DNA of 64,000 nt from Simplicispira sp. 125 (GTDB lineage: Bacteria > Pseudomonadota > Gammaproteobacteria > Burkholderiales > Burkholderiaceae_C). The notes beneath the pieces were generated by a model. That model was given only the letters and a program-made list of their open reading frames with translations. It had not been told where the DNA came from and did no database searches. Every line of letters begins with the position of its first letter. Position 1 is the stretch's first letter. A program made the position numbers and the translations under genes. The DNA lies in NCBI RefSeq assembly GCF_003096555.1, contig NZ_QEKM01000001.1:2728001-2792000 (forward strand). Reading direction: 5' to 3'. Of this stretch, positions 1-64,000 are shown piece after piece.

Positions 1-1625
<1,625 letters not shown>

Positions 1626-2066
1626 TCAGCGTGTCGAAGGCGACGGTGCAGCCGCCGCGGGGTCGGCCACGAAACCAATGCGCTGCAGCCCTGCGGCATG
1701 CGCCGCGCCCATGATTTCAACCACCCGCCCATAAGGCACAGCGGCATCGGCGCGCAGCTGCACCTCGGTATCGGGTTGGCTGGCGGCTGTTTCTGCCAGG
1801 TGCTGCGCCAATGCCTCTTGTGTCAGTGGCTGGTCGTCCAGGAACACCTGCCCGGCCTTGTCGACCACCAGCGTGACGGCCTGGGGTGCGGCACCCGGTA
1901 CGGTGCCGTCGGCACGCGGCAGGTCCAGCCGAATGGAGCTGGCCAGCAACGGAGCGGTCAGAATGAAGATCACCACCAGCACCAGCATCACATCGACCAG
2001 CGGGGTCATGTTGATGTCGCTCATGGGCTGCGGCGCAGCGTTGCGCTCCAGTCGTCCAAAGGCCAT
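1626..2066 (-). CDS. exbD: ExbD/TolR-family biopolymer transport protein
   Basis: Inner-membrane protein of the proton-driven ExbB/ExbD or TolQ/TolR energy-transducing complex. It is 146 aa with one N-terminal membrane segment (about residues 17-37, in MTPLVDVMLVLVVIFIL) holding the conserved Asp that carries protons, then a periplasmic domain. The open frame extends further upstream, but the Met at 2066 is chosen because it gives the family N-terminus MAFGRLERNAAPQPMSDIN and leaves a 25-bp gap after exbB. No tonB gene is visible nearby, so whether it serves TonB or Tol cannot be decided; the dapB/leuS setting is usual for betaproteobacterial exbBD. Confidence 0.92.
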   Translation of the reverse strand: MAFGRLERNAAPQPMSDINMTPLVDVMLVLVVIFILTAPLLASSIRLDLPRADGTVPGAAPQAVTLVVDKAGQVFLDDQPLTQEALAQHLAETAASQPDTEVQLRADAAVPYGRVVEIMGAAHAAGLQRIGFVADPAAAAPSPSTR

Positions 2067-2091
2067 CAGCAGGGCCTCCGGCAGTGCGTGC

Positions 2092-2757
2092 TCATGCGCC
2101 GCCCTGTTGCGCAGGCGCCTGCCAGTCGCGCAAATCCAGCGCAAAGCCTTCCAGGTCGACCTCAATGTGCCCAATCATGCGGCCGAACCAGTTGTAGGCC
2201 AGCACGGCGGGGATGGCCACAGCCAGCCCTGCGGCGGTCATGACCAGGGCTTCACCCACCGGGCCGGCCACCCGGTCGATGCTGATCTGCCCCGCCCCGG
2301 CAATGGCCGTGAGCGCATGGTAGATACCCCATACCGTGCCCAGCAGTCCGACAAAGGGCGCGGTGGAACCTACAGTGGCCAGCAGCACCTGGCCGAACTG
2401 CAGCCGGGCCAATGCGCCATGCAAAGCCCCACGCAGCACGCGCGTCAATTGCTGCGCCTTCGGGCCCAACGCGCCCAGGCTGCGGGCGGGCGCCTCATCG
2501 GTGATGGAATGGATCGCTGCAACCATCGGCAGCACCAGCGCTTCGCGGTCCAAAGAAGCCAGGGTTTGCTGCGCCACCTCCAACGAGGGGGCTTGCCAGA
2601 AAGCAGCCATGCAGCGCGCCACGTCGCCACGGGCGCGGCGCAGGAACAGCAGCTTCCACACAATCACCACCCAACTGGCCACGGACATGGCCAGCAGCAG
2701 CAGCGCCGTGGCCTGTGTCACGGCGTCTCCCTGGCGCCACCAGTGCAAGGAATCCAT
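2092..2757 (-). CDS. exbB: MotA/TolQ/ExbB-family proton channel protein
   Basis: Partner of ExbD in an inner-membrane proton channel that energises outer-membrane processes. It is 221 aa, with a first membrane segment at about residues 15-38, a cytoplasmic stretch, and two further membrane segments around LLATVGSTAPFVGLLGTVWG (about 118-140) and VGEALVMTAAGLAVAIPAV (about 165-190). The TxxxAPxxGLLGTVxG signature is characteristic of the family. It starts 11 bp after dapB and is followed by exbD, so co-transcription is likely. Confidence 0.94.
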   Translation of the reverse strand: MDSLHWWRQGDAVTQATALLLLAMSVASWVVIVWKLLFLRRARGDVARCMAAFWQAPSLEVAQQTLASLDREALVLPMVAAIHSITDEAPARSLGALGPKAQQLTRVLRGALHGALARLQFGQVLLATVGSTAPFVGLLGTVWGIYHALTAIAGAGQISIDRVAGPVGEALVMTAAGLAVAIPAVLAYNWFGRMIGHIEVDLEGFALDLRDWQAPAQQGGA

Positions 2758-2768
2758 GGCGGTCGGTA

Positions 2769-3605
2769 TCAGCGCAGTCCCAGCACGTCGAACATGTCAA
2801 ACATGCCCACGCTGTGCCCGCACAGGAAACGCACGGCGCGCAGGCTGCCCTGTGCATACGTGGCACGGCTGGACGATTTATGGGTGATTTCGATGCGCTC
2901 GCCCGTGCCGGCAAACAGTACGGTGTGGTCGCCCACAATGTCGCCGCCCCGGATGGTGGCAAAGCCAATGCTCGACGGATCGCGCTCGCCCGTGACACCC
3001 TCGCGGGCATAGACGGCGCAGTCCTTCAAGTCACGCCCGAGCGCATCGGCAATGACCTCGCCCATCTTGAGCGCGGTGCCCGAGGGCGCGTCGACCTTGT
3101 GACGGTGGTGCGCCTCGATGATCTCGATGTCATAACCTGTTGCCAGGGCCTTGGCCGCCATTTCCAATAGCTTGAGCGTGACGTTCACACCCACGCTCAT
3201 GTTCGGCGCCATGACAATGGCTGTGCGCTGCGCATAGGCAGCGATCTCGGTTTTTTGCGCCTCGGTGAACCCGGTAGTACCAATGACAGCCTTCACCCCC
3301 AACTCGCTGCACACGGCCAGATGGGCCAGCGTGCCTTCGGGCCGCGTGAAGTCGATCAACACGTCGGCATTGCCCAGCCCCATGCGCAGGTCGGCTGTGA
3401 TCGGCACGCCACTGGCCACTCCCAAAAAGGCGGTGGCATCCGAGCCAATGGCTGGGCTGGAAGGGACATCGAGCGCCCCTGCCAAAACACAATCATCGCT
3501 GTCGCGCAACGCCTCGATCAGCATGCGGCCCATGCGGCCAGACGCCCCTGCCACAGCAACACGGCATACGGCGGTGGGACGGGCGGGTGAAGAAATCCCG
3601 GTCAT
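2769..3605 (-). CDS. dapB: 4-hydroxy-tetrahydrodipicolinate reductase
   Basis: NAD(P)H-dependent reductase of the lysine/diaminopimelate pathway, which supplies meso-DAP for peptidoglycan. It is 278 aa. The Rossmann motif [18 protein letters not shown] is near the N-terminus, and the catalytic stretch [20 protein letters not shown] contains the family HHxxKxDxPSGT motif. The open frame extends further upstream; Met 3605 ([10 protein letters not shown]) is preferred because extra residues upstream are not family-like and would run to the end of bamE. The bamE stop is 47 bp upstream. Confidence 0.96.
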
Positions 3606-3652
3606 GGTGTTCCTTATTTGCAGAGTGCAGCGCTGCGATGGGCGCCGGGCAC

Positions 3653-4201
3653 TCAACGTGCGGTGGATTCAAGCGGCGGGTAGCGGCGGGCGGGTGCGGG
3701 CTCAGCGGGGGCAGGCGCCGCCTTGTCAGCCGCAGGCGCGGGGAATTTGGCCAACTGCGCCTCGGTCGCCTCCAGCACGGGCACGGCATGCTTGCCCTTG
3801 CGAGCGTCCAGACCCGCAACAAACTCACTCTCCGTCGGCATTTCGTCGCCCTCATGGCGCTCCAGCGCATCACCCTTGAAGAACACCGTGAGCTTGCGCG
3901 TTTGCGCATCCACGCCAGGGCGCTTGAGCGTAAAAACGTACTCCCAGCGGTCGGCATGGAAAAGGCTGGTCACCAGGGGGGTGCCCAGAATGTCGCGCAC
4001 CTGCTGGCGGCCCATGCCGGGCTGCAAGGCCTGAACCTGCTCGCGCGAGACAAAATTGCCCTGCACGACATCCACACGGTAGGGCGTGACCACGCTGACC
4101 AGCCGACTGCTGGCACCGTCAAAGCTGCCGCAGGCAGCCAGACTGGCGCCGATCAACAGGAAAAACCCCAGACGGGCACTGCGATGGGCTAGGGCAGACA
4201 T
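3653..4201 (-). CDS. bamE: Outer membrane assembly lipoprotein BamE (OmlA/SmpA)
   Basis: Lipoprotein subunit of the beta-barrel assembly machinery. It is 182 aa with an N-terminal signal and lipobox (LIGASLAAC, Cys near residue 24), then the SmpA/OmlA fold with the conserved [19 protein letters not shown] and [19 protein letters not shown] stretches. The C-terminal 60 residues (Ala/Pro/Glu-rich, ending [13 protein letters not shown]) exceed the usual BamE length and are probably disordered. The Met at 4201 is chosen because it gives the signal peptide; the longer open frame upstream is not protein-like. It is divergent from fur across 106 bp. Confidence 0.93.
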
Positions 4202-4307
4202 GGCAAAAAGCTTGAGGATATGATCGGCCCATTGTAGCGGCAGGCCTCCGGGCCCTGGCGCCCCCATGAGCCCATCGCCCTGGTATGCGGCGCACCACGG
4301 ATCTGCC

Positions 4308-4736
4308 ATGACGAACATCGACGAACTCAAAAGCACAGGACTCAAGGCCACCCTGCCCCGGTTGAAGATTCTCGAAATCTTCCAGAAGGGTGCGCAGCGC
4401 CACATGACGGCTGAAGATGTATTCCGCGTGCTGCTGGAGGAGCGTTCCGACATCGGTCTGGCCACTGTCTACCGGGTGCTCACACAGTTCGAGCAAGCGG
4501 GCATCTTGATCCGCAGCAATTTCGAAAGCGGCAAGGCCGTGTATGAATTGGATGAAGGCAAGCACCACGACCACTTCATCTGCACCGCATGCGGCAAGGT
4601 TGAAGAGTTCTACGATCCGGAAATCGAGAAGCGCCAGCAGATGGTCGCCAAAGCCAAGGGCTGGGTGGTCAAAGACCACTCCATGGCCTTGTACGGACAT
4701 TGCGCCGAGTGCGCCAAGACCCGCAGCAACCGCTAA
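4308..4736 (+). CDS. fur: Ferric uptake regulator Fur
   Basis: Iron-sensing transcriptional repressor. It is 142 aa. The winged-helix DNA-binding half includes the recognition helix region [15 protein letters not shown], and the metal-binding half contains HHDHFIC and two CxxC pairs (CTAC and CAEC). The start at 4308 ([19 protein letters not shown]) matches the family; an in-frame upstream Met adds 14 residues that are not Fur-like. fur-bamE divergence is a conserved betaproteobacterial arrangement. It converges on hprK, leaving 22 bp between the stop codons. Confidence 0.97.
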
Positions 4737-4758
4737 ACCGACGGCCGCAAGGGCAAGG

Positions 4759-5706
4759 TCAGCCCTGCTCCATGGCGCGGCGGTGCCGGTCGACGAATTC
4801 CTGGTAGGTATCGATACCGCGCAGCTGGAGAATGGTGTTGCGCACTGCAGCCTCCACCAGCACGGCGATGTTGCGCCCTGCCACCACCTGAATCACCACC
4901 TTGAGAATTGGTACCCCCAGTACATCCTGGGTCAGGGGCTCATAGGGCAGGCGTTCGTATTCCCGCTCCAACGTTTCCTTGCGCACCAGGTGCACGATGA
5001 GTTTGAGGCGCATCTTGCGACGCACCGCTGTCTCGCCAAAGATGGCGCGAATGTCCAACAGGCCAATGCCGCGCACTTCCAGCAGGTTTTGCAGCAGGTC
5101 GGGGCACTTGCCCTCAATGGTGGTCTGGTTGATGCGAAACAGGTCCACCGCATCGTCTGCCACCAGGCCCTGGCCACGCGAGATCAGTTCCAACCCGAGC
5201 TCACTCTTGCCCAGGCCGGATTCACCGGTGATCATCACCCCCAGGCCCAGGATGTCCATGAAAACGCCGTGCATGGTGGTGCGGTCGGCGAAATGCTTGG
5301 ACAAGAAGGCACGCAGCACATCGATCACGAAAGCCGACGATTCGGTCGTGGCAAACATCGGAATCTGTGCCCGCTCGCACATGGAGATGAGCGCATCGGG
5401 GGCGGTCTGGCCGTCGGCCAGCACCAGCACCGGGGGTTCAAGCGTCACGATGCGCGCAATACGGCGCTGGCAATCTTCGGGCGTGGCGTTGGAGAGGTAA
5501 GTGATCTCCCGCTCCCCCAGAATTTGGGCGCGGTAAGGATGGATGTAGTTGAGGTAGCCCACCAAGTCGGCGCCTGAGCGGGCCGAGCGCACCGCCACTT
5601 CGTCGAAGCGCCGCTCTGAGGCGCCCAAACCAGCGATCCATTCCCATTTCAGGTGGCCACGAAATTCCTCGAAGAGGACATCGGCACTGACAACATTGGG
5701 TTTCAC
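4759..5706 (-). CDS. hprK: HPr kinase/phosphorylase
   Basis: Bifunctional enzyme that phosphorylates and dephosphorylates a regulatory Ser on HPr (NPr), linking carbon or nitrogen state to regulation. It is 315 aa. The Walker A motif GESGLGKS is at residues 161-168, the catalytic His region MHGVFMDI is near 145-152, and the signature [10 protein letters not shown] is near 210. It lies 25 bp after ptsN and is likely co-transcribed with it. No PTS sugar permease is visible, in keeping with the regulatory PTS typical of proteobacteria. Confidence 0.95.
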
Positions 5707-5731
5707 GGCAGCGCAGCAGCGTCCAGCGTTT

Positions 5732-6199
5732 TCAGGCCGTCTGGGCGGATTGCCAGCCGGCGATCATGCCGTGCAATTCGGTGGCATCGGTGCAGGCCTT
5801 GATCTTCTCGCGCAGCACACCGTCGCTGAGAAGCTCTGCGATTTCCGAGAGAATCTCGAGGTGTTTCTGCGTAGCCGCCTCAGGCACCAGTAGGAAGATG
5901 AGCAGGCCCACGGGCTGCTCATCGGGCGCATCAAAACCGATGGGCTGCGCGAGCTGGAAAACCGCCGCCATCGGTGCCTTGAGCCCCTTGATGCGACCAT
6001 GCGGAATGGCTACGCCATGGCCCAGGCCGGTGGAGCCCAGCCGTTCACGGGCAAACAGGCTGTCGGTGATCAACGCACGCGAGAGGCCATGCAGGCTTTC
6101 AAACAGCAGACCGGCTTCTTCAAAAGCGCGTTTTTTGCTGGTGGCGTCAACGCTCACGAGCACTTGGGCTGCGGGCAAAATGGAGGAAAGACGGTTCAT
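5732..6199 (-). CDS. ptsN: Nitrogen-regulatory PTS EIIA component (EIIA-Ntr)
   Basis: Cytoplasmic phosphocarrier of the PTS-Ntr regulatory chain. It is 155 aa, matching the family, with the phosphorylated His at residue 67 in the signature [15 protein letters not shown]. It is followed after 25 bp by hprK. Upstream it is separated from hpf by about 130 bp that contain a terminator, so ptsN-hprK probably has its own promoter or depends on read-through. Confidence 0.95.
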
Positions 6200-6262
6200 G
6201 GCAATTTAGGGGGCCGATTATGCACCGCTTGGCTCCTGCCCTTAAAAATGGTGTACGGCGCA

Positions 6263-6287
6263 CAAAAAACCGCCTTTGCAGGCGGTT
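6263..6287 (-). terminator. Rho-independent terminator after hpf
   Basis: Read on the minus strand, a 7-bp GC-rich stem (arms 6281-6287 and 6268-6274 with a 6-nt loop) is followed by a run of six T (complement of 6264-6269). It lies 43 bp past the hpf stop and upstream of ptsN, so it should end or attenuate hpf transcripts. Confidence 0.8.
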
Positions 6288-6329
6288 GACCGGAGCCGGA
6301 CGCGAGGGCCCGGCGAGACGGCAGATCCG

Positions 6330-6662
6330 TCATGCAACCATACGACGACGCGCATCGGAGTGGTGATCCTGGAGCCGATCCTTGTGACGCACCACCTGCC
6401 GGTCCATCTTGTCGACCAGCTCATCCACGGCGGCATACAGGTCGGCATGGGCGGTTTCGGCAAACAGGTCGCTTCCCTTGACGCGAATGTTGCACTCAGC
6501 ACGCTGGCGTTTTTCCTTCTCCTTCTGCTTTTCCACAGACAGCAGCACCTTCACATCAACCACCTGGTCGAAATGCCGGGTGATCCGGTCCAGCTTGGAG
6601 GTGACGTAACTGCGCAAGGCGGGGGTTACTTCGAGGTGGTGACCGCTGATCGTCAGATTCAT
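6330..6662 (-). CDS. hpf: Ribosome hibernation promoting factor (short HPF)
   Basis: Small protein that binds the 30S decoding region in stationary phase and promotes inactive 100S ribosomes. It is 110 aa, the short form without the long C-terminal dimerisation domain. It begins [20 protein letters not shown] and contains the conserved segment with [10 protein letters not shown] and a middle [22 protein letters not shown]. The Met at 6662 is chosen over the longer frame because it gives the canonical N-terminus and is preceded by AGGAGACTTG-like sequence. In many proteobacteria rpoN lies immediately upstream; here it is absent and purC is divergent. Confidence 0.95.
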
Positions 6663-7001
6663 ATACAAGTCTCCTGTGTCACTCGGTGAAAGAACGCCGT
6701 CCTGTAGGGCGGCTCGGCCCGTGGCACGCGCCACAACCGTGCTTTCACTATGCCCTTGGCCGGGGGCAAAAGCAATGCGATACCGACCTGCTTTGGCGGG
6801 TTATGGTTCGCCAGGTGCCAAGGCCCTAAAAAGCGCGCACAATGGCTCGGTTGACCGCTACGCGGATCGCCAGCAAAGGCCAGCGCCATCCGATGAAGGC
6901 GCCCTCATCGCCTAAAATCGGGTTCTGCCGCAACCTGCGGCCCGTCAAAAACCACCCCTCCCCGAACATCCCATTTCGCTGCGCCCGCGCGCGCCCACAC
7001 C
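6663..7001. other. 339-bp intergenic region between divergent hpf and purC
   Basis: No credible ORF or RNA gene was seen. It must carry promoters in both directions. A TAAAAT hexamer near 6914 is a possible -10 element for purC, but I could not pair it with a convincing -35. I found no clear sigma-54 promoter in front of hpf. This gap is also one proposed end of an inversion (see findings). Confidence 0.5.
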
Positions 7002-7925
7002 ATGACCCAGCCCAGCTCTCCCGCCCTGCATACCTCCGCCCTGGCTTCGCTGCCCCTGCTGGCACGCGGCAAGGTGCGCGACAACTACGCTGTGGGCGAT
7101 GACCGCATCCTGATGGTGGCCAGCGACCGCCTTTCGGCGTTTGACGTGATCATGGGCGAGCCCATTCCGGGCAAGGGGGAACTGCTGACACAGATGGCGC
7201 TGTTCTGGTTCGACAAACTCGGCCACATCTGCCCCAACCACCTCACGGGCGAAGATCCCGAAAGCGTGGTGAGCCCCGAAGAAGCGGCGCAGGTGCGCGG
7301 CCGCTCCATGCTCGTGCAGCGCCTGCAACCCATTCCGGTCGAAGCGGTGGTACGCGGTTACCTGGCCGGCAGCGGCTGGAAGGAGTACCAGGAGAGCCAG
7401 TCGGTCTGCGGCGTGCCGCTGCCCCCGGGTCTGACCAACGCGGCCCAACTGCCCGAGCCCATCTACACCCCGGCGGCCAAGGCTGCGGCGGGCGAGCATG
7501 ACGAGAACATCACCTTCGAGCGCACGGTGGAGATGATCGGCCCTGAGCTGGCAACAAAGATCCGCGACCTGAGCATCGCCATCTACAAGGAGGCCGCCGC
7601 GATCGCCCTGGCCAAGGGAATGATCATTGCCGACACGAAATTCGAATTTGGCCTGGCGCCCGATGGCACGCTGGTGCTGATGGACGAAGTACTCACCCCC
7701 GACAGCTCGCGCTACTGGCCCGTGGAAGGCTACGCCGCCGCACTGGCTGCCGGCGAGAACCCGCCCAGCTACGACAAACAGTTCGTGCGCGACTGGCTGG
7801 AGCAGGCCAAGATGGGCAGCAACAAGCCCTGGGACAAAACGGCCCCGGCCCCACGCCTGCCGCAGGACGTGATCGAGAAGACGGCCGCCAAGTACCGCGA
7901 AGCGCTGGAGCGGCTGACGGGCTGA
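7002..7925 (+). CDS. purC: Phosphoribosylaminoimidazole-succinocarboxamide synthase
   Basis: ATP-dependent SAICAR synthase of de novo purine synthesis, joining CAIR and aspartate. It is 307 aa, the longer bacterial form. Characteristic segments are [20 protein letters not shown] with [13 protein letters not shown] near the N-terminus, [17 protein letters not shown] in the middle, and [15 protein letters not shown] followed by [13 protein letters not shown]. purE and purK lie 2.2 kb downstream on the same strand, separated by three unrelated genes. Confidence 0.97.
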
Positions 7926-8044
7926 TCTGCCATCGCAGTGCAGCAGCACTGCGTTCAATCCTGGTTGTAGTAACCGGCTAACACCACGCCCGGCGCATAT
8001 GCCGGAAAAATGGGTGCTGCCTTTTCACAACCCAGGAGACACGC

Positions 8045-8626
8045 ATGGCCAGGAAAAAAATTTTGATGATCTGTGGCGACTACTGCGAAGACTACGAGAC
8101 CATGGTGCCCTTCCAGGCGCTACTGGCCGTAGGCCACCAGGTGCACGCCGTGTGCCCCGACAAGAAGGCGGGCGAGCAGATCAAGACCGCGATCCACGAC
8201 TTTGAGGGCGCCCAGACCTACAGCGAGAAGCCGGGGCACAACTTCACCCTCAACGCGAGCTTTGCCGACGTCAAACCCCAGGACTACGACGCACTGGTGC
8301 TGCCCGGCGGGCGCGGGCCCGAATACCTGCGCACCTATCCGGCGGTCGTCGCGGCGGTGCAGCACTTCTTCGAGGCCAACAAGCCCGTGGCTGCCATCTG
8401 CCACGCCGCGCAATTGCTGGCGGGCGCGGGCGTTCTCAAGGGGCGCAGCTGCTCGGCCTATCCGGCCTGCCGCGCCGAGGTGGAGCTGGCCGGTGGCCGG
8501 TATGCCGACATTGCCGTGGACAAGGCCCACACCGACGGCAACCTGGTCAGCGCCCCGGCCTGGCCCGCACACCCGGACTGGATTGCGCAGTTTCTGGCCG
8601 TGCTGGGTACGCGCATCACACACTGA
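8045..8626 (+). CDS. DJ-1/PfpI family protein (glutamine amidotransferase-like)
   Basis: 193-aa cytoplasmic protein of the DJ-1/PfpI superfamily, whose members include stress chaperones, glyoxalases/deglycases and peptidases. The nucleophile elbow AAICHAAQLLAGAGVL carries the conserved Cys, and ALVLPGGRGPEYLR with the preceding strand is typical. A strong ribosome-binding site (AGGAGAC) lies 6 nt before the ATG. The exact reaction cannot be assigned from sequence alone. It lies 119 bp after purC and may be co-transcribed with it. Confidence 0.9.
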   Translation: MARKKILMICGDYCEDYETMVPFQALLAVGHQVHAVCPDKKAGEQIKTAIHDFEGAQTYSEKPGHNFTLNASFADVKPQDYDALVLPGGRGPEYLRTYPAVVAAVQHFFEANKPVAAICHAAQLLAGAGVLKGRSCSAYPACRAEVELAGGRYADIAVDKAHTDGNLVSAPAWPAHPDWIAQFLAVLGTRITH

Positions 8627-8725
8627 GAGGCCGAGCCCTCCAGCCCTCCCGGGCTTGCCCGCTTGCACGCCCCTGGGCAAGCGCGCAAGATGGCGCTTGC
8701 CTTCTGCCCCCTGGAGATACCCGCC

Positions 8726-9103
8726 ATGTGCCAGGTCTTTATCAGCGCCGACCCCACTCTCTACACCTGCCGCGCCCGCTCGGTGCGGCTGCATGGTGTG
8801 GCCACCAGCATCCGGCTGGAGAACCTGTTCTGGCAGGTGCTGGAAGAAATTGCCGCGCGCGACGGCATGAGCGTGCCGCAGCTGTGCGCCCGGCTGCACG
8901 ATGAGTTGCTGGCCGAACGGGGCAGCGTGGACAACTTTGCGTCCTTTTTGCGGGTGTGCTGCGGGCGCTATATGGCGTTGCAATTGTCGGGCGGCATTCC
9001 ACAGGACATGTCCATCCCGATCCGCAGCCTCAACGCCACGCGCGTGCTGGCGACCGAGGGCCAGCACGCACAGCCCGGCCAGCGCCCCCAGCGGGTCGCC
9101 TGA
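8726..9103 (+). CDS. Ribbon-helix-helix domain protein
   Basis: 125-aa protein. The segment RARSVRLHGVATSIRLENLFW followed by VLEEIAARDGMSVPQLCARL resembles the RHH_4-type ribbon-helix-helix domain, so DNA binding is plausible. The start at 8726 (MCQVFISADP) is preferred because GGAG is well placed upstream; a longer in-frame start exists at 8663. It converges on the thioredoxin-like gene. No target can be inferred. Confidence 0.75.
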   Translation: MCQVFISADPTLYTCRARSVRLHGVATSIRLENLFWQVLEEIAARDGMSVPQLCARLHDELLAERGSVDNFASFLRVCCGRYMALQLSGGIPQDMSIPIRSLNATRVLATEGQHAQPGQRPQRVA

Positions 9104-9118
9104 CCGGGACGGCGCGAC

Positions 9119-10027
9119 TCAGCTCAGCACCACGCTGGACAAGCGGCGGCGGTAGGTGGCCACCACGGGGTCTTCGGGCGGGATCTGGCCGTCGGCCACC
9201 TTGACCTTGGGCGGCTCGATGATTTCGAGGATGGCGACATAGGCCTTGCGTGCCGCCTCGTCGCTCCAGGCCTTGTCGCGCATCAAGATTTCCAACAACT
9301 CGTCCATGGCGTCCTGCCAGCGCTGCTGCACCATGAGCCAGCGCGCACGGCCAAAGCGGGCCTCGAAGTCGCGCTTGTTGGCGGTGATTTTTGCATCAAA
9401 CTGGGCTCCAGCGTCCGCCCCAAAATCGTTAACAGCTACAAAATCAAGAGCATCCATCCAGACCTTGAGGGCGCCCAGCTTGCGCGATCCGGGCGCCTTG
9501 GCGATCACCGGGGCGAAGGCCACCTTGGCGTCGTCGTCCCGTCCGAGCTGCAGCAGCAGCTTGACGTAGTCAAAGCGCGCATCGTCGTTGGCCGGGTCGG
9601 TGGCGACGGCGTGCTGGAGCTTTTCCAGCGCGGTATCGGTGTCGCCTTCGGCCAGCGCATCGAGCGCCTGCTCTTCCTCTTCTTCGGCCAGGGCTTCTTC
9701 GGCGCTGGGCACATGCTTGTCGAGGAATTCGCGCACCTTGCCCTCGGGCAGCGCGCCCGTGAAGCCATCGACGGGCTGGCCGTTCATCAGCAGCGCGCAG
9801 GTGGGAATGCTGCGGATGCCGAACATGGCGGCGAGCTGCTGCTCCTGGTCAGAGTCGACCTTGGCGAGCTTGAAACGGCCTGCATATTCGGTTTCGAGCT
9901 TTTCCAGCACGGGCCCGAGGGACTTGCAGGGACCGCACCAGGGCGCCCAAAAGTCCACCAGCACGGGTACAGTCATGGAGGCGGCAACGACCTCGGCTTC
10001 AAAGTTTTCTACGGTGATGTCGATCAT
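9119..10027 (-). CDS. cnoX: Thioredoxin/TPR fusion co-chaperone, CnoX (YbbN) type
   Basis: 302 aa. The N-terminal thioredoxin domain (about residues 1-108) has an intact WCGPC active site at residues 30-34, unlike the E. coli CnoX site, so it may be redox active. The C-terminal half is a TPR-like helical region (about 115-300). The family protects unfolded proteins under oxidising stress and hands them to chaperones. Codons for about residues 193-208 lie inside a dispersed repeat copy (9403-9451) and give the peptide DALDFVAVNDFGADAGA. It is divergent from purE across 98 bp. Confidence 0.88.
   Translation of the reverse strand: MIDITVENFEAEVVAASMTVPVLVDFWAPWCGPCKSLGPVLEKLETEYAGRFKLAKVDSDQEQQLAAMFGIRSIPTCALLMNGQPVDGFTGALPEGKVREFLDKHVPSAEEALAEEEEEQALDALAEGDTDTALEKLQHAVATDPANDDARFDYVKLLLQLGRDDDAKVAFAPVIAKAPGSRKLGALKVWMDALDFVAVNDFGADAGAQFDAKITANKRDFEARFGRARWLMVQQRWQDAMDELLEILMRDKAWSDEAARKAYVAILEIIEPPKVKVADGQIPPEDPVVATYRRRLSSVVLS
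9403..9451 (+). repeat. Dispersed palindromic repeat, copy G (inside cnoX)
   Basis: Matches the left core GGCTCCAGCG and the right part AACAGCTACAAAATCAAGAGC of the repeat family described in findings. It is the most diverged copy, and the arms around the loop no longer pair well. It is read through in frame by cnoX on the opposite strand. Confidence 0.65.
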
Positions 10028-10125
10028 GTGGCAATGGCCCCTTTCAAGCAGCGGGCTGCAAAAAGTAAAATCACGGGTTCACACTCGCGGCAGGCGGCCC
10101 AGTATGGCGCTTTGCCCCTCACACT

Positions 10126-10620
10126 ATGACACCCATCCAGATCGGTGTGGTCATGGGTTCCAGCAGCGACTGGGACACCATGCAGCACGCAGTGGAGATT
10201 CTCCAGCAATTCGGCATCGCGCACGAGGCCCGCGTGGTCTCGGCCCACCGCATGCCCGACGACATGTTCGCCTACGCCGAGGCCGCGTGCGGCCGGGGCC
10301 TCAAGGCCATCATTGCCGGTGCGGGCGGCGCCGCCCACCTGCCGGGCATGATCGCCGCCAAAACCACCGTGCCCGTGCTGGGCGTGCCCGTGGCCAGCCG
10401 CCATCTGCAAGGGGTGGACTCGCTGCACAGCATTGTGCAGATGCCCAAGGGCATTCCGGTGGCCACCTTCGCCATCGGCACCGCCGGGGCGGCCAACGCG
10501 GCCCTGTTTGCCGTGGCATTGCTGGCCAATGAAGACTCCGCACTGCGCCAGCGCCTGGAGGCCTTTCGCACTGCGCAAACCGAAGCGGCACGCGCCATGG
10601 CCTTGCCGCCCGCCGCATGA
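10126..10620 (+). CDS. purE: N5-carboxyaminoimidazole ribonucleotide mutase
   Basis: Class I PurE, which converts N5-CAIR to CAIR in purine synthesis. It is 164 aa with the N-terminal motif [24 protein letters not shown] in the active site, and [14 protein letters not shown]. Its stop overlaps the purK start by 4 nt (ATGA), giving translational coupling. This form works with PurK rather than using CO2 directly. Confidence 0.97.
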
Positions 10621-11876
10621 CCGCGCACCCCATACACCCGCTTGCGCCCGGCAGCACCCTCGGAGTGCTGGGCGGCGGCCAGCTGGGCCGCATGTTCGTG
10701 CATGCCGCGCAGACCATGGGCTACTTCACGGCCGTGCTCGACCAGGACCCCACCAGCCCGGCCGGGCTGGTGAGCCACCACCACATCCAGACCGGCTACG
10801 AAGATCCCGATGGCCTGGCCCAGTTGGCCGCACTGTGCGACGCGGTGACCACCGAGTTCGAGAACGTGCCCGCCGTCTCGCTGGCCGCGCTGGCCGGGCA
10901 GTGCCCTGTGGCACCCGCCGCGCGTGCCGTGGCCGTGGCGCAGGACCGCGCCCAGGAGAAGGCCCATTTCGTGCGCTGCGGCGTGCCCTGCGCGCCCTAT
11001 GCGGTGATCGAAACAGCCGAACAGCTGGCCGCCGTGTCGGCGGATACGAGCGCCGCGCCGGGCCGCCCCAAGCAAGCGAGCGCCCCCTCGGGGGGCAGCG
11101 AACCACACGCAGTGGGGAGCGTGGGGGCATCACTCATTCCCGGGATTCTGAAAACGGCCCGCATGGGCTACGACGGCAAGGGCCAGGTGCGCGTGCAAAC
11201 CGCCGCCGAACTGGCCGCCGCATGGGCATCGGTCGGCCAGGTGCCCTGCGTGCTCGAAAAAATGCTGCCGCTGGCGCTGGAATGCTCGGTGATCGTGGCG
11301 CGCGGGCAGGATGGCGACATTGTCCATTTGCCCGTACAGCGCAACCTGCACCGGGACGGCATCCTCGCCGTCACCGAGGTTTATGAAGAAAATATGCCTC
11401 CAGCGCTTACCAGTCAAGCGGTAGAAGCTGCGAAATCAATAGCAACAGAGCTGCAGTATGTCGGCGTTCTGTGCGTGGAGTTCTTTGTGCTGCAGGACAG
11501 CAGCCTGGTCGTCAACGAGATCGCCCCGCGCCCGCACAACAGCGGCCACTACAGCCAGAACGCCTGCGATGTGTCGCAGTTTGAACTGCAAGTGCGCACG
11601 CTGGCCGGCCTGCCGCTGGTGCAGCCGCGCCAGCACAGCGCCGCCGTCATGCTGAACCTGCTGGGCGACCTGTGGTTTGCCCACGGCGACACGGCCCAGA
11701 CACCCCCTTGGGCCGAGGTGCTGGCCCTGCCGGGCACGCACCTGCACCTGTACGGCAAAAGCCTGGCCAAGCACGGCCGCAAGATGGGGCACCTGAACAT
11801 CACCGCGCCCACGGCCGCTGCGGCGCGCGCCACGGCCTTGCAGGCAGCGGCGCTGCTGGGCATTGCCCCGTTCTGA
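10617..11876 (+). CDS. purK: N5-carboxyaminoimidazole ribonucleotide synthase carrying two repeat-derived segments
   Basis: ATP-grasp enzyme that makes N5-CAIR from AIR, bicarbonate and ATP. It is 419 aa, noticeably longer than the roughly 355 aa of the E. coli enzyme. The N-terminal [20 protein letters not shown] and the downstream [17 protein letters not shown] are canonical, as is [20 protein letters not shown]. Two stretches look repeat-derived: residues about 147-171 ([17 protein letters not shown] and onward), inserted just before the ATP-grasp [13 protein letters not shown] motif, and residues about 259-276 ([18 protein letters not shown]), encoded by a palindromic repeat copy. The frame stays open through both, so the gene looks functional. 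Confidence 0.95.
11057..11128 (+). repeat. GC-rich hairpin repeat inserted in frame in purK
   Basis: A 72-bp GC-rich segment containing the hairpin GCCCCCTCGGGGGGC (about 11082-11096) and ending in a G-rich AGTGGGGAGCGTGGGGGC stretch. It encodes about 25 Ala/Gly/Pro/Ser residues absent from ordinary PurK. I recognise it as resembling a GC-rich repeat common between genes in Acidovorax-type genomes; that recollection needs a database check. Confidence 0.6.
11390..11443 (+). repeat. Dispersed palindromic repeat, copy E (inside purK)
   Basis: Shares CCTCCAGCGCTTACCAGTCA, then AAGCGGTAGAAGCTGCGAAA and TCAATAGC, with the family consensus. It is translated in the sense direction as part of PurK without disrupting the frame. 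Confidence 0.75.
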
Positions 11877-11884
11877 AGACGCAC

Positions 11885-12892
11885 ATGATTCTGGATGGCT
11901 ACCTGCCCTCTGCCATTGCCAGCGCGGCCCGCACCTTGCGCAGTGGCGGCCTTGTTGGTCTGCCCACCGAAACGGTCTATGGCCTGGCGGCCGACGCATC
12001 CAACGACGCTGCTGTGGCGCAAATATTTGCGGCCAAGGGGCGCCCCAACGACCACCCGCTCATCGTCCATGTGGCCCACGCCACCGGCATAACGCATTTC
12101 GCACGCGATGTTCCCGCTTTTGCCCAGGCACTGGTGGATGCTTTCTGGCCCGGCCCGCTCACGTTAATTTTGCCGCGCCTGCCCGGCGCAGCCACGGCGG
12201 CCACGGGCGGACAGGACAGCGTGGGCCTGCGCTGCCCCGCCCACCCCGTAGCCCACGCGCTGCTGGCAGCGTGTGCTGCGCACGACGAAGCAGGTGCCCC
12301 ACCCGTGTGGGGCCTGGCCGCACCCAGCGCCAACCGCTTTGGCCGCGTCAGCCCCACCACCGCGCAGCATGTGCAGGACGAACTGGGCGAAGCCCTGCTG
12401 GTGCTGGACGGAGGCCCCTGCACCGTGGGCATTGAAAGCACCATCGTCGACTGCACACGGGGCGTCCCCGTGCTGCTGCGCCCTGGTGCCATCACCCGCG
12501 AACAAATCGAAGCTGCCTGCGGCCTGCGCCCCCTTTCCCGGGATGAACTGCCGACGCTCACACCGCGTGCCTCGGGCACCCTGGAGGCGCATTACGCGCC
12601 CACGGCGACGGTGCGGCTGATGAATGCCAAAGCACTGCAGACGGGCCTGGACTTGTTGGGCGCCGATGCCGCACACCTGGCGGTGTATGCGCGTGCAGCA
12701 CTGCGCAGCACATCGCGCCAGGTGCTGCTGCGCCGCATGCCCGAAGACCCTGAAGCGACCGCTCAACAACTGTTTGCGGTGCTGCGCAGCTTCGACGATG
12801 CGGGCGCCCGCCTCATCTGGATCGAAACCCCGCCCGACACGCCCCCCTGGGAAGGCGTGCGCGACCGACTGCAGCGGGCTGCGGCTGCCTGA
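11885..12892 (+). CDS. tsaC: L-threonylcarbamoyladenylate synthase, Sua5 type
   Basis: Makes threonylcarbamoyl-AMP, the first step of the t6A37 tRNA modification. It is 335 aa, so it carries the N-terminal YrdC domain (GLVGLPTETVYGLAADA, KGRPNDHPLIVHV) plus the C-terminal Sua5 domain, i.e. the long Sua5/YwlC form. The start at 11885 is chosen because the YrdC domain begins there; the open frame upstream overlaps purK. It begins 8 bp after purK. tsaB, which acts later in the same pathway, is 5 kb downstream. Confidence 0.93.
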   Translation: MILDGYLPSAIASAARTLRSGGLVGLPTETVYGLAADASNDAAVAQIFAAKGRPNDHPLIVHVAHATGITHFARDVPAFAQALVDAFWPGPLTLILPRLPGAATAATGGQDSVGLRCPAHPVAHALLAACAAHDEAGAPPVWGLAAPSANRFGRVSPTTAQHVQDELGEALLVLDGGPCTVGIESTIVDCTRGVPVLLRPGAITREQIEAACGLRPLSRDELPTLTPRASGTLEAHYAPTATVRLMNAKALQTGLDLLGADAAHLAVYARAALRSTSRQVLLRRMPEDPEATAQQLFAVLRSFDDAGARLIWIETPPDTPPWEGVRDRLQRAAAA

Positions 12893-12944
12893 TGGGCTCG
12901 CGGCCAGATCGTTACACTAGCAAACCCTGATTGGAGAACACACC

Positions 12945-13898
12945 ATGGCAGCAAATTGGATGCGCCGCACCGCCCTGGTCGCCGCATGTGCGTCGGCCGT
13001 ACTTTTGGCGGCCTGCGGCTCCAGTACCACCGAATCGGCGATCACGCCCGATCGGTTCATTGCGTTTGGAGACGCCTACAGCGATGTCGGCCAGAAAGGC
13101 AGCCGCTATACGGTGAATAACGGCACCGTGAACAACTGGACGCTGCAAGTGGCATCCCACTACCAGAAGACGCTGGCACCGGTGTCCGCCGGTGGTCTGA
13201 GCTATGCGCAAGGCAATGCCCGCATTTCCGCCCAGCCCGATGCCGCAGGGGATGCCAGCACTCCCACGATTACCGCGCAAATCGACAGCTTTTTGGCCAG
13301 CAAAACCTTTGCTGCCAACGATATCGTGCTGCTCAATGGCGGCATCAGCGACCTCATCGTTGGCATGGCTGCCGTGCGCGCCGGCACTTTGAGCGCCACC
13401 GACTATGTAGCGCAGGCCCGCCAGAACGGCAAGGATCTGGCGGCGCAGATCCTCCGCCTGGTGAAAGCTGGCGCCCCCCATGTGGTGGTGTCCGGCACCT
13501 ACGACCTCAGCAAAACCCCCTGGGGCCTGACGACCGGCCAAGAATCCCTGCTCAGCGAGGCCAGCAGCCGGTTCAACGAATCTCTGCTCATCGCCATCAA
13601 CGACCTCGGCGCCCATGTGCTGTATATCGATACGGCGTACTACGTGAACGTGTTCACCTCGACGCCTGCGGCTTTTTCGTTCTCTTATGCGCAGAAGGCT
13701 GCCTGCACCTCCGTCGATCCGGGCAACGGCATTGGGATCGGTGTCGGCCAGGTCAATTCGGCCCTGTGCACCGCGTCCACGCTGGTGCCTGGCACCAGTG
13801 CAGACTCCTACGTGTTTGCCGACAATGTGTACCTGAGCCCCTCGGCGCACCGCCAGTTGGGCACCTTCGCTTACGACAAGCTGCGCGCCCGCTGGTAA
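12945..13898 (+). CDS. SGNH/GDSL-esterase-like lipoprotein with degenerate active site
   Basis: 317 aa. The N-terminus has a signal with lipobox VLLAAC (Cys 24), so it is likely an anchored lipoprotein. The fold resembles GDSL/SGNH esterases: FIAFGDAYSDVGQ aligns with block I (FGDSxSD) but the nucleophile Ser is Ala at residue 44; block III reads LNGGISDLI instead of GGND; and the C-terminal YLSPSAHRQLG lacks the usual DxxHP. It may therefore be a pseudo-enzyme with a binding role. RBS TTGGAGAA precedes the ATG. A second SGNH gene with an intact catalytic set lies just beyond ompW on the other strand. Confidence 0.8.
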   Translation: MAANWMRRTALVAACASAVLLAACGSSTTESAITPDRFIAFGDAYSDVGQKGSRYTVNNGTVNNWTLQVASHYQKTLAPVSAGGLSYAQGNARISAQPDAAGDASTPTITAQIDSFLASKTFAANDIVLLNGGISDLIVGMAAVRAGTLSATDYVAQARQNGKDLAAQILRLVKAGAPHVVVSGTYDLSKTPWGLTTGQESLLSEASSRFNESLLIAINDLGAHVLYIDTAYYVNVFTSTPAAFSFSYAQKAACTSVDPGNGIGIGVGQVNSALCTASTLVPGTSADSYVFADNVYLSPSAHRQLGTFAYDKLRARW

Positions 13899-13992
13899 TT
13901 TACTTTCTAAACCGCTGCTTCGCCTTGCCGTGCTGCAACACTGTCTGCGGCTTCGCGCCTAGGAGGCTGTCGGACTAAGCCCGGCCGGCCGC

Positions 13993-14031
13993 CACAACAA
14001 AAAACCGCCTCCAAGGCGGTTTTTTGTTGTG
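13993..14031. terminator. Bidirectional Rho-independent terminator
   Basis: A long symmetrical hairpin: A-rich arm plus ACCGCCT, a short loop, AGGCGGT, then TTTTTTGTTGTG. The T-run and matching A-run let it work for both the SGNH gene (plus) and ompW (minus), which converge here. Confidence 0.9.
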
Positions 14032-14047
14032 CGAACCGACCTTAAGG

Positions 14048-14725
14048 TCAAAAACGATAGCCGATCCCGACGGTAAATGTGTTGGGGTTGAGCTTGACGT
14101 CGATATGCTGTCCGGTCGAGAGCGTGTTGCGCGTCTTGACGAAGGTCTTGTAGTACGCAAGGTCTACGAACCAGCGGTCGTTCAAGGCGATGTTCACGCC
14201 GATCTGCGGCGTGAGACCGAACTTGGATTCTGCGCTGAGCAGTGTAGGGTTTGCGGGGGTCCCGCCGGTCAGGCCGGTCAAGGCCGCCGTGCCGCGTTCC
14301 TTGAAGAACTTGGCATAGGTCAGCCCCAGGCCCACGTAGGGGCGCACCTTGGCGTCAGCCTCCAAAAAGCGGTACTGCGCAAATACGGTGATGGGCAGTG
14401 CCTTGACCTCCCCGATCTTGCCGACACCCGCAATCGCTCCGGCGCCCACGGTATCGTGCTTGAAGGGCAATGCCAGGGGCACATCGACGGCCCAATGGTT
14501 GGTGACCATGTAGGTGATACCGCCAGACAGCTGCGTGTCTGCCAGTACATCGACCTTGGTGCCAGTAAAGCTCGGGGCCGACAGGTCACCACTGCTGACC
14601 TGGGGAGAAATATGCGTCACGCCGCCACGCACCAGCCAGCTACCGACGGTTTGCGCCTGTGCCATGCCAGCACAAGCCAGCAGGGCGGCGCCGGCGATCC
14701 AGACGATGGTTTTGTTGGTTTTCAT
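14048..14725 (-). CDS. ompW: OmpW-family outer membrane protein
   Basis: Small eight-stranded beta-barrel porin family. It is 225 aa with a cleavable signal (MKTNKTIVWIAGAALLACAG to AQAQ). SWLVRGGVTHISP at the mature start, VRPYVGLGLTYAKFF and the C-terminal FTVGIGYRF (terminal Phe, as in outer-membrane barrels) are typical. The start at 14725 is preferred over 14746 because it begins the signal peptide directly. It starts 21 bp after the SGNH esterase gene and is probably in its operon. Confidence 0.92.
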   Translation of the reverse strand: MKTNKTIVWIAGAALLACAGMAQAQTVGSWLVRGGVTHISPQVSSGDLSAPSFTGTKVDVLADTQLSGGITYMVTNHWAVDVPLALPFKHDTVGAGAIAGVGKIGEVKALPITVFAQYRFLEADAKVRPYVGLGLTYAKFFKERGTAALTGLTGGTPANPTLLSAESKFGLTPQIGVNIALNDRWFVDLAYYKTFVKTRNTLSTGQHIDVKLNPNTFTVGIGYRF

Positions 14726-14746
14726 GGATGTTCCTTGCAACGACAT

Positions 14747-15889
14747 TTACAGCCAGCCTGCCTGGGCCAGCGAACGCGAAACCAGCTGGCTCAGCAACTG
14801 ATGGCCATAAGGAGTGGGGTGGAAACTATCGGAGAAGGCATAGGTCTTCCACCAGTCAGCTCCACCCGTGGCGCCGACTGGCGGCGTCATGGCCGATAGC
14901 GCTGCGGCAGTGCAGGTGGGGAAGGTGTATGTGGGCAAACCATCGCCACCCACGCCGGTGATCGGGCAAGCCGTGCCCTTGGCATTGGTCAGGCCAAATT
15001 GCTCGGGTTTCGCGACCTGGTCGTTCAGCGAGGTGTAGAAGTCCACCACCACCACCTTGCTGTTGCCGGCAAAGCGGGCAGCCAACTGCTTGTTGAATGC
15101 CTCGACCCAGGCTTTCACCAACCCCTGCACCTGTGCACTGGTTGCAGCACCTGCCGTGGCAGCGATGCCACCGAGCAACTGTTGCAGGCGCGGCGTCTGG
15201 TCGATGCCAGGCATGTTCAGCACGGCCACGCGCATCGCGCCCTTGTTCAGTGCATTGGTGTCAATGGCGCCATGGAACTTGTCGGCCAAGGCCATCATGT
15301 AGGCGCCCCCCACCTGGGCCATTCCCGCGGCTCCACCGGCCAGCGCTGCATCCACCGTAGCGGGCGGCAGCAGGGTCTTGAGTACGGCGCTGTAGCTGGC
15401 ACCACCGTCCTTGGAGGCTGAGAGGTATGCGCCGACCAGATCGGCTGCATCATTGCCGCCGCCGTCGATCAGCAGCAGGTCACTGGCGGCAAAGCCTTCA
15501 GCGCCCGCGTCACTGATCTGTTGGGTGATCGATACGGGCGATGTCGGTGCCGTGAAGTTGTTGATACGCCCGCCGCCCACCGCATAGTTGGTGCAGCCGC
15601 TTGCGTTGTTGAACGCGGTGCCCGTAAACACGTAACGCGGGCACAGCGTGGTGCCGTAGCTGCTGGCAATGCGCTCGGGCCAGATAGGCGTGGAGCCAGC
15701 GCCCGTAGGTGCGTCTCCTTGCACGGTGAACTTGAGCCCGAAGGTGCCGCTGTCGGCCAGGCTGTCACCCATGACCTTGATGGTCTTGACCGGTGCCACC
15801 GGCTCGGTATCCGATCCGCCACCGCCACAACCGGCCAGCACCCACGCTGCCGCCAGAGAAATCCACAATGCCTTGCGCTGGTAACCCAT
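14747..15889 (-). CDS. SGNH/GDSL lipoprotein esterase
   Basis: 380-aa putative secreted or outer-membrane-anchored lipase/esterase. The signal ends in lipobox VLAGC (Cys 21), followed by a Gly stretch. The complete SGNH set is visible: VMGDSLADSGTF (nucleophile Ser 43), LLIDGGGNDAADL (block III) and FSDSFHPTPYGHQLL (catalytic Asp-His). The start at 15889 begins the signal peptide; the frame extends slightly upstream. Its substrate is unknown. It is co-directional with ompW. Confidence 0.9.
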   Translation of the reverse strand: MGYQRKALWISLAAAWVLAGCGGGGSDTEPVAPVKTIKVMGDSLADSGTFGLKFTVQGDAPTGAGSTPIWPERIASSYGTTLCPRYVFTGTAFNNASGCTNYAVGGGRINNFTAPTSPVSITQQISDAGAEGFAASDLLLIDGGGNDAADLVGAYLSASKDGGASYSAVLKTLLPPATVDAALAGGAAGMAQVGGAYMMALADKFHGAIDTNALNKGAMRVAVLNMPGIDQTPRLQQLLGGIAATAGAATSAQVQGLVKAWVEAFNKQLAARFAGNSKVVVVDFYTSLNDQVAKPEQFGLTNAKGTACPITGVGGDGLPTYTFPTCTAAALSAMTPPVGATGGADWWKTYAFSDSFHPTPYGHQLLSQLVSRSLAQAGWL

Positions 15890-16083
15890 GCTTTTCACTC
15901 CTGAAAATGAAAAATAGAACGCCCGTTCTATTTGTCGCAAATGTTACAGCGAGGCGTCTGGAAATTTTAGCGGGTAAGTACGGATGTGGTTTTGCACCTA
16001 CGGCACACCGCCCACCGTCGGCGTGCAAATCGGTGGTGGGCGACGGCAGGCAGATGCAAGCCTGAAAAAGGCCGTTGTGCGGC

Positions 16084-16487
16084 TTATTTCACCGCATCGA
16101 ACAGCGCACGCGCCTGCGCATGGCAGAACGGCGGCTCATAGGTACCGTGGTAACTCCCGTAGTAGGCGGCAAACGCCGCCGAAGCCGGATCGGTAGGGGC
16201 CTTTCCACCAGGTAGGGTACGAAAAACTGAAAGTCGGCAATGGCATCGGGCAGCTTGAGCGATCCCGACAGGTTGTAGGGCCCGGCCAGGTGGGCCCCCG
16301 CCGCCACGTTGAATTCGGAAGCATGGTCCCGCTCGGCCGCCCGCTGGGCCGCCATGGAGGCATGTCCTCCCTGCGAATAGCCTGTGGACATCACCTTGCC
16401 CGACAGTCTGGCCCCGACCGAAGGCGCTGCAGCGCGTGCGGCGCGGATGGAGTCGATCACCGTGCGCGCCTCCGAATCAGCATGCAA
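16084..16487 (-). pseudogene. Decayed alpha/beta-hydrolase (lipase-like) gene
   Basis: The minus-strand frame from 16487 reads VIDSIRAARAAAPSVGARLS, then the nucleophile elbow STGYSQGGHASMAAQRAA and a family-like stretch to FQFFVPYLV near 16210. Homology then breaks, and a second stretch in another frame (DPASAAFAAYYGSYHGTYEP to ARALFDAVK) ends at a stop at 16084-16086. The N-terminal half, signal peptide and start are missing. I read it as a remnant with a 5' deletion and an internal deletion or frameshift. It abuts the dacB stop, so the deletion removed the intergenic region too. Confidence 0.75.
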
Positions 16488-16497
16488 ACAGGGGGCA

Positions 16498-17955
16498 CTA
16501 CGGAGTGCCCGCCGTCCAGTCGATCAGAGCGTCGAGCACAGGCCGTGCAGCCACCGCCTGGGCATGGTTGACGATCGCCACCAGCACATAGCGGCGTCCA
16601 TCGTCTGCATGCACATACCCAGCCACGGCCAGCACATCGCGCAAGCTGCCGGTTTTGAGGTGTGCACTACCCGTGCGGCTTTTGCTGCGCCGCAGGGTGC
16701 CGTCGATACCGGCCACCGGCAGGGAGGCCACCAGCTCCGGCATCACGGGCGACTGCCATGCCGCCTGCAGCATGCGGCCCAGTGCCTGTGCGCTGATCCG
16801 TGCCTCGCGGCTCAATCCAGCGCCGTTGTCGGTGATGGGCTGTCCCTCAGTACCAAAACGTTGCCGCCACCATTGGCGCAGTACCTCGCGGGCACCGTCC
16901 CAGGTGGCGACACCGTTCTTTTGCAGCGCCGGCGTCAGGAAGACGTGCTGGGCCATGACGTTGTTGCTGAACTTGTTGACGTCCCGCACCACCTCGGCCA
17001 GCGCCGGCGAGGTCGCGCTAAAGACCGGCTGCAGCCCGGCAGGCACCTTGCCGTCACGCACACTGCCGGTGAGCTTGCCCCCCAGCGTGCGCCACATGCC
17101 TTCCACAGCACGGGCGGCAAAAGCCTGCGGGTCGGCATAGGCGACGGCCCAGCTACGCTCGCCACAGGCAGCAGGGTAAGCGCCCTGGAAGACGGTACGC
17201 ACCGGATCGCTCAGGTCAGCACGCAGCGCCCCGCGCCAGTCACCACAGCCCGCACCGGGAGTGGCCAGAGCTACGCTTTCCGGACGCTGGACGCCCGACA
17301 GCGGCGGGTCGTACTGGATGTGCGCCACCCCTGCGCCGGGATCGGGCACAAAGCCCATCACCACCGACTTGAAGTTCACCAGCAGCGCATCGGGCGCGGC
17401 ATTGTAGGGGCGCAGGGGCTCGCCATCGAAAAGCGCTGGATCGTGCCCGGCCAGATCGAAGGCGCTGCGGTCCAGAACGATGTCGCCTACGATGACCTGG
17501 ATGCCCTGGCCTTGCAGGCGCCGCAGCAGCAACCACAGGCGCTCCATGACCAATGTGGGGTCTCCCTGCCCCCGGATGTAGACATTGCCCTTGAGGCTGC
17601 CACCCCGCACCACCCCCTCCACATACACCGGCGTACTCCAGGTGTATGCCGGGCCCAGCTGGTCCAGTGCGGCGTAGGTAGTCACCAGCTTCATGACCGA
17701 GGCCGGGTTCACCGGCACCTGGGCACGGTACGACAGACGCGCAGGCGCCCGGCTGTCCTGGGCATCGACCACGAGCACCGACAGCGCATCGCGCGGCAGC
17801 CGCGCGCGGGCCAAAGCGGCCTCCACTGCGGGCGGCAAAGGGCCGGGGGTTGGCGCCGCCAGCGGCTGGGCTCCCGCCAATCCGGCAGCGGCCACCAGCA
17901 TCACACACAAAGACCGCAGGTACGGCAGCAAACAGCGGCAGGGCACAGGATTCAT
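16498..17955 (-). CDS. dacB: D-alanyl-D-alanine carboxypeptidase/endopeptidase (PBP4 type)
   Basis: Periplasmic peptidoglycan hydrolase of peptidase family S13. It is 485 aa with an N-terminal signal. All three penicillin-binding motifs are visible: SVMK at residues 86-89, SNN in KFSNNVMAQHV, and KTG in AHLKTGSLRDV. The large inserted domain between the first two motifs is typical of PBP4. It is divergent from tsaB. Its 3' end abuts the hydrolase remnant. Confidence 0.95.
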   Translation of the reverse strand: MNPVPCRCLLPYLRSLCVMLVAAAGLAGAQPLAAPTPGPLPPAVEAALARARLPRDALSVLVVDAQDSRAPARLSYRAQVPVNPASVMKLVTTYAALDQLGPAYTWSTPVYVEGVVRGGSLKGNVYIRGQGDPTLVMERLWLLLRRLQGQGIQVIVGDIVLDRSAFDLAGHDPALFDGEPLRPYNAAPDALLVNFKSVVMGFVPDPGAGVAHIQYDPPLSGVQRPESVALATPGAGCGDWRGALRADLSDPVRTVFQGAYPAACGERSWAVAYADPQAFAARAVEGMWRTLGGKLTGSVRDGKVPAGLQPVFSATSPALAEVVRDVNKFSNNVMAQHVFLTPALQKNGVATWDGAREVLRQWWRQRFGTEGQPITDNGAGLSREARISAQALGRMLQAAWQSPVMPELVASLPVAGIDGTLRRSKSRTGSAHLKTGSLRDVLAVAGYVHADDGRRYVLVAIVNHAQAVAARPVLDALIDWTAGTP

Positions 17956-18090
17956 ACAGCAAGTCTATCGCCCCGTCCGCAGATAATTGACCCCTGCATG
18001 CTTCTCCCCGCACCCGCTTCGCGGCGCGATCGAGTGCGGGTATCCTGCGGGGTGTTGCGCGCCCGGGGCGTGCCTTCCCTTTTCGGCTCC

Positions 18091-18795
18091 ATGAATTTTC
18101 TTGCCTTCGACACCAGTACCGAGACCCTGTCCATCGCCGTGCAGCGCGGCGATCGCGTGTGGGAACACAGCGGCCCGGGCGGTGCCCAGGCTTCGATCAG
18201 CCTCATCGCGGGCGTGCGCAAGCTGCTGGACGAGGCCGATCTGGACCTGGGGCAACTCGACGCACTCGTTTTCGGGCGCGGACCGGGCTCTTTCACCGGC
18301 CTGCGCACCGCCTGCGCCGTGGCACAGGGGCTGGCCTGGGGTGCCAACGCAGGGCGCGGTATTCCCGTGCTGCCCATCGATACCCTGGCCGCCGTGGCCG
18401 AGCAGGCGCGCCACGCGCACGGTTGCTGCGATGTGGTGGCGGTGCTGGACGCCCGCATGAACGAGGTCTATGTGGCCCACTACCAATGGCAGGCAGGCGC
18501 ATGGCAGAGCCGAGACACGCTGGGCCTGAGCGCCCCCGAAGGGGTGCAGGTTGCGCCCGGCTGGACCGTGGCGGGCAATGCCCAGGGCGCCTATGGCGAG
18601 CGACTGGCCCCCGGTGCGCACCATGTGCATGCCCTGCCTACCGCCACGGCCCTGCTGCGCCTGGCGCCCAGCCTGCTGGCGGCGGGCCACGCCGTGCAGG
18701 CTGCAGGGGCCCTGCCGCTCTACATCCGTGACAAAGTAGCCCAGACCACGGTCGAGCGTGCGGCGGTCAAGGCGGCGCAGGTAGCGCCGGCATAA
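18091..18795 (+). CDS. tsaB: tRNA t6A modification protein TsaB
   Basis: 234-aa partner of TsaD/TsaE in transferring threonylcarbamoyl to A37 of ANN-decoding tRNAs; ASKHA fold. It begins MNFLAFDTSTETLSIAVQRG, and VFGRGPGSFTGLRTACAVAQG is the family signature. The open frame extends far upstream as a by-product of high GC, but only the product from 18091 is TsaB-like. rimI follows after 3 bp, a widely conserved pair. Confidence 0.95.
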   Translation: MNFLAFDTSTETLSIAVQRGDRVWEHSGPGGAQASISLIAGVRKLLDEADLDLGQLDALVFGRGPGSFTGLRTACAVAQGLAWGANAGRGIPVLPIDTLAAVAEQARHAHGCCDVVAVLDARMNEVYVAHYQWQAGAWQSRDTLGLSAPEGVQVAPGWTVAGNAQGAYGERLAPGAHHVHALPTATALLRLAPSLLAAGHAVQAAGALPLYIRDKVAQTTVERAAVKAAQVAPA

Positions 18796-18798
18796 GCC

Positions 18799-19281
18799 AT
18801 GAGTGCGTCTGCCTTGTCCTTCGCCCACAACACGCCTCCCGCGCGTTTCGAGTCGCTGACGCTGGCCCGGCTGGACGCCTTGCTGGACGTGGAGCAACGC
18901 GCCCACCCCCACCCCTGGACGCGCGGCAATTTCATCGACGCCATGGCCAGTGACTACCAGATTCAGCTGCTGATGGGCGATGAGCAGATCCTGGGCTATT
19001 TCGTCGGCATGTTGGGCGTGGATGAGGTGCATTTGCTGAACCTGACCGTTGCCCCCGCCTTCCAGCGCCAGGGCTGGGCGCAGGTGCTGCTGGACGCCCT
19101 CGCCCTGTGGTCGCGTGGGCAGGGAGCCCAGTGGCTGTGGCTGGAGGTGCGGGTCAGCAACCAGCGCGCACGCCACATCTATGAGGCCAACGGTTTCCGG
19201 CGCGTGGGCGAACGCAAGCGCTACTACCCTTCCACCACCACCGAGCGTGAAGATGCCGTGGTGATGAGCCGTCCGCTATGA
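18799..19281 (+). CDS. rimI: Ribosomal protein S18 alanine N-acetyltransferase (GNAT)
   Basis: 160-aa GNAT acetyltransferase that modifies the N-terminus of ribosomal protein S18. The acetyl-CoA site reads LTVAPAFQRQGWAQVLLDAL (the R/QxxGxG/A loop is present as RQGWA), followed by LEVRVSNQRARHIYEANGF. It sits between tsaB (3-bp gap) and the next gene (4-bp ATGA overlap), so translation is likely coupled. Confidence 0.92.
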   Translation: MSASALSFAHNTPPARFESLTLARLDALLDVEQRAHPHPWTRGNFIDAMASDYQIQLLMGDEQILGYFVGMLGVDEVHLLNLTVAPAFQRQGWAQVLLDALALWSRGQGAQWLWLEVRVSNQRARHIYEANGFRRVGERKRYYPSTTTEREDAVVMSRPL

Positions 19282-20024
19282 ACATGCCTCTCGACGCTCG
19301 CCAGCGGGCCATGCTGCAGGAAATGGGGGTCCGCGTGTGGTGGCCCGCGCAAGCAGACACCCCCGTGGTCGCTGCCGCAGCGGCTTCGCCCGTGGTGGCG
19401 GCACAGCCCCCGCCTGCAAAGGAAAGCCCGCCACCCCCTGCGCAGTCCCGGGCACGCCCACCGCAGGCACCGGCCGCCGCCGCGCCAGACCCCGCCCCCG
19501 CTTCTCTGGGGTGGGTGCTGCACCCACCGCGCGCGCTGTTCCCTGGGGCAGACCCGCAGCACACCCCGTCCGCGCTGGGCGCCTGCTGGCTGGTAGTGAC
19601 CGAAGGTTCGCCGCACGACGACCCTTTCGCCGGGGATGCTGGCCGCCTGCTGTGCAATATGCTGCACGCCCTGCAATTGCACCGGCATCCGCGCGTATAC
19701 CTGTGCGCACTATCGCCACCGGCCACCGCCACCGCCACCGCCACCGCCGATGCCGATCCTGCCGACAAGGCCTTGGCCCAGGCCATCGCCCGCCTGCACC
19801 CGTCGGTGCTGTTGCTCCTGGGGCGGGGCGCAGCCCACACCGTTCTGCAGCGCAGTGTCCCCCTGGGCCAGTTGCGGGGCCAGGCCCACTCGGTGGCTGG
19901 GGTTCCTGCTGTCGTGACCTACGATGCACCGTACCTGCTGCGCGCCCCCCATGCCAAGCCCGGAGCCTGGGCCGATCTGTGCCTTGCCCGCAGCCTGGCG
20001 CAAACACCAACGACTTCGGCTTGA
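19278..20024 (+). CDS. Degenerate uracil-DNA-glycosylase-like protein (family 4/SPO1-type)
   Basis: 248 aa. It has a long Ala/Pro-rich N-terminal linker (residues about 25-75), then a domain resembling the family-4 UDG/phage SPO1 polymerase-related fold: WLVVTEGSPHDDPFAGDAG, LLLLGRGAAHTVL and VVTYDAPYLLRAPHAKPGAW. The Cys ligands of the 4Fe-4S cluster are absent, and the catalytic HP of TYHPxYLLR reads DA, so glycosylase activity is doubtful. A hexanucleotide repeat (four CCACCG units, 19723-19746) encodes an Ala-Thr run. This position after rimI is usual in betaproteobacteria. Confidence 0.7.
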   Translation: MNMPLDARQRAMLQEMGVRVWWPAQADTPVVAAAAASPVVAAQPPPAKESPPPPAQSRARPPQAPAAAAPDPAPASLGWVLHPPRALFPGADPQHTPSALGACWLVVTEGSPHDDPFAGDAGRLLCNMLHALQLHRHPRVYLCALSPPATATATATADADPADKALAQAIARLHPSVLLLLGRGAAHTVLQRSVPLGQLRGQAHSVAGVPAVVTYDAPYLLRAPHAKPGAWADLCLARSLAQTPTTSA

Positions 20025-20107
20025 CGGCCCGCGCATCGACCGTGCCCGGCATGCAACCGTCACACTGCGGTGCGATAATCACCGGTTCAGATTTTGGAGA
20101 ACATTCC

Positions 20108-20131
20108 ATGGAAGCCTATCCCAGTCGATAG
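20108..20131 (+). promoter_or_regulatory. Putative leader ORF (MEAYPSR) upstream of corA
   Basis: A seven-codon ORF with a good ribosome-binding site (TTGGAGAA, 6 nt before the ATG). Its stop codon abuts a strong hairpin, and corA starts 79 bp after it. The layout resembles the translated leaders known upstream of enterobacterial Mg2+ transporter genes. Function here is inferred only from architecture. Confidence 0.5.
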
Positions 20132-20166
20132 CTTTCAGCTCCCAGGCCATTGGCGGGGCTGAAAGC
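20131..20166 (+). promoter_or_regulatory. 12-bp stem-loop in the corA leader
   Basis: The arms 20131-20142 and 20155-20166 pair over 12 bp with one G-U pair and a 12-nt loop. No T-run follows, so it is not an intrinsic terminator. A ribosome stopping at the leader ORF would cover the 5' arm. Confidence 0.65.
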
Positions 20167-20210
20167 GACCCAAGCCCCCGCTGTCAGCCGCCATACACAG
20201 GGAGTGAGCC

Positions 20211-21200
20211 ATGCTCAACATCTTCACGCTTGCCAATGGGCGCCTCGTTCAGGAAGAGATCGAGTCGCTCGAAGAGCTGTCCAAATTCCAGCCCATCTGG
20301 GTGGACCTGGAATCTCCGACGATCAACGAAAAACGCTGGGTCTCGCAGTATTACGGCCTGTCCATTCCCGAAGATGCGATGGACGAGGACATCGAAGAGT
20401 CGGCGCGTTTTTACGAAGAAGACAACGGCGAGTTGCACATCCGCAGCGACTTCCTGATCGACGACCACGACAAGCCGCGCTCGGTGCGCGTGGCCTTCAT
20501 TCTGAACCTGACCAATCCCAACCTGAAAAGCAAGGGTGTGCTGTTCTCGATCCACGACGAGGACGTGCCGGTCTTTCGCCTGCTGCGCCTGCGTGCACGC
20601 CGCGCACCGGGCCTCATCGAGGACGCCCGCGAGGTGCTGCTCAAACTGTTCGACGCCGACGCAGAATACTCGGCCGACACACTCGAAGGCATTTACGACG
20701 ACCTGGAAAAGGTGAGTACCCAAGTGCTATCGGGCGATGTGACCGACGAACGCGCGGGCGAGGTGCTGGGCGCCATTGCACGCCAGGAAGACTTGAACGG
20801 GCGCATCCGCCGCAACGTGATGGACACACGCCGCGCCGTCAGCTTCATGATGCGCAGCAAAATGCTCAACGCCGAGCAGTTCGAAGAAGCCCGGCAGATC
20901 CTGCGCGACATCGAATCGCTCGACAGCCACACCGCCTTCCTGTTCGACAAGATCAACTTCTTGATGGATGCCACGGTCGGTTTCATCAACATCAACCAGA
21001 ACAGGATCATCAAGATCTTTTCGGTGGCCAGCGTGGCCCTGCTGCCGCCTACCTTGATTGCCAGCATCTACGGCATGAACTTCAAGTACATGCCCGAGCT
21101 CGACTGGAGCCTGGGCTACCCCTACGTGCTGACGCTGATGGTGGCCAGCGCGCTGGGGCCGATGTGGTATTTCAGAAAGCGTGGCTGGCTCAAGGGATAG
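20211..21200 (+). CDS. corA: Magnesium/cobalt transporter CorA
   Basis: Inner-membrane pentameric Mg2+ channel. It is 329 aa with a large acidic cytoplasmic N-terminal domain and two C-terminal membrane segments (about residues 266-288 and 300-320). The selectivity signature YGMNF (in LIASIYGMNFKYMPE) follows the first membrane segment. Basic residues (RKRGWLKG) close the C-terminus. RBS GGGAGTGAGCC precedes the ATG. Its expression may be controlled by the leader ORF and hairpin upstream. Confidence 0.96.
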   Translation: MLNIFTLANGRLVQEEIESLEELSKFQPIWVDLESPTINEKRWVSQYYGLSIPEDAMDEDIEESARFYEEDNGELHIRSDFLIDDHDKPRSVRVAFILNLTNPNLKSKGVLFSIHDEDVPVFRLLRLRARRAPGLIEDAREVLLKLFDADAEYSADTLEGIYDDLEKVSTQVLSGDVTDERAGEVLGAIARQEDLNGRIRRNVMDTRRAVSFMMRSKMLNAEQFEEARQILRDIESLDSHTAFLFDKINFLMDATVGFININQNRIIKIFSVASVALLPPTLIASIYGMNFKYMPELDWSLGYPYVLTLMVASALGPMWYFRKRGWLKG

Positions 21201-21208
21201 TTTTAAGC

Positions 21209-21264
21209 AAAATTAGCCTCTAACGCCCTACTGACAAGCGTTAGCAGCTTCTTTTTTTATAGCG
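21209..21264 (+). repeat. Dispersed palindromic repeat, copy B (corA/mtnN junction)
   Basis: The core CTAACGC...GCGTTAG palindrome is followed by CAGCTTCTTTTTTTATAGC. It lies between convergent corA and mtnN, can fold as a hairpin followed by a T-run, and so may terminate corA. The last codons and the TAA stop of mtnN fall inside it. Confidence 0.75.
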
Positions 21265-22006
21265 ATTCCAGCAAACTGCGGACGATGTGGTCTGCATAGC
21301 GGCTGGCTACAGTCTGGATGAACACGGGGAAGTCCACATGGGCATCGTCGTCGGCCCGGTCCGAGATGGTGCGCACAGCGGCAAACGGCACAGCATAGTC
21401 CAGGCACACCTGGGCCACGGCGGCGCCTTCCATCTCCACCGCCAGCACATCGTGCCCAGCCGCCACCAGCGGTTCGCGCAGCGCACGGGACACCTGGGCA
21501 CAGGTCACAAAGCGGTCACCGCTGGCCATCAGCCCCTGGTGCAAGCGCGGAGGAATCCCGTCTGAATGGATATAAAAACCAGCTCCAGCGCCTACCAGAC
21601 AAGCGCTGACAGCTCTCGAAAGATGAGCAGACAACCCCGCATCGCAGGGCAGGCGCACGCCCGCGTAGCCCGGCACCAGCCAGCGCTCGAACAGGGGCGA
21701 AGCGTCCATGTCGTGCTGCACATAGTCGTGCGCCACCACCACATCACCCACGCGCACGCCTTCGCCCACACCACCCGCCACACCGGTGAAGACAATGCGC
21801 GCCACGCCAAAGCGCTCCACCAGCGCGGCGGCCGTGGTTGCCGCTGCCACTTTGCCAATGCCCGAGAGCGCCAGCACCACGGGCTTGCCATGGAGATCAC
21901 CCCGCCAGAAGGTGCGGCCCGCATGCACGAGCCTCTGGGGCTTCTCCAAATAGCCCAAAAGGCCGGACTGTTCTTCGGGAAGGGCGCTGAGGATGGCTGT
22001 GGTCAT
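21257..22006 (-). CDS. mtnN: 5'-methylthioadenosine/S-adenosylhomocysteine nucleosidase
   Basis: Cleaves adenine from MTA or SAH in methionine salvage. It is 249 aa. It starts MTTAILSALPEEQSGLLGYL; GIGKVAAATTAAALVERFG, VFTGVAGGVGEGVRVGDVVV, VLAVEMEGAAVAQVC and the catalytic Asp in VRTISDRAD are conserved. The frame is open upstream but the MTN domain begins at 22006. Residues about 127-145 (RAVSACLVGAGAGFYI) are encoded by an antisense repeat copy (F), and the 3' end lies in another copy (B), so the gene is touched twice by the same repeat family. Confidence 0.92.
   Translation of the reverse strand: MTTAILSALPEEQSGLLGYLEKPQRLVHAGRTFWRGDLHGKPVVLALSGIGKVAAATTAAALVERFGVARIVFTGVAGGVGEGVRVGDVVVAHDYVQHDMDASPLFERWLVPGYAGVRLPCDAGLSAHLSRAVSACLVGAGAGFYIHSDGIPPRLHQGLMASGDRFVTCAQVSRALREPLVAAGHDVLAVEMEGAAVAQVCLDYAVPFAAVRTISDRADDDAHVDFPVFIQTVASRYADHIVRSLLESL
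21571..21628 (+). repeat. Dispersed palindromic repeat, copy F (inside mtnN)
   Basis: Contains AGCTCCAGCGCCTACCAGAC, then AAGCGCTGACAGCTCTCGAA. The outer arms CAGCGC and GCGCTG pair. mtnN reads it through in frame on the opposite strand. Confidence 0.78.
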
Positions 22007-22080
22007 GGGGGCTCCGGAAATGCAAGAAGCGGCCAAAGCCGCTCCATGATTGTGGCGCACCGGGACCCTGGCCCCTTGGC

Positions 22081-23760
22081 TCACTTCTTGTCGCGCAACT
22101 CGCGTCGAAGGATTTTGCCCACAGGGGTCTTGGGCAGGTCTTCGCGGAACTCGATCACGCGGGGCTGTTTGTAGCCCGTCAGGTTGGCGCGGCAGAATTC
22201 GCGCACCTGCGCTTCGGTCAACTCCGGGTCTTTCCGGACGATGACCAGCTTCACCGCTTCGCCCATCTTCTCGTCGGGGACGCCAACCACGGCACATTCC
22301 ATCACGCCCGGCATGGCCGCCACCACTTCCTCCACCTCGTTGGGGTAGACGTTGAAGCCGCTGACCAGCACCATGTCCTTTTTGCGGTCTACGATCTTGA
22401 AGTAGCCGCGCTCGTCCATGATGCCGATATCGCCCGACTTGAAGAAGCCGTCTTCGGTCATGACCTTGGCGGTCTCGTCGGGGCGCTGCCAGTAGCCAGC
22501 CATCACCTGCGGGCCCTTGATGGCGATCTCGCCGGGCTGTCCCAGTGTGGTGACCTCGTGGCCATCGTCGTCCAAGAGTTTCAGGTAGGTGCTGGGCAAG
22601 GGGACACCGATGGTGCCGGAGAACTCTTTGATCGTGACCGGGTTGCAAGTGGCCGAGGGACTGGTCTCCGACAGGCCATAGCCCTCGCAGATGGGGCAGC
22701 CCGTCTTCTCCAGCCAGAGCTTGGCCACGGCGCCCTGCACGGCCATGCCGCCACCCACCGACACCTTGAGGTGGCTCCAGTCGACCGTATTGAAGTCCGG
22801 ATGGTTGGCCAGCCCGTTGAACAAGGTGTTCACAGCGGGAAAACTGTGGAAACGCTGCTTGGACAACTCCTTGAGCACGGCGGGCAGATCACGCGGATTG
22901 GGGATCAGCAAGGTCTTGCCGCCCATGCGCATGGACAGCATCATGTTCACCGTGAACGCGAAGATATGGTAGAGCGGCAGCGCGCAGATGCTGGTGGGCT
23001 GCTCGTTGGTCGGCACCAACTTCATCACCGGCGCATTCCACACCTCGGACTGCAGCACGTTGGCAATGATGTTGCGCTGCAACAGCACTGCACCCTTGCT
23101 CACCCCGGTGGTGCCGCCGGTGTATTGCAACAGGGCGATGTCATCGGGCTTGATGTCCGGTTTTTTGAGCGTGCCGCGCGTGCCTTGTGCAACGGCCTCA
23201 TTGAAGCGCACAGCACCTGGCAGGTTATAGGCGGGCACCATTTTCTTGACGTTGCGCACCACGTAGTTGACCAGCGCACCTTTGAGCAGGCCCAGTTGGT
23301 CGCCCATGGCACACAGCACCACATGCTTGACGGGCGTGTGGGTGATGCACTGCTCCAGCGTGGTCGCAAAGTTCTCGATGATGACGATGGCCTTGGCGCC
23401 CGAGTCCTTGAGCTGGTGTTCCAGCTCGCGCGGCGTGTACAAGGGGTTGACGTTCACCACTACAAACCCGGCCCGCAGGATGGCCGCCACTGCCACCGGG
23501 TACTGCGGCACGTTGGGCATCATGATGGCGACGCGGTCACCCCGGGCCAGACCCAGGCCCTGCAGGTAGGCTGCAAAGGCCTTGCTCAGCGAATCGGTCT
23601 GGCCGTATGTGATCTCCTTGCCCATGAAGCTGTAGGCCACGCGGTCGGCATACTTGCTGAAGGCCTCCTCCATCAGCGCCACGAGGGACGGATATTGCCC
23701 GGGGTCAATGTCAGCGGGTACGCCAGACGGGTAGCTCTTGAGCCAAATGCGGTCGGTCAT
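22081..23760 (-). CDS. fadD: Long-chain acyl-CoA synthetase (AMP-forming)
   Basis: 559-aa ANL-superfamily ligase that activates long-chain fatty acids with CoA at the inner face of the membrane. Motifs seen are LLQYTGGTTGVSKGAVLLQ (P-loop), EGYGLSETSPSATCNPV, IAIKGPQVMAGYWQRPDET and FFKSGDIGIMDERGYF, and the C-terminal catalytic Lys in LPKTPVGKILRRELR. An AGGAGACCTGGAG sequence precedes the ATG. It resembles FadD more than short-chain synthetases in length and motif detail; chain preference is not certain. Confidence 0.92.
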   Translation of the reverse strand: MTDRIWLKSYPSGVPADIDPGQYPSLVALMEEAFSKYADRVAYSFMGKEITYGQTDSLSKAFAAYLQGLGLARGDRVAIMMPNVPQYPVAVAAILRAGFVVVNVNPLYTPRELEHQLKDSGAKAIVIIENFATTLEQCITHTPVKHVVLCAMGDQLGLLKGALVNYVVRNVKKMVPAYNLPGAVRFNEAVAQGTRGTLKKPDIKPDDIALLQYTGGTTGVSKGAVLLQRNIIANVLQSEVWNAPVMKLVPTNEQPTSICALPLYHIFAFTVNMMLSMRMGGKTLLIPNPRDLPAVLKELSKQRFHSFPAVNTLFNGLANHPDFNTVDWSHLKVSVGGGMAVQGAVAKLWLEKTGCPICEGYGLSETSPSATCNPVTIKEFSGTIGVPLPSTYLKLLDDDGHEVTTLGQPGEIAIKGPQVMAGYWQRPDETAKVMTEDGFFKSGDIGIMDERGYFKIVDRKKDMVLVSGFNVYPNEVEEVVAAMPGVMECAVVGVPDEKMGEAVKLVIVRKDPELTEAQVREFCRANLTGYKQPRVIEFREDLPKTPVGKILRRELRDKK

Positions 23761-23851
23761 CTCCAGGTCTCCTGTTATGTTTTTCGCGTATTTTTGACCG
23801 CGTCAGAAATTCCGCAAGATCGTACTTTTCTGTCGCGGAAATTATGCCCTG

Positions 23852-25276
23852 TCAGCTCTTGAGCGCGACCAGCACCTCATCGAGCATTTTCTTGGCGTCG
23901 CCAAACAGCATGCGGTTGTTTTCCTTGTAGAAGAGCGGGTTGTCCACGCCCGCATAGCCCGAGGCCATGGAGCGCTTCATCACGATCGAGGTCTTGGCCT
24001 TCCACACTTCAAGTACAGGCATGCCGGCGATGGGGCTCGATGGGTCGTCCAGCGCGCTGGGATTCACGATGTCATTGGCACCGATGACCATGACGACGTC
24101 GGTGTCGGGGAAGTCATCGTTGATCTCGTCCATCTCCATCACGATGTCGTAGGGCACCTTGGCCTCGGCCAGCAGCACATTCATGTGGCCCGGCATGCGC
24201 CCGGCCACCGGATGAATGCCAAACCGCACATTCACGCCTTTTTCACGCAGATGCTTGGTGATCTCGAACACGGTGTGCTGGGCCTGCGCCACCGCCATAC
24301 CGTAGCCCGGAACAATGACCACACTCTTGGCCTCGCGCAGCAGCTCCGCCGTTTCCACAGCGCTCACCGGTACCACCTCACCCGCAGGCTGCGCCGCATC
24401 GCCGGCACCTTTGGGGGCGGCGGCCACGGTGCCAAAGCCACCGGCAATCACGCTGAAGAAGCTGCGGTTCATGGCGTTGCACATGATGTACGACAAAATC
24501 GCACCGCTGGAACCCACCAGCGCTCCGGTGACGATCAGCAAATCGTTGCTCAGCATGAAGCCCGTAGCCGCTGCCGCCCAGCCTGAGTAGCTGTTGAGCA
24601 TGGACACCACCACCGGCATGTCTGCACCGCCAATGGCCATCACCATGTGCACGCCAAACAGCAGAGCAACCACCGTCATCACAATCAACGGCAGCATGCC
24701 CGCCTCGGGCGTGGCGGCGTGCAAAAACTCGCTGCCAAAGTAGACCACCACCAGCAGGGCAATCAGGTTCAGTACATGGCGTCCGGGTAACAGCATGGGA
24801 CTGCCGCCAATGCGGCCCGACAGCTTGCCAAACGCCACGATAGAGCCGGAGAACGTGATGGCACCAATGAAGATGCCAATGTAGATTTCCAGCGCATGGA
24901 TGGCGTGTGCCGCACCCGTCAGGTCGGCCGAGGCGCTGGGATCCACAAAGGTGGCAAAACCCACCAGCATGGCCGCCAAACCCACCATGCTGTGCATCAA
25001 GGCCACCAGCTCGGGCATCTGCGTCATCTTCACCGTGCGCGCTGCATACAGGCCGATACTGGCGCCCACCAACACCGCGCCAATGATCCACGGAATACCG
25101 GCCAGAGTGACGCTGGGGCCAAACACGGTGGCCAGCACCGCCAGGGTCATGCCCACGATGCCGTAGAGGTTCCCGCGCAGTGCGGTAGCCTGGTTGGAGA
25201 GGCCGCCCAGACTCAAGATAAATAAAATCGTCGCCCCAATGTAGGCGACTGTTGCCAATTCAGTTGTGATGAACAT
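23852..25276 (-). CDS. pntB: NAD(P) transhydrogenase subunit beta
   Basis: Membrane subunit of the proton-translocating transhydrogenase that makes NADPH from NADH. It is 474 aa: about nine membrane segments in the first 270 residues, then the NADP-binding domain III with [16 protein letters not shown] (dinucleotide fold), [20 protein letters not shown] and [15 protein letters not shown]. It follows pntA after 12 bp. Confidence 0.96.
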
Positions 25277-25288
25277 GCATCGCCTCTC

Positions 25289-26896
25289 TTATTTGCGGAA
25301 CATTGCCAGCATGCGCTGGGTCACGGCAAAGCCGCCAAACATATTGATCGCAGTGAGCACAATCCCCGCCGCTGCCAGCCAGGTAATGGCATCGTTGGGC
25401 CGGTTCACCGCCGCTGCCACGGGCGAGATTTGCACCAATGCACCAATGACGATGATGCTGCTGATGGCGTTGGTCACACTCATCAACGGGGTGTGCAAAG
25501 CGGGCTTGACGTTCCACACCACCATGTAGCCCACAAAGCACCCCAGCACAAACACGGTGAAGTGGCCCAGGAATTCTTTCGGGGCGTTGGCGCCAATCAG
25601 CCAAAACAGCAGCGCGCCAAAGACAAACAAGGCCGCGGCACTTTTGACGGAGGCTGGCTCCGCGCTTTGCCCATGGCCACCTTTGGCCTTCACAACCACC
25701 GCTGCAGCCGGCTTGGCGGGCGCTGCGGGCACGGCCACAGGCTTCAAGGCGGGTGCGGGCCAGGTGATGGCGCCATCCTTGGTGACCGTGAGGCCACGGA
25801 TGGCATCGTCTTCCATGTTGACCACCGCCACGCCATCCTTGGCCTTGCACAATTCCTCCACCAGGCGCAGCAGGTTGGTGGCATACAGCGTGGACGACTG
25901 CTTGGCCAGGCGCGAAGCCAGGTCGGTGTAGCCGATGATGGTCACGCCGTGGCGCTCTACGGCTTCACCGGGCACGGTCAGCTCGCAGTTGCCGCCCTGC
26001 TCGGCGGCCATGTCCACGATCACGCTGCCGGGCTTCATCGACTGCACCATCTCGGCGGTGATGAGCTTGGGTGCGGGCTTGCCAGGGATCAGGGCCGTGG
26101 TAATGATGATGTCCGCGTCCTTGGCCTGGGTCGCATACATCTGGCGCTGCGCGGCCTGAAAGCCCTCGCTCATGACCTTGGCATAGCCGCCACCGCCCGC
26201 GCCGTCTTCTTCATAGTCGACCTTGACGAACTCGCCGCCCAGCGACTTGACCTGGTCGGCCACCTCGGCGCGCGTGTCGTTGGCGCGCACGATGGCACCC
26301 AGACTGGCCGCCGTACCGATGGCTGCCAGGCCCGCAACGCCCGCACCGGCAATGAACACCTTGGCCGGGGGCACCTTGCCTGCGGCCGTGATCTGGCCGT
26401 TGAAATAGCGACCGAAGGCATTGGCCGCTTCGATGACCGCACGATAGCCGCTCACACCCGCGGTCGATGTCAGTGCATCCATCTTCTGTGCGCGGCTCAG
26501 CGTGCGCGGCAGGCAGTCAATGGCCAGTACCGTGGCCTTCTTGGCCGTGAGCTGCTGCATCAATTCGGGGTTCTGCGCGGGCCAGACAAAGCCAATCAGC
26601 GTGCCGCCCTCACGCATCAGCGTCACTTCGTCACTGCTCGGCGGGCGCACCTTGAGTACGATGTCCGAAGCGGCCCACAGCGCGCTAGCATCGGGCAGCA
26701 CCTCGGCACCGACAGCGCGGTAGGTGTCATCGCTGAAATGGGCCGCATCGCCCGCGCCGGATTCGACGGCGACCTTGAAGCCGAGTTTGACGAGTTTTTC
26801 CACCACGTCCGGCACAGTGGCTACGCGCTTTTCGCCGTGGAAGGTTTCCCTGGGCACGCCGATGCGCTGCACCGGTGGTGTTGGGCTTGTTTGCAT
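25289..26896 (-). CDS. pntA: NAD(P) transhydrogenase subunit alpha
   Basis: 535 aa in a single polypeptide: a soluble NAD-binding domain I (residues about 1-385; [39 protein letters not shown]) and C-terminal membrane helices (about 440-535). Between them is an Ala/Pro/Val-rich linker (about 400-435). The start at 26896 ([11 protein letters not shown]) is preferred over the longer frame because the upstream residues are not conserved-looking and a GAGG-type RBS precedes it. It works with PntB. Confidence 0.95.
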
Positions 26897-27087
26897 GGAT
26901 GGTCTCCTCCTAGTTTCGTAATCGTTGCACAAGCGCCCCGGCGGCTTGCATGCGCGATGGGCCGAGCCGGGAGAGGCTCCACTCCCAGCCCCGGCTCGCA
27001 CGGGTTAACTGACCGCGAGCTTACATTAAGAATATTCAGGTTCTATCGCGTAACGGACATGTTCCTGTAGAGAAGAGCCCCCAATAC

Positions 27088-27117
27088 AAAAACCGGCAGC
27101 ACGAGGGCTGCCGGTTT
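27088..27117 (-). terminator. Rho-independent terminator after fbaA
   Basis: An 11-bp stem (arms 27107-27117 and 27090-27100, loop 6 nt) followed on the minus strand by T residues (complement of 27088-27092). It lies 24 bp past the fbaA stop. Confidence 0.88.
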
Positions 27118-27141
27118 GCACTGGATGAAAGCGCAGAAGTT

Positions 27142-28206
27142 TCAGCGGACCACCTGGGCCAATTCGCCCGCGGCGTATTTTTGCGCCATGACGCTCAGCG
27201 ACGCCCCCTTGATCTTCGCGCCCTGACCCTCGCAGCCAAACTCGATGTAGCGCTGTTTGCAAATGGCCTTGGCCGCCTCGCGTGCGGGCTTGAGCCACTC
27301 GCGGGCGTCGAATTTTTCCGGGTTCTCTGCCATGAACTTGCGCACCGCGCCCGTCATGGCAAGGCGAATGTCGGTGTCAATGTTGATTTTGCGCACACCG
27401 AACTGGATGGCCTTCTGGATTTCCTCGACAGGCACGCCGTAGGTCTCCTTCATCTTGCCGCCGTACTGGTTGATGATTGCCAGCAGTTCTTGCGGCACGC
27501 TGGAGCTGCCGTGCATCACCAGATGGGTATTGGGAATACGGGCATTGATGGCCTGAACGCGGCTGATCGCCAGGATGTCGCCCGTGGGCTTGCGCGTGAA
27601 TTTGTAGGCGCCATGGCTGGTGCCGATCGCAATGGCCAGCGCGTCGAGCTGGGTGGCCTTGACGAACAGAGCGGCTTCCTCAGGGTCTGTCAGCATCTGG
27701 CTATGGTCAAGCTTGCCCACTGCGCCCACGCCGTCTTCCTCGCCAGCCTCACCGGTTTCCAGCGAACCCAGGCAGCCGAGCTCTCCTTCAACCGTGACGC
27801 CCACCTTGTGCGCCATTGCGACGACCTTGCGCGTCACGTCCACGTTGTAGTCAAAGGACGACGGGGTCTTGCCGTCCTCCATCAACGAGCCGTCCATCAT
27901 CACCGAGCCAAAACCCAGATCGATCGCACCCTGGCAGATGGCGGGTGATGTGCCATGGTCCTGGTGCATCACCAGCGGAATATGCGGGTACGCTTCGCAA
28001 GCCGCCTGGATCAAATGTTTGATGAAACTCTCGCCAGCATACTTGCGGGCACCGGCACTGGCCTGAAGAATCACCGGGGCACCCACCTCATCGGCGGCAG
28101 CCATGACGGCCTGGACCTGCTCCAGGTTGTTGACGTTGAAGGCAGGAATGCCATAGCCATTGCTGGCAGCATGATCAAGCAATTCGCGCATCGAGACGAG
28201 AGGCAT
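27142..28206 (-). CDS. fbaA: Class II fructose-1,6-bisphosphate aldolase
   Basis: Zn-dependent aldolase of glycolysis and gluconeogenesis (or the Calvin cycle, in autotrophs). It is 354 aa, the CbbA/Fba long form: [39 protein letters not shown] (metal ligand His), [20 protein letters not shown] and [19 protein letters not shown]. The alternative Met at 28224 adds six residues not typical of the family. In many betaproteobacteria fbaA is followed by purC; here pntA is next instead (see findings). Confidence 0.95.
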
Positions 28207-28419
28207 GGTGTGAGGTCCATTCAAGTTTGAGAAGAGAAGCGCTTGGTAACCGCTTCGTAACTCTTGATTTTAGCCGCCTCTCCCCGCACAGCCGCAATCC
28301 ATCGTTCGCTGGGCGGTGACTGGCGCGCCATCCGATAGGAACAGACCAGCCTGCGACATCCTGATGGCGCCGGCATCAAAGTTAAGGGGCGGTTAAGTGT
28401 GGCGCGATAACGTCACCCC

Positions 28420-29169
28420 ATGCCCCAAGCCGCAACGACCGCACCCGCTACACGCTCTGACCACTTCCGCCTGCTGGCGTGGACCTTCACCGCATTGTTC
28501 TGCCTGATTGCATGGGACGCCTGGGGGCAGGATCGGGCACTCGCCCATGTTTTTGGATCAGCAACCGGATTTCCATTGCGCGACCACTGGTTCTTTGTGC
28601 AAGTCATGCACGAGGGACCGCGCCGACTCGCGTGGCTGATCGTGCTCGCGCTCGTGGTTTTCATCTGGCGCCCCATGGGTTTCTTGCGGCGCACTGAGCG
28701 TGCCGAGCGCGTACAACTGGCCCTGACCACATTGCTATCGCTGGCCGTGGTGACCGGTTTGAAATACGCAAGCACCACCAGTTGCCCCTGGGATCTGACC
28801 GAATTCGGCGGTGTGGCACGTTATGCCTCGCACTGGGCACTGGGCACCCTGGACGGCGGCGGTGGCAAATGCTTTCCGGCAGGCCACGCCTCGGCCGGCT
28901 TTGCTTTTATTGGCGGCTATTTCGCGCTGCGCCGTCGCCAGCCGCGTGCTGCACGCATCTGGCTGGCATGCGCTTTGACCGCAGGCTTGGCGTTGGGCGG
29001 AGCACAACAAGTTCGCGGAGCCCACTTCCTCAGTCATACCCTCTGGACGGGATGGCTTTGCTGGACCACAGGATGGCTGTGCGACATCGTGGCCCAAGCC
29101 CTGCAACGGCGTAGAACCGAAGACCAGAACCTTGCCAGTGCCGGAAAGGTCTTCGATGCTGTCACTTGA
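28420..29169 (+). CDS. PAP2-family membrane phosphatase
   Basis: 249 aa with about five membrane segments. The PAP2 active-site stretches are KYASTTSCPWDL (in place of KxxxxxxRP), CFPAGHASAGFAFIGG (PSGH motif as PAGH) and QQVRGAHFLSHTLWT (RxxxH type). Members remove phosphate from undecaprenyl-PP, lipid A or phosphatidylglycerol phosphate; the CPWDL variant resembles PAP2 proteins associated with lipid A modification, an inference from memory. It overlaps the next PAP2 gene by 14 bp, so the two are co-translated and may be partners. Confidence 0.82.
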   Translation: MPQAATTAPATRSDHFRLLAWTFTALFCLIAWDAWGQDRALAHVFGSATGFPLRDHWFFVQVMHEGPRRLAWLIVLALVVFIWRPMGFLRRTERAERVQLALTTLLSLAVVTGLKYASTTSCPWDLTEFGGVARYASHWALGTLDGGGGKCFPAGHASAGFAFIGGYFALRRRQPRAARIWLACALTAGLALGGAQQVRGAHFLSHTLWTGWLCWTTGWLCDIVAQALQRRRTEDQNLASAGKVFDAVT

Positions 29170-29734
29170 TCTGGCCCTTTTTCAGGCACTCAATGCAAAC
29201 CCTGAAACACCCGCGACAGTGATATGGATGGCACGTGCGGCCTCCCAGGGCGAAGCGATCGGCATGCTGGCTCTACTGGCGGTTTCTCTCCGGCGTCCGA
29301 CGCTCTCCCCAGGACGAACGCTGCTACTGTGCCTGACAGCGCTGCTCATCACCTGGTGTGTTGTTCGGGGGATTCGCTTGTCGGTGCCTTTTCCAAGGCC
29401 GGCCGAGTTCGGACTTGGTCTCCAATGGGCTCCACAGGGGCATCGCCCCGGCTTCCCCAGCATGCACACAGCGGCGGCATTCGCCATGGCGGGAGTCCTT
29501 TTCTACACCGGTCGGCGCTCTGTTGCGTGGGTCGGGCTGATCTATGCTGGAGTCATCGCCTGGAGCCGTTTGTGCCTCGGCCTGCACTTTCCAACGGATG
29601 TGCTGGCGGGCGCTGTGACCGGAGTGGCCTGTACTGCGATTGCCGTACGACTTCTGCCGCTCCAGTTCAGATGGCTCGGCAAATTTTCAGCATATTGGTT
29701 CCGCCTGGCGCCCCCATGGGCTCGCCACAAGTGA
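29156..29734 (+). CDS. PAP2-family phosphatase, undecaprenyl-diphosphatase-like
   Basis: 192 aa, polytopic. The PAP2 motifs are IRLSVPFPRPAEFGLG, FPSMHTAAAFAMAG and SRLCLGLHFPTDVLAG, a fuller set than in its upstream neighbour. BcrC-like undecaprenyl-PP phosphatases have this form. The start at 29156 is preferred; a longer frame from 29132 is open but lies in the upstream gene. Its last 68 bp overlap the 3' end of pyk on the opposite strand. Confidence 0.82.
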   Translation: MLSLDLALFQALNANPETPATVIWMARAASQGEAIGMLALLAVSLRRPTLSPGRTLLLCLTALLITWCVVRGIRLSVPFPRPAEFGLGLQWAPQGHRPGFPSMHTAAAFAMAGVLFYTGRRSVAWVGLIYAGVIAWSRLCLGLHFPTDVLAGAVTGVACTAIAVRLLPLQFRWLGKFSAYWFRLAPPWARHK

Positions 29735-31103
29735 TGGCGTAGACATCCCCGCTGCTGACGATATTGCGTAATTTGAGTTGGCTCTCCGCCTGCTCAAGCG
29801 CCGTATCCCGGTCGGCGCTGGTGTCCATGAGCAGCGGGCGCACGTTGCGAAACAAAGCCATGCGCCGTTGCGTGGCGACCTTGGGCGTGAGTGCGTAGAT
29901 GGGAATATGGATACGGTGACGACTCATCCAGAGCGCCGTAGAACCACTGTCCGTCATGGCAACGATAGCCTTGGCCCCCAGGTGGTGGGCAGTGAACAAG
30001 GCTCCCATGGCAATGGACTGGTCGATGCTGGAGAAGGCACGCCCCGAGAAATCGGCATCGAGTTGTGCATCTTCCGCTGATTCGGCAGCAGCACAAATCT
30101 TGGCCATTTCCAGCACGGTTTCCAGCGGGTACTTTCCTGCCGCCGTCTCGGCGCTGAGCATGACCGCATCGGTTCCATCAAGTACCGCATTGGCCACATC
30201 GCTAACTTCTGCCCGCGTGGGCACCGGGTTGGTGATCATGCTCTCCATCATCTGCGTGGCAGTAATGACCACCTTGTCCATGTCCCGTGCCATGCGGATC
30301 ATTTTCTTCTGCAAGGCGGGCACGACGGCATTGCCCACTTCCACCGCCAAGTCGCCCCGGGCCACCATGATGCCGTCACTGGCTTTCAGAATTTCTTCCA
30401 GTCTTGGAATGGCTTCTGCACGTTCAATCTTGGCAATCAGACCTGGCTTATGCCGGTAGGGCGCTGCGGCAACATTGCACAACTGGCGCGCCATCTCCAT
30501 GTCCGTCGCATTCTTCGGAAAACTCACTGCCACATAGTCCGCCTGAAAACTCATGGCAGTACGGATATCGTCCATGTCTTTGCCAGTCAATGCGGGAGCT
30601 GTCAAACCACCACCCTGCTTGTTGATACCCTTGTTGTTCGACAGCTCGCCACCGATTCGCACCGTGGTGTGCACGGCATCACCGCGCACTGCATCCACGG
30701 TAAGCACGATCAGCCCATCGTTGAGCAAAAGCACGTCTCCCACCCGGGTATCCCGCGGCAGTTCCTTGTAGTCCAGGCCAACACCGCTCAGATCGCCCAG
30801 CTCGGTGCGCGAAGCATCCAGCACGAAGGACGCGCCGCTCTCCAGCATCACGCGCCCCTCTGCAAATTTGCCTACCCGAATCTTGGGGCCCTGCAGGTCG
30901 GCCATGATGGCCACTTCACGCCCGGCCCGCTGGGCCGCTTCGCGCACCATTTGGGCCCGATCGATGTGGTCCTGGGCCGTACCATGGCTGAAATTCAAGC
31001 GCACGACGTTGACCCCTGCATTGATCATCTTTTCGAGGATGACGAGGTCACTGGACGCAGGACCCAGGGTGGCAACAATCTTGGTAGCACGGCGCAACGT
31101 CAT
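29667..31103 (-). CDS. pyk: Pyruvate kinase
   Basis: 478-aa glycolytic enzyme converting PEP and ADP to pyruvate and ATP. It starts MTLRRATKIVATLGPASSDL; VNVVRLNFSHGTAQDHIDRA, GIMVARGDLAVEVGNAVVPA, VITATQMMESMITNPVPTRA and DAVMLSAETAAGKYPLETV are the family core. The C-terminus reads ITCGEPMGAPGGTNMLKI. Its 3' end overlaps the PAP2 gene by 68 bp in antisense. Confidence 0.97.
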   Translation of the reverse strand: MTLRRATKIVATLGPASSDLVILEKMINAGVNVVRLNFSHGTAQDHIDRAQMVREAAQRAGREVAIMADLQGPKIRVGKFAEGRVMLESGASFVLDASRTELGDLSGVGLDYKELPRDTRVGDVLLLNDGLIVLTVDAVRGDAVHTTVRIGGELSNNKGINKQGGGLTAPALTGKDMDDIRTAMSFQADYVAVSFPKNATDMEMARQLCNVAAAPYRHKPGLIAKIERAEAIPRLEEILKASDGIMVARGDLAVEVGNAVVPALQKKMIRMARDMDKVVITATQMMESMITNPVPTRAEVSDVANAVLDGTDAVMLSAETAAGKYPLETVLEMAKICAAAESAEDAQLDADFSGRAFSSIDQSIAMGALFTAHHLGAKAIVAMTDSGSTALWMSRHRIHIPIYALTPKVATQRRMALFRNVRPLLMDTSADRDTALEQAESQLKLRNIVSSGDVYAITCGEPMGAPGGTNMLKICRAI

Positions 31104-31206
31104 GGAAAGCCTCTTTCGAATTTGTAATCAGGTTTCAATTTTTACATGGAAGCAGTTACATGCTCGCAACGAACTGCAGCAGCGGCCAGGCTATTGCACC
31201 ATCAAC

Positions 31207-31235
31207 GAAAAAGGCCGTCATCCGACGGCCTTTTG
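31207..31235. terminator. Rho-independent terminator between pyk and lipoprotein genes
   Basis: An 11-bp stem (AAAAGGCCGTC/GACGGCCTTTT, 31209-31219 and 31224-31234) with a 4-nt loop, A-run on one side and T-run on the other, so it can act in both directions. It lies downstream of the FlgO-like gene and upstream of pyk, both on the minus strand. Confidence 0.88.
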
Positions 31236-31271
31236 AGCAGTTTTCAGAACCCGGAACGGGCCCAGGAAAAT

Positions 31272-31826
31272 TTAGCGTGGCACCTGCAGGAGGCGCTGAA
31301 CATCGCGGTCGTTCGGCAGCGCGTAGTCATGTCCGCGCACGATGCGGCTGTCTTCTGTACGCACCAGCTTCAGGCTGACAAAGGTGAAATTGGCTGCCGC
31401 CGAGTAGGTGCCGACGAGCACCAGTGAGGCGTTCTGGTTGCGTGCAATGTCCTTGATCTCACGCGACAGCAGCAACTCGCCAGCGCCTTCCTTCACGAAC
31501 ACTTCGCCACGGAGCTTGATCTCCTTGACATTGAAACCCTTGCCCGCCATGACCGATGCGTACTGCTCGGACAAGGTACGGCCCAAAGGAGCGGAACGGC
31601 TCATGTCATTGACATTCACCACCGTAGCCACCAGCACAGGGCCGCTGCCCAGGGTGGACATATCGAAACCAGCCACAAGCTTGGTGATGGCCTCACCATT
31701 ACTTTGCAGGAACAGGTTGCTGGCAGCCTCCTGGTAGGTGGGCTCCACACGCACCGGTGCAGTGTTGCTGGCGCAGCCTGCCAGCAGCGCGCCGGCGAGT
31801 ACGGTCAAAAGTGCATACGATTTCAT
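31272..31826 (-). CDS. FlgO-family lipoprotein
   Basis: 184 aa with lipobox LLAGC (Cys 18). The body resembles the FlgO/FlgP-type outer-membrane domain: QEAASNLFLQSNGEAITKLV, VLVATVVNVNDMSRSAPLG, LSEQYASVMAGKGFNVKEI and LLSREIKDIARNQNASLVLV. In Vibrio FlgO supports flagellar stability, but there are no flagellar genes here, so its job may differ. It overlaps the upstream lipoprotein gene by 4 bp (ATGA). Confidence 0.75.
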   Translation of the reverse strand: MKSYALLTVLAGALLAGCASNTAPVRVEPTYQEAASNLFLQSNGEAITKLVAGFDMSTLGSGPVLVATVVNVNDMSRSAPLGRTLSEQYASVMAGKGFNVKEIKLRGEVFVKEGAGELLLSREIKDIARNQNASLVLVGTYSAAANFTFVSLKLVRTEDSRIVRGHDYALPNDRDVQRLLQVPR

Positions 31827-32509
31827 TGCGAGACCACCTTCATGTTGACGCTCTTGTACGAAGGACGCATGAACAAAGGCGTGTCTGCGTTCTCGAGGTA
31901 GTACACGTCTGTCTTGCGAACAATGTACTGACCGCCCCGGGTGACGGTGGTGGTGAGGATCATTTCCGTGTTGGTCGGGCCACCAGAATTGATGCTGGCG
32001 CCGTAATCGGCAGCGGCCGTGAGACCCAGCGCGGCCAGCAACTGCGCATCCAGATGGTGGTTGCGCAGACCGTAAGCGGCCATCACGCCGGCTGCGAGCA
32101 TCGTGAACTGACCTGGAATGAAGTGGGGACGCTCACTGTTGTGGCGCACCAGCTGCGCATGGTAGGTCACATCCAGCGTCTGCCCGGGCATTTGCTGCAC
32201 CGGGGCACCGCTTTGCACCAGTTTGGTGATCAGGAAATCGCGGAATGCCAGATCGAACGAACTGGGGTTGGCGGGCAGCGCCACGTGCAACTGCGAGCCA
32301 GGAGCCACACCGGCCTTGTCGAGGGTGGCCAAGGTTTGCGCCACCACATCACGCGACACCAGTTCCCAATGGCCGGCCGAGCGCACCTTTGGTTGCACTG
32401 TCAACTCGAAATTCTCAGCGAGGGGAATGGGCGCCCTCGTTGCGCAACCCACCAGAGTTGCCACAGCGCCAGCCAGCACGGCCAGGCTGATTGCCTTTGA
32501 AAACACCAT
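31823..32509 (-). CDS. Putative lipoprotein of unknown function
   Basis: 228 aa with a signal and lipobox TLVGC (about Cys 22). It contains a hydrophobic middle segment (about residues 125-160) and TEMILTTTVTRGGQYIVRKT near the end. I do not recognise a named family. The tight coupling with the FlgO-like gene (4-bp overlap) suggests they act together at the outer membrane. The start at 32509 (MVFSKAISLAVLAG) is preferred for the signal peptide. Confidence 0.65.
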   Translation of the reverse strand: MVFSKAISLAVLAGAVATLVGCATRAPIPLAENFELTVQPKVRSAGHWELVSRDVVAQTLATLDKAGVAPGSQLHVALPANPSSFDLAFRDFLITKLVQSGAPVQQMPGQTLDVTYHAQLVRHNSERPHFIPGQFTMLAAGVMAAYGLRNHHLDAQLLAALGLTAAADYGASINSGGPTNTEMILTTTVTRGGQYIVRKTDVYYLENADTPLFMRPSYKSVNMKVVSQ

Positions 32510-32689
32510 GATTTCCCTCCTACGGATTTGAATGGCACGGCAACACAAAATGTTGACCCGCACGACTGAAAATTATTTTGGGCGCTATCCTCAACAAAAA
32601 CAAGAAAAAGATGCGCTAACTAGGCCGGAGTGCAGACGCTTTGTTGTTTTTGTCACAGTCTGCAGTTTTCCCACCCTGCATCAGCCGAT

Positions 32690-33883
32690 TCAATTTGAAG
32701 CGCGTTTTTCAAGAATTTCGAACGCAGGCAAGGTCTTACCTTCCAGCACTTCCAGAAACGCGCCACCTCCGGTAGAGATATATCCCACCTTGCTCTCGAT
32801 ACCATATTTGGCAATGGCAGCCAGCGTATCGCCGCCCCCGGCAATACTGAATGCAGGGGATTCTGCAATGGCATTCGCAATGGTGCGCGTGCCATTTTCA
32901 AAAGCGGCGAACTCAAACACGCCCACGGGCCCATTCCAGACAATCGTGCCAGCCGACTTGAGTTGCGCGGCCAGTCGGCGCGCCGTCTCCGGGCCAATGT
33001 CCAGGATCAGGTCATCCTCGGCCACATCGGCCGCAGCTTTGGTGACGGCGATCGCATCGGCTGCAAAGGTCTTGGCCGTGACAACATCGGTAGGAATCGG
33101 CACTTCGGCGCCACGCGCCTTCATGGCCGAGATCACTGCGCGGGCCTCCTCCACCAGGCTGGGCTCAGCCAGGCTTTTGCCGATAGGCAGGCCTGCAGCG
33201 AGCATGAAGGTATTGGCAATGCCGCCGCCCACGATCAGTTGATCGACGTTGCGGGACAGGCTTTGCAGAATGCTGAGCTTGGTGGACACCTTGGAGCCTG
33301 CCACGATAGCCACCAGTGGGCGCCGGGGCTTCGCTAACGCCTGGGTAATGGCGTCAATCTCGGCGGCCAGCAGCGGGCCTGCGCAGGCTATCGGCGCGTA
33401 CTGGGCGATACCGTAGGTTGTGCCTTCGGCGCGGTGGGCCGTGCCAAAAGCGTCATTCACAAAGATGTCGCACAGGGCCGCCAACTTGCGCGCCAGAGGT
33501 TCGGCGTTTTTTTTCTCACCCACATTAATGCGGCAGTTTTCCAGCAATACCACCTGGCCCGGCTGAACCTGCACACCGTCGACCCAGTCGCGCAGCAACG
33601 GTACCTCACGCCCCAGCAGACTTGCCAGGCGCGCGGCCACCGGTGCAAGGGAGTCTTCGGGCTTGAAGTCCCCTTCGGTCGGGCGCCCCAGGTGGCTGGT
33701 CACCATGACGGCGGCACCGGCGTCCAGCGCCATCTGGATACAGGGCACCGAGGCGCGAATGCGCGTGTCCTCTGTGATGGCGCCTTGGCCATCCAGCGGC
33801 ACGTTCAGGTCGGCACGAATGAAAACGCGCTGGCCACGGACTCGGCCTTGGGCGCACAGATCGGAAAAGCGAAGAATGTTCAT
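32690..33883 (-). CDS. pgk: Phosphoglycerate kinase
   Basis: 397-aa glycolytic kinase. Family segments are [20 protein letters not shown] near the N-terminus, [49 protein letters not shown] and [18 protein letters not shown], and [16 protein letters not shown] with [17 protein letters not shown] at the C-terminus. It belongs with pyk and fbaA but is separated from pyk by the lipoprotein pair. Confidence 0.97.
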
Positions 33884-33970
33884 GGGGCAAATAGGTCAGC
33901 GGGCCACTCCTGCGGCGAAGCGGCCATTGTAGGCACCCACAATCCCAACCCATCGACCTGCGCAGGGTGG

Positions 33971-34306
33971 CTACCAGCCCAGCCCGATGTGCAGCGGCAG
34001 ATAGACCAGCATACCCACGACGATGGTGCCCAGAATTCCGCGCCGCCAGAAGTAGTAGCCGGTTGCGCACAGCACGGCCGGCAGGCGTGCATCTTGCAAC
34101 GTGCCGATCAGTGCACCCTGCGCCATGAAGATCTCTGGAGCGATCACCGCCGTGAGTGCGGCCAGCGGCGCGTATTTCAGGCCGCGTCGCAGCCAGTCTG
34201 GCATGGGAATTTCACGCTCTGGGATCATGAAAAATGCGCGCGCCAGCACCGTAATCAGCGCCAGTCCCGCAATGGCCAGCAAGGCCTGGATCGTGTCCGC
34301 GCTCAT
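33971..34306 (-). CDS. azlD: AzlD-family branched-chain amino acid exporter subunit
   Basis: 111-aa polytopic protein with about three or four membrane segments, matching the small subunit of AzlCD/YgaZH-type exporters for branched-chain amino acids. It reads [20 protein letters not shown] and LRRGLKYAPLAALTAVIAPE. It overlaps azlC by 4 bp. Confidence 0.85.
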   Translation of the reverse strand: MSADTIQALLAIAGLALITVLARAFFMIPEREIPMPDWLRRGLKYAPLAALTAVIAPEIFMAQGALIGTLQDARLPAVLCATGYYFWRRGILGTIVVGMLVYLPLHIGLGW

Positions 34307-35106
34307 GCAGCCCCATCCCTTCGGGGAGGCGACGCACCGTCGACGGAGGACTCCAAGGATTCAGCTGCGTTTTCGTGGATCTTTCTGTTGCGTTGGCGTT
34401 GCTGCTCCACGGCCTCCATCAGCAGGCCTGCAGCCACGGCGGCGGCGATGGCCACCAGGATGTTGAGCTTGAGTGGCAAAGCGAAAGCCGCCACGGCCGC
34501 CGTCCCGGCGACCGCTGTGGCCAGCCAGGTGGCGCGATCGAACAACAACGACAACAGCACACCCAACAGGGCCAGTACCCCGGCAAAGCCCAGCCCCCAG
34601 GAAAGCGGTATGGCATTGGCCAGCACAATGCCCGCGACCGATGGCACTTGCCAGGCCAGCCAGTTGACGGAAGCCGCGCCCCAGAAAAACGGCACCTGTT
34701 CGGGCACGGGCCGGGGTTCGGGAAAGCGCTTCATGAAGGCCACGAAGATCACGTCTCCGCTGAAATACCCGATGGCCAGCCGCTGGCGCAAAGGCAAATA
34801 CTGGAAGTAGCTGCGCCACATGCTGCTGAAAATGACAAAACGCAGATTGACACAGGCTGCGGTCAGCCACACCACCCACAGCGGCGCACCTACGGCCAGC
34901 AGCGGGAGCACCGCCAACTGGGCGCTGCCGGCGTACACCAGAATCGACATCAGCAGCGCGACCGGCACCGACATGCCACTCTTGACCATGGCAACGCCCG
35001 TCACCAAACCCCAGGCCCCCACGCCTACACCCGTGCCCAACATGTCGGTCACGCCCTGGCGAAAGGACGGATGGCGCACCGTGACGCCAACCGCGCGCCA
35101 AGTCAC
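34303..35106 (-). CDS. azlC: AzlC-family branched-chain amino acid permease
   Basis: 267-aa inner-membrane large subunit of the AzlCD exporter. The family hallmark region [40 protein letters not shown] and [11 protein letters not shown] are present. A hydrophilic C-terminal tail of about 35 residues (rich in R, E, S) extends past the last membrane segment. It overlaps fmt and azlD by 4 bp each, so the three genes are translationally coupled. Confidence 0.9.
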
Positions 35107-36089
35107 CCGCCGCTCCCGGTCTGTGCAGACGGGCCCAGCACCATGCCCGGCAGCAAGGGAAATCCCCGCACAAAATCGGCGGCTGCCAAACGTTTTCCGC
35201 CGGCGCGCTGCAGCACCGTCAAGCGCAGGGCACCTTCACCACAGGCAACCGTGATACCTTGAGAATTTACAGATAAAATCTGGCCGCAACGCTTATCTGT
35301 CAAGCGCTGGAAGCTATCAATTTCATAATCAACCAATTTAATGAGCTCACCATCCAAGGTCGTGCTCGCGCCGGGAAATGGCGTCAGCGCACGAATGTGA
35401 CGGCCAATCGCCTCGGCTGGTTGCGTCCAGTCCACGCTGCTCTCCGCCTTATCGATCTTGTGGGCATAAGTCACGCCTTCGACCGGTTGCGGCACGCGAT
35501 GCAGGTCGGCACCTTGCATCTGCACCAACGCCTGGACAATGAGGCGCCCGCCTTGTTCGGCCAGCCGGTCGTGCAGGGTAGCGGTCGTGTCCGTGGACAA
35601 GATGGGCATGGTCTCGCTCAGCAGCATGTCACCAGTGTCCAGGCCCGCGTCCATTTGCATGATGGTCACGCCCGTCTGCGCATCACCCGCCTCGATGGCA
35701 CGGTGGATGGGAGCGGCACCACGCCATCGCGGCAAAAGGCTGGCGTGGATATTCAGGCACCCTCGGGCTGGCAGATCCAGTACCCACTGCGGCAAGATCA
35801 GGCCATAAGCGGCCACCACCATCACATCCGCCCGGACGGCCTCCAAAACGGATTGGGCACGCGCCGCATCCTCCGGAAACTTGCCGTCCAAACGCAGGCT
35901 GCGTGGCTGCTCGACCGCGATGCCCTGCTCCAGTGCATATTGCTTGACCGGCGACGCTTGTAACTTCAGCCCGCGCCCGGCGGGGCGATCTGGTTGCGTC
36001 AACACCAGGGGCACACTGAAGCCTGCCTGCACCAGCGCCTGCAATGCAACACGGGCAAACTCCGGCGTACCGGCGAAAACAATGTTCAT
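35103..36089 (-). CDS. fmt: Methionyl-tRNA formyltransferase
   Basis: 328-aa enzyme that formylates initiator Met-tRNA. It starts [20 protein letters not shown]; the catalytic loop is [20 protein letters not shown], followed by [17 protein letters not shown]. In the C-terminal tRNA-binding domain, residues about 254-272 ([19 protein letters not shown]) are encoded by a dispersed repeat copy, giving a sequence unlike other Fmt proteins; the flanking [14 protein letters not shown] is normal. def follows the usual partner arrangement, separated by a small lipoprotein. Confidence 0.95.
35273..35330 (+). repeat. Dispersed palindromic repeat, copy D (inside fmt)
   Basis: Contains CGCTTATCTGTCAAGCGCTG and GAAGCTATCAATTTCATAAT. 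The AAGCG/CGCTT arms pair around a 7-nt loop. Read through in frame on the minus strand by fmt. Confidence 0.78.
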
Positions 36090-36095
36090 TGCAAC

Positions 36096-36575
36096 CTAGC
36101 GGTAACGCTCGTCGGCCGCCGGATCATCGGCAAAATCGACCCGCTGCACGACGCCCGCAGCGTCCAGGGAGATGCGCGCCCGCCGATGCACGCCATAGGA
36201 CACGAAAAAGTAGGTCCAGACGCTGCCCTGCTCGCCGTCCGCCGCGCGGCGGTTGGGGGGGCCGAAAGTCTGCTGTACATCGGCCGCGCGCCACTGACCC
36301 ACCGCGATGGCCCCTAGCCGCGGCTCCGTGAGCACCGACTCCATGCTGATCAATTTCCCCGAGGTATCGAAGTCCAGGCTTTGCACCTGTCCGGGCTGCG
36401 GACGGTACAGCAAACGCTGGCCTTTGGCCAACTGGTAGGCGGCAAAGGGTTCACCTTGGCGAGCCACGACTTCATCGACCGTGGCACCCAGGCGCACGGC
36501 CCCGGACGTGGCACAAGCGGTCACCAGCAGGGCTAAAACCAGCGCTGCCCATCCTGCGAGAAGACGGCGCATCAT
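36096..36575 (-). CDS. Putative SmpA/OmlA-like lipoprotein
   Basis: 159 aa with a signal and lipobox LLVTAC (about Cys 21). Segments such as [20 protein letters not shown] and [16 protein letters not shown] recall the repeated SmpA/OmlA (BamE-like) fold. It lies between fmt and def and overlaps def by 4 bp. The function is unknown. Confidence 0.7.
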
Positions 36576-37081
36576 TCACGCTCCTCGCGCTGGCGCTTGA
36601 GCATCTTGGATTTAATGCGATTGCGTTTAAGCGGCGACAAGTATTCGACGAAGACCTTGCCCAGCAGATGATCGAGCTCATGCTGGATGCAGACGGCGAG
36701 CAAATCGCTGGCCTCAATGGTGCGTAGCGCTCCCTGGGCATCCAAGGCCTGTACGTGCACCGCATCCGCGCGCTCTACGCCGTCGTAAATGCCCGGCACG
36801 GACAAACAACCTTCGTCGCCCCGGTGCCTCTCCGGGCTGTACCAGACAATTTCAGGGTTGATCAACACCAGCGGCGTATTACGCTCCTCGGACACATCAA
36901 TCACAACGACCCGCTCATGGACGTCGACCTGGGTCGCCGCCAGACCGATGCCATGGGCGTCATACATGGTCTCCAACATGTCCGAGACGAGCTGGCGGAC
37001 ACGGTCATCCACCTGCTGCACGGGCTTTGCCACAAGGTGCAGACGGGGATCGGGATAACAAAGAATGGGAAGAATTGCCAT
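36572..37081 (-). CDS. def: Peptide deformylase
   Basis: 169-aa metalloenzyme that removes the N-formyl group from nascent proteins. The three conserved motifs are present: GIGLAATQV (residues 44-52), EGCLSVPG (90-97) and QHELDHL with HELDH at 134-138 (metal ligands Cys and two His). The start at 37081 gives [14 protein letters not shown], the family N-terminus. It is divergent from the LysM protein across 201 bp. Confidence 0.97.
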
Positions 37082-37214
37082 GAGCACGCTAGAAATATGT
37101 CGCTATTTTCGCCACTTTTTTGGGTCTGCGCAGCAGTCATACCCAATAATCATTGCCGAATCAAGGGCTTGAGCAGAGAATCTCAGTTGATTTGTAATGT
37201 ATTTTGCCGCGTGC

Positions 37215-37253
37215 GCCCCTCCCTGGGTTGCACAGCGGCGCCAGCGAGGGGGC
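37215..37253. other. GC-rich imperfect stem-loop before the LysM gene
   Basis: Arms GCCCCTCCCTGG (37215-37226) and CCAGCGAGGGGGC (37241-37253) pair with one bulge and one mismatch. It lies about 30 bp upstream of the LysM start and may be another GC-rich repeat or a leader structure. Confidence 0.4.
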
Positions 37254-37282
37254 CTTCAGCAATGCAAGAAAACAGGAACGAC

Positions 37283-38485
37283 ATGGCGGCAATCACCAGT
37301 GTGCGACGGGCAACAGCAGGCGCAGTCGCTTTCCTCTGCGCAGCCTTGGTCGCCTCCGTGGCCCAGGCACAGAGCCAACCCATCACGGCCAGCCAGCGCA
37401 GCACTGCTGCGCAGGTTGCACAGCAGGGCGTGCCACTGACCGAACTCGCGCCCGATGCGCCCGACACCTACGTGGTCAAGCGTGGCGACACCCTCTGGGC
37501 AATCTCCGGCATGTACCTCAAACGCCCCTGGCGCTGGCCAGAGCTGTGGGGCATGAACCTGCAGGCCATTCACAATCCCCACCTGATTTTCCCGGGCCAG
37601 ACTCTGTACTTGGACAAGACAGGCGGCGTTGCCCGCCTGCGCACCACAGCGTCCGGCGCGCCGGAAACCGTGCGCGTGTCTCCACGCACACGCTCGGACA
37701 GCCTTTCGGATACGGCGCTGCCCACCCTCAAACCCCACCTGATCGAACCTTTCCTGGCCGAACCTCTGGTGGTCGATGCGGAGACCCTGAAGCAGGCGCC
37801 GCGCATTGTGGGCACCTTTGAAGAGCGTGTACTGATGAGCACCGGTGACCGCATCTATGCACGGGGAGACGCCGCCAACCCACTGCGCACCGATCCGGGT
37901 GAGCCACGCCAGTTCCGCGTATTCCGCGACGCTGTCGCACTGAAAGACCCGCAGACCGGCGACATCCTCGGCTATGAAGCGCAGTACCTGGGCCAGGCGG
38001 TGCTGGTGCGAGGCGAAACATTTGAGGACAGCTCCAACGGCAAGGGCGGCATGATTTCCGAGTACGTGCCTGCGTCCCTGGACATCACGGGCATCAAGGA
38101 AGAAATCCGTACGGGCGACCGCCTGTTGCCTGCCCCCCCTCGCATGTTCACCAGCTACATCCCGCACGCACCACAACTCGACCTGGATGCCCGCGTGGTG
38201 TCGATCTACGGCAGCTCAGCCATGGCCAATGCCGCACAGAACGACGTGGTGGCCATCAACCTGGGCGAGCAGGATGGCATCGAAGTCGGCCATGTGCTCA
38301 GCCTGATGACCAAAGGCAACCGCATCCGTGACGTGAACGACGGCGTGCGCACCGATATCAAGCTCCCAAGCGAACGCAACGGCATGGCCATGGTGTTCCG
38401 CACGTTCAATCGCGTCTCGTACGCGCTCATCCTGGATGTCAATGTTCCGGTGCGCGTAGGCGATCGCTTGGTCAACCCCGACTAA
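37283..38485 (+). CDS. LysM-domain protein (peptidoglycan-binding, DUF-type C-terminus)
   Basis: 400-aa exported protein: signal peptide (about residues 1-30, ending VAQAQ) and one LysM domain (residues 62-110, TYVVKRGDTLWAISGMYLK to PGQTLYLD), then about 290 residues with no recognised domain, found in the LysM proteins adjacent to dprA in betaproteobacteria. Start 37283 is preferred because AGGAA sits 4 nt upstream; an in-frame ATG at 37262 also exists. It is probably involved in cell-envelope metabolism. dprA follows after 55 bp. Confidence 0.85.
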   Translation: MAAITSVRRATAGAVAFLCAALVASVAQAQSQPITASQRSTAAQVAQQGVPLTELAPDAPDTYVVKRGDTLWAISGMYLKRPWRWPELWGMNLQAIHNPHLIFPGQTLYLDKTGGVARLRTTASGAPETVRVSPRTRSDSLSDTALPTLKPHLIEPFLAEPLVVDAETLKQAPRIVGTFEERVLMSTGDRIYARGDAANPLRTDPGEPRQFRVFRDAVALKDPQTGDILGYEAQYLGQAVLVRGETFEDSSNGKGGMISEYVPASLDITGIKEEIRTGDRLLPAPPRMFTSYIPHAPQLDLDARVVSIYGSSAMANAAQNDVVAINLGEQDGIEVGHVLSLMTKGNRIRDVNDGVRTDIKLPSERNGMAMVFRTFNRVSYALILDVNVPVRVGDRLVNPD

Positions 38486-38540
38486 GTAGCAGCCAGGGCG
38501 ATCGTCTGATCGCCCCAGACCAGAGAAACCGAGCCTCGGC

Positions 38541-39707
38541 ATGGATCGCGACGAACTCGCTGCATGGCTGCGGCTGTCTTTGACTCCGGGCGTCGGAAAC
38601 CTGTCTGCCCGGCGTTTACTGGCAGCCTTTGGCCTGCCTGCGAATATTTTTAACCAATCGGCACAGGCCCTGCAGACTTGCTGTAGCGCAGCACAGGCCA
38701 AAGCGTTGCAGACAGCGCCTTCAGGCTGGGCGCCCTTGCTGGACGCTACCTGGACCTGGCTCCAGGCAGTCGATCAACCCGACGCTCCAGCACGAGCCAT
38801 TGCCCCTCTGGGTGATCCACTGTATCCCCCGGCACTGCTCCAGACCGAAGATCCGCCTTTGATGCTGTACATCATGGGGCCCGCACGTTTTCTGCAGCCC
38901 TCTGTTTTGCGACACATGCGCTGCCTGGCCATGGTCGGAAGCCGCAACCCGACACCACAAGGACAGGAAAACGCCCGGCAATTCGCCCACACGCTGCGGG
39001 CCGCCGGACTGACGATTGTGTCGGGGCTCGCTCTGGGCATCGACGCTGCCGCGCATGAAGGCGCGCTCACCGCTGCCACGGAGGACGACACGACGCCTGC
39101 CACCATCGCCGTGGTGGGCACCGGCCTGGACCGCGTCTACCCCAGACAGCACCTCGATCTGGCCCGCAAAATCGCCAGGCGAGGGCTGCTGGTGAGTGAA
39201 TACCCGCTTGGCACACCACCATTGGCGGCCAATTTCCCCAAGCGCAACCGCATCATTTCCGGTATTGCGCAGGGAACCTTGGTCGTCGAAGCTGCGCCCG
39301 CATCAGGGTCGCTGATCACCGCCCGTCTGGCCAGCGAGCAAGGCCGTGAAGTGTTTGCCATTCCAGGATCCATCCACTCGGTCCAGTCACGGGGCTGCCA
39401 TGCACTCATCCGCCAGGGCGCCAAACTGGTGGAACTGGCGCAGGATGTGCTGGAAGAGTTGCCATGGCCCGCGGAGGTGGCAAGGCCGCCAGAGACACCG
39501 CAGTCTACCTCCTGCCCAGAGGAGCCTGGTGCCGAGTGCCATACCCTGCTCACCGCCATGGGGTTTGACCCCATCGGTATGGACGCCTTGCAGGCCCGCA
39601 CCGGGCTTGACACAGCCACCTTGCAGGTACAACTCTTGGACATGGAGCTCGCAGGGGCTGTATCACGCCTTCCTGGCGGTCTGTTTCAGCGTATGGGCCG
39701 GGCCTGA
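38541..39707 (+). CDS. dprA: DNA-processing protein DprA
   Basis: 388-aa natural-transformation protein that loads RecA on incoming single-stranded DNA. It has an N-terminal helix-hairpin-helix type region, then the Rossmann core: MVGSRNPTPQGQENARQFAH, VSGLALGIDAAAHEGAL, AVVGTGLDRVYPRQHLDLA, NRIISGIAQGTLVVEAAPAS and IPGSIHSVQSRGCHALIRQG, and a C-terminal winged-helix-like segment (about 325-385). It converges on the DUF1631 gene with 36 bp between. Confidence 0.95.
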   Translation: MDRDELAAWLRLSLTPGVGNLSARRLLAAFGLPANIFNQSAQALQTCCSAAQAKALQTAPSGWAPLLDATWTWLQAVDQPDAPARAIAPLGDPLYPPALLQTEDPPLMLYIMGPARFLQPSVLRHMRCLAMVGSRNPTPQGQENARQFAHTLRAAGLTIVSGLALGIDAAAHEGALTAATEDDTTPATIAVVGTGLDRVYPRQHLDLARKIARRGLLVSEYPLGTPPLAANFPKRNRIISGIAQGTLVVEAAPASGSLITARLASEQGREVFAIPGSIHSVQSRGCHALIRQGAKLVELAQDVLEELPWPAEVARPPETPQSTSCPEEPGAECHTLLTAMGFDPIGMDALQARTGLDTATLQVQLLDMELAGAVSRLPGGLFQRMGRA

Positions 39708-39743
39708 GCCGACAAGCGGCTTGCAACCTCGCCTGTTGCGGGG

Positions 39744-42080
39744 CTACCCCAGCAGGCGCTCAGGGTTTGCGTTGAGCTTGGCAAGGGCATCGCGTGTCGC
39801 ACGCACGGTAAGCCCTTCTTCCTCGCGCGCCACCAGCAGTCCGGCCTGCAGGTACGCGCCAAGACGGCGCAACTGGATCAGGAAGCTGCTGCCATTGGTC
39901 GCGGCAAACAGGTGCAACTGTTTGCGCTCGCTGTGCCATGCGTATTGCACCTGGCGGCTCGATCCGTTGTGATCCAGCGTAAACCAATTGCCCACTTGCA
40001 ACTCCTGCGCCCAGGCCACCATCGCCTCGTCCACCGGCGCACCGTTGTCGGCCACCACATGGATGGAGGAGGCATCGATGCCGGTCATCATTTCGATACT
40101 GTCGGCGTCGAGCGGCATATCGCCCATGACGGCATCGCCGATGTACTCCTCCAGGTTCGCCAGGCGCTTGGCCAGAGCTTCGATATGCTCCAGCGGAATG
40201 GCCGCCGTCTTGGACAGGAACGCCTCCGCCAATGTATCTGTTAGCGCCTTGATTTGTGCATCCTGCGGGGCGCCCGTCGTGCCCAGCAGCGCCAAGCCCT
40301 GGCGCAGGCGTTGCAGCAGCCCCGGCAGGCTCTGGATCACCTGGGCACGCTCACTGCGATTGGGCTTTGCACTGGCCGCCCACACCAAGTCCGCTGCGGT
40401 GCGCTTGAACGCCACCGTGTCGGCATGCTGCGGCCCTTCGCGCACGGCCGACAGGGCCAACACCTCGGCCCAGGTTTTGAACAAAAACTCCCGAATCTCG
40501 TCGCGCACCGGCATATCCTTGAGCATGGTGCGCAGCTCGATCGTGTAATTGATTGCCAGCGCTTCCTTCTGCTCGACCTGCTGTGCAACACTCACCAGGC
40601 GCGAGGTTGCCTGTTTTTCAGTAAGAAACTTGGCCAGGAATTTCTCGAACTCGTCGTAGACCAGCTGGAACACCCGCCGCCCGGTTTCGGGGTACTGCTC
40701 GATCACCTGCACGATGCGTTTGATCTCCGCCTCGAGCGCGCTGCCCGAGATAGACGCCGCATCGAACCCCAACGCACAGGAGCCCATGCGATCAATAAGC
40801 TGGCGGGCCGGGTGGCCCAGGTTGCTGAAAAATTCAGGCTCAGCCAGCGCCACGCGCAACACGGGCACCTGCAGCCGCGCAAACCACACGCGCACGGCCG
40901 ATGGAATGCGGTCTTCCGACAAAATACTCTGAAACATCAGCGCGACCACCTCAATGATGGCTTTTTCGCCCTCGGTGTCGGCCTTCTTCTTGAACTCGGT
41001 GGCGCGGTTGCGCACCACACCCGCCAGTTGCACCACGGCGGCCGGACTGTAGTCTGGCATGGCACCGCCCACGGTGCTGTAATAGGTTTCTGCCTGCACA
41101 CGATGGGCGGCCAGGGCATGCGCCAGTGCGGCCGAGGCGGGCGGAGCATTGACCATGTCGAAACCGGTGCCAGAAGTGCTCAGCAGACGCCGCAATTGCC
41201 CCACCACGCCATAGGCCCGCTGGCGTGCCCGGACCAGCGGCGTCATGCCGCCAGACATTGCTGCGCCATGCGCCATGCCATACGCCGATCCTGGAGGCGC
41301 CATGTGCGAGGGCATACTCCGTCCCGAAGGGTGCGCCATGCCACGCATCGATGCGTGCGCCTGTTGCGATTGCTCCAGCGCGCGCGACGCTGGCCCGGCT
41401 TGCAGCCCCCCGGCGCCTGAAGTCGGCGAACGGTTCACCCGCACCCTCAAATCCTGCTGCGCCTGGATACCCTGGGCTTGCAAAAAGTCATTGCACCCCT
41501 GGTAAACCTTCTGCATCAGTGTCGCAAGTTCACGCTGCAACGGATCCAGAATGGTTTGCAAGTCCTCGCGGGGTAACCCTGCCTTGACCCAACTCTCCAC
41601 CATATTCAACGCCACGGTTTCCGGGCGCAGGATGTCGGTGGAGGGCATATCCACCCCTTCCAACGACTGGATACGCAGCCGCAAGGGTTCGAAGTGACTG
41701 CTGACCTGCTCCATCACGGTCAGGGCCATGCGTGAGGCGAGGATCTTGTTCTCAACGACGTTGTCATCCACCAGTTCAAAGGACAGGTCGTAATCCTGTC
41801 TGCCCGACGTGGTTGCAACCGGCGCGCCATCCAGTGCAGCGCGCCATGCGTTGGTGACGCCCCGCAACCAGCCGCCGCTGCTTTTCTGGTACATCTGCCA
41901 GGCATCGCGCCGGTTCTGCATCTCACGCTGCGTCCCCGTCTGGGACATCAATGCGGTGAGAAATTCCATGAGCGCCTTGTCCACGCCCGGCAGACCGGTA
42001 CACAGCCCCTCCACCATGCGCTCGCGCACCTGTTTCGCCAGCCTGCGCTGGGGGTGGATAGGCGTTGTTGGTGTGTGCAT
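39744..42080 (-). CDS. DUF1631-family protein
   Basis: 778-aa cytoplasmic protein, the family sometimes wrongly labelled thymidine phosphorylase. It starts MHTPTTPIHPQRRLAKQVRE and continues with helical regions. About residues 215-265 are low-complexity (Ser/Met/Ala/Gly/His-rich, including SGRSMPSHMAPPGSAYGM). VVALMFQSILSEDRIPSAVR and DRIPSAVRVWFARLQVPVL are characteristic. No function can be given. It sits alone between dprA and secF. Confidence 0.85.
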   Translation of the reverse strand: MHTPTTPIHPQRRLAKQVRERMVEGLCTGLPGVDKALMEFLTALMSQTGTQREMQNRRDAWQMYQKSSGGWLRGVTNAWRAALDGAPVATTSGRQDYDLSFELVDDNVVENKILASRMALTVMEQVSSHFEPLRLRIQSLEGVDMPSTDILRPETVALNMVESWVKAGLPREDLQTILDPLQRELATLMQKVYQGCNDFLQAQGIQAQQDLRVRVNRSPTSGAGGLQAGPASRALEQSQQAHASMRGMAHPSGRSMPSHMAPPGSAYGMAHGAAMSGGMTPLVRARQRAYGVVGQLRRLLSTSGTGFDMVNAPPASAALAHALAAHRVQAETYYSTVGGAMPDYSPAAVVQLAGVVRNRATEFKKKADTEGEKAIIEVVALMFQSILSEDRIPSAVRVWFARLQVPVLRVALAEPEFFSNLGHPARQLIDRMGSCALGFDAASISGSALEAEIKRIVQVIEQYPETGRRVFQLVYDEFEKFLAKFLTEKQATSRLVSVAQQVEQKEALAINYTIELRTMLKDMPVRDEIREFLFKTWAEVLALSAVREGPQHADTVAFKRTAADLVWAASAKPNRSERAQVIQSLPGLLQRLRQGLALLGTTGAPQDAQIKALTDTLAEAFLSKTAAIPLEHIEALAKRLANLEEYIGDAVMGDMPLDADSIEMMTGIDASSIHVVADNGAPVDEAMVAWAQELQVGNWFTLDHNGSSRQVQYAWHSERKQLHLFAATNGSSFLIQLRRLGAYLQAGLLVAREEEGLTVRATRDALAKLNANPERLLG

Positions 42081-42114
42081 CGTTCGATATTAATCTGAGA
42101 CGCAGGCTGATGGA

Positions 42115-43065
42115 CTAAACCGTTGCGCCAGCGTTCGGATCGTTGGGGTCACCTTCCTTGCGGGTAGTCTTGACCAGATCTTCCCGCTTGACACCCAGCC
42201 ACATCGCAATAGCCGCTGCCACGAACACCGACGAGTAGATGCCGAACAAAATACCGATGGTCAACGCCAGTGCGAAATAGTGCAGGCTGGGGCCACCGAA
42301 GAAGAACATGGACAGCACCATGGCCTCGGTCGAAGCGTGGGTGATGATGGTGCGGCTCATGGTGCTGGTGATGGCATGGTCGATGACCTCGTGGGTCGTC
42401 ATCTTCCGGTAACGCCGGAAAGCCTCCCGAATCCGGTCAAAGATCACCACCGACTCGTTGACTGAATAGCCCAGCACCGCCAGCACGGCGGCCAAAACAG
42501 AGAGAGAAAACTCCCACTGAAAGAACGCAAAGAAGCCCAGGATGATGACCACGTCGTGCAGGTTGGCAATGATGGCAGCGACACCAAACTTCCATTCGAA
42601 GCGCAGCCCCAAGTAGACGACGATGCCCAATATCACCATCCCCAGTGCCATCAGGCCGCCATGCACCAATTCTTCGCCCACTTGCGGGCCGACAAACTCG
42701 GTACGACGTAGCGTGGCTTCGGGATCGGCGGCTTTGAGGGCAGCGATCACCTGCTCGCTTTGCTGCGCAGAAGTCACGCCTTTCTGCACGGGCAGGCGAA
42801 TCATCACGTCACGCGAGTTGCCAAAGTTCTGCACCTGCACATCGGCGTAGCCCAAACCCGTCACCGTTTCGCGCACCTTGGCCAGTTCTGCAGGCTGGCT
42901 GTAGGCCACCTCCATCACCGTACCACCGGTGAACTCCACCGACAGGTGCAGGCCGCGCGAGAACAGGAAGAACACTGCCAAGGCGAAGGTAATGAAGGAG
43001 ATCGCGTTGAGAATCAACGCGTACTTCATGAAAGGGATGTCTTTTTTGATGCGGAAAAATTCCAT
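42115..43065 (-). CDS. secF: Protein translocase subunit SecF
   Basis: Inner-membrane accessory of SecYEG that uses proton-motive force to pull proteins out of the channel. It is 316 aa with six membrane segments. It starts MEFFRIKKDIPFMKYALIL; FEWKFGVAAIIANLHDVVII and YSVNESVVIFDRIREAFRRY are conserved. A 91-bp gap separates it from secD. Confidence 0.96.
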   Translation of the reverse strand: MEFFRIKKDIPFMKYALILNAISFITFALAVFFLFSRGLHLSVEFTGGTVMEVAYSQPAELAKVRETVTGLGYADVQVQNFGNSRDVMIRLPVQKGVTSAQQSEQVIAALKAADPEATLRRTEFVGPQVGEELVHGGLMALGMVILGIVVYLGLRFEWKFGVAAIIANLHDVVIILGFFAFFQWEFSLSVLAAVLAVLGYSVNESVVIFDRIREAFRRYRKMTTHEVIDHAITSTMSRTIITHASTEAMVLSMFFFGGPSLHYFALALTIGILFGIYSSVFVAAAIAMWLGVKREDLVKTTRKEGDPNDPNAGATV

Positions 43066-43156
43066 TTTCTTATCCTTGTTTTGGAATTTTCAGAGAAAGC
43101 TCATATGCGCACAGCGCATGTGATGCTGGAACTAAGAATTCCATGGTCTTCCTCCT

Positions 43157-45043
43157 TTATTCCGGACGGGCCAAAGCCGTGGTGGTGTTCCCGGGCTTCC
43201 AGATCTGTCCAATGGACAGGCTCTTGAGCTTCTTCTTGTCGCCGTACCAGAGGTTGACGAGGCCGCGCGAGAAGAACACGGCCGAGAACATGCTGGTCAA
43301 AATGCCGATGCAGTGCACCACGGCAAAGCCGCGCACTGGGCCTGAGCCAAAGGCCAGCAAGGCCAAACCGACGATCAGCGTGGTGACGTTGGAGTCCAGA
43401 ATGGTGGCCCAGGCGCGCTCGTAACCGTGGTGGATAGCGATCTGCGGCGACGCGCCCTCGCGCAGTTCTTCACGGATGCGCTCGTTGATCAGCACGTTCG
43501 AGTCAATCGCCACACCAATGGCCAGCGCCATGGCGGCAATGCCCGGCAGTGTCAGCGTGGCTTGCAGCATCGACAGCACGGCCAGCAGCATCAACACGTT
43601 GACGCCCAGGGCAATGGTCGAAAAAACGCCAAACAGCATGTAGTACATGCACATGAAGGCCGCCACGGCCAACATGCCCCAGACCACGCTGTGGATACCG
43701 CGTTCAATGTTGTCTGCCCCCAGGCTCGGGCCAATGGTGAACTCTTCAATGATTTCCATGGGCGCAGCCAGCGAACCGGCGCGCAGCAGCAAAGCCGTAT
43801 CGTTGGCTTCCATGGTGGTCATGCGGCCCGAAATCTGCACCCGGCCGCCACCAATTTCGGAGCGGATCACGGGCGCCGTCACGACTTCGCCCTTGCCCTT
43901 CTCGAACAGGATGATGGCCATGCGCTTGTTGATGTTCTCCCGCGTCACGTCACGGAAGATACGTGCGCCTTTGGCGTCCAGCGTGAGGTTGACCGTAGGC
44001 TCTTGTGTCTGGCCATCAAAGCCAGGCTGCGCATCGGTCAGGTTTTCGCCGGTCAGGATGACCTGCTTTTTCACGATTACCGGCTGACCGCTGCGCTCCA
44101 GATAACGCTCGGAGCCAAACGGCACCGGTCCCTGGCCGGTCTCTGCGGCCCGGGCCTCGGTGCCTTCGTCCACCAGGCGCACTTCCAGCGTGGCGGTGCG
44201 GCCCAGAATATCCTTGGCCTTGGCGGTGTCCTGCACGCCAGGTAACTGCACGACGATGCGATCCAGGCCTTGCTGCTGGATCACAGGTTCGGCCACACCC
44301 AGCTCGTTGATGCGGTTGTGCAGCGTGGTGATGTTCTGCTTGAGGGCCTGTTCCTGAACGCGGCGCATGGCCTCGACCTTGATCGTAGCGCGCAGCTTGA
44401 GTTCGGAGCCGTCCGGCACGGTCGTGAGCTGCAGGTCAGGGAACTGGTCTGCGATCAGGTTCCTGGCCGCCGTGCGCGTGGCTTCATCGCGCACCCTGAT
44501 GTCCACGGTCTGTCCGTCACGGCTGATACCACCATGGCGGATATTCTTGTCGCGCAGGGCGCTGCGGATATCACCGGCATAGGATTCGGCCTTTTTCGTC
44601 AGCGCGGCCTGCATGTCGACCTGCAGCATGAAGTGCACGCCACCGCGCAAGTCCAGCCCCAGGTACATGGGCTGCGCGTGCAATGCCGTCAACCAGGTCG
44701 GCGAGCGCGAAATCAGGTTCAGCGCCACGATATAGCCCGGGTCCTGCGGATCGGGGATCAGCGCTTTCTGGAGGGCATCCTTGGCCTTGAGCTGGTTATC
44801 GGGCGTATCGAAGCGGGCGCGCACCGAACTGCCGTCCAGGCTCACGAAATCAGGCGTGAGACCAGCGGCCTTGAGCGCTTCTTCCACGCGCTGCAGCACC
44901 GCCGCATCCACCTTGATGGTGGCCTTGCCCGAAGAGACCTGCACCGCAGGTGCTTCGCCAAAGAAATTGGGCAGGGTGTAGAGCACCCCCACCAGCAACG
45001 CGATCACCAGGATCGCGTACTTCCAGACCGGATAACGGTTCAT
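43157..45043 (-). CDS. secD: Protein translocase subunit SecD
   Basis: 628 aa: one N-terminal membrane segment, a large periplasmic domain (about residues 30-450) including LDLRGGVHFMLQVDMQAALT and AVEAMRRVQEQALKQNI-like repeats, then five C-terminal membrane segments (IALGVNVLMLLAVLSMLQA, LPGIAAMALAIGVAIDSNVL). Conserved INERIREELREGASPQIAI follows. It works with SecF; yajC lies upstream, 74 bp away. Confidence 0.96.
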   Translation of the reverse strand: MNRYPVWKYAILVIALLVGVLYTLPNFFGEAPAVQVSSGKATIKVDAAVLQRVEEALKAAGLTPDFVSLDGSSVRARFDTPDNQLKAKDALQKALIPDPQDPGYIVALNLISRSPTWLTALHAQPMYLGLDLRGGVHFMLQVDMQAALTKKAESYAGDIRSALRDKNIRHGGISRDGQTVDIRVRDEATRTAARNLIADQFPDLQLTTVPDGSELKLRATIKVEAMRRVQEQALKQNITTLHNRINELGVAEPVIQQQGLDRIVVQLPGVQDTAKAKDILGRTATLEVRLVDEGTEARAAETGQGPVPFGSERYLERSGQPVIVKKQVILTGENLTDAQPGFDGQTQEPTVNLTLDAKGARIFRDVTRENINKRMAIILFEKGKGEVVTAPVIRSEIGGGRVQISGRMTTMEANDTALLLRAGSLAAPMEIIEEFTIGPSLGADNIERGIHSVVWGMLAVAAFMCMYYMLFGVFSTIALGVNVLMLLAVLSMLQATLTLPGIAAMALAIGVAIDSNVLINERIREELREGASPQIAIHHGYERAWATILDSNVTTLIVGLALLAFGSGPVRGFAVVHCIGILTSMFSAVFFSRGLVNLWYGDKKKLKSLSIGQIWKPGNTTTALARPE

Positions 45044-45117
45044 GATCGCACTTTTACCTCAAGGACAGGGACAGGACAGACTGCAATGCAGCCGTCCCCC
45101 GGTTTCACGGGTCTTGT

Positions 45118-45453
45118 TTATTTGATGGTGCCCTTGGGCAGCACCTGCACCACGGCGGCGCGCTGCACCTGCACTTCCACACCCGAGGCAATCTCGATGT
45201 GCAGGTATTGCTCGGACATGCGGGCAACCTTGCCCAGAATACCGCCACCGATCACCACTTCGTCGCCCTTGGCGATGGCTTCGATCATGGCGCGGTGCTC
45301 TTTCTGGCGCTTCATCTGGGGGCGGATCATGACGAAGTACAGCACCACGAACATCAGCACCAGAGGCAGCATGCCCGTGAGCGAAGACATGATGTCACTG
45401 CCACCAGCGGCGGCGGCAGGAGCGGTCTGGGCGAAAGCGGAAGAAATAAACAC
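45118..45453 (-). CDS. yajC: Preprotein translocase subunit YajC
   Basis: 111-aa small membrane protein of the SecDF-YajC complex. It has one membrane segment (LPLVLMFVVLYFVMIRPQMK) followed by a cytoplasmic part with KGDEVVIGGGILGKVARMSE. I chose a GTG start at 45453, giving (M)FISSAFAQTAPA, because a GGAG ribosome-binding site sits 9 nt upstream; the ATG further upstream lacks support. Confidence 0.9.
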   Translation of the reverse strand: MFISSAFAQTAPAAAAGGSDIMSSLTGMLPLVLMFVVLYFVMIRPQMKRQKEHRAMIEAIAKGDEVVIGGGILGKVARMSEQYLHIEIASGVEVQVQRAAVVQVLPKGTIK

Positions 45454-45617
45454 AGGAAGAACTCCAGAATGGATGGTCAATAGGGACACGCGACGACTCG
45501 TGCAGGCGGGAGACGCCCGCACGGCGCGGAATCGGGCATTGTATGCGGGTACCTCGCACGCTTGCCAAGAGCTCTTTTTAGTACCTCACACACAAGCGTT
45601 TGTTCAGATATATAAAC

Positions 45618-45672
45618 AAAAATAGCCTCCATCGCTTACCCATCAAGCGCTGGAAGCTATCAAAACAAGAGC
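45618..45672 (+). repeat. Dispersed palindromic repeat, copy A (intergenic)
   Basis: The best copy: AAAAATAGCCTCCATCGCTT, ACCCATCAAGCGCTGGAAGC and TATCAAAACAAGAGC. It lies downstream of the ferredoxin oxidoreductase stop, 165 bp before yajC. Confidence 0.82.
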
Positions 45673-45706
45673 ATCTCACCGAATGCGTCAAATTGCCAGC
45701 CGCTGC

Positions 45707-48700
45707 TCAAGCCACCAGACGCTCCGCCGGACTGCGCCATTGGGCCATCAGCCGGTCCCATTGGGCGCGTGCCGTCGTCAAGTGGCGCTCCTTGACATGG
45801 CCGTAGCCCCGGATGTGTTCGGGAATCTGCGCAATCTCCACCGCCAGGCTCAGGCGCTCAGGCGCCAGGCCGGCGATCAGCTCCTCAATGCATTCGCGGT
45901 ACTGCACGATCAATGCGCGCTCCATGCGGCGCTCTTCGGTTTTACCGAAGACGTCGAGCGCACTGCCCCGCAGCCCCTTCAGGCGTGACAGCATCCCCAG
46001 GGCCTTGCGCATCCAGGGGCCAAACGATTGCTTGACCAACTCGCCCTTGTCATTGCGCTTGGCCAGCAGGGGTGGCGCCATGTGGTGAACAATCTTGTAG
46101 TCGCCCTCGAACATGCTGGCAATGCGGTCGGTGAACGCCTTGTCGGTGTGCAGGCGCGCCACTTCGTACTCGTCCTTGTACGCCATGAGTTTGAAAAGAT
46201 ACTTGCCCACGGCTTCGGTCAGGCGCGTTCCCGTGCCCAGCCGCGACTCGGCGGCCCGCACCTTTTCGACAAAGGTCTGGTATTGCGCTGCGTAAGCCGC
46301 ACTCTGGTAACCGGTAAGGAATTCGACGCGCTGCGACACCACTTCCGCCAGCGTGGGCTTCTTGACGAAGGCAATCACCTGCGCTGCCTGGAACAAAGAC
46401 TGCACCGCCGCCAGATCATGCGCGCAGCGGCGACCCCATTCAAAGGCGGCCTTGTTGTTCTCCACCTGCACACCATTGAGTTCCATGGCGCGCATCAGTG
46501 CGCTCAGCGACAGCGGCACCCGGCCTTTTTGCCAGGCAAAGCCCAGCAGCAAGGGATTGGTGTAAATGCTGTCGCCCAGCAGCTGCATAGCGACCTGTTC
46601 GGCGTCAAAGCGCCCCACCAGGGCCTCGCCCACAGCGGCCACCACAGCGCTCTCGCAATTGCCGCCCGGGAACTGCCAGTCGGGGTTGGTGACGAACGCC
46701 GCCGTGGGCGTGCCATGGGTGTTGAGCGCCACAAAGGTACGGCCCGGCTGCATGACGGCCAGGGTGTACTTGTGGGCCGCCACGATAGCGTCGCAGCCGA
46801 TCACCAGGTCGGCCTTGGCGGTATCTACCTTGGTGGTGAAGATGGCATCCGGGGTATTGGCGATCTGGATATGGCTCCAGGTGGCGCCGCCCTTTTGCGC
46901 CAGGCCACCCGCATCCTGCGTGACCACACCCTTGCCGTCCAGGTGCGCGGCCATGCCCAGCAATGAGCCAATGGTGATGACGCCCGTGCCGCCCACGCCG
47001 CCCACCACAATGCCCCAGGCGCTGTCGGCCTGCGGCAGCACCGGTTCGGGCAGCGGCGGCAGGCTGGAGAGGTCTCCCTTCTTCTCCTTTTTGGGTTTCT
47101 TGAGCTTGCCGCCTTCGATGGTGACAAAGCTGGGGCAAAAACCGTTGACGCACGAGTAGTCCTTGTTGCAAGTGCTCTGGTTGATGCGCCGCTTGCGGCC
47201 GAACGGGGTTTCCACCGGCTCCACGCTCAGGCAGTTTGATTTCACCGAGCAATCGCCACAGCCCTCGCACACGGCTTCGTTGATGACCACCGTTTTGTCG
47301 GGCGTGGCGAGCAAACCGCGCTTGCGGCGGCGGCGTTTTTCGGTGGCGCAGGTCTGGTCGTAGATCAGCACGCTGCAGCCCTTGATCTCGCGCAGTTCGC
47401 GCTGGATACGGTCCAGCTCGTCGCGGTGGTGCACCGTGACACCGTCGGCCAGCGCCACGCCCGCGTACTTCTGCGGCTCGTCGGTGACGATGACGATTTT
47501 GACGGCGCCTTCGGATTTGACGCTGTGCATGATCTGCAGCACCGAGTGCCCCTCGGGCCGCTCGCCCACCTGCTGGCCACCGGTCATGGCCACGGCGTCG
47601 TTGTACAAAATTTTGTAGGTAATGTTCACCCCGGCAGCAATGCTCTGACGAATTGCCAACAGACCGCTGTGGAAGTACGTGCCATCGCCCAGGTTGGCAA
47701 ACACATGCGCGTCCTTGGTGAACGGCGCCTGCCCCACCCAGGTCACACCCTCGCCGCCCATTTGCGTGAAGGTGCTGGTACTGCGGTCCATCCACACCGT
47801 CATATAGTGGCAGCCAATACCGGCCACGGCGCGCGAGCCTTCGGGTACGCGGGTGCTGGTGTTGTGCGGGCAACCGCTGCAAAACCAGGGTGCGCGCTCA
47901 CCGGTGTCTGCCTTCAGCTCGGTCATGGCGCGCTCGCGGGCGTCGATGGTGGCGATGCGCGACTCCATCCGGGCCACGATGTCGTCGGACACGCCTAGCT
48001 TCTTCAGCCGCTTGGCAATCGCCTTGGCGATGATGGCCGGCGTGAGGTCGGCCTTGGCGCGCAGCAGCCAGTTCTGGCTGGGGTTGGGCATGGACCATTC
48101 GCCACACTGGCCGTTCTCACCCTCGGCCTCGTCGAACTTGCCCAACACGTTGGGACGCACATCGGCGCGCCAGTTGTACAGCTCTTCCTTGAGCTGGTAT
48201 TCAATGACCTGGCGTTTTTCTTCCACCACCAGAATTTCCTGCAGGCCCTGGGCAAAATCGCGCGTGATGGTGGCTTCGAGCGGCCACACCACGTTGACCT
48301 TGTGCACACGGATGCCCAGGCTGCGGCAGGTGTCGTCATCGAGGCCCAGATCGACCAGCGCCTGGCGCGTGTCGTTGTAGGCCTTGCCGCTGGCGATGAT
48401 GCCGAAGCGATCATGCGGGCCTTCGATGACGTTATAGTTGAGCTTGTTGGCACGCACGTAGGCCAGGGCCGCGTACCACTTGTAATCCATCAGGCGCGCT
48501 TCCTGTTCCAGCGGGGCATCGGGCCAGCGGATGTGGAGGCCGCCCGGGGGCATGGCAAAGTCTTCGGGCAGGACGATCTGCACGCGGTCGGGGTCCACCG
48601 AGATGCTGCTGGACGACTCCACCACTTCCTGGATGGTCTTCATGCCCGACCATACGCCCGAGAAACGGCTCATGGCGAAAGCGTGCAGGCCCATGTCGAG

Positions 48701-49270
48701 GATGTCCTGCACATTGCTCGGGAAGAACACCGGCGTGCCGCAGGCCTTGAAGATGTGGTCGCTCTGGTGCGGCGCCGTGCTGCTCTTGCTGATATGGTCG
48801 TCGCCGGCGATGGCGATCACGCCGCCATGCTTGGCGGTGCCGGCCATGTTGGCGTGCTTGAACACGTCGGAGCAGCGGTCCACGCCAGGACCTTTGCCGT
48901 ACCAGATGCCGAAGACGCCGTCGTACTTTTTGCTTTGTGGGTACAGGTCGAGCTGCTGCGTGCCCCAGACGGCCGTGGCACCCAGCTCCTCGTTCACACC
49001 GGGCTGGAAGACGATGTGGTTCTCGGCCAGGTGCTTCTTGGCGGCCCACAGCGCCTGGTCGTAGGTGCCCAGCGGGCTGCCCCTGTAGCCGCTGATGAAC
49101 CCGGCCGTGTTCAGGCCGGCCACGGCGTCACGCTGGCGCTGCAGCATGGGCAGGCGCACCAGGGCCTGCACGCCGCTCATGAAGGCACGGCCTTCGCCCA
49201 GGGTGTATTTGTCGTCGAGCGTGACGGTTTCCAGGGCTTTGCGGATGTGTTCAGGCAGTGGAGCGTTCAC
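45707..49270 (-). CDS. Fused indolepyruvate (2-oxoacid) ferredoxin oxidoreductase
   Basis: 1187-aa fused TPP/iron-sulfur enzyme that oxidatively decarboxylates aryl or branched 2-oxoacids (likely indolepyruvate) to acyl-CoA with reduced ferredoxin. It has an N-terminal pyruvate-type domain (GLNTAGFISGYRGSPLGTY), a TPP-binding region (RAVAGIGCHYMTVW), CEGCGDCSVKSNC for a 4Fe-4S cluster, and a C-terminal gamma domain (GVGGTGVITIGSLLG). I take GTG at 49270 as the start because the conserved N-terminus MNAPLPEHIRKALETVTLDD begins there. A near-identical copy of this N-terminus lies just upstream in another frame. It is divergent from an Lrp-type regulator. Confidence 0.9.
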   Translation of the reverse strand: MNAPLPEHIRKALETVTLDDKYTLGEGRAFMSGVQALVRLPMLQRQRDAVAGLNTAGFISGYRGSPLGTYDQALWAAKKHLAENHIVFQPGVNEELGATAVWGTQQLDLYPQSKKYDGVFGIWYGKGPGVDRCSDVFKHANMAGTAKHGGVIAIAGDDHISKSSTAPHQSDHIFKACGTPVFFPSNVQDILDMGLHAFAMSRFSGVWSGMKTIQEVVESSSSISVDPDRVQIVLPEDFAMPPGGLHIRWPDAPLEQEARLMDYKWYAALAYVRANKLNYNVIEGPHDRFGIIASGKAYNDTRQALVDLGLDDDTCRSLGIRVHKVNVVWPLEATITRDFAQGLQEILVVEEKRQVIEYQLKEELYNWRADVRPNVLGKFDEAEGENGQCGEWSMPNPSQNWLLRAKADLTPAIIAKAIAKRLKKLGVSDDIVARMESRIATIDARERAMTELKADTGERAPWFCSGCPHNTSTRVPEGSRAVAGIGCHYMTVWMDRSTSTFTQMGGEGVTWVGQAPFTKDAHVFANLGDGTYFHSGLLAIRQSIAAGVNITYKILYNDAVAMTGGQQVGERPEGHSVLQIMHSVKSEGAVKIVIVTDEPQKYAGVALADGVTVHHRDELDRIQRELREIKGCSVLIYDQTCATEKRRRRKRGLLATPDKTVVINEAVCEGCGDCSVKSNCLSVEPVETPFGRKRRINQSTCNKDYSCVNGFCPSFVTIEGGKLKKPKKEKKGDLSSLPPLPEPVLPQADSAWGIVVGGVGGTGVITIGSLLGMAAHLDGKGVVTQDAGGLAQKGGATWSHIQIANTPDAIFTTKVDTAKADLVIGCDAIVAAHKYTLAVMQPGRTFVALNTHGTPTAAFVTNPDWQFPGGNCESAVVAAVGEALVGRFDAEQVAMQLLGDSIYTNPLLLGFAWQKGRVPLSLSALMRAMELNGVQVENNKAAFEWGRRCAHDLAAVQSLFQAAQVIAFVKKPTLAEVVSQRVEFLTGYQSAAYAAQYQTFVEKVRAAESRLGTGTRLTEAVGKYLFKLMAYKDEYEVARLHTDKAFTDRIASMFEGDYKIVHHMAPPLLAKRNDKGELVKQSFGPWMRKALGMLSRLKGLRGSALDVFGKTEERRMERALIVQYRECIEELIAGLAPERLSLAVEIAQIPEHIRGYGHVKERHLTTARAQWDRLMAQWRSPAERLVA

Positions 49271-49425
49271 AGTGCACCCCCTTCGCAAGCACACTCGACG
49301 CCAAATACACTGCGCCCGGCTGCGCCGCTCGCTGCGTAGTTGTGGCGCAACCCGCGTTGCGGGTTGTCGTCGAGCGTGACGGTTTCCAGGGCCTTGCGGA
49401 TGTGCTCGGGCAAAGGGGCGTTCAT
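49267..49425 (-). CDS. Upstream ORF duplicating the first 20 codons of the ferredoxin oxidoreductase
   Basis: 52-codon ORF starting ATG at 49425, preceded by a GGAGA ribosome-binding site. Its first 20 residues are identical to those of the main gene; the rest (including a hairpin CAACCCGC/GCGGGTTG, 49348-49366) is unrelated. Its TGA overlaps the main GTG start (GTGA), so translation could be coupled. It may be a real leader peptide or a by-product of a partial duplication. Confidence 0.55.
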   Translation of the reverse strand: MNAPLPEHIRKALETVTLDDNPQRGLRHNYAASGAAGRSVFGVECACEGGAL

Positions 49426-49614
49426 GGCGTTGTCTCCAGTGACATTTTGGTATTCCGCACCTTGTGGGGCGGTGGTGGGGCAGATCCTGGCGCCCGGTTA
49501 GGGAGGCCACTCTAGTGTGCAGAGGAGTGTATGTCCCCAGCGCTGATATGTCTTTGCGTTCTATGCCGCATTCAAGCTACTCTTAGAAAGAATCTTTCTT
49601 TTCAAGGCCATAAA

Positions 49615-50100
49615 TTGAATACTTTGGACAAATTCGACCTTGCCATCCTCGGCGAACTGCAAAAAGAGGCGCGCCTGACGAATGCGGAACTGGCCCAGCG
49701 TATCGGCCTGTCGGCGGCCCCGTGCTGGCGCCGCGTGCGCGCGCTGGAAGAAGAAGGCTTCATCAAAGGCTACCGCGCCGAAATCGACCGCCACAAGATT
49801 GGCCTGGGCGTGCTGGCCTTTGTGCGCCTGGACGCGGATCGCAATACCGGCGGCCTGACGCGGTCGATGGAAGACGCGATCCGCCAGATCCCCGAGGTGG
49901 TGTCCTGCCACTACATCAGTGGCACGGGCACGTTCGAGCTGCAGGTGGTGGCGCGCGACCTCGACAGCTTTTCGCAGTTTGCGCGCGACGTACTTTTGCA
50001 CCTGCCGAATGTGAAAGACATGCACACCAGCTTTTCGCTGGGCGAGGTGAAGGCCAGCAGCGCGTTGCCGCTCACCCACCTGACCAAAGCAGCAACCTGA
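49615..50100 (+). CDS. Lrp/AsnC-family transcriptional regulator
   Basis: 161 aa. An N-terminal helix-turn-helix (LDKFDLAILGELQKEARLTN, AELAQRIGLSAAPCWRRVRA) precedes a C-terminal AsnC/RAM ligand domain (residues about 65-145, ending GEVKASSALP). I chose TTG at 49615 because it gives the family N-terminus and has AAGG upstream; the ATG at 49531 would add 28 atypical residues. It is divergent from the ferredoxin oxidoreductase, which it probably regulates, as Lrp-type genes often sit next to ior genes. Confidence 0.88.
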   Translation: MNTLDKFDLAILGELQKEARLTNAELAQRIGLSAAPCWRRVRALEEEGFIKGYRAEIDRHKIGLGVLAFVRLDADRNTGGLTRSMEDAIRQIPEVVSCHYISGTGTFELQVVARDLDSFSQFARDVLLHLPNVKDMHTSFSLGEVKASSALPLTHLTKAAT

Positions 50101-50105
50101 AAACT

Positions 50106-50157
50106 CTCTTTTTAATAGCTGTTCACGCTTACTGCATAAGCGTTAGAGGCCATTTTT
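50106..50157 (-). repeat. Dispersed palindromic repeat, copy C (lrp/mltA junction)
   Basis: On the minus strand: AAAAATGGCCTCTAACGCTT, then ATGCAGTAAGCGTGAACAGC and TATT. Its CGCTTA/TAAGCG hairpin followed by T residues lies between convergent lrp and mltA and could terminate transcription. Confidence 0.76.
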
Positions 50158-50164
50158 ACTCAAA

Positions 50165-51322
50165 CTACCGTGGCCAGAGCGCCCACAGCCGCAGACCTTG
50201 TTTGAGGCGCCCGGCGAGTTCGCCCGCCTCAGTGCCCCAGCCGGTGAAGTAGTCGGCCCGTACCGCCCCCAGGATGGCGCTGCCCGTGTCCTGCGCCAGC
50301 ACCAGCCGGTTCAATTGCACCTGCGGGCCGCTCGAAGCCAGCCACACCGGCGTGCCATACGGAATGCTCAGACGGTCCACGGCGATGGATCGGCCCGGTG
50401 TCAGCGCCACGCCCTGCGCACCACGTGGGCCAAAACCGGCGTCCAGTGCGTCCAGCGGCTCTTCGCGGAAAAACACGTAGCGCGGGTTGCTCCACAGCAG
50501 CTCGTTCACCCGCTGCGGGTTGGCGGCGATCCAGGCTTTGATCCCAGGCCAGGTCGCGTCGCGCGTCAGGCCCTGGTCCAGCAGCCAGCGGCCCACGCTC
50601 TGGTACGGCTGATCGTTGGTCCCCGCAAAGGCCACGCGCACCAGGCGCACCGAGCCATCGGCTTCGGTGATGCGCAGGCGGCCCGAACCCTGGATATGCA
50701 ACACCATGGCATCGACCGGATCGCTCAACCAGGCAATGGCCCGACCCGCCAACGCCGCCTGGACCTCGGGCAGGGTGTCGATTTGCTGGCGCGTGTACCA
50801 GGGCTTGCGCGCACCATAGCTGGCAGGCAGCCGGTACAGCGGCACGGCAAAGCCGTTGCCGGGCTGGCGTGCGGCGTCGATCAGAGGTTCGTAGTACGCG
50901 GTGAGCAGGCCGTCTGCACTGCCATCGAAAGCCTCGACCCGGTAGGGCTGCAGGCGCGCGACCATCCAGGCGCGCTGCTCCTCGGGCGTCGCGATACTGA
51001 GCCGACGCACGTCACCGCACAAGGCGGTGAACGGTGGTGCGGGCCGCTCGCAACCCTTGATCCAGGCGTTCCAGGCCTCGTGCAGCGCGTCCTCGGAAAA
51101 CCCGGGCAACTCTGCCCAGCGCACCGGTATCCAGCGGCTTTTGGGCTGCGCCAAAGGCGGCGGCAGCGGGCCGGTATCGCCGGGCCAGGCCGTGCCTGCG
51201 GGGACTGTGGGCCGGGGTGCACTGCCCATATCGCCCGGCCTTGGGGCCGGTGGCGTGGAGCAGGCAGCCAGCGTTCCTACAATCAAGGCTGTTGCGGCAA
51301 AGCGTAGGAGTGCGAATTTCAT
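50165..51322 (-). CDS. mltA: Membrane-bound lytic murein transglycosylase A
   Basis: Lipoprotein that cleaves peptidoglycan glycan strands. It is 385 aa with lipobox TLAAC (Cys 21). The MltA domain includes DGLLTAYYEPLIDAARQPGN, VLHIQGSGRLRITEADGSVR and the catalytic-region LVLAQDTGSAILGAVRADYF. The start at 51322 (MKFALLRFAATALIVG) gives the signal; upstream codons are not signal-like. Its start codon overlaps the start of a small plus-strand ORF. Confidence 0.93.
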   Translation of the reverse strand: MKFALLRFAATALIVGTLAACSTPPAPRPGDMGSAPRPTVPAGTAWPGDTGPLPPPLAQPKSRWIPVRWAELPGFSEDALHEAWNAWIKGCERPAPPFTALCGDVRRLSIATPEEQRAWMVARLQPYRVEAFDGSADGLLTAYYEPLIDAARQPGNGFAVPLYRLPASYGARKPWYTRQQIDTLPEVQAALAGRAIAWLSDPVDAMVLHIQGSGRLRITEADGSVRLVRVAFAGTNDQPYQSVGRWLLDQGLTRDATWPGIKAWIAANPQRVNELLWSNPRYVFFREEPLDALDAGFGPRGAQGVALTPGRSIAVDRLSIPYGTPVWLASSGPQVQLNRLVLAQDTGSAILGAVRADYFTGWGTEAGELAGRLKQGLRLWALWPR

Positions 51323-51458
51323 GGGTCTGATTTTGCTTGAAGCGCTGTTGGCGTTGGCGGCGTTGGTGCTGATCGTCTGGTGGACCATGTTTTCGGGGCG
51401 CAAGGGTGGCGAAATCAAGCCCCCCCAGGACGACGAGACAACGCAACCGCCCCCGTAA
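51321..51458 (+). CDS. Small single-pass membrane protein
   Basis: 45 aa: MGLILLEALLALAALVLIVW, then WTMFSGRKGGEIKPPQ. An N-terminal membrane helix is followed by a short polar tail. AGGAG lies 10 nt upstream. It is divergent from mltA with overlapping start codons. It looks like a real small gene but I know of no function. Confidence 0.55.
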   Translation: MGLILLEALLALAALVLIVWWTMFSGRKGGEIKPPQDDETTQPPP

Positions 51459-51621
51459 CCCCCCGGCGGGAGGGCCCTGCTTGCGGCGCTGTCCTACAAG
51501 GCTTTGTCTTGTCCACCGATACGGGGCAGGCCATCCCTTACAGACAATCCAGTGCAAGAGCCCAGATGCGATTCAGGGGCTACCCGGTTGCACTGACCGC
51601 CCATTCTCAAGGAGTATTTTG

Positions 51622-52272
51622 ATGCGTAAACACCTCGTTCTGGGTGCTGCAGCTGCGGCACTGCTGATTTCTGGCTGCGCCAACATGGACATGACCGACA
51701 CCCAGCGACGCACCGCCACCGGCGCAGGCATCGGCGCGCTGGCCGGCGCGGTGATTGGCTCCGCCACCGGTGGCCACGCGGGTACGGGTGCCGTGGTCGG
51801 CGCGGGCGTGGGTGCGCTGGGCACCTACATCTGGTCACAGAACATGGAAAGACAAAAGCGCGAGATGGAACAAGCGACGCAGGGCACCGGTATTGGCGTG
51901 ACGCAGACGGCAGACAACCAGCTCAAGCTGGACATCCCCAGTGATATCTCGTTCGACACTGGCCGCGCCGAAATCAAGGGCAACTTTGCCCCGGTGCTGG
52001 ACCGCTTTGCCGCCAGCCTGCGCGACAACCAGAACACCGATGTGCAAATCGTCGGGCACACCGACAGCACCGGCAGCGACGCTATCAACAACCCGTTGTC
52101 GGTCGACCGCGCCACGAGCACACGCAACTACCTGACCGCACGCGGCGTGAGCGGTTCGCGCATCGAGATTGAAGGCCGAGGCTCGTACCAGCCCATCGCC
52201 TCCAACAACACGGCTGAAGGGCGCGCACGCAACCGCCGCGTGGAAATTTTTGTCGGCGAACGCCCGCGTTAA
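51622..52272 (+). CDS. OmpA-family lipoprotein (YiaD-like) with glycine zipper
   Basis: 216 aa with signal and lipobox LLISGC (Cys 19). A glycine-zipper segment (TGAGIGALAGAVIGSATGG and onward, residues about 33-75) precedes an OmpA-like peptidoglycan-binding domain (about 100-210; TDVQIVGHTDSTGSDAINN, VDRATSTRNYLTARGV, NTAEGRARNRRVEIFV). Likely anchors the outer membrane to the cell wall. A GGAG ribosome-binding site is well placed; a terminator follows. Confidence 0.92.
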   Translation: MRKHLVLGAAAAALLISGCANMDMTDTQRRTATGAGIGALAGAVIGSATGGHAGTGAVVGAGVGALGTYIWSQNMERQKREMEQATQGTGIGVTQTADNQLKLDIPSDISFDTGRAEIKGNFAPVLDRFAASLRDNQNTDVQIVGHTDSTGSDAINNPLSVDRATSTRNYLTARGVSGSRIEIEGRGSYQPIASNNTAEGRARNRRVEIFVGERPR

Positions 52273-52309
52273 ATCAGCGCCAGTGGCCACGTGCCGCTGA
52301 AACCACCAC

Positions 52310-52348
52310 AATGCAGCCCCGACGCCAACGCCCGGGGCTGCATTTTTT
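52310..52348 (+). terminator. Rho-independent terminator after the OmpA-like gene
   Basis: AATGCAGCCCC (52310-52320) pairs with GGGGCTGCATT (52334-52344), followed by a T-run. It lies 38 bp past the stop. Confidence 0.88.
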
Positions 52349-52388
52349 CAGCCAACGTTGACGGCCCCCACGCACTTGACGCAAGGGC

Positions 52389-53200
52389 TCACAGCACGCG
52401 ATGGGTCAGCGCCGGCAACTGCGTGCGCACTTGTTGCAGGCGCTGCGCATCGAGCCAACCGTCCACTATGCCCTCCCCCTGCGGCAGCACACCCAGCACC
52501 TCGCCCCAAGGGTCTACCAACATGCTGTGGCCCCAGGTGCGCCGCCCGGTCTCGTGCGGTCCTCCCTGGGCCGGGGCCAGCACATAGGCCTGGTTTTCCA
52601 CCGCGCGCGCGCGCAACAGCAGCTCCCAGTGGGCCTGGCCCGTGGTGTGCGTGAAGGCGCTGGGCACCAGCAGCAGATCGGCGCCGGCCCGCGCATGCTG
52701 GCGGTACAGCTCGGGAAAGCGCAGGTCGTAGCACACGCTCAGGCCCACGCGCCAGGTGCGGCCGCTGCGGCTGGGCAGCAAGAACTGCACGGGCGCGCTC
52801 CCGGGCTCGATGGTGGCGCCTTCGTCGAACCGCTCCTGGCCGTTGTCGAAGCGGAACAGATGGATCTTGTCGTAGCGCGCCACGCAGGTGCCGTCGGGGG
52901 CGTAGACCAGCGAAGTGTTGCGCACCCGTCCGGGGTCCTGGCAGGCCAGGGGCAAGGTGCCGCCCACGATCCACAAGTCCAGGTCGCGCGCGGCCTGCGC
53001 CAGGAAGGACTGCACGACCCCATCGCCCGGCCGCTCGCGCAGCGCCAGCTTGTCGGTGTCGCGCGCGCCCATGGCGCCAAAGTATTCGGGCAGCACGGCC
53101 AACTCCGCGCCCTCCCGCGCCGCCTGCTCCAGCAGGGCGCGGGCGGCGGCCAGGTTGTCGTCCCGCCGGGGGCCGGAGACCATTTGCAGGGCAGCGACTT

Positions 53201-53204
<4 letters not shown>
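52389..53204 (-). CDS. Carbon-nitrogen hydrolase (Nit1/deaminated glutathione amidase-like)
   Basis: 271-aa nitrilase-superfamily amidase. The catalytic triad is visible: Glu40 (AVLPEYFG), Lys113 (YDKIHLF) and Cys158 (LSVCYDLRFPELY). It matches the Nit1/NitFhit-type branch, whose members hydrolyse deaminated glutathione, but the substrate is not proven by sequence. It overlaps the start of the yhdP-like operon partner by 4 bp and is probably co-transcribed with it. Confidence 0.88.
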
Positions 53205-57382
<4,178 letters not shown>

Positions 57383-57464
57383 GGCGGGCAAAGATGATGC
57401 AGGAATTATGACCCGGGGCCATGGCACGGGTTCGAAGCAACCCAGGGTTCTATGAGATGCGGCG

Positions 57465-60248
57465 ATGCCTGCCGCACTGGCCATGCACACAGATCTGACT
57501 GACAGCACCTCCCCCGGCCTGGCGGCCCATTCACGTTTCTTCCAGCGACTGCACCGCCGCTACAGCGCCGAACTGCCGCTGCTGCCTCCAGGCCCCCCCG
57601 TACTCACCAGCATGCAAGAGACGCTGCAGGCCTTGCGCGCAAGCGGCCACGAGCTGCCGGCGGCCCTGCGCATCCTGCGCCAGATCGTCATGGAACGACT
57701 GGTGCGTCTGGATTGCGAGGCCCAGGCCCCCCTCGAAGACATCACCCGCGCCGTGACTGAACTGGCCGAACTGGCCCTGGACCAGGCATGCGTGCGGGCC
57801 CGCGAGGAACTCGACACCCGCCATGGCGCGCCCTGCGGGCCCGACGGACAGCCCGTGGAACTGTGGATCATCGGCATGGGCAAGCTCGGTGCGCGCGAAC
57901 TCAACGTGTCGAGCGACATCGACCTCATTTACGTCTACGAGAACGAAGGCGAGACCAGCGGCACCCCCGACGGGCGCGGGCGCATTTCCAACCACGAATA
58001 CTTTGCCCGTGCGGTGCGGATCATCTACAGCACCGTCGGGGACACAACCGAGCACGGCAACGTGTTCCGCATGGACCTGGCGCTGCGCCCCAACGGCAAC
58101 TCGGGTCCTCCGGCGGTATCGCTGGCCGCGCTGGAGGAATACCTGCAGGTGCAGGGGCGGGAATGGGAGCGCTTTGCCTGGCTCAAGAGCCGTGTCGTGG
58201 CGCCGCGCGCCTGCATTGGCAGCCCGGCGGTGCAGGCTCTGCGCGGTGTGGTGCTGCCCTTTGTGTTCCGGCGTTACCTCGACTACAGCGTTTTCGATGC
58301 CCTGCGCGCCCTGCACCGGCAGATTCGCGACCATGCCGCCAAGCGCAGCGCGGGCCACCCCGAGCGCGCCAACGACGTCAAACTCTCGCGCGGGGGCATC
58401 CGTGAGATCGAATTCACCGTGCAGCTGCTGCAAGTGGTGCGCGGCGGGCAATTCCCGGAGCTGCGCCGCCGCCCCACCCTGGATGCCCTGGATCGGCTGG
58501 TCAACGCCGGGCTGATGCCCCGGGAGACGGCCGCCGCGCTGGCCCAGGCCTACACCTTTTTGCGGCGTGTAGAGCACCGCATCCAGTACCTGGACGACCA
58601 GCAAACCCATATCCTGCCCACGCGCGACGACGACCTGGCCTGGATCGCCCAGACCATGGGCTACCCCGACTGTTGCAGTTTTCTCTGCCAGCTTGACACC
58701 CACCGCGAACTGGTGGCCCAGGAGTTCGACACCCTGCTCGGCGGCAACGAGAAAAAGCAATGCCACAGCGGAGGCTGCGGCAAGAAGGGAGGCGCCACCC
58801 CTCCGGACCTGGAAGCCTTGCTCGAACAGCTCCCCGAAACCTTGCGCGAGCGTGTCGCCGAGTGGCGCACCCACCCGCGCGTGATCGCCCTGCGGGACGA
58901 AGCCCGCATGCGCCTGTTGCGCCTGGTGCAACGCACAGCGCAATGGGTGAAGGAAGGCCGCGCCAGCGAAGAAGCCGCGGTACGCCTGGTGAACTGGCTT
59001 GAGCCGCTGCTGCGCCGCGAAAGCTATCTGTCACTGCTGCTCGAACGCCCTGCGGTGCACGAACAACTTTTGCACCTGCTCGGCGCTGCCCGCTGGCCCG
59101 CTCGCTACCTGCTGCAGCACCCGGGTGTGATCGATGAACTCGCGGGCAGCCCATTGCTGTCCGAGCGCTTTGTCGCCGCTGACTTTGAGCGCGACCTTGC
59201 CCTGCGCCTGTCCTCACTGCGCTCCACCCAGGAAGATGACGACGAAACCCTGCTCAATTTGCTGCGCCGGGCCCACCACGCCGAGACCTTTCGCACCCTG
59301 GCCCGCGATGTGGAGGGCCGCATCACCGTCGAACAAGTGGCCGACGACCTGAGCGCGCTGGCCGACAGCGTGCTGCGTGTCACCGCGCAGTGGTGCTGGA
59401 GCCGCCTGCGCAACCGGCACCGCGAGACCCCGCAGTTCGGCATCATTGCCTACGGCAAGCTCGGCGGCAAAGAGCTGGGCTACGGCAGCGACCTGGACAT
59501 CGTGTTCGTATTCGACGACGACGACGAGCGCGCCCCCGAGATCTACGCGGCTTTCGTGCGCAAGCTCATCAACTGGCTCACCGTCAAAACGGGCGAAGGC
59601 GACCTGTTCGAGATCGACACCCAGCTCCGCCCCAACGGTAACTCGGGCCTGCTGGTCACCAGCTTCGAGGCCTACGCCAACTACCAGCAGCAGCGCGGCA
59701 GCAACACCGCATGGACCTGGGAACACCAGGCCATGACGCGGGCGCGCTTCGTGCTAGACAGCCGCGAACCAACCCCCAGTGCGCAGAGTGCCACCACGGC
59801 AACCTCCCTGCGCGCACGTTTTGATGCCGTGCGCGAGGCCGTCATCACGGCCCCGCGCGACCCGGCGGCGCTGCGCCTGGAAATCCAGTCCATGCGCGAG
59901 CGAGTGCGCGCCGCCCACCCGGCAGCAACAGGCCAGTTCGACATCAAGCACAGCCCCGGCGGCATGGTCGATGCTGAATTTGCCCTGCAGTACCTGGTGC
60001 TCTCGCAGTCGGGCGCGCACCCGGAGCTGGTGGAAAACCTGGGTAATATCGCCCTGCTGCAGCGCGCCGAAGCCGCGGGCCTGCTGCCTCCTGGCGTGGG
60101 TCAGGCGGCGGCCAGCGCCTACCGCGAACTGCGCCGCGTGCAACACCGCGCCCGACTGGACGAAGCGCCTACACAACGGCCCTTTGCGGAACTGCAAGCG
60201 GAACAAGCCGCAGTACTAGCCTTGTGGGAGGCCGTTTTCGGAAGGTGA
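57465..60248 (+). CDS. glnE: Glutamine synthetase adenylyltransferase/adenylyl-removing enzyme
   Basis: 927-aa bifunctional enzyme that adenylylates and deadenylylates glutamine synthetase in response to PII. The N-terminal nucleotidyltransferase domain has IIGMGKLGARELNVSSDIDL and the C-terminal one IAYGKLGGKELGYGSDLDIV; both contain GxGKLG or YGKLG and the S-D-x-D metal site. Between them, residues about 428-437 contain a small Cys/Gly-rich insertion (CHSGGCGKKGG). An alternative start at 57483 is possible. The last 33 bp overlap the next gene, antisense. Confidence 0.95.
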   Translation: MPAALAMHTDLTDSTSPGLAAHSRFFQRLHRRYSAELPLLPPGPPVLTSMQETLQALRASGHELPAALRILRQIVMERLVRLDCEAQAPLEDITRAVTELAELALDQACVRAREELDTRHGAPCGPDGQPVELWIIGMGKLGARELNVSSDIDLIYVYENEGETSGTPDGRGRISNHEYFARAVRIIYSTVGDTTEHGNVFRMDLALRPNGNSGPPAVSLAALEEYLQVQGREWERFAWLKSRVVAPRACIGSPAVQALRGVVLPFVFRRYLDYSVFDALRALHRQIRDHAAKRSAGHPERANDVKLSRGGIREIEFTVQLLQVVRGGQFPELRRRPTLDALDRLVNAGLMPRETAAALAQAYTFLRRVEHRIQYLDDQQTHILPTRDDDLAWIAQTMGYPDCCSFLCQLDTHRELVAQEFDTLLGGNEKKQCHSGGCGKKGGATPPDLEALLEQLPETLRERVAEWRTHPRVIALRDEARMRLLRLVQRTAQWVKEGRASEEAAVRLVNWLEPLLRRESYLSLLLERPAVHEQLLHLLGAARWPARYLLQHPGVIDELAGSPLLSERFVAADFERDLALRLSSLRSTQEDDDETLLNLLRRAHHAETFRTLARDVEGRITVEQVADDLSALADSVLRVTAQWCWSRLRNRHRETPQFGIIAYGKLGGKELGYGSDLDIVFVFDDDDERAPEIYAAFVRKLINWLTVKTGEGDLFEIDTQLRPNGNSGLLVTSFEAYANYQQQRGSNTAWTWEHQAMTRARFVLDSREPTPSAQSATTATSLRARFDAVREAVITAPRDPAALRLEIQSMRERVRAAHPAATGQFDIKHSPGGMVDAEFALQYLVLSQSGAHPELVENLGNIALLQRAEAAGLLPPGVGQAAASAYRELRRVQHRARLDEAPTQRPFAELQAEQAAVLALWEAVFGR

Positions 60249-61640
60249 GACAGGAGATGATTTGGACGCGATCAATATGACGGCCATCAAAGCACAGGGC
60301 AAAAAAACAAAAAATGCCGTCATGTGCTTTTCGAACTCAAAGTAACCATCACCCGCCACCACCGCCAATGGCGCGAGCAGCATCCATACAACAATAGCAG
60401 CGGAGAACAGCGATCTGCGGTACAGCAGCGCGAGCAGGAGCGTCACAACAAATATCCAGCCAAACACACGAGCGAGCTGAGTTTGTGCGTTGACTAAAAC
60501 CTGTGCAACCGCTGGAGTCAGGTGTAATCCTGAGCGGGTGTAGTCGACTGCATAGTTGGAGCGCACTACGGTCCGATAGGTGTTTTTTACCAGTTGCCAC
60601 AAAATCACCGGGTGTTGCACCAAGGTCAACAGATAGACATCTGGACGCCCCTGTGCGACAAGCTGATCAAAGAGGTCCTGCGCCTGCTTCTTCTGCGCTT
60701 CGGTGCCTTCTGGACTCCTGGCTGCATCCAACAAGGTGCTGGCTGTTGGCAAGTACGAAGTTCCCAAGTAGTTGTAATGCGGCAATGTGGCAGGGAATAG
60801 AGTTTTTAGCTGCTGCTGGTGCTGGTAGAAATACGGATGCCGCTCTTCAAACCGCTGGGCAGGCCAGTTGGAAGATTGCAAAAGACTCCAACCCACGCCG
60901 TTGAAGTAGCGGTTGTATTGATTTGGCGCCTTGTTTTCAGGATGCGCGCCCAAAAGCATGGCGCAAACTGAGATGATGCAAAGCAAGGACACCCAGAGTC
61001 TTGAATTGGAAACCCCATACAGCCACATATTTCTGAGCAACAGCATCAAAATGACAGGAACAACAAAAATCATTTGCTGCTTTGCGTAAATAATAACTAC
61101 CGCACTCAATGTGAAAAGCAAGATCTTGTTTTCCAGCACCAAATGTCTTATGCCAACACACAGTATCGGCGCCAGAGCCAAAACCAGCGCTTCACCATAG
61201 AATGATTTAAGATAAACTACATAACACAGCAAAACCAAAATAAATACACCCAACACCAGCAAATTAGCATATCCATGCTTTTGATGAGCGAGAAAAAAAA
61301 TACCCAGAACCATTATTAACGCCAAAATAAACAAGATTGGCGCCGTCAGCAGTGTATTTTTTCCGGCGCACTGAATGAGCCACCCAATGACGCCGAGTAA
61401 TACGCCCATGCTGCTATTATTGACAATTTGCGCGGAAGCATCCAACGGATAATGGGCTTGCATGGGCTCCCAGGCAGGCGCCAAAAATCCGGCAGGTACT
61501 GTAACGCGATCCCAGTCCCCCGTGTTGATGGATGGCCCTTCACTGAGCCACAAAACAACCGCAATGACAGCCCATACACTGGCTCCAAGCCAGGTTTGCT
61601 TGGAAGGCAAGCGAAACCACTGAGAAGGTATTGAATACAT
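60216..61640 (-). CDS. Polytopic membrane protein, possible GT-C arabinosyltransferase
   Basis: 474 aa with about 10-11 membrane segments and a periplasmic region (about residues 250-345, SWALLQSS-type to DVYLLTLVQHPV). A first loop motif INTGDWDRVTVPAGF after the first helix, with an Asp, recalls GT-C glycosyltransferases that use polyprenyl-phosphate sugars. I do not recognise a specific family. Its place at the end of a dprE1-dprE2 operon suggests it uses decaprenyl-phospho-arabinose. Codon and base composition are more AT-rich than the rest of the window, suggesting horizontal transfer. Confidence 0.65.
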   Translation of the reverse strand: MYSIPSQWFRLPSKQTWLGASVWAVIAVVLWLSEGPSINTGDWDRVTVPAGFLAPAWEPMQAHYPLDASAQIVNNSSMGVLLGVIGWLIQCAGKNTLLTAPILFILALIMVLGIFFLAHQKHGYANLLVLGVFILVLLCYVVYLKSFYGEALVLALAPILCVGIRHLVLENKILLFTLSAVVIIYAKQQMIFVVPVILMLLLRNMWLYGVSNSRLWVSLLCIISVCAMLLGAHPENKAPNQYNRYFNGVGWSLLQSSNWPAQRFEERHPYFYQHQQQLKTLFPATLPHYNYLGTSYLPTASTLLDAARSPEGTEAQKKQAQDLFDQLVAQGRPDVYLLTLVQHPVILWQLVKNTYRTVVRSNYAVDYTRSGLHLTPAVAQVLVNAQTQLARVFGWIFVVTLLLALLYRRSLFSAAIVVWMLLAPLAVVAGDGYFEFEKHMTAFFVFLPCALMAVILIASKSSPVSPSENGLPQG

Positions 61641-61755
61641 AAGGCGGCTATAAATATCAGGTCACGCCTTGATTTCAATGAAGAACGAAATACTTTTCAC
61701 TTAATGCCTCTTATCATTCAAGCACAAAACTCTCACCCATCAAAATATTGCGGCA

Positions 61756-62508
61756 CTATATATCAAGCTTGTTGAATATTTTATAAGGTATGTGCTGGAT
61801 TATTTTCATAATGATTGCCCATTTTTTTGGGGTATAAAGCACTGGCCTTCCCGCCATGACCGCATCGACAATCTCCTTTGCAACATCGTCAACCATCGCC
61901 AGCCTGGCTCCCTTTGCCTTGAGGTGAGCGGTCATGGGGGTGTCGGTCGGGCCAGGCTTTACCAACACCACCTTGACACCTGTCCCTGAAAAACGGTGCT
62001 GCAGCCCTTGGGCATAACGCGCGATCATCCCCTTGGCGGCGCCATACACATAGTTGGATTTCCGCCCTCGGTCTCCTGCCACAGACCCAATCAATGCCAA
62101 GGTGCCACATTTGGCCTTCTCCATTTCCTTGGCGAATGCCTCTGCAAAGAGAACTGGCGACACACCGTTGATTTCCAGTGCTTCGCGACAAGACAGAAGA
62201 TCAGTCTGACACTCGGTTTGTTCGGGCAGCGACCCATGGGCTATCAGTGCGACATCAATGGGACCCGATTTCGCAATCGCTCCGACCATCGCGTCTATGG
62301 CCACAGGATCCAGAAAATCTGACTGAATGACCCGAATCTCGGATTGGGGACTGCGAACTCTGAGATCCACCGCCACCCGTTCAACGCGCCGGGCATCACG
62401 GCCTACCAATGTCAGGTCTATTGGCATTTGCTCTAGCCAACGCCTGGCACATCGTTCAGCAATCGCAGATGTGGCGCCAACGATAACAATTTTCTTGGTG
62501 TTTTGCAT
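61756..62508 (-). CDS. dprE2: Decaprenylphospho-2-keto-ribose reductase-like SDR (DprE2 type)
   Basis: 250-aa short-chain dehydrogenase. The NAD-binding motif IVGATSAIAERCARRWLEQM differs from the classical TGxxxGxG in the way typical of DprE2. The catalytic Ser and Tyr-x3-Lys are in LIGSVAGDRGRKSNYVYGAA. It would reduce the keto intermediate made by DprE1 to the arabinose form. The ATG follows the dprE1 stop directly (TGAATG), so it is translationally coupled. Confidence 0.85.
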   Translation of the reverse strand: MQNTKKIVIVGATSAIAERCARRWLEQMPIDLTLVGRDARRVERVAVDLRVRSPQSEIRVIQSDFLDPVAIDAMVGAIAKSGPIDVALIAHGSLPEQTECQTDLLSCREALEINGVSPVLFAEAFAKEMEKAKCGTLALIGSVAGDRGRKSNYVYGAAKGMIARYAQGLQHRFSGTGVKVVLVKPGPTDTPMTAHLKAKGARLAMVDDVAKEIVDAVMAGRPVLYTPKKWAIIMKIIQHIPYKIFNKLDI

Positions 62509-63810
62509 TCAACTTCCCAGCAAGCGGCGTGAAAATCCGGAACTGATACCCGGATCCCGGTATTTAATGAATTCCGTCAAGCGCGGATAGCCCGCCTCAA
62601 AGAGATCTCTGGGCATTCGTGCATCTTTGGCCGGATAAAGACGCCCCCTCGCTTCTCGGACGACAGCATCCAGACGCTCGAACAGCTTGTGCGTGCGCGT
62701 CCCCCGGTTCGGAAAGTCCAGCGCAAGTGTCACCCCGGGTTGCGGGAAACTCAGCATGCCCAAGGGCTGGCGGTTGCCGAATGTCTTCAGCACGGCAAGA
62801 AACGAGCCATCTCTTGAGCGGGATATCTCTCGCAGCATGGCCTGAATGGCGTCTTGCCCCACATCGCGTGGCACCACACTTTGGTACTGGAAAAAACCCT
62901 TGGGACCATACATTCGATTCCAATCGTGCAGATGGTCGAGAGGGTAGAAAAATGACTCATGATGAGCGACAAAATGCCCCGCTTTCCACTGGTGGAGGCG
63001 GTAGTACGCTGCATTCAGGGGACGCAAGGACAGCTGATTGACCATGGAAACAGGGGGTTCCACAGGAACACCGAAACTGCGCACCTTGGGCGCCGGGCCG
63101 TGTTCAGCACGGGTGTGATTGCCGCGCATGAAAAGGCCCCTACCACGGCCCGGAGCCAGACAGTCAATCCATGACACGGTGTGCTCCCAAGCTGCCTCAG
63201 AATCATCCGCAAGCCGAAAAAACTCATCCAGTCCAGCATAGGGAATGGTCTCCGTGTCCAACCATGGGCCACTCACGGGACGCAACTGGATCTCCGCCTG
63301 TGTGATCACCCCTGTGAGGCCGATCCCACCCACAGTAGCGCTGAACCACTCTAGGCACTCGTCCGGTCCACACTGGATGATTTCTCCGTTAGTGCGTGCA
63401 ATGGTGAGACTTTTGACATGGTCTCCAAATGACCCCAACACATGGTGATTCTTGCCGTGTACGTCGTTCGCAATGGCACCGCCCACGGTCACCAACTGGG
63501 TGCCTGGAGTGACGGGAAGAATCCAGCCACGGGGAATAAACAGCCGCTGAATGTCCCTTAGCAGAACTCCCGCCTCGCACACGAGCCGCCCGGTACAGCT
63601 ATCAAAAGCGATGAAATGATCGAGGGAAGTCGTGACCCAGAGTGTGCCCCTTGGGTTCAGGCAGACGTCACCGTAGCTGCGGCCCATGCCATGGGCCACA
63701 CCTGGATGAGGCCCCTGAACAACCACATCCTTGACACTGTGCAGATCCGAAAGGCCTACAACGTGGTGGGGATCGGCACTCAGGCGTCCCCACGAGCCCA
63801 CCGGCCTCAT
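62509..63810 (-). CDS. dprE1: Decaprenylphosphoryl-beta-D-ribose oxidase-like (DprE1 type)
   Basis: 433-aa FAD-dependent oxidoreductase of the vanillyl-alcohol-oxidase type. Motifs are GMGRSYGDVCLNP, LPVTPGTQLVTVGGAIANDV with HGKNHHVLGSFGDHV (FAD binding), VGGIGLTGVITQAEI and KFxYxxVVP-like YQSVVPRDVG. In the C-terminal substrate domain LSFPQPGVTLALDFPNRG aligns with the Mycobacterium segment containing Cys387; that Cys is Ala here (about residue 363). The catalytic Lys in RLYPAKDAR is kept. It overlaps the upstream GtrA-like gene by 4 bp (ATGA). Confidence 0.88.
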   Translation of the reverse strand: MRPVGSWGRLSADPHHVVGLSDLHSVKDVVVQGPHPGVAHGMGRSYGDVCLNPRGTLWVTTSLDHFIAFDSCTGRLVCEAGVLLRDIQRLFIPRGWILPVTPGTQLVTVGGAIANDVHGKNHHVLGSFGDHVKSLTIARTNGEIIQCGPDECLEWFSATVGGIGLTGVITQAEIQLRPVSGPWLDTETIPYAGLDEFFRLADDSEAAWEHTVSWIDCLAPGRGRGLFMRGNHTRAEHGPAPKVRSFGVPVEPPVSMVNQLSLRPLNAAYYRLHQWKAGHFVAHHESFFYPLDHLHDWNRMYGPKGFFQYQSVVPRDVGQDAIQAMLREISRSRDGSFLAVLKTFGNRQPLGMLSFPQPGVTLALDFPNRGTRTHKLFERLDAVVREARGRLYPAKDARMPRDLFEAGYPRLTEFIKYRDPGISSGFSRRLLGS

Positions 63811-64000
63811 CCGGGCTCCGCCCGGAAAACGTAGCGTTTGTCGAGGTGGTATTTGGCCAAGTAGCCGATTGCCAGACCTAACACACCACCGAGGTAACGC
63901 ATTTCTTTGGTTTCAAAAACATGATGGAAACCAAACTCAAAGCCCCAGAAAATCATGGTCGTAGCCATTCCCATGACGGTGTAAAGTGCGAAAATCCGAG
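63807..64000 (-). CDS. GtrA-like membrane protein, N-terminus beyond the right edge
   Basis: C-terminal about 64 codons of a small membrane protein: RIFALYTVMGMATTMIFWGF and LGLAIGYLAKYHLDKRYVF. The ending YxLDKRYVF is typical of GtrA-family proteins, which assist polyprenyl-phosphate-sugar translocation. It is translationally coupled to dprE1, supporting a role in flipping the lipid-linked arabinose. Confidence 0.75.
   Translation of the reverse strand, partial: RIFALYTVMGMATTMIFWGFEFGFHHVFETKEMRYLGGVLGLAIGYLAKYHLDKRYVFRAEPG

Follow-up and report, generated by a model that had tools for sequence, protein, structure and literature searches.

A ~65-bp motif that arose in place within five Comamonadaceae genes is a candidate DNA uptake sequence

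A 64,000-nucleotide stretch of the Simplicispira sp. 125 genome (hereafter, the window) carries seven copies of a palindromic repeat, four of which are read in frame inside the conserved enzyme genes cnoX, purK, mtnN and fmt, and so raises the question of how one DNA sequence came to lie within several different proteins and what it does there. The original prediction described a repeat family of about 55 bp and likened it to the Rickettsia palindromic elements, with insertion followed by exaptation. Those elements are palindromic repeats read in frame in protein genes, as insertions that lengthen the protein.

Table 1. Copies of the motif in the window and the genes that contain or flank them (positions are those of the window)
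Feature	Position	Strand	Remarks
Motif copy inside cnoX (gene on -)	9387..9451	+	codons 193-214; 52.4 bits
Motif copy inside purK (gene on +)	11379..11443	+	codons 255-276; 66.0 bits
Motif copy at the corA/mtnN convergent junction	21199..21263	+	67.8 bits; right end overlaps the 3' end of mtnN, stop included
Motif copy inside mtnN (gene on -)	21564..21628	+	codons 127-148; 52.4 bits
Motif copy inside fmt (gene on -)	35265..35329	+	codons 254-275; 64.5 bits
Intergenic motif copy downstream of the 45707-49510 gene (-)	45608..45672	+	76.3 bits; also upstream of the 45118-45522 gene
Intergenic motif copy between convergent genes	50103..50167	-	75.9 bits
cnoX-like gene	9119..10027	-	thioredoxin domain model; the name cnoX is that of the original prediction
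purK	10617..11876	+	
mtnN	21257..22006	-	
fmt	35103..36089	-	
Lrp-like gene, flanks the 50103..50167 copy	49531-50100	+	name from a sub-cutoff NCBIfam match
Murein transglycosylase A-like gene, flanks the 50103..50167 copy	50165-51418	-	name from a sub-cutoff NCBIfam match

All seven predicted copies were recovered in the window by consensus match and trained-motif score, six on the plus strand and one (50106-50157) on the minus strand, and the four inside genes are indeed contained in open frames, on differing strands and in differing phases (Table 1). Compared on their own strands with a 48-base consensus, the copies matched at 28–45 of 48 positions; the best match elsewhere in the window was 26/48, and five mononucleotide shuffles (one strand) reached maxima of 25–26. 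Support for the two copies weakest on this consensus, in cnoX (28) and at the corA/mtnN junction (29), comes instead from a 65-column motif trained on copies from the window's own genome (G000), which gave the seven copies 52–76 bits. A motif trained on 31 intergenic copies only still scored the cnoX, purK, mtnN and fmt copies at 44–62 bits and, at a threshold of at least 15 bits, returned the same 71 copies in 464 kb with none in reversed or triplet-shuffled controls (the reversed control yielded 2 and 8 matches at 10 and 5 bits, respectively). Extrapolated from these 71 copies in the 464 kb sampled, the count implies ~600 copies per genome; strict half-motif matches across G000 numbered 382, with 0 in the control. 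The sampled copies comprised 31 intergenic, 26 intragenic and 14 at gene ends, in DNA that is 93% coding.

The family is thus real, and its unit is longer than first described, ~65 bp (e.g., 11379-11443 rather than 11390-11443 in purK). Depending on threshold, 3–7 right halves (reversed control 0–6) and 1–25 left halves (control 0–25) occurred outside full copies; half-sites without a partner being near the control level, the unit is the whole motif. Within it, GCT is invariant and the A/T tracts have A and T interchangeable. No known Rfam family was found in the window at gathering scores.

PurK, Fmt, MtnN, CnoX and the CCA-adding enzyme were compared with their relatives, and the verdict on insertion covers these five genes; among intergenic copies, the comparison took in the one at the corA/mtnN junction. 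The 22-codon site was free of indels in 70 of 72 motif-bearing relatives (at least 40 bits, G000 excluded; PurK 21/21, Fmt 10/10, MtnN 15/16, CCA-adding enzyme 13/14, CnoX 11/11) and in 23 of 32 motif-less relatives, and the peptides of repeat-less orthologues at the copy sites were similar or flexible. Across 30 orthologue loci each (own included), PurK and Fmt showed no indels over motif scores of -55 to 70 and -52 to 65, respectively; 30 loci were compared for MtnN, and CnoX gave 20 rows from 22 loci, again with no indels (19 rows from 21 loci in the codon test; L032 and L180 are one genome). Motif scores were graded among relatives in all five genes, and single sites showed turnover of the motif (PurK, Fmt, MtnN). 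Scores were likewise graded at the corA/mtnN junctions of relatives, where the spacers are too divergent to judge insertion. Equal length, graded intermediates and the synonymous recoding described below rule out a Rickettsia-like insertion in these five genes; the orthologue alignment, which the original prediction had itself named as its refuting test, went against it.

To assess codon choice, each protein was held fixed and its codons were compared with random synonymous codons, using indel-free rows and excluding those of G000. Motif-bearing relatives fitted the motif with a mean z of 7.3 (PurK), 4.0 (Fmt), 6.3 (MtnN), 6.35 (CCA-adding enzyme) and 6.4 (CnoX), and motif-less relatives of equal length with 0.1, 1.0, -0.3, 0.8 and -0.4 in the same order. 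Twenty column-permuted motifs gave mean z of 1.3–2.4, and in each of the five genes all of them stayed below the true motif; plain A/T-richness accounts for part of the codon signal, and is rejected as its sole cause (permuted z 1.3–2.4 versus 4.1–7.2 for the true motif). The TINAIA peptide illustrates the effect: its ACT, AAT and ATA codons were each used in 23/23 motif-bearing genes (G000 included), and its first codon was ACC or ACG in 7/7 motif-less genes. The motif, in the five genes examined, arose in place, largely through codon choice.

The arms had also been predicted to pair as a hairpin. Pairing amounted to 63.1% versus 62.5% in shuffled copies (87 of 500 shuffles as high), and comparison of copies with shuffles revealed no arm covariation beyond column composition. 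Because pairing comes without covariation, the hairpin belongs to the consensus alone, and a stem-loop maintained under selection was rejected; it is apparently the sequence itself, not a stem, that is recognised.

The distribution of copies is that of a chromosomal motif. Three plasmid-like contigs, one of them carrying conjugation genes, held 0 copies in 308 kb where 42 were expected, whereas 200 kb of the two corresponding chromosomes held 27. Only one of 20 stretches of 20 kb had no copies, and it resembles a defence island. Gaps of less than 1 kb between copies were depleted in the one genome analysed (2 versus 8.0 expected with gene/spacer class kept, P ~0.004); at the scale of 20-kb stretches, counts showed no significant excess of evenness over random (variance/mean 0.71, P 0.18). 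Related repeats had been expected to be widespread in Comamonadaceae, and they indeed are, in and between genes, with a patchy distribution: at least 40 strict matches occurred in 30 of 200 genomes of the family, and 3 of 25 same-genus genomes were nearly without the motif (the figure for 200 genomes is from pattern matches, since profile counts have a ceiling of 43 scored candidates per genome). An ATGCG variant in place of AAGCG was dominant in G198 (14 exact versus 2 exact AAGCG), frequent in G068 (44) and rare in G000 (3 versus 382); such variants are dialect-like, the numbers being small and without a tree. Separately, 42 stretches of IMG/VR viral contigs matched an exact, stricter half-motif, a raw count without denominator.

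From these observations, we consider it probable that the repeat is a functional ~65-bp DNA-recognition motif that builds up in place at many hundreds of positions on the chromosome, and that it is most likely the DNA uptake sequence of naturally transformable Comamonadaceae. This reading draws on the in-place origin, graded intermediates, fitted codons, absence from plasmid-like contigs, spacing, patchiness, dialect-like variants and lack of a maintained stem, together with published transformation and sequence selectivity in the family and the presence of the motif at A. temperans loci. We infer that the recognising protein is part of the DNA-uptake machinery and that copies are kept by drive, not by benefit per site. 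Briefly, type IV pilus uptake machinery would prefer motif-bearing DNA, fragments with the motif would be taken up and recombined more often, better-matching alleles would therefore spread (uptake-biased drive), and the motif would accumulate first in spacers and, within the limits set by the protein, in genes.

Known uptake sequences have a core of 9–12 bp, or ~29 bp with tracts. The USS of Haemophilus and other Pasteurellaceae is described as having many copies, a sharp core with A/T tracts and a relatively even spread, its accumulation being attributed to uptake-biased drive (PMC7811141), and uptake motifs are put at hundreds to thousands of copies, biased towards gene termini (PMC2346458). 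The Comamonadaceae motif differs in its ~65-bp length, its near-palindromic middle with flanking modules, its ~600 copies and its family, and is a candidate signal only; it shares CAAGCG with the Apl-USS core ACAAGCGGT (PMC3630211), probably by chance. The DUS of Neisseriaceae forms lineage-specific dialects, with no obvious DUS in five genomes of that family (PMC3630211); it is reported as missing from recently acquired genes and as acting as a terminator in close inverted pairs, and many recent DUS seem to have been born by recombination, not point mutation (PMC2397512). The Comamonadaceae motif resembles it in patchiness and absence from plasmid-like contigs, and perhaps in its dialect-like variants, but DUS are 10–12 bp, and in the present motif the unit itself contains the inverted arrangement, inside genes too. 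BRE, a repeat of Comamonadaceae with some copies inside coding sequences, is given as ~90 bp (75–91), with a GC content of 69% in Bordetella; a genome has no more than 29 copies, which are often in tandem (PMC3110155). By description, not by BRE sequence, it resembles not our motif but an in-frame, Rickettsia-like insertion of a different, GC-rich repeat that purK also holds (~11046-11132). The HIP1 palindrome is a short octamer that also occurs in genes, whereas the Comamonadaceae motif is long and flanked by tracts.

Natural transformation is described for A. temperans, A. facilis and V. eiseniae, requiring type IV pili and showing selective uptake in V. eiseniae, and A. temperans is transformed by its own species' DNA only (PMC4212676). 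In the same source, transformation of A. defluvii and A. delafieldii was undetectable, and DNA from either gave no A. temperans transformants (PMC4212676). The A. temperans strain reported as transformable is ATCC 49665; the type strain is DSM 7270. Loci of all three of these last Acidovorax species carry the motif; if the motif is an uptake signal, the failure of A. defluvii and A. delafieldii would need to be put down to homology, dialect or test conditions. Among the matches listed, PMC4212676 was the only one containing "uptake sequence"; a literature search for "dna uptake sequence" with Comamonadaceae, whose coverage left out most subscription papers, found none, and we saw no signal named behind the selective transformation of Verminephrobacter and Acidovorax. 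ComEC was present in 197 of 200 family genomes, motif-poor ones included (G002 and G004, nearly motif-free, have it; it was not found in motif-poor G007, a genome 84% complete), and is too widespread to discriminate as the cause of patchiness; since it is near-universal, no competence gene tested explains the patchiness. The ComEA model was uninformative, its listed matches falling mostly in open frames of several hundred codons. A FimT/GspH minor pilin showed no clean correlation with the motif, with one match each in motif-poor G002, G004 and G007 and in motif-rich G011, G013 and G016–G018, and none in G015 and G025; a pilin-motif regular expression over FimT/GspH loci returned nothing in many, G000 included. 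Against an uptake sequence, furthermore, stand a motif much longer and more palindromic than those known, a copy number below the 1,465–1,892 quoted for Haemophilus and Neisseria, counts per 20 kb not significantly more even than random, the near-universal ComEC and the A. defluvii and A. delafieldii results.

A less likely but serious alternative is a binding site of a chromosome-organising or nucleoid protein (as parS, matS and SlmA sites are), selected in place. Copies that are chromosome-specific, keep their distance from one another and are fitted in place to codons, with a two-fold symmetric consensus lacking stem covariation, all agree with it; yet sites of the parS, matS and SlmA type come in tens of well-conserved copies, and here there are ~600, with numbers varying strongly among species of one genus, turnover at single sites and no obvious orientation polarity in the stretches. 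Replication-strand polarity was itself considered and set aside, since the copies seemed one-sided up to 3 Mb but the pattern is near-palindromic and the 71 sampled copies point both ways.

We regard as rather improbable some other in-place drive unrelated to uptake, such as a signal marking hotspots of recombination, repair or gene conversion, or a palindrome like HIP1, which is highly iterated in cyanobacteria (PMC6604393). Such a drive would account equally well for numerous copies that arose in place and are missing from DNA acquired recently. At ~8 bp, however, known recombination signals and HIP1 are unlike a 65-bp motif with A/T tracts, and sequence-selective uptake has already been reported in Comamonadaceae.

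That the motif is an intrinsic terminator or another kind of RNA hairpin, and its copies inside genes by-products, seems very unlikely. As predicted, all three intergenic window copies lie downstream of genes, two between convergent genes, and intergenic copies favoured convergent over divergent spacers (9 versus 3 by the ORF caller; 10 versus 3 with mtnN corrected), but the arms lack covariation, 26 of 71 copies are inside genes, these point both ways relative to the gene (by the caller, 12 on the same strand and 14 on the opposite one; correcting mtnN makes this 11 and 15) and many Fmt relatives keep the flanks of the motif but not its arms. Finally, a mobile palindromic element (Rickettsia palindromic element, MITE or REP) that was inserted and exapted is scarcely credible and refuted for the five genes: many dispersed related copies and four in-frame copies in the window suggest one, but lengths are equal with and without the motif, recoding is synonymous, intermediates are graded, and the plasmid-like contigs, where mobile elements usually gather, have none.

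Returning to uptake, we lean slightly towards a fuller account in which the Comamonadaceae would have their own uptake sequence, the third family to do so and with the longest and only two-fold symmetric one, which uptake-biased drive would have carried into spacers and conserved genes alike, altering the codons and even the amino acids of core enzymes, before or while it diverged into dialects and was lost in some lineages and which would underlie the selective transformation of Verminephrobacter and Acidovorax. To our knowledge, uptake sequences are established in two families only, Pasteurellaceae and Neisseriaceae, and we know of none longer than this motif or two-fold symmetric like it. 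Whatever its function, a 65-bp DNA motif overrides the choice of codons, and of some amino acids, in core enzymes without insertion. If the uptake account is true, it would be the third case, independent of the other two, from bacteria common in soil and water and with a motif of very different length and symmetry, and would name the signal for the published sequence-selective transformation in Comamonadaceae. It has long been asked how uptake sequences arise and whether they persist through drive or through selection, and motif-rich and motif-poor sister species, with graded intermediates at the same codons, would make this testable.

All seven copies that the original prediction placed in the window are present, as a motif of roughly 65 bp. 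Across the genome of Simplicispira sp. 125 (G000; one contig, 3,966,897 bp), a 21-base mid-repeat pattern with up to two mismatches gave 134 forward and 120 reverse matches (backwards control, 0). A 65-column weight matrix was trained on 108 distinct sequences, drawn from the window, from 30 loci found with the pattern and from 20 evenly spaced stretches of 20 kb. In 464 kb (the window plus those stretches) it returned 71 copies of at least 18 bits, against none in reversed sequence, which extrapolates by proportion to ~600 copies per genome. A matrix built from the 31 intergenic copies alone recovered the same 71 in a fresh scan (at least 15 bits; 0 in reversed and 0 in triplet-shuffled sequence), so the gene-internal copies belong to the same family irrespective of training.

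The consensus, aAtTTtaAataAAAatgGCCTCTAGCGCTTatccgtcAAGCGCTAGcAGCTATtaAATtaATAGC, is near-palindromic, with G49-C50-T51 invariant in 71/71 copies and columns 13-15 and 56-58 nearly always A or T, interchangeably. Stem covariation was not detected in a 65-copy alignment (63.1% of cells paired vs 62.5% with shuffled partners; 87 of 500 shuffles reached that level). At stem position 20-48, 55 of the 65 copies lack pairing. Because pairing is no better than with shuffled partners, the palindrome looks like the symmetry of a putative recognition site, not like a stem maintained through compensatory change. By approximate counts from our own simple codon-usage ORF caller, which read mtnN on the wrong strand, 31 copies are intergenic, 26 lie within predicted genes and 14 span a gene end, in a sample predicted to be 93% coding. 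The same calls place 12 internal copies in the orientation of their gene and 14 opposite to it, and intergenic copies between nine convergent and three divergent gene pairs; the corA/mtnN copy is also convergent once the mtnN strand is corrected.

Six copies, five gene-internal and one intergenic, were compared with relatives, using 30 loci each (G000 included) for PurK, Fmt, MtnN and the CCA-adding enzyme and 20 rows for CnoX. No row of PurK, Fmt or CnoX, with or without the motif, has an indel across the 22-codon site. Indels at the MtnN and CCA sites occur in other genera, and the motif-poor same-genus genomes G002 and G007 each carry a three-codon indel in MtnN. Overall, indels were found in only one MtnN and one CCA row among the 72 relatives of at least 40 bits, in 1/30 intermediate rows (0 to 40 bits) and in 9/32 motif-less rows (below 0 bits), so that motif-less relatives mostly have the same length at the site. 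Scores are graded across orthologues, and the PurK peptide of a motif-less relative, NVPVALAAQAVAAAQSVA, resembles its 18-residue motif-bearing counterpart. The Fmt site is a flexible stretch where several amino acids differ, with steps of the EVDA-to-EIDS type; in many Fmt relatives (L086-L110), mainly the motif ends (ATAGC block, A/T tract) are kept and the middle has diverged.

Motif scores and synonymous codon choice at five gene-internal sites. G000 is excluded from the counts and z columns. z is relative to random synonymous codings; relatives are not mutually independent, and groups are defined by motif score itself.
Gene	Score range	Relatives of at least 40 bits	Mean z, motif-bearing (n)	Mean z, below 0 bits (n)	Mean z, permuted motifs
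PurK	-55 to 70	21	7.3 (21)	0.1 (6)	1.9
Fmt	-52 to 65	10	4.0 (10)	1.0 (4)	1.3
MtnN	-55 to 65	16	6.3 (15)	-0.3 (3)	1.9
CCA-adding enzyme	-54 to 56	14	6.35 (13)	0.8 (4)	1.75
CnoX	-39 to 64	11	6.4 (11)	-0.4 (6)	2.4

For codon choice, each relative's peptide was held fixed and its codons redrawn 400 times from G000 usage; the sites had been picked in that genome, and its own rows were excluded. As grouping is by score, the intermediate groups also matter; their mean z was 3.6 to 5.1. Twenty column-permuted motifs, applied to the same motif-bearing rows, gave lower but non-zero values (highest mean per gene 2.9-3.9, always under the true motif at 4.1-7.2), so plain A/T-richness accounts for some of the signal and the motif for most of it. 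Codons are most clearly bent to the motif at the TINAIA (TINSIA in five) conserved in the CCA enzyme: ACT, AAT and ATA are each used in 23/23 genes scoring at least 20 (G000 included), whereas the seven motif-less genes have ACC or ACG as first codon in 7/7, AAT as third in 3/7 and ATA as fifth in 1/7. Such a codon fit is the signature of a DNA motif that selection or drive has built up in place, within the limits set by the protein. Insertion followed by exaptation, as originally proposed, is thus refuted for the five genes by mostly indel-free sites, graded scores and synonymous recoding; that a putative DNA recognition motif evolved in place is well supported.

A true in-frame insertion, the behaviour originally expected of the 65-bp motif, does occur in PurK (29 codons, about 144-172) through a separate GC-rich repeat, present only in G000 and G016 among the 16 alignments printed (14 without). 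Its 79-bp relatives are 84-86% identical at locus L029 and 78% at L070; it resembles the published beta-proteobacterial repeat element (BRE) in length and GC, a likeness by description rather than by sequence. Separately, two 61-nt direct repeats are perhaps a duplicated gene start.

Coordinates of features
Feature	Location	Remark
Window	G000:C1:2728001-2792000	
fmt	window 35103-36089	
GC-rich insertion in purK	window 11046-11132	
Tandem array of GC-rich repeat	L029:857-1186	at least 4 copies, 84-bp spacing
61-nt direct repeats	window 49209-49269 and 49364-49424	90% identical, 155 bp apart; upstream part of 45707-49510 frame
Motif copy within comEC	L064:13006-13070 = G000:C1:607006-607070	
Two tandem GspH/FimT-like minor pilin genes	G000:C1:1561310-1562237 (L372, L358)	match number varies among genus species

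In a profile search of 120 relatives, G000 and 22 of the 25 genomes of its genus had at least 43 scored matches, and the motif-poor G002, G004 and G007 had 2, 6 and 4. With a strict half-motif pattern (at most one mismatch) in 200 family genomes, matches numbered 382 in G000, at least 40 in 30 genomes, 710 in the richest and none in 118, against backwards-control totals of 0-3 per genome. Members of one genus can differ (55 and 1 in genus g39), as can single sites, the MtnN copy being absent from motif-rich G003, G022 and G023. ATGCG replaces AAGCG in some lineages (exact ATGCG 14 in G198, vs 2 exact AAGCG; 44 in G068; 3 in G000), variants that, in small numbers, resemble dialects. Carriers identified by name include Acidovorax temperans, A. 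defluvii, A. delafieldii, Simplicispira, Comamonas granuli and Rhodoferax antarcticus; beyond the copies used to find the loci, the three Acidovorax species have 6 in 40 kb, 1 in 24 kb and 1 in 16 kb, respectively.

The best explanation, which we hold to be moderately probable, is that the motif is a DNA uptake sequence (DUS). What it would have in common with such sequences is an origin in place within genes and spacers, a core accompanied by A/T tracts, copies that keep apart, a lack of copies in plasmid-like and island DNA, variants resembling dialects, and loss in some species. DUS dialects are reported to vary by lineage, with five Neisseriaceae genomes lacking an obvious DUS (PMC3630211), and Haemophilus USS are described with A/T tracts, a relatively even distribution and uptake-biased drive as explanation (PMC7811141). 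The main rival is that the motif is bound by a chromosome-organising protein. Against the uptake reading, carriage of the motif is not accounted for by competence genes, since ComEC was found in 197/200 family genomes and in the motif-poor G002 and G004; it was not found in motif-poor G007 (assembly 84% complete). The tandem minor pilins are a candidate receptor, with no clean correlation to motif presence.

Davidson et al. 2014 (PMC4212676) describe A. temperans, A. facilis and Verminephrobacter eiseniae as naturally transformable. They report that V. eiseniae depends on type IV pili and takes up DNA selectively, and that A. temperans was transformed by conspecific DNA only. In the same report, transformation was not detectable in A. 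defluvii and A. delafieldii, whose DNA failed to transform A. temperans; as both carry the motif, it alone cannot explain that barrier, for which sequence divergence might account. The available portion of that report identifies no signal sequence behind the selectivity, and the simplest account would be that this motif is the signal.
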